Assembly (NCBI GenBank): GCA_023250095.1
Contig: JAHFBI010000003.1
Location: 1 to 45,477, forward strand
Direction of reading: 5' to 3'
From: Candidatus Melainabacteria bacterium
GTDB taxonomy: Bacteria; Cyanobacteriota; Vampirovibrionia; Obscuribacterales; Obscuribacteraceae
DNA length: 45,477 nt
Part shown: in pieces, positions 1-45,477 of the stretch
How positions within the stretch are numbered: position 1 is the first letter of the stretch
Layout: every line of letters begins with the position of its first letter
Program-made: the position numbers and the translations under genes
The notes under the pieces: generated by a model
Told to the model about the DNA's origin: nothing
Database searches by the model: none
Seen by the model: the letters and a program-made list of their open reading frames with translations, nothing else

Positions 1-29
1 ATCTCCTGCAGACGCCCGCCCCATCCGGG

Positions 30-854
30 CTACTCCCTGGTTGCCGCTCCCGCCTCATAAGGGGCGACTGGCCCTGCTTTCAAACCACCGGCTAAACCCT
101 CGCTTTGTTCTTTGCTGGCGCAAAGGCGAGCCATCCGCTCGTCGGAGCCAGTTGTATCCTGATTCCGGAGGCTGGCGTCAGCCATCTTCTCCAGGGCAAG
201 CATCTGCGCCTTCAGCTGAGTCTCCTGCCCGCGTCTGGCCAGATCCTCGGCATGAAGATAGCCATCGTTTAAAGCAAGCACATCCACCCCGTGACTCTTG
301 AGGTTCCTTAGGCGCACCAGAAAAGCTGCTCGCTCATCGCGCAGCGGGCCTTCCACCACGCAGAGATTATCGATGATACTCCTGTAGGAAAGTCCCCCGT
401 AAACAGCAGAGAGCGGATTGCCCCTCGATCGCACAAGGGTCACGTTGGTAAGCAGCCCGTCTACCTTGAGCTTACCAACAGCAAAAGCGCTCACATCTGC
501 CGTCTGAACAACAGCTTCCAGGTATCTGTCCTCCCTGGCGAATTCGAAGAAGACAACGCGCACTTTCTTGATTGCCCCGGAACCTGTATCCATGACCTTC
601 TTGGCAATAAGAACAGCATCGATCTGGCAATCGCGGTCTGTGGCGTCGGGATTGCGAAACACGCTTATCGCCGCCGCCCCTGGCAATACAGTCACATTCA
701 CCTGCTTGCGATAATCAGGCGCCAAGATGTCAGAAGCCTGCACGACTTCCTTGATCTTCTCCGCCTCGTTCAAAGCGGCACCCGAGGCAGCTGCCCCTGC
801 AAAGATGAGAGCCACCAGAACCGGCGTGTATAACTTCCTGCCCCAGTCCGGCAT
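30..854 (-). CDS. Hypothetical membrane-anchored protein
   Basis: I do not recognise the family. From the ATG at 854 the product is 274 aa: a short basic N-terminus (MPDWGRKLY), one hydrophobic segment at about residues 8-27 rich in Ala and Gly, then a soluble body with two cysteines around the middle and a Gln/Glu/Lys-rich C-terminal third. This suggests a signal anchor with an extracytoplasmic domain, or an uncleaved signal peptide. The frame is open upstream to a TTG at 899 (289 aa), but nothing resembling a ribosome-binding site precedes the TTG, whereas AGAAGG lies about 11 nt before the ATG, so I prefer the ATG. It is divergent from the phosphoesterase gene at 982. Function unknown. Confidence 0.65.
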   Translation of the reverse strand: MPDWGRKLYTPVLVALIFAGAAASGAALNEAEKIKEVVQASDILAPDYRKQVNVTVLPGAAAISVFRNPDATDRDCQIDAVLIAKKVMDTGSGAIKKVRVVFFEFAREDRYLEAVVQTADVSAFAVGKLKVDGLLTNVTLVRSRGNPLSAVYGGLSYRSIIDNLCVVEGPLRDERAAFLVRLRNLKSHGVDVLALNDGYLHAEDLARRGQETQLKAQMLALEKMADASLRNQDTTGSDERMARLCASKEQSEGLAGGLKAGPVAPYEAGAATRE

Positions 855-953
855 ACCCTTGACTACACCTTCTACACTAACTGCACTAGATTTTATCAAT
901 CAACATAAAACATGTCATACTCCATCAGCCATTCAGGGACAGTATGGCTCTTT

Positions 954-959
954 TATAAG
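954..959 (+). promoter_or_regulatory. Possible -10 element (TATAAG) for the phosphoesterase gene
   Basis: TATAAG lies 23 nt upstream of the ATG at 982, in the short divergent spacer. The hexamer 16-17 nt upstream (around TTCAGG) is a poor -35, so this is only a weak candidate. Confidence 0.25.
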
Positions 960-981
960 CTCAATCCGCATATAGCAGCCC

Positions 982-2214
982 ATGTCGATCAATCTCATTC
1001 ACGTATCCGACATTCATTTCGGCTCCGGAGAAAGTCACGGGCGGCTCAACCCGGAGACAGGGCTCAATGTGCGTTTTGAAGACTTCGTCCGCGCCCTCAA
1101 GAAGACGGTGGACTATGCCATAGACTCCCGAGTTGATGTCTTCCTTTTCTCTGGCGACGCTTATCGCAATGCTTCCCCGGAGCCTGTTTACCAGAAAGCG
1201 TTCGCCGAACAGCTCAAGCGGCTCTCGGACGCCGGCATCAAAATTGTTGTTCTGGTGGGCAACCACGATCAGATTCTGAAATCGACAGCAAGCCACTCCA
1301 TGTCCGTTTTTCAGAGCCTGGAAGTCCCTAATTTGACCGTTATCGACAGTCCTTGCCTGGTCAGGCTTGAAACAGCAAGGGGTGCCATGCAGCTTATCGG
1401 CATTCCGCATGTCACAAGGCACCTGGTCATGACCCACGAAAAATACGCCTCCCTGACAAACGCCCAGACGGACAGGCTTCTGGTGTCACACATTTCCACC
1501 ATCCTCTGCCAGCTTTACGACGAGCTCGATGCCTCTCTGCCGACAGTGGTTACAGCACATATGATGCTCGAGCAGGCGCGTGCCGGAGTCGAGCAAGAAT
1601 TGATGATTGGCTATTCCATGTCTTTTCCGCTGGACATTTTCCTAGATGAGCGCGTCGATTATGTGGCACTCGGACACGTTCATCGCCACCAGGTGCTCAG
1701 AGAGTCCTGCCCCGCTGTCGTCTATGCAGGCAGCCTTGAGCGAGTGGACTTCGGTGAAGCCGACGAAGATAAAGGTTTCCTGCACGTGCGGCTTGCGCGC
1801 CGCAACACGCAGTACGAGTTTCACTCTCTGAGCCCCCGCCCGTTCATTTCACTCGATGCCGACCTCACCTCCTCAGAAAGTCCGACCGACAGACTGTCCA
1901 AGCTCATCTCCAGAGCGCTCATTGCCGGTTGCGTCCTCAGGGTTCGCTATAAAGTACGCCAGGATCAATTACCCGAGATTGACGAAGGCAAGCTGCGCTG
2001 CCTGGCGCAAGAGGCTCTCAGCGTGCAATTCCGCCCGGAGGTGGTTATGGTCCAGCGAGACTTCCGCATGCCCCAGCTCAACGAGTCAGCCGTGCTTTGC
2101 CCGCTTGCGGCTCTAGAGACTTATCTGGAGCAAATGGCTCCAGAGCGCAAAGATATCCTGCTCAGGCGCGCGCGCGAACTCGGGAGCCGGCTTCAGGCAG
2201 AAGAGCCCGAATGA
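982..2214 (+). CDS. SbcD/Mre11-like metallophosphoesterase
   Basis: A 410-aa calcineurin-type metallophosphoesterase of the SbcD/Mre11 DNA-repair nuclease class. All the metal-binding blocks are visible in order: D10-x-H12 (SDIHFG), G58-D59 (SGDAYRN), G93-N-H-D96 (VGNHDQ), a TAH block near residue 193 and GHVHRH near residue 230. The capping region after about residue 270 is typical in length for SbcD. In this family the enzyme is a Mn-dependent dsDNA exonuclease and ssDNA endonuclease that works with the ATPase SbcC. No SbcC gene follows; the next gene is small and on the other strand. Hence either sbcC lies elsewhere or this is a stand-alone family member. The block usually written GDLFD reads GDAYRN here. 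No clear ribosome-binding site precedes the ATG. Confidence 0.85.
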   Translation: MSINLIHVSDIHFGSGESHGRLNPETGLNVRFEDFVRALKKTVDYAIDSRVDVFLFSGDAYRNASPEPVYQKAFAEQLKRLSDAGIKIVVLVGNHDQILKSTASHSMSVFQSLEVPNLTVIDSPCLVRLETARGAMQLIGIPHVTRHLVMTHEKYASLTNAQTDRLLVSHISTILCQLYDELDASLPTVVTAHMMLEQARAGVEQELMIGYSMSFPLDIFLDERVDYVALGHVHRHQVLRESCPAVVYAGSLERVDFGEADEDKGFLHVRLARRNTQYEFHSLSPRPFISLDADLTSSESPTDRLSKLISRALIAGCVLRVRYKVRQDQLPEIDEGKLRCLAQEALSVQFRPEVVMVQRDFRMPQLNESAVLCPLAALETYLEQMAPERKDILLRRARELGSRLQAEEPE

Positions 2215-2235
2215 GCGCTCTTTGACAGACCTTTT

Positions 2236-2288
2236 GCCTCAACTGTCCGCCCCTCAGGCTGCCGGGCGGCGGGGCTTCCAGTTGAGGC
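2236..2288. terminator. Long inverted repeat between convergent genes, probable bidirectional terminator
   Basis: A perfect 10-bp inverted repeat, GCCTCAACTG (2236-2245) and CAGTTGAGGC (2279-2288), encloses an inner CCGCCC/GGGCGG pair, giving a long GC-rich hairpin. It lies 22 bp after the phosphoesterase stop and overlaps the stop region of the convergent small gene. Neither side carries a clear T-tract, so it could stop transcription poorly or act by protecting 3' ends. Confidence 0.5.
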
Positions 2289-2478
2289 CGCACACGCCGT
2301 TCTGGCAAGACGCAGAGGCAGGGGCAGGAGCCTCCGCGGCATCAGTCGCCGGTTTGCGATAAACCAGACTGACTCTCTTGCCCGAAGGCTCCCGCTCGGC
2401 TGCTGCAGTGCCCACAATTTCGCTTGTGCTCTTCTTCGACAAGCCGCTCATCGTCTTATCCCCATCTGCCGGTTTCAT
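2254..2478 (-). CDS. Small hypothetical protein with CxxxxC motif
   Basis: A 74-aa protein, unrecognised. It is polar at the N-terminus, Ala/Pro-rich in the middle, and ends with a short motif containing two cysteines (CQNGVCGLNWKPRRP) that resembles a conserved tail. The ATG at 2478 is preceded by AAGGA three bases upstream (taAGGAagcATG), which supports translation. It is convergent with the phosphoesterase and may be co-directional with, but is well separated from, the permease gene. It may be a real short protein of lineage-restricted distribution; homologues would decide. Confidence 0.5.
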   Translation of the reverse strand: MKPADGDKTMSGLSKKSTSEIVGTAAAEREPSGKRVSLVYRKPATDAAEAPAPASASCQNGVCGLNWKPRRPAA

Positions 2479-2674
2479 GCTTCCTTAACCTTGCAGACAA
2501 AGGAATTAGGCGAAGCCTTACAGCCAGGCTGCCAGATTTAATGCAATGAGACAGCTGCCTGTCCATCCCTGAGATCCAGGGCAACAACTCTGCCTTGCGC
2601 ACTTGAGAGAGAAGTCCATATTTCGCTGCCTACTTGGGCTGAGGCGGCTCGAGCAAGGGCTTTTATTGCCAGCC

Positions 2675-4057
2675 TCAGTGAGGCAAGCCAAAAAGATAGT
2701 ATACGAGGCAAATAACGGCCAGAACGACACTGCCTGGGTGAAGCTCACGATGGCGCCCGGCAATTATCTTGAAGACAGGGTAAAGGATCAAGCCGGCAGT
2801 GAGCCCGTTGGCGATATTGTAAGTAAAAACCATCAGAGTCACTGTGGCATAAGCCGGGACAGCCTCGGTAAGATCCTCGAGATCGACCTTGCCGATGCTG
2901 GAAATCATCAGAAGCCCAACAGCCATCAAGGCCGGAGAATAGACATAGCGCAAGTGCTGCAGCGGCTCCACCGCCGGAATGAAAAGAAGAGAAGCTCCGA
3001 ACAAGAGCCCGACGACCAGGGCAGCCAGCCCGGTGCGTGCTCCTTCGCGTATTCCTGTTGCCGATTCGATAAAAGCACCGCTGGTGCAAGTGCCAATCAG
3101 CCCGGCAAAAATGCAAGAAAGCGCATCAACAAGCATCGGCTTTTCCACTTCGGGGAAATTACCTTGCTCATCCAGCATATTGCCGGCCGAGCCGACACCA
3201 ACCAGCGTGCCGAGCGTATCCAGGAAGCCCATCAGAAAAAGAGTGAGCAATACAGGCAAGAAACTCAGCTTCATGACACCGGCGACATCGAGCTTGAGGG
3301 CCAGCGGCTCAAGGCTCAAGTCTCCCTGGAATGGCACAGCCAGCACCTTGTGCGGCAGCTCGCCCAGCCCCAGCACCGCGCCGGCACAGGCTGTCACTGC
3401 CATGCCGATCAACATGGCTCCTTTGACTTTGCGCTGCATCAAGGCAGTGATCACAACGAAGCCGGCAATCGAAAGGAGCACGTGCGGATCATGGAAATTG
3501 CCCACTTTCAACGGCACATCGGGTGCGCGCAAACAAGTCATGCCAGGAACCAGCAAAGCCGCAGCCGGCATTCCTTCGGCAGCGCTTGTGACAATGCCGG
3601 TCTGGTACATGCCGATAAAGGTCAAGAACAAGCCGATCCCGGCGGCAAAGCTATATTTCATGCTGGCTGACAGAGCCCCGGTCAGCCATGGACGCACGCG
3701 CGCCAGGGTAAGCACCAGGAAAGCTATCCCGCTGACAAATACGGCGCCAAGACATTGTTGCCAGGGAACTCCCATGGCGGAAAGCCCAAAAGCGATGAAG
3801 GCGTTCTCACCCATGTATGGCGCTATGGCAATGGGCCGGTTGGCATAGAAGGCCATCAACAGGCAGCCAAAAACCGCCACGACAATCGTAGCCACTGTGC
3901 TTGGACCTGCAGGGAATCCAGCGAAGCTCAAAATAGCCGGATTGACCACAATGATGTATGCCATTGTCATGAAAGTGGTGGCGCCGCCAAGGATCTCCGT
4001 CCTGACAGTAGTGCCACTTTCCTGCAAACGAAAAACCTTCTCGAGAACTTTCTCCAC
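2675..4057 (-). CDS. NCS2 family (AzgA-like) purine permease
   Basis: A 460-aa polytopic protein of the nucleobase:cation symporter-2 superfamily, AzgA-like branch (hypoxanthine/adenine/guanine uptake in characterised members). Visible family signatures: YIIVVNPAIL near residue 34, APYMGENAFIAFG near residue 78, GFLDTLGTLVGV near residue 278, and TSGAFIESATGIREGARTG near residue 326, which contains the Glu-Ser substrate-site pattern. About 12-14 hydrophobic spans are present, as expected for the fold. The start is the GTG at 4057, which has an excellent ribosome-binding site (AAGGAGGAA, 4 nt spacer). The exact purine specificity cannot be read from sequence. No purine-riboswitch core was seen in the leader. 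Confidence 0.88.
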   Translation of the reverse strand: MEKVLEKVFRLQESGTTVRTEILGGATTFMTMAYIIVVNPAILSFAGFPAGPSTVATIVVAVFGCLLMAFYANRPIAIAPYMGENAFIAFGLSAMGVPWQQCLGAVFVSGIAFLVLTLARVRPWLTGALSASMKYSFAAGIGLFLTFIGMYQTGIVTSAAEGMPAAALLVPGMTCLRAPDVPLKVGNFHDPHVLLSIAGFVVITALMQRKVKGAMLIGMAVTACAGAVLGLGELPHKVLAVPFQGDLSLEPLALKLDVAGVMKLSFLPVLLTLFLMGFLDTLGTLVGVGSAGNMLDEQGNFPEVEKPMLVDALSCIFAGLIGTCTSGAFIESATGIREGARTGLAALVVGLLFGASLLFIPAVEPLQHLRYVYSPALMAVGLLMISSIGKVDLEDLTEAVPAYATVTLMVFTYNIANGLTAGLILYPVFKIIAGRHRELHPGSVVLAVICLVYYLFGLPH

Positions 4058-4180
4058 CAGATTCCTCCTTCCCTGAAGCCTATATCATTTTTGCCCCCCT
4101 GCAACCCCTGAAAAACAAAAACTTCAGCAGGCAACGGCGCCGATGAGGTGTGATCCGCCGAGAGACTTTAGAAAGGAGGA

Positions 4181-4327
4181 GCCAAGAACAAGGAACTAGC
4201 AACAAGTAAGAAGTAACAAGCAACGACGTACGAATAGAGAGAAGCTAGAAGCGAAACGAGAAACGAGAAGTGAGCAACAAGAAATGAGGAACGAGAAACG
4301 AGCAACGAGCAACAAGAAACGGGCAGC
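4181..4327. repeat. Degenerate heptanucleotide tandem repeat, 21 units
   Basis: The purine-rich stretch can be divided into 21 consecutive 7-nt units without slipping. Units at 4251 to 4327 are GCGAAAC, GAGAAAC, GAGAAGT, GAGCAAC, AAGAAAT, GAGGAAC, GAGAAAC, GAGCAAC, GAGCAAC, AAGAAAC, GGGCAGC. Units from 4181 to 4250 follow a looser ACAAGTA / ACAAGCA pattern. It resembles in style the short tandemly repeated repetitive (STRR) heptamers described in filamentous cyanobacteria. It is not coding. Confidence 0.8.
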
Positions 4328-4485
4328 AGAACGCAAGCGTATATAAACGCACTCTGGCTTTATTAAGCCGCGATCAACAAAAGAGATATTTAATGTCCCC
4401 ACTTCAAGGAGGGCATTCCCAACCACTTTCAAGCTTCCTCCCTCTTAGTTATCCTGCGCTTAACTTTCCACTTTCAGCGATACGT

Positions 4486-4491
4486 TATACT
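4486..4491 (+). promoter_or_regulatory. Candidate -10 element (TATACT) for the transketolase operon
   Basis: TATACT matches five of six bases of the sigma-70 -10 consensus and lies 100 nt before the preferred start at 4592. No good -35 hexamer is present at 16-18 nt upstream, so confidence is low. Confidence 0.25.
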
Positions 4492-4591
4492 TGGCAATCT
4501 CTTGTTCGCTTCACAGAGGATCCAGTGTTCGATGCCTGCGTCGGTGCTGGATTTGCAGGGCGTCCTTTCTTCTGAAAAAACCAGGTCAGGA

Positions 4592-5434
4592 ATGCAAAGC
4601 AGCTATTCACTTCAAACCAGCGCGGGCACCACTGTTGCAAGCGGTGTCACAGCACAGATGATCCGGCAGATCATCATCGAGCAATCGAAGCGCGCCGGCG
4701 TCGGACACATCGGCTCGGGACTTTGCGTCGCAGATATCCTCGCGGCCCTTTACGGCGGAGTAATGCACATAGCATCGCCGGCGGACCCGGACAGAGACCG
4801 CTTCGTGCTCTCGAAAGGGCACGCAGCGCTGGCTCTATACGCAGGTCTCCATTTGCGCGGCTGGATATCCGCCGAGGAGCTCAATAGTTTTTGCGGCAAT
4901 GGAACCTTTCTGGGAGTGCATCCGGAGCATGGCTTGAAAGGAGTGGATTTTTCCACGGGCTCGCTTGGACAGGGGTTGAGTTTTGCCACAGGAGCAGCGC
5001 TTGCCGCCCGCTTGCAACACTCGTGCCGGCGCGTGTTTGTTCTGCTCAGTGACGCCGAATTGAACGAGGGCTCCGTCTGGGAAGCCATTATGTTTGCCGG
5101 ACACCACCGCCTCTCCAATCTGGTAGCTGTCATAGACATGAATGGGCAGCAGGCGTTCGGTTTCACCAAGGACGTCATCAATTTGCCCAGGATCAAAGAA
5201 ACCTGGTCTGCGTTCGGCTGGAATGTCTCGAGCGTCGACGGTCACAATGTCCAAGAGATCGCCGATACGATCAAAGGGCTTGACACTGCCGCCGGTGCAC
5301 CGCACGTCCTTTTCGCCAATACCACTTTCGGGAAGGGCGTCTCGTTTATGGAAGGGCAGATCAAGTGGCACTACAGCCCCCTTTCCGACAGCGAGTACCG
5401 GACTGCCATGATGGAGGTGGGAAAGACGAAATGA
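4592..5434 (+). CDS. Transketolase, N-terminal subunit
   Basis: A 280-aa protein matching the N-terminal (ThDP pyrophosphate-binding) half of transketolase, encoded separately as in many archaea and bacteria. Visible blocks are SKGHAALALYAGL, FSTGSLGQGLSFATGAALA and SDAELNEGSVWEA followed by AVIDMNGQQAFG. The GDG of the ThDP motif is replaced by SDA, retaining the Asp and the downstream Asn (DMNG). It should form a heterotetramer with the next gene and move two-carbon ketol units between sugars. The ATG at 4592 follows AGGTCAGG closely; the frame is open to a TTG at 4502, but that has no ribosome-binding site. It is the first gene of an overlapping operon and ends in an ATGA overlap with the C subunit. 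The context suggests a role in making an unusual sugar rather than in central metabolism. Confidence 0.87.
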   Translation: MQSSYSLQTSAGTTVASGVTAQMIRQIIIEQSKRAGVGHIGSGLCVADILAALYGGVMHIASPADPDRDRFVLSKGHAALALYAGLHLRGWISAEELNSFCGNGTFLGVHPEHGLKGVDFSTGSLGQGLSFATGAALAARLQHSCRRVFVLLSDAELNEGSVWEAIMFAGHHRLSNLVAVIDMNGQQAFGFTKDVINLPRIKETWSAFGWNVSSVDGHNVQEIADTIKGLDTAAGAPHVLFANTTFGKGVSFMEGQIKWHYSPLSDSEYRTAMMEVGKTK

Positions 5435-6372
5435 GAGGCGCATTTGCCAGAACGCTGACACAGCTCGCGGCAGACGATCCGCGCATCTTCCTCTTGACCG
5501 GAGACCTCGGCTATATGGCGCTTGAGCCCTTTGCCGACAGCTTCCCCGACAGATTCGTCAATGTCGGAGTAGCCGAGCAGAATATGGTCGGCATCGCCAC
5601 AGGACTGGCTGAAGCCGGATACATCCCTTTTATATACTCCATCGTCACTTTCGCCGCGCTGCGCCCTTATGAATTCATCCGCAACGGGCCGATCCTTCAC
5701 AAATTACCGGTGCGAGTGGTCGGCGTCGGCGGCGGCGTGGAATATGCTCATAACGGAGCCACGCACTACGGATTGGAAGATGTGGGCGTTATGCGCGTTC
5801 AGCCTGGCATTACCGTAATCGCGCCAGCCGATCATCTCCAGACGGAGACGGCCTTGCGCGCCACCTGGGACATGGCTGGTCCCGTCTATTACCGGCTGGG
5901 CAAGGACGACAGGACCGTAGTCCCCGGGCTGGACGGGCGCTTTGAGCTCGGGCGCGCCCAGCTTATTGCCGAGGGCAAGGATGTCTTGATTGTTTCCATG
6001 GGCAGCGTCGCAAGCGAAGCAGCGACAGCTGCAACCAAACTGGCAAGCAAAGGAGTCTCCTGCGCGGTGCTTGTGGTAGCCAGCATGAATCCTCCACCAG
6101 TCGAGGATCTCGCCGCAATCTTGCAAAAGTACAGGACCGTGCTGACAGCCGAAGCCCATTACGGCGTGGGCGGGATCGGCTCCCTGGTATCAGAAGTTGT
6201 TGCCGAACAGGGACTCGAGTGTCGCGTCGTCAGATGCGCCATCGATGCCACCCCGGACGGTACCACCGGCAGCCAGGCATACATTTATGCCCGCTGCGGG
6301 CTATCGGCAGACGCGTTGGCCGAAAGAGCGCTCGATTCTATTGGCGGAGTAGCGCTGTGTCAGGCTCGTTGA
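5431..6372 (+). CDS. Transketolase, C-terminal subunit
   Basis: A 313-aa protein carrying the pyrimidine-binding and C-terminal domains of transketolase. It contains LLTGDLGYMALEPFADSFP, then RFVNVGVAEQNMVGIATG, whose Glu is the ThDP-activating residue. Further on are GPVYYRLGKDD and the C-terminal domain with TAEAHYGVGGIGS (conserved His). Length and order fit the split-transketolase C subunit. The ATG overlaps the stop of the N subunit (ATGA) and has GGAGGTGGG about 10 nt upstream, so translation is probably coupled. The 3' end overlaps the next gene by 16 nt. Together the two subunits make one complete enzyme. Confidence 0.87.
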   Translation: MRGAFARTLTQLAADDPRIFLLTGDLGYMALEPFADSFPDRFVNVGVAEQNMVGIATGLAEAGYIPFIYSIVTFAALRPYEFIRNGPILHKLPVRVVGVGGGVEYAHNGATHYGLEDVGVMRVQPGITVIAPADHLQTETALRATWDMAGPVYYRLGKDDRTVVPGLDGRFELGRAQLIAEGKDVLIVSMGSVASEAATAATKLASKGVSCAVLVVASMNPPPVEDLAAILQKYRTVLTAEAHYGVGGIGSLVSEVVAEQGLECRVVRCAIDATPDGTTGSQAYIYARCGLSADALAERALDSIGGVALCQAR

Positions 6373-7043
6373 TCTCCATCATTCTTCCGGTGCACAACCA
6401 GGAAGATCATATCGGCAAAATAGTGGGTGACTATGTGGCAACACTCGAGCCGTTGCCGATCGAATACGAGATCCTGCTCGTCACGAACAACTGCCGCGAC
6501 AAGTCGCCTCTGATTTGCCAGAAGCTGTCTCAGGAGTTTGATAGCGTACGGACAATCGACACGCCGAAAGGCGGCTGGGGACATTCCGTGCGGCTCGGCG
6601 TCAAGGAAGCCCGCGGCGACTTGCTTTGCTATACCAATTCCGCTCGCACCAGCTGCGAGATCCTGAAATTGGTTTTACTCTATGCCATCTCCTTCCCCAA
6701 CGCCGTGGTGAAAGCCAACCGCAAGATACGCGACAACTGGCGCCGGCGGTTGGGCTCGCTCATTTACAACCTGGAGTGCCGCGCCCTTTTCGATTTGCCG
6801 ACCTGGGACATCAATGGAACTCCAAAAGTTTTCCCGCGTGCCTGTGGCAAGCTTCTCGAACTTTCCCGGGATGATGACCTGATCGATGCGGAATTCAATG
6901 CCATCTGCAGGCAGCAGGGATACCAGATCCTCGAAGTCCCTGTTCTGGCAACGGAACGCCACGGGGGCAAATCAACAACCAATTACAAGTCGGCACTGAA
7001 GATGTACTGGGGAGCATATGAGCTTTGGCGAAACTTGAACTGA
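6357..7043 (+). CDS. Glycosyltransferase family 2
   Basis: A 228-aa GT-A-fold glycosyltransferase. It begins with the usual SIILPVHNQEDHI strand and has the acceptor-side DINGTPKVF block near residue 157, as in dolichyl/polyprenyl-phosphate sugar transferases and relatives. At the position of the expected DxD metal motif it reads CYTNSARTS, so the canonical acidic pair is missing. The GTG at 6357 lies inside the 3' end of the transketolase gene and is preceded by GGAG at a good distance; the longer frame from 6219 would overlap far more. There are no transmembrane segments, so it is presumably cytoplasmic or peripheral. The substrate is unknown. Confidence 0.8.
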   Translation: MSGSLISIILPVHNQEDHIGKIVGDYVATLEPLPIEYEILLVTNNCRDKSPLICQKLSQEFDSVRTIDTPKGGWGHSVRLGVKEARGDLLCYTNSARTSCEILKLVLLYAISFPNAVVKANRKIRDNWRRRLGSLIYNLECRALFDLPTWDINGTPKVFPRACGKLLELSRDDDLIDAEFNAICRQQGYQILEVPVLATERHGGKSTTNYKSALKMYWGAYELWRNLN

Positions 7044-8254
7044 CCGGCAACTCTTATCACTGCCGCCCGGACTCCGAGCTCGACAAACTCTGGGCGACCC
7101 ACAATGCTCAGTGGCGCGACAGTGCCCAGATCGCAAGCCAGTGGCAGGAAGCTGCCGAAACCAAGCCTGAGCTGCTTGAATTTACTTCGCGCGGCAATTT
7201 TTTCGAGATACTGGACGAGCACCAGATAACGCTTCTGGTCAGCCGGGAGTATGAGCATCTCTTGATGGGACTGAGTTCCCAGGATGGAAAGCCGGTTGTC
7301 TCCTTCATGCCAATGCCTCACCCGTCGGGGCTTGCTTTTGATGAGACTTCCGGCATCGTCCATGTGGCCAGCACTCGCAACCCTAATCAGGTCTTCAGCC
7401 TGTCGCCAGTCTCCGATTTCACCCCCCGCATGGACGCGCCGGGGCAAAAGATGAGCGGCAGCCCGCTGGTGCCGGTTTTTTCGCGCTTCTTGCCTGGCTG
7501 CCTCTACATGCACGATCTGGCGCTGGTCGGCGGGCGCCTGCACGCAAATGCCGTCGGACACAATGCCATAGTCGCCCTCGCGCAAGAAGGCACATACAAA
7601 AGAGTCTGGTGGCCGGCCTGCATCGAAACTGAAGATGGTCCGGTCTTCGGACAGAACCACATCCAGCTCAATTCCATAGCTGCCGGCAAGACCCTTGAAA
7701 GTTCCTTTTTTTCCGCATCATCGACAGAAATTTCCGACCTCCGCCCGGGACATGCCGATTACCCAGTGGACAAACGCGGCGTCATATTCTCCGGATACAC
7801 CCGGGAAGTCATGGCCACCGGGCTGACCAGACCGCACTCGGCCAGGTTGAACAGCGGGGTCGTCTGGGTAGATAACAGCGGCTACGGGGAGCTGGGTTTT
7901 GCCGAAGACGGACATTTCCAGCCGGCGGTGAAATTGCCCGGCTGGACAAGAGGACTGTGTTTCCGTGACGGGCTGGCCTTTGTCGGCACATCGCGGGTAA
8001 TACCACGGTTCAGCCAGTACGCCCCGGGACTGCAAGTCGAGACAAGCGTCTGCGGCGTCCATATCGTTGATGTCCAATCAGCGCAGATACTGGCAAGCCT
8101 GATCTGGCCTTCAGGCAACCAGATTTTTGCCATCGAGGCCCTTCCCCAGAGCTTTTCGGCGGGCTTTCCTTTCAGCCACCCCCGGCTCACCGAGCGGGAG
8201 AAGCTGCTCTTCTATACTTTTTCGACAGACAAACAATCTCAAGGAGGATTATGA
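7025..8254 (+). CDS. TIGR03032-like protein of unknown function
   Basis: A 409-aa soluble protein resembling the TIGR03032 (DUF4915) family, which has no established activity. Recognisable blocks are MPHPSGLAFDETSGIVHVAS, HDLALVGGRLHANAVGHN, GQNHIQLNSIAAG, TRPHSARLNSGVVWVDNSGYGELG and KLPGWTRGLCFRDGLAFVGTS. The repeated strand-like pattern suggests a beta-propeller. The TTG at 7025 has GGGGAG upstream and overlaps the GT2 gene by 19 nt; the tempting ATG at 7018 hits a stop within seven codons. It ends in an ATGA overlap with the sulfotransferase. Family members often sit beside sulfotransferase and polysaccharide genes, so a role in handling a modified sugar or glycan is plausible but unproven. 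Confidence 0.75.
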   Translation: MAKLELTGNSYHCRPDSELDKLWATHNAQWRDSAQIASQWQEAAETKPELLEFTSRGNFFEILDEHQITLLVSREYEHLLMGLSSQDGKPVVSFMPMPHPSGLAFDETSGIVHVASTRNPNQVFSLSPVSDFTPRMDAPGQKMSGSPLVPVFSRFLPGCLYMHDLALVGGRLHANAVGHNAIVALAQEGTYKRVWWPACIETEDGPVFGQNHIQLNSIAAGKTLESSFFSASSTEISDLRPGHADYPVDKRGVIFSGYTREVMATGLTRPHSARLNSGVVWVDNSGYGELGFAEDGHFQPAVKLPGWTRGLCFRDGLAFVGTSRVIPRFSQYAPGLQVETSVCGVHIVDVQSAQILASLIWPSGNQIFAIEALPQSFSAGFPFSHPRLTEREKLLFYTFSTDKQSQGGL

Positions 8255-9201
8255 TGACCGGTGAGTTTCGGCTATTGATGCTGGGTGCCATGTATGAAAA
8301 CGGTGGCAATACGACCCATCGCTTTCTGGATGGGCATCCGCAAATGTTCGTGTATCCGTTCGAATCGCAGCCGGGTACTCGCCTGGTTAACGACCAGATG
8401 TCTTCGCTCTTTCCTGTAAAGTACCGCTGGCCTGTCTTCGCGCTCGATGCCACACCCGAGCAGGACTACAAAGCGATCATCGACGAAGAAGGCAAAGTGC
8501 GCTCTCGCACGCCTAAAGTCAGCAAATTCCGTCACATGCCCTTCGATTTTTCTGACGAAGAGCGCATGGAGCTCTACGTCAAGCATGTGCAAAAGACGGG
8601 CAGATCCAGGGCAAACAACATGGCCGCTTTCTTCAAGGCAACTTTCGAAGCCTGGAAGGACTACAACCGCTCCGGCAAAGAAATATTCCATGTCGGCTAC
8701 AGCCCGATCATCGTCGTCGATGCCGACAAAATATTGAGTGAGATGCCCGGCTCCCACTTCCTGCATGTCGTGCGCAATCCGTGGTCGGCTTATGCCGACA
8801 CAAAGAAGCGCCCAGTACCCCTGTCTCTCAAGGACTACATGCTTTGCTGGACTCTCAACCAGTATCACGCGCTTCTTTTCCAGAAGAAATTCCCGGATCG
8901 CCTGCACATAGTGCGTGCCGAAGATGTGATGGCCAGCCCTTACAAGACTCTCGGCTCAGTTCTTGGCAAACTCGGGCTGGAGCCTGCCGAATCACTGAAG
9001 CAGCCGAGCTGGAACGGGCAGCCTCTGGAAGAAGTCTACCCCTGGGGCACCATCCGCAAGGCCAATCCGGAAGCCAATCTTGCCACGGCCATGGAGCTTT
9101 CCAGGCAAGAACAGGATGAAATCCGGGAGCTGACCTGGCAATATCTCGACACCTTCGATTACACCAGCTTCCTCAATTCGAAGGTTCTCTCGCGCGCATG
9201 A
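8251..9201 (+). CDS. Sulfotransferase-like protein
   Basis: A 316-aa protein of the PAPS-dependent sulfotransferase superfamily. The 3'-phosphate-binding block is clear (FLHVVRNPWSAYADTKKRP, near residue 170), and an N-terminal loop GNTTHRFLDGHPQ takes the place of the usual 5'-phosphosulfate loop. It lacks the typical PRSGTS wording, so activity on PAPS is likely but not certain. The ATG at 8251 has a near-perfect ribosome-binding site (AAGGAGG) inside the end of the previous gene. It overlaps the SDR gene by ATGA. In this operon it would sulfate a sugar or glycan intermediate in the cytoplasm. Confidence 0.8.
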   Translation: MMTGEFRLLMLGAMYENGGNTTHRFLDGHPQMFVYPFESQPGTRLVNDQMSSLFPVKYRWPVFALDATPEQDYKAIIDEEGKVRSRTPKVSKFRHMPFDFSDEERMELYVKHVQKTGRSRANNMAAFFKATFEAWKDYNRSGKEIFHVGYSPIIVVDADKILSEMPGSHFLHVVRNPWSAYADTKKRPVPLSLKDYMLCWTLNQYHALLFQKKFPDRLHIVRAEDVMASPYKTLGSVLGKLGLEPAESLKQPSWNGQPLEEVYPWGTIRKANPEANLATAMELSRQEQDEIRELTWQYLDTFDYTSFLNSKVLSRA

Positions 9202-10148
9202 AGCGAGTGATCGTCACCGGCGCCAGCGGATTCGTCGGCGCAAACCTGGCCCGTCGGCTTCTGTCCGACGGGCACAGGGTATTTTTGCTTGTACGTCCGG
9301 AGCATCTGCCGTGGCGCATCGAGGCTATCCGCGCCGATGTCGATGTGCGGCTCACGCGCCTGGAAGACTTCGAGGCTCTTGCCTCCGTCGTGGAAGATAT
9401 CCGCCCGGACTGGGTTTTCCACCTGGCCGTGCACGGGGCCTACTCCTGGCAAACCGACTGGGCCCAGATGGTGCAAACCAATGTGCTGGGCACGATCAAT
9501 CTTGTCGAGGCCTGCCTGAGAACCGGCTTTGACGCTTTTATCAACACGGGCTCATCTTCCGAATACGGCTTCAAGAACCAGGCTCCCAAAGAAACGGACT
9601 GGATCGAGCCCAACAGCTATTATGCAGTAACAAAGGCAGCAGGGACTCAGTTTTGCCGCTACAAAGCGCGCGAGCGCAACCTGCACATGCAAACTCTCAG
9701 ACTCTATTCCGTGTTCGGTCCTTATGAAGATTCCAATCGTCTGATGCCAACCCTCATCGCCAGGGGGCTCTCAGGAGAGCTACCACCGCTGGTGGACCCC
9801 GAGGTAGCCAGAGATTACGTTTATGCCGACGATGTCGTCGAGGCATACTTGCTGGCAGCCTCAACGCAGAAGCAGGAGCCAGGCGCCGTTTACAACGTCG
9901 GCACCGGCAAGCAGACATCCATCAAAGAAGTCGTTGACATAGCTCGCCGCATCATGGGCATCCCCCTCGAGCCTCAATGGGGATCGATGCCCAACCGAGC
10001 CTGGGACACAGGGGTGTGGGTAGCCGACAATCAATCCATTTGCCAGAGCCTCGGCTGGCAACCGAAGCACACATTCGAATCAGGCTTTGCGTCCATGGTG
10101 GACTGGTTCCGCGCCAATCAAGAGGCACAGTTGTCCTGCTTCCGCTGA
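9198..10148 (+). CDS. NAD(P)-dependent sugar epimerase/dehydratase (extended SDR)
   Basis: A 316-aa extended short-chain dehydrogenase/reductase. It has the Rossmann GASGFVG motif at residues 8-14, a catalytic GSSSEYG serine block, YYAVTK (Tyr-x3-Lys) and the RDYVYADDVVEAY block typical of nucleotide-sugar SDRs. It resembles CDP-abequose/GDP-4-keto-6-deoxyhexose reductase-type enzymes more than GalE, but the exact reaction cannot be assigned. It is the last gene of the six-gene operon, joined by an ATGA overlap. Downstream lie a heptad repeat and a hairpin terminator. Confidence 0.85.
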   Translation: MKRVIVTGASGFVGANLARRLLSDGHRVFLLVRPEHLPWRIEAIRADVDVRLTRLEDFEALASVVEDIRPDWVFHLAVHGAYSWQTDWAQMVQTNVLGTINLVEACLRTGFDAFINTGSSSEYGFKNQAPKETDWIEPNSYYAVTKAAGTQFCRYKARERNLHMQTLRLYSVFGPYEDSNRLMPTLIARGLSGELPPLVDPEVARDYVYADDVVEAYLLAASTQKQEPGAVYNVGTGKQTSIKEVVDIARRIMGIPLEPQWGSMPNRAWDTGVWVADNQSICQSLGWQPKHTFESGFASMVDWFRANQEAQLSCFR

Positions 10149-10161
10149 GCGCGTGAGTGGA

Positions 10162-10226
10162 AGTCCCGAGACAGACGCGAGATACCAGACATAAGACACG
10201 GGACTCGCGATACAGAACCAAGAACA
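10162..10226. repeat. Second degenerate heptanucleotide repeat
   Basis: GA(C/T/A) recurs with 7-nt spacing at 10174, 10181, 10188, 10195, 10202 and 10209, then with one 6-nt slip at 10215 and 10222. The general unit is GACACGN or GATACNN. The stretch also contains AGTCCCG (10162-10168) and its complement CGGGACT (10199-10205). It lies between convergent genes and has no coding potential. Confidence 0.65.
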
Positions 10227-10246
10227 CGCGGAATAATAATTCCGCG
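10227..10246. terminator. Bidirectional hairpin terminator
   Basis: A perfect hairpin with 8-bp arms, CGCGGAAT and ATTCCGCG, around a 4-nt AATA loop. It sits between the convergent SDR (+) and GT2 (-) genes. On the minus strand it is followed by TGTTCTTGG, a modest T-rich tail; on the plus strand the tail is weak. Confidence 0.6.
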
Positions 10247-10290
10247 CAGAAGCAATCCTGTCGTCTGTCGTTTATCGCGTTGCAACCAGC

Positions 10291-11319
10291 TCAGGGTTTG
10301 CCGGCAGCAGCATCGCTCAGCGCAGCGCGCGGCAAGACCGTCTGTGCCGGACTCTTGTATGCCAGCTGCTTGCGCTCTGAGCCCCTGGCAAAAGGCAGCC
10401 CGACACATTCGGCGACAAGGTATGTCGGACGGGCGCGCACTTCGTCGAGCACTTTGGAAAGATAGACAGACATAAAACCCAGGCAGCAAATCTGCACACC
10501 AGCAATAAGCGCGATGAAGGCAACAAGAGCCAGATGAACCGGAATTGCCTGGTGCCCCAGAAATAGATAGAGCCAGATTGCCAGCCCGACCACCCCGCCA
10601 AGCAAGGCCGCAGCACCCAGAATCGGCACCAGATACAGTGGCGCTACACTGAAAGCGAGCAGCCCGTCGGCAGCCAGAGTCAGCAATTTCTTGAGCGTAT
10701 ATGTGCTTGCCCCGAGCTCGCGGGCTCCGCGCTCGATGGCAATGCCTGTCTGACGGAAACCGAGCCAGGGGATCTGCCCGCGCAAGAAACGAGCCCTCTC
10801 CGGCATCCTGGCAAGAGCGTCCACAACTTTGCGGTCCATCAGGCGAAAATCGCCGGTGTCCCACGGTATGTTCACCGACGATACCAGAGCCAGCACCCTG
10901 TAAAAGACGAAGGCTGAAAGCCGCTTGCTCAGGCGATCCTGCCTCGATGAGCGCTGGGCATACACCACATCAAAGCCTTCCTTCCAGAGCTTGATCATCT
11001 CAGGGATGAGTTCCGGTGGGTCCTGGCAATCGGAATCCATGTTAACTACAGCCTGCCCCTCGGCATGATCAAGTCCGGCCGAAATAGCCGCCTGCTGCCC
11101 GAAGTTCCTGGACAACACGACCAGTTTCACATAGTCCACCTCGGAGGCAATTTGGTAAAGGGCCGCACTCGTCTGAGGACCGCTGCCATCATTGACGAAA
11201 ACAACCTCGTAGGAAAGACCGAGCGGCTGGATGGTCTTCCAGACGCGCTCCAAAAGAATTACAAGGTTACGCGGATCTTCGTTGTAGACTGCTACAACAA
11301 TAGAGAGGTCGATAATCAA
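10291..11319 (-). CDS. Membrane-anchored GT2 (polyprenyl-phosphate glycosyltransferase type)
   Basis: A 342-aa glycosyltransferase of the DPM1/GtrB/ArnC type. The N-terminal GT-A domain has SIVVAVYNED, SRNFGQQAAISAG, MDSDCQDPPELI (DxD present) and DTGDFRLMDRKV. Two hydrophobic spans follow at about residues 232-255 and 268-290, as in GtrB-like enzymes. Such enzymes load a sugar from a nucleotide donor onto undecaprenyl phosphate, making the donor for GT-C enzymes; several GT-C genes are nearby, which fits. The start is the TTG at 11319 with AGG 4 nt upstream. It is the last of three minus-strand genes, 134 bp after the GalE-like SDR. Confidence 0.87.
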   Translation of the reverse strand: MIIDLSIVVAVYNEDPRNLVILLERVWKTIQPLGLSYEVVFVNDGSGPQTSAALYQIASEVDYVKLVVLSRNFGQQAAISAGLDHAEGQAVVNMDSDCQDPPELIPEMIKLWKEGFDVVYAQRSSRQDRLSKRLSAFVFYRVLALVSSVNIPWDTGDFRLMDRKVVDALARMPERARFLRGQIPWLGFRQTGIAIERGARELGASTYTLKKLLTLAADGLLAFSVAPLYLVPILGAAALLGGVVGLAIWLYLFLGHQAIPVHLALVAFIALIAGVQICCLGFMSVYLSKVLDEVRARPTYLVAECVGLPFARGSERKQLAYKSPAQTVLPRAALSDAAAGKP

Positions 11320-11453
11320 TTGCCTGTATCCGGGAACAAATATCCGTCATCCGTCTCTCAACAACTTCTCAATTGTCCTGTGAAAACCAAGCCGCGGTCA
11401 ACATGACAATTCTAACTTTGACGCCAGCATGAAACATTTTTTAGACTGCCAAC

Positions 11454-12413
11454 TCAAGACTTGTGTTCAACCAGCCGGTCGGAGCCCTTGCCGATTGTCT
11501 TGATCCACTTCCAGGTGGCAGAAAGCCCCATATGCAGATTCACTTGCGGCTTCCACTCGAGCTCGCGCTCGGCGCGAGAAATATCCAGCACATTCACCGG
11601 CACATCCACCGGGCGCGCCGGCGTGTAGTTGATCTGGACAGGCATGTCCACCACATTCTTGATCTCCTCGACAATCTGATTCAAAGAATAACCTCTGCCG
11701 TATCCGACATTGAAAATACGTGGTTGCCTGGGACCCGGCTCATATTCGGCTGCCAGCACCAGCGCTTTTACTGCATCCTTGATATAGACATAGTCGCGAA
11801 CTACTTCGCCGTCACCCCAGATTGTAATGGGCTGCCCCTGAGCTACATTGCCCAGAAAAACACCGATGGCTCCTTGCTTGGAATAAGGATTTTGTTGCTC
11901 TCCGTAAGGATTGGAAAGTCTGGCTACGACATAGTCCAGCCCCCACAGCCGCTGAAACAAGCTCAAATATTTCTCAATTGTTAACTTGCTTATCCCGTAA
12001 GAACATATCGGCTCAGTCGGATGATCTTCGGCAATGGGAATCCGCTCGGGAATACCGTATACAGTGCCACCCGAGGAAACGAAAATGACCTTGGAAACAT
12101 CGGCGTCTCGGCAAGATTGCAATAGCTGCAGCGTATCCACCACATTGGAACGAACATCGTAGACTGGATCGTCATTGGATGTCTGAGGCAAAGTCGTGTA
12201 CGCCAGGTGAAAAACCCGGTCGACGCCACGCACGGCTTCAGCCACTTCGCCGTGATTGGCAAAATCGCCGGCTATGTAAGAAACGTCAGGCAAAGGTCCC
12301 CGATAACGGCTCGGGTAGCGATCAAAAACACAGACATCGTGACCAGACTCCAGGAGCGCGTCCACGAGGTTGGTGCCGATAAAACCGTTGCCGCCGATGA
12401 CGAGAGTTTTCAT
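11454..12413 (-). CDS. NAD-dependent epimerase/dehydratase, GalE-like SDR
   Basis: A 319-aa extended SDR. Visible are the Rossmann GGNGFIG near residue 7, FVSSGGTVYG with the catalytic serine region, YGISKLTIEKY (Tyr-x3-Lys), ARLSNPYGEQQ, and DYVYIKDAVKALVLA. The pattern fits UDP-glucose 4-epimerase-like enzymes that act on nucleotide sugars. It starts 23 bp after the stop of the GT4 gene upstream, so the two are probably co-transcribed. The product most likely supplies an epimerised sugar nucleotide for the neighbouring transferases; the specific substrate is not known. Confidence 0.85.
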   Translation of the reverse strand: MKTLVIGGNGFIGTNLVDALLESGHDVCVFDRYPSRYRGPLPDVSYIAGDFANHGEVAEAVRGVDRVFHLAYTTLPQTSNDDPVYDVRSNVVDTLQLLQSCRDADVSKVIFVSSGGTVYGIPERIPIAEDHPTEPICSYGISKLTIEKYLSLFQRLWGLDYVVARLSNPYGEQQNPYSKQGAIGVFLGNVAQGQPITIWGDGEVVRDYVYIKDAVKALVLAAEYEPGPRQPRIFNVGYGRGYSLNQIVEEIKNVVDMPVQINYTPARPVDVPVNVLDISRAERELEWKPQVNLHMGLSATWKWIKTIGKGSDRLVEHKS

Positions 12414-12436
12414 GAATTCTCAGCCTGTCAGGCTCG

Positions 12437-13855
12437 TTATCGTACCACGCAGGCAGGCCGGGGCGACACCTTCCTGTAAACAGCCTCAATGTCGTCCACC
12501 ATCTCAGCCACCGTGCGCTCCGGAGCAATATTGTCCGTCAGCCGCCCAAGTAAAGATCTATCCTGCAACAGAGCCAGCATCTGCTCCTTTAGCGAATTTA
12601 CATCATTCAGTTCAAAGAGCAATCCATTATGCTCGTGAGAAATCAGCTCCGAAAGCCCGCCAAGATTTGTGGCTATCAAAGGTGTCTTGCTGGCAAGGGC
12701 CGACTGAATAACAAGCGGAGTGTTTTCATACCAGCGCGAAGGCACCACAAGCACATCCAACTGGCTAAACACCTGTCCCAGCTCACTGTTGGGAAACGTG
12801 CCGCAAAAGGAAATCTTCCTTGAATTGGGACAATCGAGCTTGGCGAGAGCTTTCAGTTTCTCGCCGTATTCAGGAAACTGACTGAGGTCCCCATAGATGT
12901 TCAGCAGCGCATCTGCATCAGGCGGCAGGGACTGAAAGGCGCGCACAAGCAGGTCCACGCCTTTGTGCTCGAAGAGAGTGCCTATATAGCCGAAACGCAA
13001 TTCCCTAGCAGGGATCTTTCCTTGAAACTTGGCCAACGGTTTTGTGTCAATACCGAAAGGAACATGATGAATCAGGCAGGAGTCTATACCGTTTTCCACG
13101 AAGATGTCCTTCATGAGAGCCGTCGGCACCATTATGGCAGCACAGGAATTGGCCGCTTCCTGCAAGGCCCTCGCGCGGCTTGCCGTAGCGCAAACGGCAC
13201 CAGGAACTTTGCTTGCCTTGTAAGCGGCAAAGGCTAAACTGGAAAGACTGCGCGAAAGCACAGCCGGCACAGCATCCAGGAACCTGCCAAAACGTGGATA
13301 TTTGGCTTTCAGCGCCTCTTCAAATTCTCTGGCTTGCGGGAAAAGCTTTGGCGTATAGCAGCCAAGACAATTGGCCGCCATAGCGCTCGGCCCCCGGCAA
13401 ACAACACCATTCGGGCGAACCAGTTGCACTGTCGGGCAAACAAACCAGAAGTCCGTCGTCGAGCAAACCACTGGCAAGTGCCTCTCAAGCGAAGCCTCGA
13501 TGATGCTGGCCGAGAGATTCTGGGCGTGAAAAATATGCACGATATCCGGCTGGAACTCGCCAAGGACGTGGGCGAAAAACCTCTTTATTCCCGGATGAAA
13601 ATATTCATGTTGGAAAGTAAAGCCTCTCAAGCGCAGAGGCTCCTCGGCTGAGAGCACTTTCACGCCCTCATACTCATAAGTCGAGGTATCGGCGCCCTCA
13701 ACGCGCCTGGCATCCCGGTCCGGAGGGTTGGCTGTGACCACCAGGACCTCATAACCGCGCCGCATCAGCTCCTGCGCAACTTTCAGAGTCAGAACCTCCG
13801 TGCCGGCGCGATGTTCTGGAAAAAATTTATGGACTGTCAGTAAAATTCTTTTCAT
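12437..13855 (-). CDS. Glycosyltransferase family 4
   Basis: A 472-aa GT-B-fold glycosyltransferase. The N-terminal domain opens with ILLTVHKFFPEHRAGTEV and contains PDIVHIFHAQNLSASI. The C-terminal domain carries LRFGYIGTLFEHKGVDLL and DVLVVPSRWYENTPLVIQSALASKTPLIATNLGGL, the E-x7-E-like donor-sugar region of GT4 (with Gln in place of the first Glu of the usual EA). A central cysteine-rich insert around residues 145-170 (several Cys between CSTTDFW and NCLGCY) recalls an iron-sulfur or zinc site seen in some GT4 proteins. The ATG at 13855 and an in-frame TTG at 13864 are both possible starts; neither has a good ribosome-binding site. First gene of a three-gene minus-strand unit. Confidence 0.85.
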   Translation of the reverse strand: MKRILLTVHKFFPEHRAGTEVLTLKVAQELMRRGYEVLVVTANPPDRDARRVEGADTSTYEYEGVKVLSAEEPLRLRGFTFQHEYFHPGIKRFFAHVLGEFQPDIVHIFHAQNLSASIIEASLERHLPVVCSTTDFWFVCPTVQLVRPNGVVCRGPSAMAANCLGCYTPKLFPQAREFEEALKAKYPRFGRFLDAVPAVLSRSLSSLAFAAYKASKVPGAVCATASRARALQEAANSCAAIMVPTALMKDIFVENGIDSCLIHHVPFGIDTKPLAKFQGKIPARELRFGYIGTLFEHKGVDLLVRAFQSLPPDADALLNIYGDLSQFPEYGEKLKALAKLDCPNSRKISFCGTFPNSELGQVFSQLDVLVVPSRWYENTPLVIQSALASKTPLIATNLGGLSELISHEHNGLLFELNDVNSLKEQMLALLQDRSLLGRLTDNIAPERTVAEMVDDIEAVYRKVSPRPACVVR

Positions 13856-14185
13856 TCGAATCAATTGGCAGGAAGACTCCTTCTCAAACCGGTCACAGCT
13901 GGATGCTGTCCAGGCAATATCCCTCTTTTAGAGTCGAAAGCCTTAAGTCTTCTCGACAACTTATTATAAGCCAGACAGCCCCGGCTGCTAATCCCTGACG
14001 GTGGACCCGGCAGGACCGGCAGCGGCAGGATTATGCTGTGGCTTACATGTGATCACAGGCTCCCTGCCGGCAAACTCTGAGAAGAGTTTCAAACAGATTA
14101 CAAGTAGTACGCCTTAAAATGACAGCTCCGGGTCGCTTTTGCCAGAGCGTCTGCGGACACCTCACTTCATCACCAGGTTTGCCCC
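13856..14185. other. Divergent intergenic region
   Basis: About 330 bp between two divergent glycosyltransferase genes. It contains a plausible minus-strand promoter (13963-13991), a perfect 10-bp palindrome TGTGATCACA at 14048-14057, and one copy of the palindrome TGCCGGCA (14065-14072). I see no small gene with a ribosome-binding site. Confidence 0.5.
13963..13991 (-). promoter_or_regulatory. Candidate sigma-70-type promoter for the GT4-SDR-GT2 unit
   Basis: On the minus strand TTAGCA (13991-13986) is followed after exactly 17 nt by a perfect TATAAT (13968-13963), about 108 nt before the GT4 start. The -10 is consensus and the -35 matches four of six bases. Confidence 0.42.
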
Positions 14186-15754
14186 GTGAGAATCTGCCTC
14201 ATATCGCGAGAATACCCGCCGGACACTGGCTGGGGAGGCATTGCCACCTTCAGCCGCCATCTGGCGCATGGTCTTACGGAGCTGGGACACGATGTCGTCG
14301 TTGTCTGCCTGGCAAAAGATGACGACAAGGTCGTCGACGACCAGGGCGTATCAGTGCATCGCGTCAATCCTTCCATCTTGCCGGGCGACCTGGGCACGGT
14401 TTCACTGTGCATGCCGTACAGCCGATATGTGCTCAGAACCACTCTTGCTCTCTGGCGAAAGTTTTTCCAGCTTCATGCAAGCAAGCCGTTCGATGTGGTC
14501 GACACGCCGGAATTGCTGGCCGAGGGACTTTACCCTGCCATTACCAGAATAGCCCCCCTGGTCATTCGGCTCTACACCCCACATTCCAAATTCATATCCG
14601 AGCAACTGCACTCGGTGAATGGCGCCTCCTTCGATCACCAGTTCGTGGCCATGCTGGAGCGCGTGGCCATGCTCTCAGCCGACGTCCTTACCTCGCCAAG
14701 CGAAGATCTCGCCGACTTCGTCGCTTGCGACCTGAATTATCCGCGCCATAAAATCCATATCGTGCGCAATCCCATCGACCCGGCGGAATTCAGCCCGGAC
14801 GGACCTGTTGCCCTGCAAAAGGACGACCGCCTGAAAGTCCTTTTCGTGGGCCGGCTGGAGGAGCGCAAAGGTATCAGTTATCTCATCGATGCCGTGCCAG
14901 AAGTGCTGCGCGAATTTCCCAAGACGCATTTCGTCGTGATTGGCGATGACACGAATAACGCAGCCAGCGGGCAGCACTCCGTGCTCTTCGAGCTAAAAGC
15001 GTCCTTGAAACGCCATGGAGCAAGCGACAGCGTCACTTTCATCCCCAGGGTGCCGCTCAGTGCCCTGCCTGATTATTACCGGTCGGCGGATATCTGCGTC
15101 GTGCCTTCTGTGTACGACAACTCTCCTTATACCTGCCTGGAAGCCATGGCCTGCGGTAAGCCGGTCATCGGCACCTCCGGCGGTGGCACGCGCGAATACG
15201 TCCTCCACGGCGAGTCCGGAATCATCGTCCCGCCGAAGGACTCACTGGCCCTAGCCCGGGCTATCAAGTCATTGCTGGCAGAGCCAGGTGAGCGCCTCAC
15301 TCTGGCGACCAATGCTCGCCGGGCAGTGCTGGACAGATTCCAGAGAAAGCGTATCGCCGAGCAAACCCTGGAGCTCTATGAGCTGGCTGCCCTCAACTTC
15401 GCCGCCAGGGGTAAATCGCTTTATCTAAAAGAGGCCGGAGAGGCCTTCCCTGACGCGGCCGCCTTCTTGATGTCTTTCGACAAAATGATTTACGACACGC
15501 TTTACCAGCAGTCCTGGCGCTTCCGTATAAGGCACTGGTGGCGCATCGGCACCAAACGCCCCCGGCTGTTCGCAGGCAAGCTGCTCCTGCGGGTTTACCG
15601 AACTTACCGGGGGCTCGTCGGCAGATTTGAGCGGAACAACCGGCCATCGCCGGAATTTATAAGCTGGCTGGAGAAAGAGATTGCCGACAAGCAAGAAGAG
15701 CCCCTCTCCAAACTGCTTGCCGCCTCAGCATCCTCAAAGGGAAACAAGACTTAA
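14186..15754 (+). CDS. Glycosyltransferase family 4 with C-terminal extension
   Basis: A 522-aa GT-B glycosyltransferase. N-terminal ICLISREYPPDTGWGGIATF is a standard GT4 opening with a glycine-rich loop; LKVLFVGRLEERKGISYLIDA starts the C-terminal domain, and SVYDNSPYTCLEAMACGKPVI gives the E-x7-E donor-binding region. The last ~120 residues (after about 400) form a basic extension (WRFRIRHWWRIGTKRPR) beyond the usual ~400-aa length and could bind membrane or partner proteins. The start is the GTG at 14186 with AGG upstream. It is followed after 13 bp by the very large GT-C gene, so they probably share a transcript. Confidence 0.87.
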   Translation: MRICLISREYPPDTGWGGIATFSRHLAHGLTELGHDVVVVCLAKDDDKVVDDQGVSVHRVNPSILPGDLGTVSLCMPYSRYVLRTTLALWRKFFQLHASKPFDVVDTPELLAEGLYPAITRIAPLVIRLYTPHSKFISEQLHSVNGASFDHQFVAMLERVAMLSADVLTSPSEDLADFVACDLNYPRHKIHIVRNPIDPAEFSPDGPVALQKDDRLKVLFVGRLEERKGISYLIDAVPEVLREFPKTHFVVIGDDTNNAASGQHSVLFELKASLKRHGASDSVTFIPRVPLSALPDYYRSADICVVPSVYDNSPYTCLEAMACGKPVIGTSGGGTREYVLHGESGIIVPPKDSLALARAIKSLLAEPGERLTLATNARRAVLDRFQRKRIAEQTLELYELAALNFAARGKSLYLKEAGEAFPDAAAFLMSFDKMIYDTLYQQSWRFRIRHWWRIGTKRPRLFAGKLLLRVYRTYRGLVGRFERNNRPSPEFISWLEKEIADKQEEPLSKLLAASASSKGNKT

Positions 15755-15767
15755 ATCTGGAGAGCCG

Positions 15768-18623
15768 TTGCAAACTGTCCTGAGAAAGCGCCCGATAGCC
15801 AATATGCGCGACGACAAACGTAAAGTCCCGCCGTGGTCGCAAGTCATCCCACTTGCGCTTGTATTTGCGCTTTCTCTTTGCCTTAGACTCTGGTTCAATT
15901 TTGGCGCCGAGCATATCAATAACTATTCAAGCTGCGACGCTTCCGAATATCTGCGCAATGCCGACGCCTTGATCAATTTGCGCACACTGCCGGCTAAGAC
16001 CTGGCTGGATTGCCTGAGCTCGCTTGCCGGCACCGCAACAGGGTCCACCGTGCTCGAAGTCAGACAATCTCTGTCATCGCTCAACGACTTCAAAATATCA
16101 GGGCCGGTCTTCCCCTTCTTCCTGGCAATTTGCTCTGCCATCGCCGGCGGTGCTTTCAGCGAGCGGATGTGGATTGTCGCCTTAGCCGCCCAGTCGCTCC
16201 TGTCGGCTTGCACGTGTCTTTTTATCGCCTTTATCGGCGCTTCCGCGTTTGACAAAAGGACCGGATTTATGGCCGGCATCCTGTCCGCCTTCTACCCGGC
16301 CTTTATCGTCAACAGCGGGCGTCTTTATTCAGAGACTTTCGCGGTCTTCCTGTTCAGCCTTCTTACCTGGCTCACTGTGCGTAGCCTGCGCCAGCGTGGC
16401 AACAGCCTCCCTCTGGTCGTCCTCACCGGCTTCACCATGGCTTGCCTGCAGTTGAGCAGATCGATAATGGTCGTCATCTCATTCTTGCTAGCCCCGATCC
16501 ATATATTCCAGAACAAGGGCAGGACAATACTGTCCTCAACGCTGGCGCTCGCTTTCGGTTTTGCCCTGGCGGCTGTGCCGTGGCTGGCCCTTCAGAAAGT
16601 GGTTTTCGGCTCGGGCAGCTTGATGGTCGACAGGGTCGGGCACTTCAATTTCTTCATCGGCAATAACGTCGACACGGCGGGCTTTCTTTCCTACCCCTAT
16701 CCAGACGGCACGGCCGTGGAGAGCAAAAGCATCACCACCCTGGCAAAGGAGGCTATCGAAAAAAGTCCGGAGCGCTGGGTAAAGTTGCTCCTCGATAAAC
16801 CGGCACGCTTTCTCAAATTTCCCTGGAATGATTTCAAGTGTCCAATCGGTCCGGTCACGGCATCGCAGCAAATTTTATTCCATCAGCTTATCCTCCTGCT
16901 CTTTGTTCCAGGCATCGTCCTGGGCTTTGCCTTGAAGACGAACAGCAAGGAACGCGACTATCGCAGCGACAGAGACAGAGAAAACGAACGCTTCCAGGCA
17001 AGGATGCTGCTTGCCTTAGGGATCCTCTTTCACGCGCTCTACCTGCTGTTTATCACAGTGCCGCGCTATAACCTCACAGTGATGCCTCTTTTGATTGTCT
17101 TTGCCGCAGGTTGCCTGACTTGCCTGCTGCATCTATTGCAAAATCACCGCAGTATCCCGGCAGCGATAGCGATTATCGCGTCTTCGATACTGCTTATCTT
17201 CAGCCAGCAAATCGAACTGCCTCCCTTGCTGGCGCTTTTAACTGGACCCGGGCACCCGATCCTCTGCCTTTCGCTTGCCTGCTTGCTCAAAGCACTGGTG
17301 CTGTGCCTTTTCATGGTCAGCCTCGGCAAAGCCATACCGCCTGCCGAAGGGCATCCGCGCCTGGCGCTAGGCACGACCGTGGCGCTGACGCTTGTTCTCT
17401 TGCCAGTTCTCTGCCTGCCTGTCAATGCCAACGGCCGCTGGTGGGAATGGCGGTGCCCGCTTGCTGCCCGGCAGAACATCTCACAGACAGTCACCCTCGA
17501 TAGCGCACAGGCAGACGACCTCACGGGCAGACAGGCTTTTGTTTTGCTCGACACCACCTTTGCTCCCGACATTAACAACGAGCTTGCCGTCAGAGTCAAC
17601 GGGCAACGTCTCAAAGGTCCGGTAGTGCCCGGTCTGTCGCTCGTAGGCGATTTCACGCACTTCATGCCCATCGCCGGCAACTGGTTTGCCCGCGAAGGCG
17701 AATACATCTTCGACTGCATGACGAGATCCGCCGGCATTGCCAACTGCGATCTCAGGCAGTGGTTCCTTGTGCCGCTGCCTGATTCCGCGCTATGTCACCA
17801 GCCCGGCAAGCCGCTTTCCCTGACAATAGAGATCGCCGCAACCGGCGACAACATGCATCCCAACTCCGTGTTCGGCGCCCTGGATACTGGAGGCAATCAG
17901 ATGATCATCCCTGGGCTGACGCTCGCCTCCTGGGAAAAACCTTTCTATGGTGTCGATTGTACAGACGGCTTTGGCGATACCCGCTATGAAATAAAGCTTC
18001 CGTCGGCTTGCTCCAAACTGCAGACAGGCGACCTATCTCCTCAGCCCGGCTTGCAGTCTGGAAGGTACAACATTCATGTCCTGTCCGCTGCCAGACAAAC
18101 ATCCACCACCCCGTCCAACATTTACACCGTGGAGCAAAATTCTCCAGCTCTTTCTGGCAAAAAAACCTGGAAACTGGACCTTTCTTCTCTTGACTCCAGA
18201 GTGCAAAAACAGCGCGTCATTTCGTTGAGGGATCTGCCAGCCTACAGCCCGACAGAGTTCTGGCTGGTGCGCCTTACCGGCAAGGTGCGGAGTCTTTCAG
18301 GAATGCCGGTACCAGGGCTGAGATTCAGCGCCGAGGTCCAGGGGCGCGACGGAAAGGAATCTTCGTACATCAGCCCCTGGACACCTCGACGCCTTGAAGT
18401 GACTTCTGCCTGGCGCGACTTCGACATTACCGTGCCGCTTGCGCCAGGCGCTCTTCCAGGCGCCATCAAAGGGATCGAATATTCTTTCTTCGCCAGAAGC
18501 CCATCACTGGATTCCATCAATCCGCCGCTTCAAAGAGATGGGCTTGTAGAATTTGCCGACACGAGCTTGCAAATCCTCAGCTTGCCGGCAAACCCGCTTG
18601 CCGACGGGCACAAAGTTTACTAA
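15768..18623 (+). CDS. Very large GT-C-type membrane glycosyltransferase, paralogue A
   Basis: A ~951-aa protein: about 30 soluble residues, then an ArnT/PMT-like polytopic half (to about residue 580), then about 370 residues predicted to be outside the membrane. The first extracytoplasmic loop carries CDASEYLRNAD, the acidic position typical of GT-C catalytic sites. The loop before mid-protein has KFPWNDFKCPIGPV, and the tail has DLRQWFLVPLP, MIIPGL...FYGVD and a C-terminal PLADGHKVY. These blocks recur in the genes at 30116 and 38766. GT-C enzymes use polyprenyl-phosphate sugars outside the cytoplasmic membrane. I prefer the TTG at 15768 (GGAG 6 nt upstream, 13 bp after the previous gene); a TTG at 15681 and an ATG at 15804 are alternatives. 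The acceptor is unknown. Confidence 0.75.
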   Translation: MQTVLRKRPIANMRDDKRKVPPWSQVIPLALVFALSLCLRLWFNFGAEHINNYSSCDASEYLRNADALINLRTLPAKTWLDCLSSLAGTATGSTVLEVRQSLSSLNDFKISGPVFPFFLAICSAIAGGAFSERMWIVALAAQSLLSACTCLFIAFIGASAFDKRTGFMAGILSAFYPAFIVNSGRLYSETFAVFLFSLLTWLTVRSLRQRGNSLPLVVLTGFTMACLQLSRSIMVVISFLLAPIHIFQNKGRTILSSTLALAFGFALAAVPWLALQKVVFGSGSLMVDRVGHFNFFIGNNVDTAGFLSYPYPDGTAVESKSITTLAKEAIEKSPERWVKLLLDKPARFLKFPWNDFKCPIGPVTASQQILFHQLILLLFVPGIVLGFALKTNSKERDYRSDRDRENERFQARMLLALGILFHALYLLFITVPRYNLTVMPLLIVFAAGCLTCLLHLLQNHRSIPAAIAIIASSILLIFSQQIELPPLLALLTGPGHPILCLSLACLLKALVLCLFMVSLGKAIPPAEGHPRLALGTTVALTLVLLPVLCLPVNANGRWWEWRCPLAARQNISQTVTLDSAQADDLTGRQAFVLLDTTFAPDINNELAVRVNGQRLKGPVVPGLSLVGDFTHFMPIAGNWFAREGEYIFDCMTRSAGIANCDLRQWFLVPLPDSALCHQPGKPLSLTIEIAATGDNMHPNSVFGALDTGGNQMIIPGLTLASWEKPFYGVDCTDGFGDTRYEIKLPSACSKLQTGDLSPQPGLQSGRYNIHVLSAARQTSTTPSNIYTVEQNSPALSGKKTWKLDLSSLDSRVQKQRVISLRDLPAYSPTEFWLVRLTGKVRSLSGMPVPGLRFSAEVQGRDGKESSYISPWTPRRLEVTSAWRDFDITVPLAPGALPGAIKGIEYSFFARSPSLDSINPPLQRDGLVEFADTSLQILSLPANPLADGHKVY

Positions 18624-18636
18624 CAGCCACTAAGGA

Positions 18637-19881
18637 CTAAGGACAGCTGCCCTTGCCGGCGGCAATGCCAGTTGTTTTCCCAGGTCGAAATAGAAGTGCT
18701 GCCACCTCAGCGCTTATTGCCTTATAGAGCTTGCGCCCGCCAGAGGCATTCAAGTGAGCCGAGTCCTCGAAATCAGAGGAGGCGAAGCTCTCGGACAAGG
18801 CTGGTCGAATCAGCACAGCATCGTAAGCTTTTGCCTGCATCGCCAGCTCAATTTCGTATTGCTTGAGAAAAGCCGGAGGCAGGAGCTCAGTATTTTGAGG
18901 CATCAAAGGCATATCCACAAGCAAAACAGCCACATGCTGGTCCCTGGCCAGCGCCAGCAGTTTCTTCAAATAAATGCTCTGCACTTTAAAGTGCGACATC
19001 GTAAGGGGCTGATAATCCCTCCTGTAAGCCTCGAGATCCCCTAGAGTGTTGTCCGGGGCATCAAAAATCGGCTTGTGAGATTTCTCAGGAGCCGCAGCGC
19101 CAAGAGGCTTAGGTGCGCCAACATTCTTGTCGGCAGCAGGCAGCTGAGGGTGCATGGCAAAATACAAATTGCTGGGGTGATTGCTTAGCCTGGCAACAAG
19201 CTGATTGCAGAAGTCACGATAATTGCCCCGCAATTGAAAGAAATGCCAGGCTCTGCCCAACATAAGTTGAGATATCTGCGCTGAATCAGCGTGCGTCTCC
19301 AGCAAATCGCCCAGACAAACTTGATCCTGAAGGGCAAGATAAACCGGCGTCAGCCTGGGATCGGGCAAGTTGTTGTCCAGAAAGGCGCGCGGGGATATGT
19401 CACATACCAAAACTGCAGGCTTCTTGAGCGAAGAGATACATTTTTTGAAAACAAGATATTGATCTGAGATGAGCTCGCCGAGTGTCGCCAGGTTTGCCAC
19501 AGACAGAGGCTTTCCAGCCCGCCGACAAAGCTCGCCCTCCAGATAGAGGGCCTTGCTGTAGCAAGCGACATGGTTATGCAGATATTCCTTGTCATAACGC
19601 GTACGCCGCCGGCAAAATTCGTCGTCGCAGCGCACCGCCGGAAACAGGAAGAGAGAAGACCCGGTCATGATCACCTCCGGGCTCAAGCCCGAAGCAAGAA
19701 ACTCCGGAAGCTTGTCGGTGATGAAATACTGGTTCGGTCCAGCAAGCCCCGTGCTATTCAAAAACTTCAGAGGATTGGAAACGGACAGTGCCACGTCGAG
19801 CACGATGAGCATGAACACTGTAAGCACGCTCACGCTGCCGACTACCACTCTATTCAACCCCGATAGGCGCTGGACAATCAT
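18637..19881 (-). CDS. SGNH-hydrolase-like membrane protein, paralogue 1
   Basis: A 414-aa protein with one N-terminal transmembrane span (about residues 13-33) and a large extracytoplasmic domain. It shows a GSSLFLFP nucleophile block near residue 75, ISPRAFLDN near residue 165, LLVDMPLMPQN near residue 322 and a C-terminal EDSAHLNASGG with the D-x-x-H pair of SGNH esterases. The same four blocks occur in the genes at 37031 and 43409. DltD/AlgJ/AlgX-like proteins of this design act with MBOAT acyltransferases in O-acylation of envelope polymers. The ATG at 19881 has GGGAG 9 nt upstream and lies 15 bp after the stop of the 605-aa gene. Its 3' end is 13 bp from that of GT-C paralogue A, without an obvious terminator. 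Confidence 0.7.
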   Translation of the reverse strand: MIVQRLSGLNRVVVGSVSVLTVFMLIVLDVALSVSNPLKFLNSTGLAGPNQYFITDKLPEFLASGLSPEVIMTGSSLFLFPAVRCDDEFCRRRTRYDKEYLHNHVACYSKALYLEGELCRRAGKPLSVANLATLGELISDQYLVFKKCISSLKKPAVLVCDISPRAFLDNNLPDPRLTPVYLALQDQVCLGDLLETHADSAQISQLMLGRAWHFFQLRGNYRDFCNQLVARLSNHPSNLYFAMHPQLPAADKNVGAPKPLGAAAPEKSHKPIFDAPDNTLGDLEAYRRDYQPLTMSHFKVQSIYLKKLLALARDQHVAVLLVDMPLMPQNTELLPPAFLKQYEIELAMQAKAYDAVLIRPALSESFASSDFEDSAHLNASGGRKLYKAISAEVAALLFRPGKTTGIAAGKGSCP

Positions 19882-19896
19882 GGACGGCTCTCCCGG

Positions 19897-21714
19897 CTAA
19901 TTGGCAGCTGACGCAGAAAGTTGCCTGCGCCACTTTCCGATAATTGCCGGGTCTAGCCCGAAACCCAGCCCCTTGCTCTCAATGGCATCGATAAACTGCT
20001 GTCCTGAAGCCACGGCTTCAAGACCTCCTTCTTGCGGTACAAGCAGAAACATGCCCTTGTATGGATAGACACCGCAACTGTACCCTGCCGAAATATCCTC
20101 GACCCCTTGAGCGGAGACTGTCATTCGCTCGGAGACACTGTCTGCATTGAGCCCTTGATTATTGAGTGTAAGGCGCACCATAGACTGAAAATCCCAGACC
20201 CCGTCAAAGACCGGGCTATAGGAAACATAGCGCGGGCAATTCACCAGAATCAAGCTATCGTTGTCCGAAAGAAGAGGAGCAGCTCTTTTCACCAGAGCGG
20301 CGATATTTTTTTGCGTGACCCAGGAGATTATCCAGGGCTGCGCCATAGCCCGATTGGCAAGCAAGCAAAATGCCGCAAACGGAAGCACAAGCGCAAGCAA
20401 GCACGCTGTCTGCGCGCGCATGCCGGCTTTGCCTGAAGTCAAACATTCCACAAGCTTCAAAACAAGACCAGCAAGACCGGCAAGAACCATGCCCATGCCG
20501 ACAGCGCTGCCATAATTGACGCGATTGATAATCGTGTCAAGTTTTGGATCATACTCGGGATTCAGAGCGAAAATGGTGTAAGACACAACCATGAGAACAA
20601 TGCCAAGAAAGACAAATTCCAGAGCGCCTCGGCTGCGATCGCGCACGGAAACTCCAGATACGGCGCCAACAGTGCCGGCAGCTGCTGCAACACAGCCAAG
20701 TGCAAAAAAGATCCAGTCTTTCTCAAAAAGCCCCTGTGCAAATATCTCCTGTATCTTGCTCAGGAAAAAAGGAAAGTTATAGAAAGGCGAAGAGATTCTC
20801 AGCCCTTGCCAGATTGTATGAGCCATCCATGACACGTCGAAGGAGACCGGGTGAAGCAATGCCTTCACACCCATTGAAGGCACAATTATGCGCTGCCAGC
20901 CCCAGAGTCCGCCAATACAAAGAAAGAAAGGCAGGGTCAATATAGAAGCCTTAACGATAGCCTGTCTTGAGGAAAGATGTCTTCTCAAAACCAAGAGGGC
21001 GAGCAGCCAGTTCATGGCGCAAAGCGGCAAAAACGACTCATAATTGAAAATGCTCAGGGCATAGAGCAGATAAGCCAGCCGCAGGCAGAAGCGCTCGCCT
21101 GAAGCCGCGCCTTTTACCGTCAACCACATACTGCCGAGAGAAAGCGCCAGACTGAATGTCACGGAACTAGCCAGCATCCAGTAATGCGTCACGTCATGAA
21201 TGGGATAAAGCAAGAGAGCAAAAGCTGCTAGAAACGACAGAGTCCGGTTACCTGAATAATCTTTCAACAGCCCATACAACAAGCAGGCACACGCTACCTC
21301 CAGCACCCCGTTTATCAGATGGTAGCCCAGAGGGTGAGTCGTGAACAAACTGTAAAGCACGGCAAAAAACGGCGCCTCTATAGGGCGTATCACAACACTC
21401 GCATCCTCAAAAAAATAATGAGCCAGCCGCTCGAAGAAGCCCTGCGGTCCAAAGTGAAGGAAACTTAAAGTCGCCCAGTCGTCCAGATAAAAACCAATTT
21501 GGCCAACGACCGGACAGAAACTGGCTATTTCCATCGCCACCAGGCAGACGAAAAGAAAAGCAACGACATGCCATAAGCCAGAGGCAGGCTTTGCCAGGCT
21601 CTTCCTTGCTGCTTCACTGCAGCCGGTGGAACTTGCTGTGTGCATGATGGGAGCCCGAATCGAAAACCCGTGGAGAAAGCGTGCCAGCAAGGCCGTACGA
21701 TGCACAGCTGGCAT
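19897..21714 (-). CDS. Polytopic GT-C-like membrane protein
   Basis: A 605-aa protein with about 11-12 hydrophobic spans and a ~130-residue soluble C-terminal part. The first loop reads FYLDDWATLSFL (adjacent acidic residues as in GT-C catalytic loops), followed by VIRPIEAPFF and, further on, YPIHDVTHYW and FNYESFLPL. This fits a GT-C fold glycosyltransferase, though no specific family is recognised. Two starts are possible: ATG at 21714, which lies inside a perfect inverted repeat, or ATG at 21645 (582 aa); neither has a good ribosome-binding site. The SGNH-like gene follows after 15 bp, suggesting an operon. Confidence 0.65.
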   Translation of the reverse strand: MPAVHRTALLARFLHGFSIRAPIMHTASSTGCSEAARKSLAKPASGLWHVVAFLFVCLVAMEIASFCPVVGQIGFYLDDWATLSFLHFGPQGFFERLAHYFFEDASVVIRPIEAPFFAVLYSLFTTHPLGYHLINGVLEVACACLLYGLLKDYSGNRTLSFLAAFALLLYPIHDVTHYWMLASSVTFSLALSLGSMWLTVKGAASGERFCLRLAYLLYALSIFNYESFLPLCAMNWLLALLVLRRHLSSRQAIVKASILTLPFFLCIGGLWGWQRIIVPSMGVKALLHPVSFDVSWMAHTIWQGLRISSPFYNFPFFLSKIQEIFAQGLFEKDWIFFALGCVAAAAGTVGAVSGVSVRDRSRGALEFVFLGIVLMVVSYTIFALNPEYDPKLDTIINRVNYGSAVGMGMVLAGLAGLVLKLVECLTSGKAGMRAQTACLLALVLPFAAFCLLANRAMAQPWIISWVTQKNIAALVKRAAPLLSDNDSLILVNCPRYVSYSPVFDGVWDFQSMVRLTLNNQGLNADSVSERMTVSAQGVEDISAGYSCGVYPYKGMFLLVPQEGGLEAVASGQQFIDAIESKGLGFGLDPAIIGKWRRQLSASAAN

Positions 21715-21737
21715 AGATTGTTACGACAACAATCTAT
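21713..21737. promoter_or_regulatory. Perfect inverted repeat, putative operator or leader hairpin
   Basis: Ten-base arms ATAGATTGTT (21713-21722) and AACAATCTAT (21728-21737) flank a 5-nt ACGAC centre. It lies in the divergent region before the MBOAT gene and overlaps the upstream ATG of the 605-aa gene. The 25-bp symmetry is typical of a repressor site; as RNA it would form a hairpin at the start codon. Confidence 0.55.
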
Positions 21738-21842
21738 CAGGATTTTCAAGAGCAATCTTTACGGCGCGCTAACCCTGAGCCCACCGGCGCGTCAAGCCCC
21801 GGCGGGTGAACAAAGCTAAAGGGATCAGGCAAACTTACTTGC

Positions 21843-21848
21843 TAGAAT
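21843..21848 (+). promoter_or_regulatory. Candidate extended -10 promoter of the MBOAT operon
   Basis: TTGCTAGAAT includes TGC followed by TAGAAT, an extended -10 form, 55 nt before the MBOAT start. No convincing -35 is seen, as expected for extended -10 promoters. Confidence 0.35.
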
Positions 21849-21902
21849 TGCCAAGCGTTCACCTGGACGCGCGGCTCCTGCTTATCTGCCGGCTGAATCT
21901 GA

Positions 21903-23372
21903 ATGCTTTTTAACAGCATCTCCTATCTCATATTCTTCCCGCTGGTCCTCCTCTGCTACTGGATCTCGCCGGCTCGCTTCAGGCGCCCCATCTTGCTTGC
22001 GGCAAGCTATGTCTTTTACATGAGCTGGATTCCAGCTTACGGCTTGCTCATCGGCGAGCTCACCGCCGTCAACTACCTTCTGGCATTAGCCATCGATCGC
22101 TTCGGCAGCCAGTCCAGATACTGGCTGCTGGCCGGACTCGTGGTCAATCTCGGCACGCTCTGTTATTTCAAATACACGAATTTCTTGCTTAAGTCCGTCC
22201 TTGACGGACTGACTTTCATACTGCCCTTTTTCCATTGCCCGATGCCGGCGAGCGAATCCTTCGGGCTTAACGTCATTCTTCCTCTGGGCATTTCCTTTTT
22301 CGCATTCGAGTTCATCCACTATCTTACAGATGTATATAAGGGTGATAAGCCTATCGCCAACGCCCTCGATTTCGGCTTGTTTGCTGCCTTTTTTCCCAGC
22401 CAGATAGCCGGTCCGATCAAGCGCTACCAGGACTTCATGCACCAGCTCGCCGAAGTGCCCGTATTCGACCGTGACCTGTTCCACAGAGGCTTTGTTCTTC
22501 TGTTGCAGGGACTCTTCAAAAAAGTGGCCCTCTCCGACAACCTGGCGCCTCTATCCAATGCCGGTTTTGCCGCTACCGGACAACTTGGGACATCAGATTG
22601 CTGGATAGCAGTCGCCGCATTTACTTTGCAGATCTACTTCGATTTTTCCGGCTACACCGACATGGGCCGCGGCTCGGCTATGATGCTTGGCTATACTTTG
22701 CCGGATAATTTCAATTTCCCTTACCTGGCAAGCAGCCTTTCCGATTTCTGGAAGCGCTGGCACATTTCTCTTTCCACCTGGCTGCGCGATTATCTCTATG
22801 TTCCGCTTGGCGGCGGGCGTTGCCAGAAGTCCAGAAAATACCGCAATCTGCTCATTACCATGCTGCTTGGCGGTCTCTGGCATGGAGCGGCCTGGCATTT
22901 TGTCGCCTGGGGCGGCTTTCACGGGCTGGGGTTGATCGCCAATCACCAGTGGGACGACTTTGTCGGCAGGACCCCCTTCCTGCAAAAATTTCATGCGACA
23001 CTCCCTGCCAAATGCCTTTGCATGCTTGCAACCTTGTTCCTCGTGGTCATTGGCTGGGTTCTTTTCCGCGCGGACACTCTTTCTCAGGCCCTCAGCCTTA
23101 TAGCAGGACTTTTCTGCCCTGCGCCATCGACTGTGGTGGCACCACTCCTTGCAAGCTCGCCGGTTCTCTCTGCACTCGGCGTATACTGTCTCTACGCCCT
23201 ACTCTTCAGCCTGCGGTCCTGGCGCACATTGCCCTGGCTTGAGCGCATCCACTCACAGCCCGCCTTTGCCCTCACTCTTCCCTCCCGCGCCTGCCTTTAT
23301 GCCGGCGTCGTGCTCGCCGTCATCGGATTTGCCCCGCCCCAGCCCTCTCCTTTCATTTACTTCCAGTTCTAA
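21903..23372 (+). CDS. MBOAT family O-acyltransferase (AlgI/DltB-like)
   Basis: A 489-aa polytopic membrane-bound O-acyltransferase. The family opening MLFNSISYLIFFPLVLL is present, as are FFPSQIAGPIKRY near residue 163, IYFDFSGYTDMGRGSA near residue 246, FWKRWHISLSTWLRDYLYVPLGG near residue 283, and GGLWHGAAWHFVAWGGFHG near residue 320, which contains the catalytic His. It ends in PFIYFQF. In this family the protein moves acyl groups across the membrane and attaches them to alginate, teichoic acid or other glycans, usually with an SGNH partner. An SGNH hydrolase gene follows after 13 bp. The ribosome-binding site is weak. Confidence 0.9.
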   Translation: MLFNSISYLIFFPLVLLCYWISPARFRRPILLAASYVFYMSWIPAYGLLIGELTAVNYLLALAIDRFGSQSRYWLLAGLVVNLGTLCYFKYTNFLLKSVLDGLTFILPFFHCPMPASESFGLNVILPLGISFFAFEFIHYLTDVYKGDKPIANALDFGLFAAFFPSQIAGPIKRYQDFMHQLAEVPVFDRDLFHRGFVLLLQGLFKKVALSDNLAPLSNAGFAATGQLGTSDCWIAVAAFTLQIYFDFSGYTDMGRGSAMMLGYTLPDNFNFPYLASSLSDFWKRWHISLSTWLRDYLYVPLGGGRCQKSRKYRNLLITMLLGGLWHGAAWHFVAWGGFHGLGLIANHQWDDFVGRTPFLQKFHATLPAKCLCMLATLFLVVIGWVLFRADTLSQALSLIAGLFCPAPSTVVAPLLASSPVLSALGVYCLYALLFSLRSWRTLPWLERIHSQPAFALTLPSRACLYAGVVLAVIGFAPPQPSPFIYFQF

Positions 23373-23385
23373 CTTGTCGAGATCC

Positions 23386-24795
23386 GTGTTTATTAGCCAA
23401 CCAGCCACACTAGAGAAAAAGACACAGGCAGTCACACCGCCGGCAGCGCTGCAGCGCCGCCGGTGGGTAGTGCTAGCTCAAGGACTTACCACAGCAGTCT
23501 TTGTGATCCTGTCTCTGGAGGCTTTGTTTGCCGCAGCCGGCCTTGGCGAGCAAGAGTTCTTGAAGCGTGACGGCGAGCTGGGCTTTGTGCCCATGGAAGG
23601 CAAACACGTGACCTGGCGCAAGGAAGGATTCTCCCGCACTCAATTCAACTCCTGCGGCATGAGCGACCGGGAATACAGCCTCGACAAGCCTGCTGGCACT
23701 TTCCGCATTGCCGTTATCGGCGACTCCATGGTCGAGTCCCTGCAAGTGGACCGAAGCCAGTCGTTCTGCCGGCTTGTCGAGCAAGAATTGAACAAAGGCA
23801 ATCCAGAGCGAAAGTTTCAGGTGATGAATTTTGGCGTCTCATCCTACAATCTCGGGCAGATATACTTGCGCTTGCAAAAGCTGGTCACAAAGTTCCATGT
23901 AGATCTCGTACTTTTGTGCGTCAGGCACAACAGCGTCTTCGACGTCTTCCCCAGGACCCCGGCCAGCTTCTTCTTTGCTCGCCCTTATTTCTTCCTCGGC
24001 AACAACGGCCGGCTCATTCAAGACTACACAGTACAGAGGCTCTGGGATAAATCCGGCGAGGCGCGGCGCCTGAGGGCGTGCCAATGGCTGCGCGAACACA
24101 GCCGCACCTGGGGAGTGGTGTCGTCCTTCATGGAGTCGGCAGCTGCCTGGTACCTGCAGCTTTCTTCAAATGGGCTCAAGTGGGGAGCCGATGTAACGGA
24201 CAAGCAGACAGCTTTTGCCCCAGCGTCAAAAGAAGAAGTCCGCCCGCTGTCCGGCGGGCAAGCGTCCCCTGCTTTAGCCAATCTCCCTTCGAACAGACGC
24301 ATTGCCGGCGGTGGCACCGCAGATACAGTTGCCAGCAGTTGTCACGACTGCCCGCAGCAAGACGATGGCTTGCTGGCGGGAAAGAACTCGACAGGCAATG
24401 CCGGCGCAGGTGAAGCGCGTGCTGCCGCTTATTACTGGCCAATCGCCGAAGCTCTCGTCTGCGGCATGAATGAAACTTCGCAAGCAGGCAATAGCCAACT
24501 TGCGATACTGCGCCTGCCTACCGATTACAAGCCGAACAATCCGGAGACGGAGCTCTTACGCCGGACAGCCAGTTTGCATCACATCCCTTTCATCGACGCC
24601 AGCGGCAGCTTCGAGAAAGCCAAAGCACTGGGGCTTGTGCGCTTGTTTTATATCAAGCACTTCACACCGGCCGGGCACATTCTGCTGACAAGCCAGCTTA
24701 CGCCATATCTGGCTTCACTGCCCCGTATCAAAGAATTTTGCCAGTCTTCTGCCCGGACTGAAGCACCGCCTTGGGGGACCCATCGCCATGAATGA
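23386..24795 (+). CDS. SGNH/GDSL hydrolase family membrane protein
   Basis: About 469 aa. It has one transmembrane span near residues 30-50, then an SGNH domain: IAVIGDSMVES with the nucleophile serine near residue 110, MNFGVSSYNLGQIY for block II, LLCVRHNSVFDVF for block III, and KHFTPAGHILL for the His block. At the usual catalytic Asp position (three residues before His) there is Tyr (YIKH), so the triad may be altered. A ~65-residue low-complexity Gly/Ala/Ser insert (about residues 285-345) separates blocks III and V. The frame is open upstream into the MBOAT gene; the GTG at 23386 or TTG at 23374 is the probable start. It overlaps the next gene by 8 nt. It likely partners the MBOAT protein. 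Confidence 0.72.
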   Translation: MFISQPATLEKKTQAVTPPAALQRRRWVVLAQGLTTAVFVILSLEALFAAAGLGEQEFLKRDGELGFVPMEGKHVTWRKEGFSRTQFNSCGMSDREYSLDKPAGTFRIAVIGDSMVESLQVDRSQSFCRLVEQELNKGNPERKFQVMNFGVSSYNLGQIYLRLQKLVTKFHVDLVLLCVRHNSVFDVFPRTPASFFFARPYFFLGNNGRLIQDYTVQRLWDKSGEARRLRACQWLREHSRTWGVVSSFMESAAAWYLQLSSNGLKWGADVTDKQTAFAPASKEEVRPLSGGQASPALANLPSNRRIAGGGTADTVASSCHDCPQQDDGLLAGKNSTGNAGAGEARAAAYYWPIAEALVCGMNETSQAGNSQLAILRLPTDYKPNNPETELLRRTASLHHIPFIDASGSFEKAKALGLVRLFYIKHFTPAGHILLTSQLTPYLASLPRIKEFCQSSARTEAPPWGTHRHE

Positions 24796-27355
24796 CGTGA
24801 AAGATGTGTCTTTTCCTTTGTCAGCCCAGGCGCCTGCCGGTCCGGGGACTAGAGCGGGTAGCCGGTGGATCTCTCTGGGCAGAAAGCTGACCGTCTGTTG
24901 GCAGACCCACTGCCTCATTCTTTTATTGCTTGTCGTCGCCTGTTTTTCCCGCACTCTCACCAGCTATTTCCTGGCAGATGACTTCGGCGAAATCGCCTAT
25001 GTGTCCCATATTTTCCACGGACAGCCAGACCTTCTCCTCAAGAATTTCACAGGCAACTACATGCAGATCCAGAGCATGAGCGTTTACCGCCCCTGGCTTC
25101 TAATGACGCTTGTGTTCGATTTCTTGATCTGGGGCGGCAATGCTTTCGGCTATTATCTAACCAATCTCCTTTATTTCTCGGGCGACGTCCTGCTCATTTA
25201 TTTCACCTTGAGAAAGTTGACCTCGCTCTGGAGCCCAGGCAGATCCAGCCTGGCGGCAACAAGCGCTGCCGCCCTTTTTGCTTGCAGCCCCTTGCATTGC
25301 GAAAGCATCTCCTGGGTGGTCGGAAGAGTCGATGCCGCTTGCTGCTTTTATTACCTGTCCAGTTTCTATCTGTTCCTGAGAGCCCTGTCAAAGCCATCGC
25401 GCGGCATCATCGCCTCAGGCACGCTCTGTTTTGTCCTGGCCTTGCTTGTCAAAGAAATGGCCATCGGGCTGCCATTGCTGGTAAGCGCTGCGGCCTTTTT
25501 CTTTGCGCATGGGGCCGACGACAGCAAGAGCGATCACGCCTCGCTAAAAGAACGCCTTTTCGCCAGCCTGCGTTTTGCCCTGCCCTTGTGGCTTGCCACC
25601 CTGGCTTATTTCGGCATGCGCTACCTGGCTCTGGGAACTCTTCTGGGTGGATACACCGGCGCTATCGGCGAAGCGCAATCAGCGGCAGCTCTCAGCCGTT
25701 GGCTGGACCCGGACTGTTTCCGGCGCTTCCTCTTTCCCTTTGCCCATTCCCTTTTCGCCGAGCACTGTCTGTGGGCTAACTGGCTTACCGCCTCTTACCT
25801 GGTCATTTCGGCTGTGATATGCCTGCGTGTGCTTGCAGGCGAGATCTCATACAAGTGGCTGGCTTTCGTCTTTATCTGGGCAGCTACTGCCTCAGCGCCA
25901 ATTTATCGTCTCTGGGGAATCGGGCAGGATCTCGAAGGAGCGCGCTTTGCATTCTTTCTGACTGTGCCGGTCAGTGTCTTGCTACCGGTCTTGCTTTTCC
26001 GCCCCGCCCGGCGTCACATGTCGCCAGTTCTCGAACACAGGCTACTGGCGCTCAGCGCTCTTTCGATAGCCTCGGCGATACTGGTTCTAGCCCGCACCGC
26101 ATACGCCACTAATTTGGCCTGGGTTCACGCCGGCAAGGAAGTCCGGGCTGTCGCCACACAGGCCGCTGCTCTGGCTAAACAGACACCTCTTAACAAGCGC
26201 ATTTTGCTCCTGGGAATTCCCAAGCAACATTGCGGCGCGCATATGATATTGAACGGTGAAACTTTCCAGTTCATGCTCAGCAGTCCTTTCACCGACACTC
26301 CGCTTGCCGGACGTTTTCTGACTTTCGATCCTGTCTTGTTTGGCTGGAGCCAATCGATCAACGCAACACGCTTCAAAGATCTTCTTTCCCGGTCCGATAC
26401 CGCCGGGGCATACGTATGGACAGATACAAGAAGAGGATTTTCAGCCCTTTCCCTGAATTGCGGGCAGACCAACACACCAACTTATGTTTCGTTTCCCACA
26501 GGGATAGTCATCCGGCAAAAGACACAACCGTCGGATTCGGACACCTCAGACTCTCAAGAAGGCAGCCTCACAAACACCTGGCAGCCGCACGCTCAGGGAC
26601 ACGCCACCTACAACCTTGCCGGAGCAAACAGCATCTGCCTGCAAAACATCCTGGAAGGGGACGGACTGCAGCTGTCCAATCTAGCCATCAATCCGCTTCA
26701 ATACGATTTCCTCGAGCTTGACATCAAGTCGACTGCTCCTCTTTGCAGGCAGACTATCAAAGCATCCTGGAAGGGCGCTTCCGACCTCGAAGAAAGCTGC
26801 TTAGAAGACAGACAAGATAACGCTTGCGCTACAACTGCCCTTGAGCCTATTGCCAATGAATCCAGCCCTGCAGGCAAGTCCTTTCGACATGCCCGCCTCC
26901 GCCTGTCCGGTTACTGGAAATGGTTCACCGCAGGCACGATCAAGGAGTTGACGCTTGCCTTGCCCGCAGCCTGCCAGCTAGAAATCGGCAATATCAGGCT
27001 CGTCGCCGCCAGGGCTGTTGCGCCGCGCCTCACTCAAAGCGGCGCAACAGCAATTGCCACCGGCGTCTGTCCTATCTTGCAACCCATCACGATGGATATC
27101 GACGCCTCAGGCATCGAAGGTGCCAGAGGCGTGAAACTGGAGATCTCCCGGGCCAATTTCTTCTTCGACCGGCAGGCTCAATCACAGCAAGCCGAGGCCG
27201 TCGCCAAGACAATTTATCTTTGGCAGCCCTCCGGCAAAATCGTCCTTTCTCCTGACCACTTCAAAGGAACGGGCTACTTTGAGATCCGTGTTCGAGCTCT
27301 TGGCGCAAAGGGCGACATCGGTGAATATTCCGACAGCATCATCGTCTTGAAATAG
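24788..27355 (+). CDS. GT-C-like membrane protein with C-terminal soluble domain
   Basis: An 855-aa protein. The first ~440 residues hold about 11-12 membrane spans. The first loop has FLADDFGEIAYV (adjacent acidic residues), followed by VYRPWLLMTLVFD, and LVKEMAIGLPLLV sits near residue 220, a pattern seen in TMTC/PMT-like GT-C enzymes. The remaining ~400 residues are extracytoplasmic: a first part with LLLGIPKQHCGAHM, then a beta-rich region (FLELDIKST...GYWKWF...LEIGNIRLVAA) like a jelly-roll carbohydrate-binding module. It is probably a lipid-sugar-dependent glycosyltransferase with a glycan-binding tail. The ATG at 24788 overlaps the SGNH gene, so it belongs to the MBOAT operon. Confidence 0.7.
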   Translation: MNDVKDVSFPLSAQAPAGPGTRAGSRWISLGRKLTVCWQTHCLILLLLVVACFSRTLTSYFLADDFGEIAYVSHIFHGQPDLLLKNFTGNYMQIQSMSVYRPWLLMTLVFDFLIWGGNAFGYYLTNLLYFSGDVLLIYFTLRKLTSLWSPGRSSLAATSAAALFACSPLHCESISWVVGRVDAACCFYYLSSFYLFLRALSKPSRGIIASGTLCFVLALLVKEMAIGLPLLVSAAAFFFAHGADDSKSDHASLKERLFASLRFALPLWLATLAYFGMRYLALGTLLGGYTGAIGEAQSAAALSRWLDPDCFRRFLFPFAHSLFAEHCLWANWLTASYLVISAVICLRVLAGEISYKWLAFVFIWAATASAPIYRLWGIGQDLEGARFAFFLTVPVSVLLPVLLFRPARRHMSPVLEHRLLALSALSIASAILVLARTAYATNLAWVHAGKEVRAVATQAAALAKQTPLNKRILLLGIPKQHCGAHMILNGETFQFMLSSPFTDTPLAGRFLTFDPVLFGWSQSINATRFKDLLSRSDTAGAYVWTDTRRGFSALSLNCGQTNTPTYVSFPTGIVIRQKTQPSDSDTSDSQEGSLTNTWQPHAQGHATYNLAGANSICLQNILEGDGLQLSNLAINPLQYDFLELDIKSTAPLCRQTIKASWKGASDLEESCLEDRQDNACATTALEPIANESSPAGKSFRHARLRLSGYWKWFTAGTIKELTLALPAACQLEIGNIRLVAARAVAPRLTQSGATAIATGVCPILQPITMDIDASGIEGARGVKLEISRANFFFDRQAQSQQAEAVAKTIYLWQPSGKIVLSPDHFKGTGYFEIRVRALGAKGDIGEYSDSIIVLK

Positions 27356-27374
27356 ACAGATAGACAGACAGGCT

Positions 27375-27386
27375 TCACCGCGGTGA
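27375..27386. promoter_or_regulatory. Perfect 12-bp palindrome TCACCGCGGTGA
   Basis: The palindrome lies 19 bp after the GT-C stop and 42 bp before the DUF3592 start. It could be an operator or a short hairpin; no function is assigned. Confidence 0.35.
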
Positions 27387-27428
27387 TAGAATGTTCCCGG
27401 ATGCGCATCATATTGGACGATAGCAGTT

Positions 27429-27860
27429 ATGAAAGCCCCCTGGGTCGCCGCCTTGATACTGGTTTTGACGGCTGTCTTTTTTTTCACTTGCCAGAGCCAA
27501 GACTGGCGCAAGGCTGATGAGACGAAAAAATGGCCGACAGTGACCGGAGTTGTCCTTGAAGCATGGACTTCCGGCACGCCGGGAAGAACCTCCGGCAGGA
27601 CAAAGCACTGCCGATACGGCTATACGGTCCAAGAACGTCAATACACATCCGAGCAGATTGCCATCAATTATGACACCACCATCTATGATTACGTGAAAGG
27701 ATCAAAAATCCCGGTGCATTACAATCCGGGTAATCCAAACGATGCTGTTCTAGAGACGAATCTGGTCATGAATCGAACGGGCGGCTGGGCTCTGACGAGC
27801 CTTACCCTGGCGGCTTTCTTTTTCCTGGTTGGATTTGCCAGCGATTACTCCAAGAAATGA
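27429..27860 (+). CDS. DUF3592 domain membrane protein
   Basis: A 143-aa protein with two transmembrane spans (about residues 5-23 and 119-138) enclosing a small beta-rich domain. The order WPTVTGVVLEA, YGYTVQERQYTSEQI, GSKIPVHYNPGNPNDAVLE is the signature of DUF3592, where YNP-x-NP is conserved. The function of DUF3592 is not established. It starts at the ATG at 27429, with only a weak purine-rich site upstream, 73 bp after the GT-C gene. It may be the last gene of that operon or separately transcribed. Confidence 0.85.
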   Translation: MKAPWVAALILVLTAVFFFTCQSQDWRKADETKKWPTVTGVVLEAWTSGTPGRTSGRTKHCRYGYTVQERQYTSEQIAINYDTTIYDYVKGSKIPVHYNPGNPNDAVLETNLVMNRTGGWALTSLTLAAFFFLVGFASDYSKK

Positions 27861-27864
27861 CACA

Positions 27865-27912
27865 TCAGGAGCCCCGGTCTGTCAGGGTAGCGCTGTTTAC
27901 CCTGAATCCTGA
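27865..27912. terminator. Nested hairpin between convergent genes
   Basis: An inner stem TCAGGGTA (27882-27889) / TACCCTGA (27898-27905) with an 8-nt loop is nested in an outer TCAGGA (27865-27870) / TCCTGA (27907-27912). It fills the 54-bp gap between the DUF3592 stop and the EEP stop, so it probably terminates both. There is no T-tract. Confidence 0.5.
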
Positions 27913-27914
27913 GC

Positions 27915-29831
27915 TCAGTGCGAACTTGCATCCAGTTGAGTCGTGAGAAGTCCGTGATCGGAGAGACCGCGCGTAATGAGCGGATTCTTGAAGAACGGCC
28001 TGACTTCCTCGTTGGAGAGGGCACCGGCCAGGTTCTTGAACAGGAAGCCGTCGAGTCTGCCGCCCATGGATTGTGTGGATGTGTGGTCGGCAGGGTTTAA
28101 AGTCTGGAAGCCGGCGGTTTTCAGAGGATCGAGGTCGTGTGTATTATCCAGGAAAGTATTCCAGTCGCCGGCAATAACGCCGCTGAAATTCGGCTCAAGC
28201 ACTTTTGCCAGTATGGCTGATTGCTGGGTGCGAACCGCCGAGGTCTCGGCAGGTCCGCCGCGCATCGACTTCAGGTGTACGACCACTGCGGCGAGCTTGT
28301 TGCCGGTGGCGACGTCTTGAAGATCGACCCGGAACGCCGGTCTCAGGTCGGGGATATTATGAACATCTGCGACTTCCGTGTATGCATGCGTGCCTAGCAC
28401 TTTCAGCCTCGGATTGACGAGCATACCGACTGCTTGCCCCCGGCTGTTCTCTGCCGAAATAGCATAGTTGTAGCCATTATCCTTAGCAATCTGAGCAAGC
28501 CCCTCTTTGTTCACTTCTTCAACGAACAATAGATGGTGCCTTGGTATAACCTGTTTGTATGTGTCGGCAAAATACCTTGCTTTGTCGCCGGTCAAAAATT
28601 CCATGTTCCACTCGCCAAGAATCAAATTGCCGGTCGGCTTGGCAAGCGGCATGCCGGACACACTCTTTGTCACTTCGCTGGCTACTACTTTGGCGTCGGG
28701 CAGAGGACGCGGCCCTTTATCCTTAAAGGATTCGAGCATGTCCAGATTTTTGGCATCCGGATGATAGAAGCCGCGCTCGACAATTTGCTCTGGAGTGAGC
28801 TTGGCGAATTCTTCCTGGCTCGGGTAGCGAGGCGTGTTCTTTCTGACCCACTCGCCGTATTCTCTGGAAAGTTGGGCTATACCGTGCATTTTGGACGTGG
28901 CCGCCCCGATTCGCTCGGAAGCTTCGCTCAGCGGAATGGCTGCTTTCGGCGCTGTGCCATCGCCTGCCTGAGATTGCCCGCTGCCTGCCGGCTTCACTTC
29001 AGTCATGCCGGACTTGGCGGCAGCTTCACGCAGGACCACGGCTTCCGTGGAAAGACTGGCAGAGGCAGCGGCTTGCTGCCTGGCGCTGTCTTTCAAAGCA
29101 GCCTCGGCGCTTTGCCCGGGAGATGGCGGCTTGTTGCCGTTAAACTTCTCGGAAAGGTAGCGCGTACCCTCATTGGCCAGAGGCAAGACAGTATTTAATG
29201 CCGCGCCCTGGACAGCAGATTGCAGCACCTGATCGGACGGAGCAAGTTTGCCCGAGGAGAAAAGCGAAGAGACTTCGCTCATAGTCGCGCCACCGGCAAG
29301 ACCGGTAAGCGGGTAAGTAAGAGCCTTGCCCAGGAATGGCATCTCCCGGGAGAGCATATTGCCTCCGCTGAACACCATGAAGCCCGCTCCCATGCCAACA
29401 GCATTGCCGAAGCGCGTGTGACCTTCTTCCGGCTTCTGCAGAGCACCAAAAAGAGTAGCTCCGACAACAGCGGCGGCTCTTTCGGATGTGAGAACGGGAG
29501 CAAGAGCCCGCCCGACAGCGGTCACGCCGAGAGCTCCTTCCGTAGCGCGCATGGCGTATCCCGCTCCGGCAGTCGCCAGCATGAAAGGCACTGCCGCGCC
29601 GACACCGCTTGCCACCCCCTGAACATACCAGTTGGCGCTGTATGGCTTGGCTTCAGCTGTCTTCAGATGCACTTCAGGCAGATGCCCAAAGTCAGCTGCA
29701 ATGTTATATACAGCCAGAGGACCGGCATTCAGCGCCGGATTGACCACGTTATCTCTGAGCCAGTGCGAATTGTCTTGCTCTTGCTCACGATAATCAGCTG
29801 TGATAAAGCGCTCTGCAAATACTTCGCCCAT
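27915..29831 (-). CDS. Endonuclease/exonuclease/phosphatase (EEP) family protein with hydrophobic N-terminal region
   Basis: About 638 aa. The C-terminal ~240 residues form an EEP domain: LGEWNMEFL (Asn), LFVEEVNKEG (Glu), VVVHLKSMRGG (His), GVIAGDWNTFLDN (Asp, Asn), GGRLDGFLF and RGLSDHGLL (Asp, His). The motif order and residues for Mg-dependent phosphodiester or phosphomonoester hydrolysis appear intact. The N-terminal ~240 residues are Ala/Gly-rich with several hydrophobic stretches (for example VASGVGAAVPFMLATAGAG and GLAGGATMSEV), followed by a Ser/Ala/Gln-rich linker. I do not recognise this region. The ATG at 29831 has AAGGCGGG upstream; a longer frame to 29954 would add an unlikely 41 residues. 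The substrate (DNA, lipid head group or other) is unknown. Confidence 0.78.
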   Translation of the reverse strand: MGEVFAERFITADYREQEQDNSHWLRDNVVNPALNAGPLAVYNIAADFGHLPEVHLKTAEAKPYSANWYVQGVASGVGAAVPFMLATAGAGYAMRATEGALGVTAVGRALAPVLTSERAAAVVGATLFGALQKPEEGHTRFGNAVGMGAGFMVFSGGNMLSREMPFLGKALTYPLTGLAGGATMSEVSSLFSSGKLAPSDQVLQSAVQGAALNTVLPLANEGTRYLSEKFNGNKPPSPGQSAEAALKDSARQQAAASASLSTEAVVLREAAAKSGMTEVKPAGSGQSQAGDGTAPKAAIPLSEASERIGAATSKMHGIAQLSREYGEWVRKNTPRYPSQEEFAKLTPEQIVERGFYHPDAKNLDMLESFKDKGPRPLPDAKVVASEVTKSVSGMPLAKPTGNLILGEWNMEFLTGDKARYFADTYKQVIPRHHLLFVEEVNKEGLAQIAKDNGYNYAISAENSRGQAVGMLVNPRLKVLGTHAYTEVADVHNIPDLRPAFRVDLQDVATGNKLAAVVVHLKSMRGGPAETSAVRTQQSAILAKVLEPNFSGVIAGDWNTFLDNTHDLDPLKTAGFQTLNPADHTSTQSMGGRLDGFLFKNLAGALSNEEVRPFFKNPLITRGLSDHGLLTTQLDASSH

Positions 29832-29943
29832 TTTCCCGCCTTGCAATTGCCGTTTGCCAGTGTGTACGATCCCTTGGCTTCCGTTACAAAATATAAATGT
29901 GAAACTCCAACAAGGAAATACGTATTTACCGGGGGTGGTGTCC

Positions 29944-30142
29944 CTGCCAGACACACGTAGCGTCGCTGCCAGCCGACAGTGCGCCTACCCTCCTGCCAGC
30001 CGCAGGTGGGTCCCTCACAGCCAGAGGTGGCGTAGCTGCCCCTGGCGCCTCACCTGCCAGCTCACGGTGCCTGCCCGGGGGCTTCACTGGCAGAGATGCC
30101 GATTTACCACCGTTATCAATAAATCTGCCAGCCGTCTGCCAG
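29944..30142. repeat. Region with repeated CTGCCAG motifs
   Basis: CTGCCAG occurs at 29944, 29966, 29993, 30054, 30125 and 30136, with related CAGCCAG, CTGCCCC and CTGCCCG copies between and an inverted CTGGCAG at 30087. Spacing is irregular. Most of it fills the gap between two minus-strand genes, and the last two copies are inside the 3' end of GT-C paralogue B. It may be a degenerate repeat family or a structured 3' untranslated region. Confidence 0.5.
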
Positions 30143-32914
30143 AGGATGTCCGGACAGGGAAGAGATCTCAAGCTGCACATCTTTGAATTCAGCCTTGCTG
30201 CACTCCGGCAACGGGCGGGTCATCTGAGCGAGAACCGGGCTTGCCACGAAGAACTTTGCTTGCAAGGAGCTCAGCTTGCCGGGGAATTTATCCGGAGCAA
30301 ACGGGAAAGCAAGATCAAAACGCGTCCAAGAATCCGTCCTTCTCACCGCCCGCGGTGCCCAGGGACAGTCGTAAGAGTGCGCAACACCTGCCTTGTCAAC
30401 TGAATTGATTACCAGCGTAAGTCCAGGCAAACTGCTGCCTCCTTGAGACATAACCTGCCCGCGTATCCGCACCAGCCAGAGATCTCCTCGACGGTAAGAA
30501 GGGATAGTACAAACCGAGATGCAATCGCTGGGTTTCGCCGGCAGCGCAAGGCTCTCAACCTTGATGGGCACGCTCAAGATCTCAGATAGATGACTGGCAG
30601 CCCGGTCGGCTAAGCAGGTGGAAAGAAGCCTGACAAACGCCTGCCTGCCGCCGACGGAGCCGGCGGGCATAGCGCCTGGACGGGCATCAAGAGCCTGTGA
30701 GCCGGGCTCCAGTCCGCCGGCACTTACAGCCATCAGCTCATCATAGCGGCAGTCATTGAATCCTCGGTCGTTTTCGACACCATAGAAAGCCTTGTCCCAG
30801 GATGCTCTTTCAGGTCCGGGAATAATCATTCTCCCGTCTTGCCCGACAGAACTTCCGAAAACAGTGAAGGGCCTGGAATCTTCCTTGGATAGCTCCACTT
30901 TGATGAGAGGTCCGTCAACCAGTTCGCTTCGAAGCGGAATGAGAAACCACTGGCGCAGCTCAGCAGGCGTGATGCCGGCTGCGGAAGTCAGACAATTGAA
31001 AATATATTCATAGGGAAGAAAGACCTCGGCACCACCGTGATCTTCAAAACGATTTTCACGGTCCATCAAGGCAATGCCCGGGATGAGAGGTCCGCTAAGC
31101 TGTCTGCCGCCGACGCGTATGGTCAATCCGTCTGCCAGAGGCTGCCAGCCGCGGCTGTCGATCATCAAGTAATACTGCCTGCCGCCTGCCCCGCCTGGCG
31201 CCTTCTGAGGCGTCGGCAGCCACTGAGTAACCGACTCACCGGGTTTATCAAGAGAACATTGCCACTGCCCCGTGCGTCCATGAGCCTTGAGAGGAAGGCA
31301 GGCCGAGGGGAAAATTAAGATACCGCAGGCGGTGGCAACTGCCGCCAGGGCTCGCCGGCTGCCCTTGAAAGCTCTGGCAGCCCGGAAAGCGAAGATAATA
31401 AATGCAACCAGGGCAGCTCCCTTGAGGAGAACGCCGGCAATGAGGTTGAATGTACCGCCGTGACCCGTGGGAAGATCGCCCATGAAATCGAGCCGCGCTG
31501 TCAAGAAAAAGATGATGCCGCTGGCAAGCGCCAGAAGCGGCGTTCGCCTGTCCGGGCCATGGAAGAGGAGATCTAAGAGGGACACCAGTCCGGCAGCAGA
31601 AAACAAAATGACAAAGGGCATCGCCGTCACGAAATAGCGGGGCTGCCCGATGAAAGCCACATAAAGCAAGTGCAGAGCGATCACGCCCAGAATCAGAAGG
31701 CGGCATCCAATCTGCTGCCTGGAGGCAGGTATTTCCCGGCTGCCGGGAATCAAGGCAAGAATAAGTCCCCAGGCAGCCAGAAGCAAGAGTGCCTGGTGCA
31801 CAACCACTTGCAAGTGGAAATCCACAGGACCCACTGATGAGCGGAAGTCATTCCAGGGAAACTTCGCCAGCCGGGGTATTTTGGAAAAAGTAAGCTCGAC
31901 CCACCCGCAGGGATCTTGACGAAAGTTCTCCTTGAGCAATTTCGTCAGACTCTTGTCTTCGACGCAGCTGAAATCAGCGTACGGGACGCCATACCAACCT
32001 TCTCGGCCGACGTTGTTGCCTACCGAGAAATTAAGATGGCTGACTCGATCGATGACCAGGCTGGCTCTTCCGACAGCGACCTTTTGCCAGGCTAGCCACG
32101 GGAGGGCGATAAAGGCGAACCCGGCAAGCAGGACAAGCAGAGAAAGAAGAGGCTTGCGCCGCCGATTCTGAAGACAAACCAGAGGCAAGAGACAAAGAGA
32201 CAACAAACTCATTGCCGACCTCGTGAACTGCAAGAGGCAGGCCAGGATACCAACACAAAAGAGCTGCCGGAAGCTCCCCCCGTAAGGGCGAAAGCCCCGC
32301 GCAACTGCGACCAGCAGAAGAACAACCAAGAAGAGCGCCGACGTTTCGGTGATCAGCCGCCCGGAATTGATGATGAAACCCGGGTAGATTGCCGCAGCCA
32401 CCCCAGCCGCCAGAGCGACCCTTGGGCTCCAGGCAGACATACCGAGCAAACAAATAAGCGAGCAGGTCAAGGCGGACAGCACGCACTGAGCGGCAACAGG
32501 CAGCTGAAGGTCAAAGACATTGCCGGACAGAAGAAGGCAGCCAGAAAGAAACAAGGGATAAACCGGACCAGAGATGCTCAGACCTGACAATGGCTGAATG
32601 AAAGCGAGCAAATGTGCCTGGACAGAAGCTGGAGCAATACCGGTCAGGCAAGACCAGGCATCGCCCCAAAAGTTGTCCGGTAGTTTCGTCAGGGCAAGCA
32701 AGGACCTTGCATTGCTCAAATATTCCCAGGCATCGCCTGCTGCGGCACAGCTGACGTGATTGTCAACAAAATTGAACCAGAGCCTTCCACAAAGCGCCAG
32801 AACGAAGACGCCCGAAAGCACTGCCATATCGCGCCAGGGGTAAGACAGGCTCGTTGAGCCGGTGCCACCGGACAGAGCGTTTTCAGTGTTGGAAAGCAAT
32901 TGCTGATTGCTCAT
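30116..32914 (-). CDS. Very large GT-C-type membrane glycosyltransferase, paralogue B
   Basis: About 932 aa, clearly related along its whole length to the gene at 15768. Shared blocks are RLWFNF in the first span, GDAWEYLSNAR in the first outer loop (paralogue A has CDASEYLRNAD), SISGPVYPLFLSG, KFPWNDFRSSVGPV, IGQPRYFVTAMPFVI, ELRQWFLIPLR, MIIPG...WDKAFYGVE and a C-terminal PLADGWQIY. About 12 spans are followed by a ~370-residue soluble tail. I prefer the ATG at 32914, giving 31 residues before the first span as in paralogue A; the frame is open to a GTG at 32965. It is divergent from the methyltransferase gene, across a cluster of palindromes. Confidence 0.75.
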   Translation of the reverse strand: MSNQQLLSNTENALSGGTGSTSLSYPWRDMAVLSGVFVLALCGRLWFNFVDNHVSCAAAGDAWEYLSNARSLLALTKLPDNFWGDAWSCLTGIAPASVQAHLLAFIQPLSGLSISGPVYPLFLSGCLLLSGNVFDLQLPVAAQCVLSALTCSLICLLGMSAWSPRVALAAGVAAAIYPGFIINSGRLITETSALFLVVLLLVAVARGFRPYGGSFRQLFCVGILACLLQFTRSAMSLLSLCLLPLVCLQNRRRKPLLSLLVLLAGFAFIALPWLAWQKVAVGRASLVIDRVSHLNFSVGNNVGREGWYGVPYADFSCVEDKSLTKLLKENFRQDPCGWVELTFSKIPRLAKFPWNDFRSSVGPVDFHLQVVVHQALLLLAAWGLILALIPGSREIPASRQQIGCRLLILGVIALHLLYVAFIGQPRYFVTAMPFVILFSAAGLVSLLDLLFHGPDRRTPLLALASGIIFFLTARLDFMGDLPTGHGGTFNLIAGVLLKGAALVAFIIFAFRAARAFKGSRRALAAVATACGILIFPSACLPLKAHGRTGQWQCSLDKPGESVTQWLPTPQKAPGGAGGRQYYLMIDSRGWQPLADGLTIRVGGRQLSGPLIPGIALMDRENRFEDHGGAEVFLPYEYIFNCLTSAAGITPAELRQWFLIPLRSELVDGPLIKVELSKEDSRPFTVFGSSVGQDGRMIIPGPERASWDKAFYGVENDRGFNDCRYDELMAVSAGGLEPGSQALDARPGAMPAGSVGGRQAFVRLLSTCLADRAASHLSEILSVPIKVESLALPAKPSDCISVCTIPSYRRGDLWLVRIRGQVMSQGGSSLPGLTLVINSVDKAGVAHSYDCPWAPRAVRRTDSWTRFDLAFPFAPDKFPGKLSSLQAKFFVASPVLAQMTRPLPECSKAEFKDVQLEISSLSGHPLADGWQIY

Positions 32915-32984
32915 CTCATGTAAGGTCGGGACGGCAACACTCTTTGCAGCTGCCGAGCATACCACAACTGCCCGGCCACGACAC

Positions 32985-33069
32985 TTAGCTTAGGCGAGCA
33001 ATTGCCAGCCGGGCTTAACTTTGCCTAAGATGCAGAGGCAGCCGTCTGCCTGCTTAAGCTGGCTTAAGC
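32985..33069. promoter_or_regulatory. Cluster of CTTARGC-type palindromes in a divergent promoter region
   Basis: CTTAGGC (32989-32995) is mirrored by GCCTAAG (33023-33029), and GCTTAAGC, itself a perfect palindrome, occurs twice (33052-33059 and 33062-33069), centred 10 bp apart. A further GGCTTAAC copy is at 33012. Helical-turn spacing suggests cooperative binding of a regulator. Confidence 0.5.
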
Positions 33070-33089
33070 GGCATGAGTCAAGAGGACTG

Positions 33090-33095
33090 TAAAAT
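33090..33095 (+). promoter_or_regulatory. Candidate -10 element (TAAAAT) for the methyltransferase operon
   Basis: TAAAAT lies about 60 nt before the ATG at 33157 and 20 bp after the tandem GCTTAAGC palindromes, so a protein bound there would cover the -35 position. No consensus -35 is visible. Confidence 0.3.
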
Positions 33096-33156
33096 ACAGG
33101 CGAGTACGGCTTGGCACCGCACACGACGGCCCTTTCAATTTCGAGGTTAGAGCTAC

Positions 33157-34392
33157 ATGCGCCTTGGACCCATCGTTTTGATGAAGGATTCCACATTCCG
33201 CACCATCTTGCACAACAGCGACGTATTGACGGAACAGAACTCAAACCTGTCCGCGAAACTTGGAGCCGGCATTACGACGCACTCCTTCATGCATTACCCC
33301 TGGACTGCCACCACCGCTCCTGCGGTTTTTGCCGAACCTGATGAGCCCGGTCCCCGCGTTGACGAAGCTGTGGCCCGCATTATAGCCGCCTTCCAAAAAT
33401 GCATGAAAGAATACGTCAATCCGTCGCCCGGCATGTGGGACGGAATTGAGCAACGGAACAAACGCTTTCTGACAGCTCTCAGGGAAGGTAACGCCGACGA
33501 ATTGAAAGGACTCCTCGGCAGGCTTTTTCGCAACGATCTCATCTGGGGCCTGGGTAAGTTCGATGAAGCTCTGGCCAACGACATGACTCAACAAAAAGAG
33601 CACAGCCATGCCCAGTTGCGCATAACAGACGCCCTGGTCAGCCTGGCGCAAGCCGCCGGAGCGCTCACCGTCACATGTGTCGAACAGCAAGGCATAGAAA
33701 CACATTTGAATTGCCTGGCGGTGAATCTCGAACAAGTTCTCTCTTGCACAGAAAACCGGCTCGGCTTCTCGATTGCCTCTGCCCAGGTCGGGTCTATCTA
33801 TGGTTGTCGCATTGGCAGCACCTTTGTGACCATCGACAGTCTGCTTCACGCCTATACCGCGCACCGCCTGTTGCAGCTCGGCGCTGGTCCCGACAGCCAG
33901 ATAGCGGAAATCGGCGGAGGCTTTGGTTGCCTGGCCGGACTGGCTTACCGAGCAGGCTGCCGGAAATATGCCATTTACGATCTGCCCTGGGTCAACGCCA
34001 TTCAGGGCTATTACTTGCTCATGTCACAACCGGCTGAGACAGTGGCTCTGTACGGCGAAAAGGAAGCCGCCATTGCCGTCAAGCCTTTCTGGGCGTTTGA
34101 GAAGATCCCGAAGGGCAGTGTCGATTATGTAGTAAACACGGACTCGCTGCCGGAAATGGGCCATGACACGGCTAACGCTTACATCAGGGGGATAAAACAC
34201 CTTCTTTCCGACCAGGGCATTTTCCTGTCGATGAATCAGGAAGCACAGGCCAGCAACGCTGGCTTTGGTGCGCAGAACAATGTGGCGGCAATGATTGAAA
34301 GAGTTGGCGGCTTCAGAAAGCTCGGTCGCTTCCTCTACTGGATGCGCCAGGGCTACGTGGAAGAAATCTTCCAGAGAGCCCCTGGCACTTAG
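33157..34392 (+). CDS. Putative sugar O-methyltransferase (TIGR04371-like)
   Basis: A 411-aa protein. The SAM-binding block is clear in the second half: IAEIGGGFGCLAGLAYRAG near residue 250, then YAIYDLPWVNAIQGYYLL near residue 275, the wording typical of the putative sugar O-methyltransferase family TIGR04371. YVVNTDSLPEMG and FLSMNQEAQ follow. The N-terminal half is helical and probably binds the acceptor. It would methylate a hydroxyl on a sugar of the glycan or its precursor in the cytoplasm. The ATG has GAGG about 11 nt upstream. The GT-C gene starts 31 bp after its stop, so they are probably one transcript. Confidence 0.8.
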   Translation: MRLGPIVLMKDSTFRTILHNSDVLTEQNSNLSAKLGAGITTHSFMHYPWTATTAPAVFAEPDEPGPRVDEAVARIIAAFQKCMKEYVNPSPGMWDGIEQRNKRFLTALREGNADELKGLLGRLFRNDLIWGLGKFDEALANDMTQQKEHSHAQLRITDALVSLAQAAGALTVTCVEQQGIETHLNCLAVNLEQVLSCTENRLGFSIASAQVGSIYGCRIGSTFVTIDSLLHAYTAHRLLQLGAGPDSQIAEIGGGFGCLAGLAYRAGCRKYAIYDLPWVNAIQGYYLLMSQPAETVALYGEKEAAIAVKPFWAFEKIPKGSVDYVVNTDSLPEMGHDTANAYIRGIKHLLSDQGIFLSMNQEAQASNAGFGAQNNVAAMIERVGGFRKLGRFLYWMRQGYVEEIFQRAPGT

Positions 34393-34423
34393 TTGTGAAC
34401 CGGCTTTCCAGCGGAGATGGCAG

Positions 34424-36910
34424 ATGATTCCGGTTGGTCCGGCAAAAACGGAAGGCTGCGCGCGCAAGCAGCCCGCCGTAAACAAGACAGCTTGGGTAAG
34501 CACAGCCGCCGTCATAACCCTGCTTACTTTGCTGCCCATTTTGAACATCGTCCAAATCATCGCCAGATCCGGCGTGGACAATCTCTCCAATGATTATCTG
34601 GATTATGTCGGGCTTGTAGGCCAGGTTCTGTCCGGTTCGTACAACTGGCTCAATTATTTTCAGGATACGTTTTATCGCAGCCATTCCGTGGCTTTGCCTG
34701 TCTTAGTCCACCTGATCAACGCACGCTTCTTTAACTTCAATGTATATATGGAGCTGTATCTGGGCGTCGCCCTTGCCGCACTCAGGCTGGTGTTATGGCA
34801 ATCATCTCTGGCAAGCTCCATTTCCGGGCACCTGAGAACTGCCCTCTGGCCGCTGCTGTCTCTGTTGATCTTTTCCGAAAGCCAGATCTCCGTGTTCACT
34901 TACGGAGACGGCGCAGTCACAATTCAGCTTTCACTCTTCGGCTTTTCTCTGGGATTGTGGGCGGTGACCCGCCGGACACTCAGCCTGCCCATTATTCTTG
35001 CCATGGCGGCAGGGGGGCTGATAGCCTCCTTTTCCTGGGGCAACGGCATACTTACCTGGTTTGTCTTGCTTGCAGCGCTCCTGGGCAAGCGCTGCCGCAG
35101 CCGCCTGCCCTATCTTGTCTGGGCAACCGGGCTCAGCCTCTCGCTTGCGCCCTACTTTTTCGGACTGATCCTGCCGAAGCTCCTTGGCGGGGGAGCAGGG
35201 CGCGAGGGTACCAGCGTTGTTTCCTTGTTCAACTGGCGCTTCATCGTCAACACACTTGGCTGGCCTTTTGCCAACGATATTGCCTGGCATGCCGAGAGCC
35301 TTCCTTCTGCCCGCGCCATTGGCTGGACCGGGCTGGCAGGCGCGCTTGTTGCCGGACTCTTCTTATTGTGGAGAAGAAAGTCTGGTCTGCCGACACCCTG
35401 CCTGCCGGCTGTGTTACTTGTAGCCCACGGGATCTTGAGCATATGGCAGATAAGCGTCTTTCGCAGCCTGATTGCACCCTGGTACACGGCTGTCGCCATG
35501 TCATTCTGGGCCGGGCTGATTGGACTATCGCTTTGCCTTCTGGATTTGTGCCGCCTTGAAAAAAACACAACAGTGTTAGCGTCGCCCCCGACTGATCGCG
35601 CCACCCGGCTCTTTGCCGCTTTCACTATCAGCTTCATCCTGATTGTTTACGGCATGTCTAACCTGACATGGGAAGACAAAAGCGATCTCCTCTTTTCGCG
35701 GAGCCCGGCTTCTGCCTCCGCCCTGCGCAACTATCGCACAGCTCCCACTTATGGCGAGCAATATCTTTTCCAGTGGGGAGTCGGTAATCCGGCACTGCTG
35801 CCAATTCTGGCCGGTCCACTGGAGAGACATCATCTCTCGGTCTTTGCTTTGAAGCAGCAATGGTCCCTGCAAGGCGACTTCCTCCTCGACACTGTGTCCA
35901 TAGAAAGCAATCGGCAAGGAGCCGGAGTTCTCTGGACAACCGATGCCGACTCCGCCCACCGCCTACCCTGGAGCCATTACCGGCACCTCAATCTTTTCGA
36001 GCCAGAAAATACTGCCGTGTCATGGCGCGTGACCATTCCGGAAGACGTGAGGTCCGCGGCGCTGCGCACGGCAGTTCGACCGGGCACAAGCGAAGGCTGT
36101 GGCACTGAGACTTCAACCCAGTCCGAGGCAGCCATTTACCTTACACAGGCAGGATATTCAAAGCAACCTGTCTTCGGCGAACGCCTCAGCACAAACGATA
36201 CTGCCTGGCGCCAGGTGGAAATCCCTCTCAATTCTTTCAAGGGCAAAACTGTAACCATTACTCTTTCAGCCGCCGGCGGCGAGAACCTGACAGGTCAAGC
36301 GGGCAGCCGTGACAACACGGCAGCCGATCGCAAGCCAAGCAATGCGCCGGTTGTCTTTGCCTATCCGGTGATAGATATCGTGAATCAGGCAACAGACAAA
36401 AGCCCATCTCCTATCGAAATCCGCCCTTCCAATTCCGACCTGTCATCCTGCCTGCCGGCAGCCACAGATTCGGACTATTGCTTCGATACCGCCCGCGATA
36501 CCGACTGGATATACCGCGGAGTAACACGGCTGCCCGGAAACAACGCGAGTGCAGCATCCTGGATACTCACTGGCAATGCAGTGCCGACCCTCATGTATAA
36601 GAAAGACATCGACCTGGATTTGACTCAGTACTCCTACTTCCTCATCCGGCTGTCTGCAACTCCGGACATCTCGCCCAGAGCCGTTTGGGTCCACCTGACT
36701 CTTTTGCAGTCTCCCAAGCCGCTGACCTTTTCGATCCCGCTTCTCAGCGATGGGAAACCGCATTCTTACAGCTTTGCCCTCAGGCTTCTCGAGCTTAGCC
36801 CCGGCAACCACCTGACTGGATTCAGCCTGAATCCCGCAAGCCCGTCGTCATTCAACGGCAAGCAACAGATAGACATTTACGATACCCGCCTCATTGGCGC
36901 AACCAGATAA
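34424..36910 (+). CDS. GT-C-like membrane protein with C-terminal soluble domain
   Basis: About 828 aa. Roughly 10-11 spans occupy residues 25-450; the first outer loop has SNDYLDYVGLVGQ with two acidic residues, then FYRSHSVALPVLVHL. The C-terminal ~370 residues are soluble, with a beta-rich end (SYFLIRLSATPDISPRAVW...IDIYDTRLIG) resembling the jelly-roll tail of the protein at 24788. It is probably a glycosyltransferase with a glycan-binding module, but I recognise no named family. I chose the ATG at 34424, with GGAG 7 nt upstream, over the longer frame from 34295, which would overlap the methyltransferase by about 100 nt. Confidence 0.68.
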   Translation: MIPVGPAKTEGCARKQPAVNKTAWVSTAAVITLLTLLPILNIVQIIARSGVDNLSNDYLDYVGLVGQVLSGSYNWLNYFQDTFYRSHSVALPVLVHLINARFFNFNVYMELYLGVALAALRLVLWQSSLASSISGHLRTALWPLLSLLIFSESQISVFTYGDGAVTIQLSLFGFSLGLWAVTRRTLSLPIILAMAAGGLIASFSWGNGILTWFVLLAALLGKRCRSRLPYLVWATGLSLSLAPYFFGLILPKLLGGGAGREGTSVVSLFNWRFIVNTLGWPFANDIAWHAESLPSARAIGWTGLAGALVAGLFLLWRRKSGLPTPCLPAVLLVAHGILSIWQISVFRSLIAPWYTAVAMSFWAGLIGLSLCLLDLCRLEKNTTVLASPPTDRATRLFAAFTISFILIVYGMSNLTWEDKSDLLFSRSPASASALRNYRTAPTYGEQYLFQWGVGNPALLPILAGPLERHHLSVFALKQQWSLQGDFLLDTVSIESNRQGAGVLWTTDADSAHRLPWSHYRHLNLFEPENTAVSWRVTIPEDVRSAALRTAVRPGTSEGCGTETSTQSEAAIYLTQAGYSKQPVFGERLSTNDTAWRQVEIPLNSFKGKTVTITLSAAGGENLTGQAGSRDNTAADRKPSNAPVVFAYPVIDIVNQATDKSPSPIEIRPSNSDLSSCLPAATDSDYCFDTARDTDWIYRGVTRLPGNNASAASWILTGNAVPTLMYKKDIDLDLTQYSYFLIRLSATPDISPRAVWVHLTLLQSPKPLTFSIPLLSDGKPHSYSFALRLLELSPGNHLTGFSLNPASPSSFNGKQQIDIYDTRLIGATR

Positions 36911-37030
36911 CACAGCCTGTGCCGGCAGGCAAGCAAGGCCAGGCAGACAGGCGAGAGTCTGACAGAAAATGGTTAGAGCCAGGGGCAAGAGCCCACCCAG
37001 CGTCAAGCATGCGCCATAGCACCATCGAAT
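36911..37030. other. Short convergent gap with weak hairpin
   Basis: The gap holds GCCTG (36915-36919) / CAGGC (36926-36930) around a 6-nt loop. It may act as a weak terminator, and contains one TGCCGGCA copy. No T-tract is present. Confidence 0.3.
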
Positions 37031-38350
37031 TTACAGCGGCGGCTTGTTCTCGGAGGCAGCAATTGCCCGGCGATTGGCCATCTCCATGCCGGACATGGCC
37101 ATCGCGCCGGCAGCGCGTTTCTCCTTAGCCATGGCTGCCACCACCCTGTCGAAAAACTTCTGTCCACCGAAAGCGTTCATGTGAACGTCATCGTGAAAGT
37201 CTTCACGTTTGAAACTGGCGAAATCACAGAGATCGTAGTAACAGACATTGTAGTTCCAGGCGAACTGCTGCAAAGACTGCAAATACTTCGAATAGATACC
37301 TGGTCTGAGCATGCTGGCGTTATAGAAGGTGATCGGCATATTGACGATGACCAGCTCGATCCTTTCCTTGTGGCAGTATTCCGCCATCTTTCTCAAGAAA
37401 TACATCTGCGTGCGATACGTGCGCGGATCGGGACTCTTGTACCGCTGCAGATACTCGAAAGTGCTGTCCTTGTAATGGCTGCGCGCAGACTCGGCGTCGA
37501 TTGGCTGCGTCATCACAGCCTCAGGGCGGATCTCGGTAGGCAGATAGCCGGGAAGCATGCGCACACGATCCCACCAGGTAAACGGATGCTGGCTAAAGGG
37601 CCGCGGCAGCATCCTATCGAACACGGCTGATGCTTCCTCCAGAACGACGAGCTTGCAATCCAGCGAATAACCGAAGAGATAAACGACTTTCTTCAGCCAC
37701 CACTCAAGCTTCGTAATCGGGTTGCGAAAAACCGCCGCAGCCACATCGTCGATGTTCACAAAGCGAGTGAGATAGAGAAACGGTTCCGTATCGGAAGGTC
37801 CAGCAAGCGTACTGTCGATAAAATCGCGCGGTGCGACGCCATAGATCACCACATCCGGTCTGTTAGACGTATTGACCATCGCCTTCAAAGAAAGAAAGGC
37901 ATCAGACGGCATCTGCCCCGGCGCAGCCAGGCTGAAGCTATCAAAGCTGCCACCGAAAGCACCCTGGAGCTTGCTATCCAGATACTTCGCCAGGTGGTGC
38001 TTCGTCATATCAAGCGATTTGCCGAGATAGTTGGCATCGCTGCCGGCAACGGCGCTGATCATGGTCGATGAGCCAAGCAAGGCTACATTGTGGATCTGCT
38101 GATGAGATCGCAGATCATTCATGATCCACCAGTTGTAGCCCCTGCAGTTGAACTTGTAGGGATCGAAATGAATGGGGTTGAAAAAGGAAAGTCCGGCGTT
38201 AAGCACTACAAAAATGGCCAGCCCGAGCAAGAAAGTGCTCTTGAAACCCCTCTTGTAATCGGGGGTTACCAAGCGAGCTTCCCCTGGCAAACAGGGCTGA
38301 GGCGACTGCTGTAGCTCAGACAAATGTGCTGATTCGACTGTCATCATCAT
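37031..38350 (-). CDS. SGNH-hydrolase-like membrane protein, paralogue 2
   Basis: About 439 aa with one transmembrane span near residues 39-57. The SGNH-like blocks match those of the genes at 18637 and 43409: ALLGSSTMISAV (nucleophile Ser), VVIYGVAPRDFIDSTL, LVIVNMPITFYNASML and FHDDVHMNAFGG with D-x-x-H. The triad therefore looks intact. It is likely an extracytoplasmic esterase or acyltransferase partner of an MBOAT protein, by analogy with DltD and AlgJ/AlgX. Three consecutive ATG codons start at 38350; the frame also runs to a TTG at 38416. It is convergent with the GT-C gene at 34424 and divergent from the GT-C gene at 38766. Confidence 0.7.
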   Translation of the reverse strand: MMMTVESAHLSELQQSPQPCLPGEARLVTPDYKRGFKSTFLLGLAIFVVLNAGLSFFNPIHFDPYKFNCRGYNWWIMNDLRSHQQIHNVALLGSSTMISAVAGSDANYLGKSLDMTKHHLAKYLDSKLQGAFGGSFDSFSLAAPGQMPSDAFLSLKAMVNTSNRPDVVIYGVAPRDFIDSTLAGPSDTEPFLYLTRFVNIDDVAAAVFRNPITKLEWWLKKVVYLFGYSLDCKLVVLEEASAVFDRMLPRPFSQHPFTWWDRVRMLPGYLPTEIRPEAVMTQPIDAESARSHYKDSTFEYLQRYKSPDPRTYRTQMYFLRKMAEYCHKERIELVIVNMPITFYNASMLRPGIYSKYLQSLQQFAWNYNVCYYDLCDFASFKREDFHDDVHMNAFGGQKFFDRVVAAMAKEKRAAGAMAMSGMEMANRRAIAASENKPPL

Positions 38351-38765
38351 TTGCGCCGCGTTTCCGCCTGACTCCACTTTGACCCACCGGTGCCGCGGCA
38401 CCTGACAACAGTACAACTTTGCTCGAAAAGTATCATGAACTGCCGGACATCAAAGTTGCCAGTATTCGACCCATCATAAAGCCCGGATTTCAAGACTGTC
38501 CATACAAGCTGGCGGCTCTTAATCTAAAACTTTCTATAGCCTGCCACCCTGACAAGTCTGAATAAGGGCACCGGACGTCCCATCGGACTCCTGACAAGAG
38601 CTCGTTCCCGGCTTTGCGCATGAATTCGCATCGCTAAAGCTTTTTAAAGGATGCTTCATGGCAAGCACTTGACACGGTATAAGTTACAAAGTGCTTGTAA
38701 GCCCATGGCTCCCGGCACACACAAGCCAATGAGGGACCCAGCATAAATCGGCTTGATCGAAAGTC
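38351..38765. other. Divergent intergenic region
   Basis: About 415 bp between the SGNH-like gene (-) and GT-C paralogue C (+). The only clear structure is the inverted repeat at 38662-38697, which includes TTGACA. I see no small gene that is supported by a ribosome-binding site. Confidence 0.45.
38662..38697. promoter_or_regulatory. Inverted repeat around a TTGACA element
   Basis: CAAGCACTT (38662-38670) and AAGTGCTTG (38689-38697) are perfect 9-bp arms with an 18-nt spacer. TTGACA, a consensus -35, starts at the end of the left arm (38669-38674). A -10 at 17 nt is poor (TGCTTG). The arrangement looks like an operator over a promoter, upstream of GT-C paralogue C. Confidence 0.45.
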
Positions 38766-41642
38766 ATGCAAGCACCCTTTCTTCCCTTACAAGAGCCCGG
38801 GACAAACCCTGAAATGAGCAAACCTGGCGAGCAAGTCATGCCCTGCCGGCAGTCCCCGGAGAGCGAGGCACCCTTAAGGGAGCCTCCTTCGCCCGCCAGG
38901 GGTTCACATAAGCCCGGCTCCTGGGTTGCACCTCTTATTTGCTTCATTGTCGCCTTCACACTCAGCCTGCTCCTTGATCTCTTCGGCAGCCAGTCGAAGA
39001 CGATGCTTTACTTTGACTCAGGGCACTATCTAGGTTCCGCGCGCCAGGTGCTCTTGTTTGCTCAAGGAAAAGCGCCGGCTTCCAAAGAACTTCTCGATTG
39101 TCTGATGCTGGACGGCCCGGTCCTGCCTTCAATCACCGCGGCGGTCTTTACCCTCCTGCACAAAGTACCTACAGAGTCTAACTGGAGAATATGCGCCTTT
39201 ATTCTCTCCCTGCTCCACGCCCTGAGCGCCATGCTTGTCTGCCTCCTGTCACGCCGGCTCACTGGAAGCTCTAAATGGGGTGCCATCACCGGAGTTTGCT
39301 GGGCAATTTACCCGGGAGCCCTGGCTTCCTCCGGACGCTTCCTGCTGGAGCCGCTCGGGAGTGTCCTGTTGCTTGCCTCTACCTTATCTCTTGTCAGGGC
39401 CCTTGCAGCAAGCGAAGGCGAGGAGGCAAAGATGTCCCTTCCTGGAAAAACTATCGCTGCGTCAGTGGCCGCCGGGGTATTGCAAGCTCTCCTTCTTTTG
39501 ACGCGCTCAGTTTTGCTGCCAGTCTGCCTTGTGCTCGATGTCTGGGTTCTGGCCCTCGCTCAAGGGAAGCTCCGCCGCGCAGCCATCGCCCTGTCCATGG
39601 CGGCAGGGGCGGCGGTGGCGCTCGGGCCCTGGCTCGCTTTCACCTGGCAGATCTGCGGACACGGGCAACTGCTGCCCGAGCGCGCTCCGGCAATCAATAT
39701 AGCAATCGGCTTCAACTGGGAGACAGACGGCTGGGACGGAAAGCCGGATCCGCCTTTCCAGGCACTGTACGCCGACTCCGACAGCCCGCTTTGCACGGCT
39801 TTCAGCCTGTGGAAGCAAGAGCCAGGCAAGCTTCTCAATTTATTCTGCCGCAAAGTCAGTCGCCTTTTTGCCTTGCCCTGGAACGATTTTCGCTATTCCA
39901 TATTAGGAATCCCATACGAAATCCAGCGTTACTTGCACTTCTTTCTCTGCCTGGCAGCCATGCTCGGGGCAGTTGCTTTCGCCTCCTTGCTCCCCCCCCA
40001 TCCGGGTAAAAGCAATGCCGGGCGTTTCGTCGCCATAGCCGCCATCGCCACAATCGCCTGGCACCTTATCTATGTGCTTTTCCAGGCCAATCCACGCTAT
40101 GGATTCACAGCAATGCCATTCGCCGTCATTCTTGCCACATATTTCGCCTATGCCGCTGCCAAAAGCCAGCTGAAAGGCAAACAACTGTTGTCACTGGGGA
40201 TTCCGGTATTTTTGACGATAGCTTCCTGGCAGGCAGATATCCTGCCCTCTATGGTGCAAGTTTGCGGAAGCGTCGTCACGGCAATTTGGCTTGATTGCCT
40301 GGTCAGGCTCATGCTTCTTGGCTGGACCCTGGCTGCCGCCTGGATGAGCCTGACGGCAAGACTTCCTTCCCCGTCAGGCAAGCTCGCTGCAGCCCTTGCC
40401 TCAGCCGTCCTGGCCTTTGCAGGCGGCGTCATTTTCTGCGCCGAGGCCCTCGATTCCGTTTCTCTGCGTCAGTGGAGCTGTCCTTTGAGCCCGGGGAAAA
40501 GCGCTTGCCGCCTTATCCACCTCAAAAATGTATTGCCCGAATCCGCCAGGAAATCCATCGACTGGGCGCTGGTGCTTGTCGACGGCGATGCCTCCGCCGA
40601 AAACGCCGTCCTTTCAGTCAACGGTCACAAGCTCTCCGGACGGCTCGCTTGCCTTTACCGCTATTATCCAGAGAAATATATGATAGTCGGTCTCATGCAA
40701 TTGTTCACCCCGATTCTGGGCAATTCGCTTGCCGATATGCGGCAATGGCGAGCTGTGCCTGTGCCACTTTCATGGATAAACCCCGACGGCGATAACTTAT
40801 TGTCTATCGGCACCGGGACCTCCGGCTCAGCCACTATATATGGTGATTACTTGCCATCGCGCGGACTCCGGCGCCGGCTGCCGGCGCTTGGCACATACAG
40901 CCTTACGCGTTCGTTCAACTGCCCGGACAACGAAGGCGGCTTCGACGGGCGCCCTATCGACCCCTCAGGATTGACTCCGACTGGCTCCACGTCCTATCTC
41001 ACAGATGGAGCGACACAAAGATGCGATGACTTATCTGAGCATTTCGGCAGACAGACTGGCGAGTACCGGCTGCATCTCATACTGGGGATCAAAACGAAAG
41101 CCACTACTTCTGGCAACATCAGCACGACTTGCGATCCACAAAGCAAGCCAGCCTCTGGACAATGCCTCTTCACAAAACAATTTCAGTCAGGAGATTTCGG
41201 GCCGCCTCTGCATCAGATAAGCAAAGGGCAATTGCACATAAGCAAGGCAATAACGCGCCCGGCGCCGTTGACGGTAGCCATTGTGGATGTGCCGGGCTCA
41301 GTCACGGCAGGCAGCCACCTGTCCATCAAACTGAGCGGGCAGGCAACCAGCCTGGGCCGCAGTGCCGCGGAAGTGGGAATCGTGATCATGGCCGAAGATC
41401 GCTCTGTCAGCGAGCGCTTGCAGCTGGCAGCCACGCCGGTCAGCCTCACCGCCTCAGACAGCAAGTGGAAATCATTTGCCATCTCAGACTGCCTGCCCTG
41501 CAATTCGATCAAAGCCGGACCCCAGCGCCTGCGCATCGAGATCTACACTCTCAAAGGCGATACGGTGTTTAAAGACCTCAGCCTGGAGCTTTCGCCCGCG
41601 AACCTGCCGACATTCACCTTGCACAGGGCAGCTATCTATTAG
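38766..41642 (+). CDS. Very large GT-C-type membrane glycosyltransferase, paralogue C
   Basis: 958 aa from the ATG at 38766. It is more diverged than A and B but keeps the same plan: a first outer loop with YFDSGHYLGSAR, ALPWNDFRYSILGIP before the middle spans, ANPRYGFTAMPFAVI, a soluble tail with RQWSCPLSP, LSVNGHKLSGRL and DMRQWRAVPVP, and a C-terminus ending AAIY. The tail holds long Ser/Thr/Gly-rich stretches. In the first loop His replaces the Glu found in A and B (DSGHYL against DASEYL). In-frame ATGs at 38814 and 38838 are possible later starts; no ribosome-binding site is decisive. It is convergent with the carboxylesterase 37 bp away. Confidence 0.72.
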   Translation: MQAPFLPLQEPGTNPEMSKPGEQVMPCRQSPESEAPLREPPSPARGSHKPGSWVAPLICFIVAFTLSLLLDLFGSQSKTMLYFDSGHYLGSARQVLLFAQGKAPASKELLDCLMLDGPVLPSITAAVFTLLHKVPTESNWRICAFILSLLHALSAMLVCLLSRRLTGSSKWGAITGVCWAIYPGALASSGRFLLEPLGSVLLLASTLSLVRALAASEGEEAKMSLPGKTIAASVAAGVLQALLLLTRSVLLPVCLVLDVWVLALAQGKLRRAAIALSMAAGAAVALGPWLAFTWQICGHGQLLPERAPAINIAIGFNWETDGWDGKPDPPFQALYADSDSPLCTAFSLWKQEPGKLLNLFCRKVSRLFALPWNDFRYSILGIPYEIQRYLHFFLCLAAMLGAVAFASLLPPHPGKSNAGRFVAIAAIATIAWHLIYVLFQANPRYGFTAMPFAVILATYFAYAAAKSQLKGKQLLSLGIPVFLTIASWQADILPSMVQVCGSVVTAIWLDCLVRLMLLGWTLAAAWMSLTARLPSPSGKLAAALASAVLAFAGGVIFCAEALDSVSLRQWSCPLSPGKSACRLIHLKNVLPESARKSIDWALVLVDGDASAENAVLSVNGHKLSGRLACLYRYYPEKYMIVGLMQLFTPILGNSLADMRQWRAVPVPLSWINPDGDNLLSIGTGTSGSATIYGDYLPSRGLRRRLPALGTYSLTRSFNCPDNEGGFDGRPIDPSGLTPTGSTSYLTDGATQRCDDLSEHFGRQTGEYRLHLILGIKTKATTSGNISTTCDPQSKPASGQCLFTKQFQSGDFGPPLHQISKGQLHISKAITRPAPLTVAIVDVPGSVTAGSHLSIKLSGQATSLGRSAAEVGIVIMAEDRSVSERLQLAATPVSLTASDSKWKSFAISDCLPCNSIKAGPQRLRIEIYTLKGDTVFKDLSLELSPANLPTFTLHRAAIY

Positions 41643-41679
41643 AAAGCCTGGAAGCCGAATTGCAAATTCACCCTGTCCA

Positions 41680-43359
41680 TCATGGGGGTAGCTGCATATC
41701 TGCGGCTTGCGCTGGATGCACCTTGCGGTTTGAGCGGCGCTTGCACTCGATTCTTTCATGAAGATCCACTTCCGGCTGCTTGAGATGTTTCTTCATTGAC
41801 AGTGTCTGTCCAAATTCCAGATAAGGCTCATCAATCCTGTTATACGGAGTCCACTGCGGCAGACCTGGACCGTCAGGATGCCCGCTTGCTGCAAAACGCA
41901 CCCAGAACCCGCTCATGGCGTCTTGTATGGCAATGTCCTGGGCTGTTGCCTTGTGCCGTCCATGGCGCACAGAGTTGAACACATAAGGGATCTCAGCGCC
42001 GTGATAGCAACCCCAGAGCTTACCGGCGAATCCCTGAGGCACCAGAGTAAAGTAATACAACCAGGCTTTCGCCCCGACTTTACTCATATCGCGCACAGTA
42101 TTGCGGATTGGACATGCCGAGCCGCTGTCGCCCACAATTTGCTCCACAGAATCCAGGGACTGTCTATCACTCCCAAACGGGTAAAAGCGCAGCAGCTCGC
42201 TTGCATCATCTGGAAAGGCAGAGCGAATGAGACGACGAGCGCCCCTTGAGCTTAGGGGCTTTCCTCGGGGCATGAACATGCTTCCCTCCCTGGCGTTGAA
42301 TCCAGCGATGAGCGGCACTGGCGCCTGTTTACCCGCATCGAAGAGGTCGGAGGGATCTAAGGGAAGAACAAAGCCGTCGACAACAGGCTCGAACAAGTTT
42401 CCTTGAGAGCCGGTCAGCCCGGCACCGGGGATAGTGGCATTGCACGCCTCGAGAATATCCTCGCCTTTGACGGCCCGCAAAGCAGCCAGCGGATTAGCTT
42501 GCTGCTCACAGCCAAGCTTCTGAGAAACCTGCCGCCCCAGGACTTCCATAGGAGGTCTGCCGTACCAAGATTGCCTCAAGTGGTAAAAAGGAATGAAGGC
42601 AGCCCTGCTTTCTATGATGGCGCGATGAAATAAGCCCCGAGACAGGGGGCTGACCATGAGAAGAGCGACGCTTCTGCCTCCGGCAGATTCACCGAATATG
42701 GTGACCCGTCCTGGATCACCGCCAAAAGCCTGGATGTTCTCCTTCACCCACTTCAATGCCTGGATTTCATCCAGCAAGCCATAATTGCCGGAAACACCAT
42801 TGTCAGACTCCCTGGACAGAAGCGGGTGCGCAAAAAATCCGAAAGGACCAAGTCGATAATCGAAACTCACAACCACCACACCTTTTTGCGCCAGGTACTG
42901 TCCATCGTAAAAACGATTGGAAGCCGAGTCGATTGTGAAGCCGCCGCCGTGAATCCAGACCATGACCGGAAGCAACTCATCCTTGCTGGCGACAGGCGCC
43001 CAGACATTCAAATAAAGGCAATCTTCAGATGTGCCCTTGAAAGTCATACCGGTAAATCGACTCATTGGAGGCTGCAGACAGGCAGGTCCATACTCGGTGC
43101 ACTTTCTGACACCCTGCCACGGACTGACTGGCTGCGGTGGTCTAAAGCGCAACTGACCCAAGGGCGGTGCTGCATATGGAATGCCTTTGTAAGACCGGAC
43201 ACCATCTGCGACCAGCCCGGATACCAAGCCTGAGCTTATTTTGACTGGATCTTTGAGCAAAGACGACCCAGCTGCCGGCGGGTCCGACAGCGAGCAGCAG
43301 TTGAGAAAGAAAAGCAAGAGAAAGAAAAAAGAAAAGCCCGAGCCAGCACTGCCGGACAT
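41680..43359 (-). CDS. Type-B carboxylesterase, secreted
   Basis: About 559 aa with a hydrophobic N-terminal signal (GFSFFFLLLFFLNCCS) and the alpha/beta-hydrolase body of the type-B carboxylesterase/lipase family. Seen are GIPYAAPPLGQLRFRPPQP, SEDCLYLNVWAP, VMVWIHGGGF (oxyanion hole), VTIFGESAGG (nucleophile Ser), GFNAREGSMF (acid) and CYHGAEIPYVF (His). The catalytic set is complete. Cysteines after the signal could make it a lipoprotein, though no canonical lipobox is present. It might hydrolyse O-acyl groups from the glycan that the MBOAT/SGNH proteins add, or an unrelated ester. The ATG at 43359 is preferred; the frame runs to 43488, overlapping the SGNH gene. Confidence 0.85.
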   Translation of the reverse strand: MSGSAGSGFSFFFLLLFFLNCCSLSDPPAAGSSLLKDPVKISSGLVSGLVADGVRSYKGIPYAAPPLGQLRFRPPQPVSPWQGVRKCTEYGPACLQPPMSRFTGMTFKGTSEDCLYLNVWAPVASKDELLPVMVWIHGGGFTIDSASNRFYDGQYLAQKGVVVVSFDYRLGPFGFFAHPLLSRESDNGVSGNYGLLDEIQALKWVKENIQAFGGDPGRVTIFGESAGGRSVALLMVSPLSRGLFHRAIIESRAAFIPFYHLRQSWYGRPPMEVLGRQVSQKLGCEQQANPLAALRAVKGEDILEACNATIPGAGLTGSQGNLFEPVVDGFVLPLDPSDLFDAGKQAPVPLIAGFNAREGSMFMPRGKPLSSRGARRLIRSAFPDDASELLRFYPFGSDRQSLDSVEQIVGDSGSACPIRNTVRDMSKVGAKAWLYYFTLVPQGFAGKLWGCYHGAEIPYVFNSVRHGRHKATAQDIAIQDAMSGFWVRFAASGHPDGPGLPQWTPYNRIDEPYLEFGQTLSMKKHLKQPEVDLHERIECKRRSNRKVHPAQAADMQLPP

Positions 43360-43408
43360 CGGTCGACTGTCCGCGTCTTTCTGCCGGCAATGCCTGCCAC
43401 CTCTACAA

Positions 43409-44611
43409 TCAGTAAGCACGATTATGTCCATCGATAGCCAGAGCGGCATCGTCCTTCGAAAGTGCCTGAGCAACCCGGCATCCGGCAAAGACGTCTGCCA
43501 GAGCCTCCAGAAACTTGTGGCTTACTTGCGGTGTGAGATGAACAGTATCAACAAAATTGTCCGCCTTATCAAAGCGATGATCGTCGAGATTCACAAACTC
43601 GACACCGCACTTACTACACTCTAAAGAAAGACACCTGAGGTAATCATCATAAAAGCCAGGCGCCATGAGTTTTTTGTTGGCTGCGCTCAAGGGCATGTTC
43701 ACCATGAGAACGGCAACGCCTTTCTCTTTGCAAAGGTGTAAGAAGCGCCTCAAATACGTGTTTTCTTCGGCTATGAGTTCCGCATTCACCGGATTGTAAC
43801 GGCGGCGATATTCCTCCATGGTGGCTTCGGCGCTGAGATGATCGAGGGCGACTCCGGGCCAGGCGCGCAAGACTCCCTTTGCCTCCTCGGGGAACCAGCC
43901 TCGTTTGCGCGGCTTCAAATCGAGAGTCTCACCATACTTGTCGAAAACGATCCAGGGCATGGTAGCTTCCATGACTTTCTTTGCGCGCAGGCTGAAATAC
44001 GTGCGGATATCGCTGCGATAGCGCCAGAGAGCCCAGACCCGCTCCAGGCAAAGACTCATCTTGCGCTCGAAGGATACTGTCTCAGACGAAAGCATCCCGC
44101 GCAAATCCCCGACATCGGAGAGAAGCTGAAAAGGTTGGGTAGAGACGAGATCGCGCAACAAATTATCCTGGAAATCGCGCGGAGCGATACCATAAACGAT
44201 CGCTGCCGGCGGGCGGCTCGAGAAAATTTCATTGCGCGCAATCAAATAGGCATCCGATACCATTTCGCCGCCCACTGCCAGACAGAAGACATCAGGACTG
44301 AGTCCCAGCCGGCTTGCCAGGCAATTCTGGAAAGCCACAGACTCCCGCTCGGTCATGCGAGCCACAGGAGCCTGCTTCAGCTCAGCTTCCGCCTGCATGA
44401 AAGGAGCCGTCACAAGCGAAGAACCCAGAAGCACAATGTCCGGAGATTTTGTTCTTTGCCTGTATGCACGCACGGCATTGAAAATTTCGCTGCGATCCAG
44501 CCCGACAGTGGGTAGATTCGCCAGAGGGTGTGCCAGGGAAAGCCAGGCGTCAAGAGCGCACATAAGCGCCAGAGTAACCAGGGTAGTTTTTCCAAGGAAC
44601 TTTAGAGACAT
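43409..44611 (-). CDS. SGNH-hydrolase-like membrane protein, paralogue 3
   Basis: A 400-aa protein with one N-terminal span (about residues 7-27). It carries VLLGSSLVTAPF (Ser), AIVYGIAPRDFQDNLL, AVLMVNMPLSAANKKL and NFVDTVHLTPQ with D-x-x-H, the same order as the genes at 18637 and 37031. It lies downstream of the MBOAT gene on the same strand with a 92-bp gap, a layout like AlgI-AlgJ or DltB-DltD pairs, so it is the best candidate partner of that MBOAT. The ATG at 44611 has only a weak ribosome-binding site. It ends 49 bp before the carboxylesterase start. Confidence 0.75.
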   Translation of the reverse strand: MSLKFLGKTTLVTLALMCALDAWLSLAHPLANLPTVGLDRSEIFNAVRAYRQRTKSPDIVLLGSSLVTAPFMQAEAELKQAPVARMTERESVAFQNCLASRLGLSPDVFCLAVGGEMVSDAYLIARNEIFSSRPPAAIVYGIAPRDFQDNLLRDLVSTQPFQLLSDVGDLRGMLSSETVSFERKMSLCLERVWALWRYRSDIRTYFSLRAKKVMEATMPWIVFDKYGETLDLKPRKRGWFPEEAKGVLRAWPGVALDHLSAEATMEEYRRRYNPVNAELIAEENTYLRRFLHLCKEKGVAVLMVNMPLSAANKKLMAPGFYDDYLRCLSLECSKCGVEFVNLDDHRFDKADNFVDTVHLTPQVSHKFLEALADVFAGCRVAQALSKDDAALAIDGHNRAY

Positions 44612-44703
44612 CGCAAGAGCCTGCCCTTTTCAGGAACACAAGCACAAACTACCAGCCTGGAAGAAGAAGGAAGAGCGAAGGGCAAAACTTGCATCGCTTT
44701 CTC

Positions 44704-45477
44704 CTAAAACTGGAAGTATATAAACGGCTGAGAATTGTCCGGCAGGAATGTCACAATAAGCAAAATGGTGATAGAGCAAAATGCCGCCTTCACAAAAGCC
44801 GGAGCCCGGCGGAAAGTACCCTTTTCATTGAGGGCGCTCACGGGCAAGTTGGCTGCCAGCAATCCTGCCAACATGACTAGGACCACAGGCACAATCACCG
44901 GCAGATCTTGCTTGAGCACCAGAAAATGATGCGCTTCCATCCGGGTGTAGAACGGGCGGAAAAGAACCATCTTTTTCACAATGGCAAAGGCGGTGCCGAT
45001 GTTCTGTACGCGGAAGAAGACCCAACCGATGCACACAGCCTGAAAAGTAACGAACATCGAGAAATAATGCCCCACCTTGGACTGAAAGAATTTGTCCAGC
45101 CAGCTCACCGAAGCCTTGAAAGCAGAAAATTCTCGATGAGCCACAAGCAAAAGTCCGTGATAAATTCCCCAGACGACAAAGTTCCACGATGCCCCGTGCC
45201 ACAACCCGCCCAGCGCCATGGTCAGAAGCAAATTGCGATTGGTCAGCCAGCGGGTGTGCCTGGACCCGCCCAGCGGGATGAACAGATAATCCCGCAACCA
45301 GGTCGAAAGCGATATGTGCCAGCGACGCCAAAAATCAGATATGTTGCTGGCAATATATGGCATGTTGAAGTTGATCGGAATGTGATAGCCAAAAAGTTGC
45401 GCCGAGCCGCGGGCAATATCCGTATAGCCCGAAAAATCGAAATAGATCTGGAAAGCGAAGGCATAAGCAAAAAGCCA
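44704..45477 (-). CDS. MBOAT family O-acyltransferase, partial (window edge)
   Basis: Only the C-terminal ~257 residues are in the window; the frame stays open to the last base, where IYFDFSGYTDIARGSAQLFG is readable. The preserved part has FWRRWHISLSTWLRDYLFIPLGG and ALGGLWHGASWNFVVWGIYHG with the catalytic His, then four to five spans, ending PFIYFQF. It is related to the MBOAT protein at 21903 but distinctly diverged. It should transfer acyl groups to an extracytoplasmic acceptor together with the SGNH-like protein encoded downstream. An internal ATG at 45363 is not the real start. Confidence 0.9.
   Translation of the reverse strand, partial: WLFAYAFAFQIYFDFSGYTDIARGSAQLFGYHIPINFNMPYIASNISDFWRRWHISLSTWLRDYLFIPLGGSRHTRWLTNRNLLLTMALGGLWHGASWNFVVWGIYHGLLLVAHREFSAFKASVSWLDKFFQSKVGHYFSMFVTFQAVCIGWVFFRVQNIGTAFAIVKKMVLFRPFYTRMEAHHFLVLKQDLPVIVPVVLVMLAGLLAANLPVSALNEKGTFRRAPAFVKAAFCSITILLIVTFLPDNSQPFIYFQF

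Follow-up and report, generated by a model that had tools for sequence, protein, structure and literature searches.

Three large genes that resemble one another lie within a single 45,477-nucleotide stretch of DNA (hereafter the window) from an Obscuribacteraceae genome, and they raise the question of whether they make up an enzyme family of their own and what their long C-terminal tails might do. The first-pass annotation of the window, made from the letters alone, had described three open reading frames whose motif blocks agree in order and wording through a GT-C membrane half and a shared extracytoplasmic tail. All three were found, with the second on the minus strand:

15768-18623, + strand: paralogue A, the core orthologue, 951 aa, with a GT-C membrane half and a two-domain beta tail
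30116-32965, - strand: paralogue B, 949 aa, of group I (later lineage)
38766-41642, + strand: paralogue C, 958 aa, of group II

The start of A is uncertain: a TTG at 15681 opens the frame, and the earliest in-frame ATG lies at about 15804.

Pairwise alignment bears out the global similarity, with 35% identity between A and B (942 aa aligned, E 1e-161), 24% between A and C (854 aa, E 1e-28) and 25% between B and C (E 8e-26). The membrane halves of groups I and II match each other as profiles at E 2.5e-55. Likewise, their tails match in hhalign with a probability of 99.8% (E 3.8e-29, 343 columns), and an HMM of group I tails, from which group II had been left out, recovers the tail of C at 9.6e-11. 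Taken together, these alignments and profile matches place the relatedness well above chance. The motifs listed in the first-pass annotation are also all present. The loop motif is D57-A-S-E-YL in A, D-A-W-E-YL in B and D-S-G-H-YL in C; PWNDF and PRY occur in all three (PRYG in C only); the tails carry DLRQW, ELRQW and DMRQW, as well as VPLP, IPLR and VPVP, in A, B and C respectively, and those of A and B also have MIIPG and PLADG. A fourth copy lies on another contig of the same genome (G000:C440).

We regard it as probable that A, B and C belong to one new, lineage-specific GT-CA family, whose members would act as extracytoplasmic glycosyltransferases that depend on a polyprenyl-phosphate sugar and bind the acceptor through the tail.

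The membrane half and its putative active site

The AlphaFold models of A were built on an 8-sequence alignment. In the full-length model (pLDDT 72, pTM 0.73), a helical half of several membrane spans, which includes juxtamembrane helices, precedes two beta domains. Three helices (59-73, 76-87 and 92-101) sit between the helices at 22-46 and 114-125, and the membrane half is therefore predicted to be of the GT-CA fold class, with its juxtamembrane helices between TM1 and TM2. Foldseek searches with A returned, with E-values from 4e-5 to 4e-3, AglB, STT3, PglB, EmbA (904 columns) and ArnT; with a low TM-score of 0.22-0.26 of the query and 11-14% identity, these full-length matches do not go beyond the fold class. 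Furthermore, the membrane half of A, and no other part, matches Pfam PMT_2 (PF13231; E 3e-6) with 27.9 bits, above the gathering score of 26.1. B and C match no Pfam model at all, NCBIfam gives no match for any of the three, and the family profile finds no sequence link to solved GT-C proteins in the PDB. The GT-C assignment of the first-pass annotation is thus supported by the model, by Foldseek and, in A, by PMT_2.

Counted over 77 full-length family members in A numbering, six residues are invariant in 77/77, namely D57, E189, R289, N294, R347 and R433. The first is the candidate of most interest:

15936-15938, + strand: D57 of A, putative catalytic Asp, unchanged in 77/77 members and directly preceding the first juxtamembrane helix

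GT-CA enzymes have in common an Asp that is essential and sits at the tip of juxtamembrane helix 1 (PMC12041299). In our model D57 falls between TM1 (22-46) and helix 59-73, where it appears to take the position of this essential Asp, and we consider it the putative catalytic residue. Model confidence drops below a pLDDT of 50 in the active-site loops 290-317 and 354-356, and in the tail loop 721-739.

The N terminus of A and the loop at about 388-409 are rich in Lys and Arg, which by the positive-inside rule would place them on the cytoplasmic side. Counting spans from either end, we infer that the tail would be extracytoplasmic, as would D57 and the PRY motif, in line with the location first proposed for the shared tail.

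A conserved tail outside recognised families

The tails and their most conserved segments are as follows:

17433-18620, + strand: A tail, residues 556-951, with beta domain 1 (~560-720), a conserved loop and beta domain 2 (~800-940)
30119-31279, - strand: B tail
40458-41639, + strand: C tail
17754-17762, + strand: RQW motif in the A tail (R663 in 74/77 members, Q664 in 69/77, W665 in 76/77)
17928-17984, + strand: A tail loop, residues 721-739, SWEKPFYGVDCTDGFGDTR, conserved and modelled with low confidence (S721 in 73/77, K724 in 69/77, D737 in 70/77, R739 in 73/77)

The shared tail had been put at about 370 residues; its homology holds in all three proteins, and its length is slightly greater (A 396, B 387 and C 394 residues, counted from our chosen membrane/tail junction). 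Two further residues, E560 and D595, are each kept in 73/77 members. No transmembrane segment is predicted in the tail. When the A tail was modelled alone (pLDDT 76, pTM 0.82), AlphaFold returned two beta-sandwich domains, apparently in tandem, which agrees with the beta-sandwich fold that had been foreseen. Foldseek matched this model to nothing more specific than generic double jelly rolls (viral VP2, BcsB and CBM22), with a TM-score of 0.40 or less. The top match, VP2 of IBDV, was rejected as a relative, given a TM-score of 0.26 or less, an rmsd above 20 A and its generic double jelly-roll nature.

The tail is likewise unrecognised by Pfam, NCBIfam and PDB sequences, as the claim that it has no named family would have it. 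Thirty tails scanned singly against Pfam gave no consistent family, and PDB sequence searches with A, the family profile and the tail profile gave no real match and nothing better than a viral capsid at E 0.22. We also rejected homology of the A tail to the tail of P4, a neighbouring membrane protein described below, or to YfhO (hhalign probability under 1%). No stand-alone tails were found; the short tail ORFs that we checked end at contig ends. With jelly rolls alone among the Foldseek matches and no family in Pfam or the PDB, the tail is, as modelled, a beta-sandwich outside recognised families by all tests run here, and it is plausibly carbohydrate-binding.

A known-domain match would have spoken against the novelty of the tail, and MIR was one candidate: Pfam finds it neither in the full proteins A, B and C nor in the 30 tails, and finds no STT3 C-domain in the tail. 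These results bear on the hypothesis that the three proteins are PMT- or oligosaccharyltransferase-like enzymes that attach a sugar or oligosaccharide to secreted proteins, with the tail docking the protein acceptor. AglB, STT3 and PglB do head the Foldseek matches, and PMT_2 is the sole Pfam match of A. However, these likenesses remain at fold-class level, the tail lacks the domains just named, and the glycan-building character of the locus (two GT4 genes, epimerases, a sugar O-methyltransferase, MBOAT/SGNH genes) suits a polysaccharide at least equally well. We therefore consider protein glycosylation unlikely. Regarding ArnT and PMT themselves (GT83/GT39), the likeness is confined to the membrane half; B and C lack a PMT_2 match, and the tail of about 390 residues has no Pfam match.

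The architecture of a GT-C half with a C-terminal beta-sandwich region has precedents in EmbA/B/C and GT136. In EmbC, the C-terminal region comprises two subdomains, one of them a CBM-like jelly roll with an acceptor-binding Trp (PMC3044687). By prediction, A, B and C share with EmbA, EmbB and EmbC (GT53) a GT-C half followed by a large extracytoplasmic beta-sandwich region; their tail has a conserved Trp, and the Foldseek alignment to EmbA (E 6e-4) spans most of A. One might see our proteins as mycobacterial-type Emb/AftD arabinosyltransferases that have diverged beyond detection, with a tail that is not novel, and one of the 30 tails does match Arabino_trans_N at E 0.07. Nevertheless, a single such hit among 30 is at chance level, no Pfam arabinosyltransferase model (Arabinose_trans, Arabino_trans_C, Arabino_trans_N) matches A, B or C at E 0.1, and neither the family profile nor the tail profile finds a PDB sequence. 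Moreover, the two beta domains are in tandem in our model, whereas subdomain II of EmbC is nested in subdomain I (PMC3044687). The proteins also come from a Cyanobacteriota lineage, with no evidence for arabinose. Membership in the Emb/AftD family hence seems to us highly improbable.

The GT136 pentofuranosyltransferases of three-component systems resemble A in being GT-C enzymes with a beta-rich domain after the last helices and a polyprenyl-phosphate-sugar synthase as a partner (PMC11127046). By their description they are set apart from A, B and C: the partner of A is a GtrB/ArnC-like GT2 and not a phosphoribosyl-type synthase, and the A tail has two domains over about 390 residues.

A conserved glycan locus around A

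A belongs to a gene set that recurs in relatives:

10291-11319, - strand: GtrB/ArnC-type polyprenyl-phosphate glycosyltransferase (GT2), likely donor synthase, core gene
11454-12413, - strand: NAD-dependent sugar epimerase/dehydratase, core gene
12437-13864, - strand: GT4b, a GT4 glycosyltransferase, core gene
14186-15754, + strand: GT4a, a GT4 glycosyltransferase, core gene directly upstream of A
24788-27355, + strand: P4, a second GT-C-like protein of 855 aa with its own tail, unrelated to A, conserved partner of A

The recurring order is GtrB-like GT2, epimerase and GT4b, then GT4a (which GT4b faces), A and P4. Counting loci in which an A-type gene lies near a GT2 homologue of at least 54% identity, we found this association in 15 genera, including the present one. 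The core GT2 matches Synechocystis GtrB sll0501 (5ekp) at E 5e-76 and ArnC at about 1e-44. GtrB is a polyisoprenyl-phosphate glycosyltransferase that loads a polyisoprenyl carrier with a sugar (PMC4728340).

We propose that, on the cytoplasmic side, the GtrB-like neighbour would attach a sugar to polyprenyl phosphate, and that the lipid-linked sugar would then be flipped across the membrane. Outside the membrane, the membrane half of A would transfer the sugar, with D57 as the catalytic residue; B and C may perform a like transfer with other donors or acceptors. By analogy with EmbC and from their conservation, the two tail domains, exposed at the outer face of the cytoplasmic membrane, would most likely keep the acceptor glycan close to the active site as it grows, with the near-invariant RQW and the conserved SWEK...D-R loop as likely contacts. 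Since loop 721-739, despite its conservation, shares low model confidence with the active-site loops, we suggest that it may meet the active site. This scheme recalls O-antigen glucosylation by GtrA/GtrB/Gtr, which likewise pairs a GtrB-type donor synthase with a GT-C enzyme. It differs in that the GT-C enzymes here are long-tailed and of another family, and in that no flippase gene, GtrA included, was identified in the window.

Might the three proteins instead be GT-C-like membrane proteins with another task, such as a YfhO-like function, polymerization or ligation, or transport of a lipid-linked glycan, with the tail as a scaffold? YfhO genes, which encode large polytopic proteins, do adjoin the same locus in relatives. 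On the other hand, the family keeps an invariant Asp at the GT-CA position together with a set of fully conserved residues, and a GtrB-type donor synthase is conserved alongside A. The profile similarity to YfhO is unconvincing, with a probability of 34% over 68 columns in the membrane half and 0.2% in the tail; the YfhO Pfam model (PF09586) matches none of A, B and C, and their tail, having no predicted transmembrane segment, lacks the C-terminal membrane anchor of YfhO. We thus judge such a task very unlikely and retain the glycosyltransferase reading. As regards the YfhO genes themselves, they adjoin or lie inside the core locus of relatives at L043:506-19019 (G020:C56), L035, L037, L048 and L052; L043 has five YfhO-family proteins of about 1000 aa, and Pfam confirms several of these YfhO genes.

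A diderm envelope has been inferred for Obscuribacter, which has genes for lipid A (PMC4040986); the product may thus be a glycan of the envelope, linked to LPS or of another kind. MBOAT and SGNH/GDSL genes of O-acylation type lie between A and P4 both here and in another genome, G008. The window holds two MBOAT genes with DUF1574/SGNH-like partners (18637-24795 and 43409-45477), which suggest O-acylation of an envelope glycan.

Further genes were noted in the window. Positions 4502-10148 carry a split transketolase pair and GT2-like, DUF4915, sulfotransferase and epimerase genes, and this entire set also adjoins the core in G020 (L044). An Exo_endo_phos protein, whose N-terminal region of about 430 residues has no Pfam family, and a NanM-type sugar O-methyltransferase are encoded at 27915-29954 and 33157-34392. 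P5 (34295-36910), a polytopic protein of 871 aa, ends in a long C-terminal tail and has neither a Pfam family nor a paralogue in its own genome.

P4 carries a conserved DD-x-x-E motif after TM1, and profile comparison reveals no relation between the P4 and A families. Within the order, the P4 family occurs in 50/50 Obscuribacteraceae genomes and in 0/3 genomes of the sister family. Each Obscuribacteraceae genome has 3-14 matches, the present one 11, and several of the genes stand in a row at G020:C120:30622-43004. We also put forward, tentatively and with more doubt than confidence, a bolder version of the glycosyltransferase reading, in which the tail would belong to the working enzyme, RQW and SWEK...D-R would close over the active site of this new GT-C family and set acceptor specificity, and the family would build together with the likewise lineage-specific P4 family a polymer unique to Obscuribacteraceae. 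If true, this polymer would take a place comparable to that of arabinan in mycobacteria.

History of the copies and taxonomic range

In the tree, A and B fall into group I (support 100), and C falls with the fourth copy into group II (support 99); some further divergent members fit neither clearly. Within group I, A joins the core-linked genes (98) and B a second-copy lineage (91). In G008, G012, G020, G021 and here, no more than about 50 kb separate a group II gene from the core; in G006 the distance is 77 kb. From the tree and these positions, we conclude that the window holds one core orthologue (A), one later duplicate (B) and one old paralogue (C). The idea that the three copies stand for three sugar additions to one glycan is not borne out by this history, in which C has a relative on C440; three sugars on one glycan would be a possible outcome.

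The tail HMM detects the family in 48/50 Obscuribacteraceae genomes, with 1-9 copies each, and the two negative genomes are both 65% complete. It finds nothing in the sister family (0/3 genomes) or in the sampled rest of the phylum (0/385), and a plasmid collection holds no family member. A pattern scan of the contigs of about 85,000 species, which can detect no more than close relatives, picked up four Obscuribacterales records plus one further MAG. The latter, L036 (JAJPJO010000554.1, 'Proteobacteria bacterium'), bears part of the core locus. We rejected it as a proteobacterial member: it matches G007:C243 of Obscuribacteraceae in protein and size (8,911 bases) and is hence a mislabelled MAG of that family. 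As judged from these searches, the A/B/C family is lineage-restricted within the phylum, and it is new both as a family and in its taxonomic signature.

Altogether, an unnamed enzyme family marks nearly all Obscuribacteraceae, here known from metagenome-assembled genomes, and one of its copies is tied to a conserved cell-envelope glycan locus, in which D57, W665, the SWEK...D-R loop and the donor synthase offer testable points. With 1-9 copies of the A family and 3-14 matches for the P4 family per genome, these non-photosynthetic cyanobacterial relatives hold unusually many extracytoplasmic glycosyltransferase-like proteins. Some family copies contain in-frame stops, three at G421:C24:17649-18470 and one at G018:C22:240822-243029, and are possibly decayed paralogues or assembly errors.
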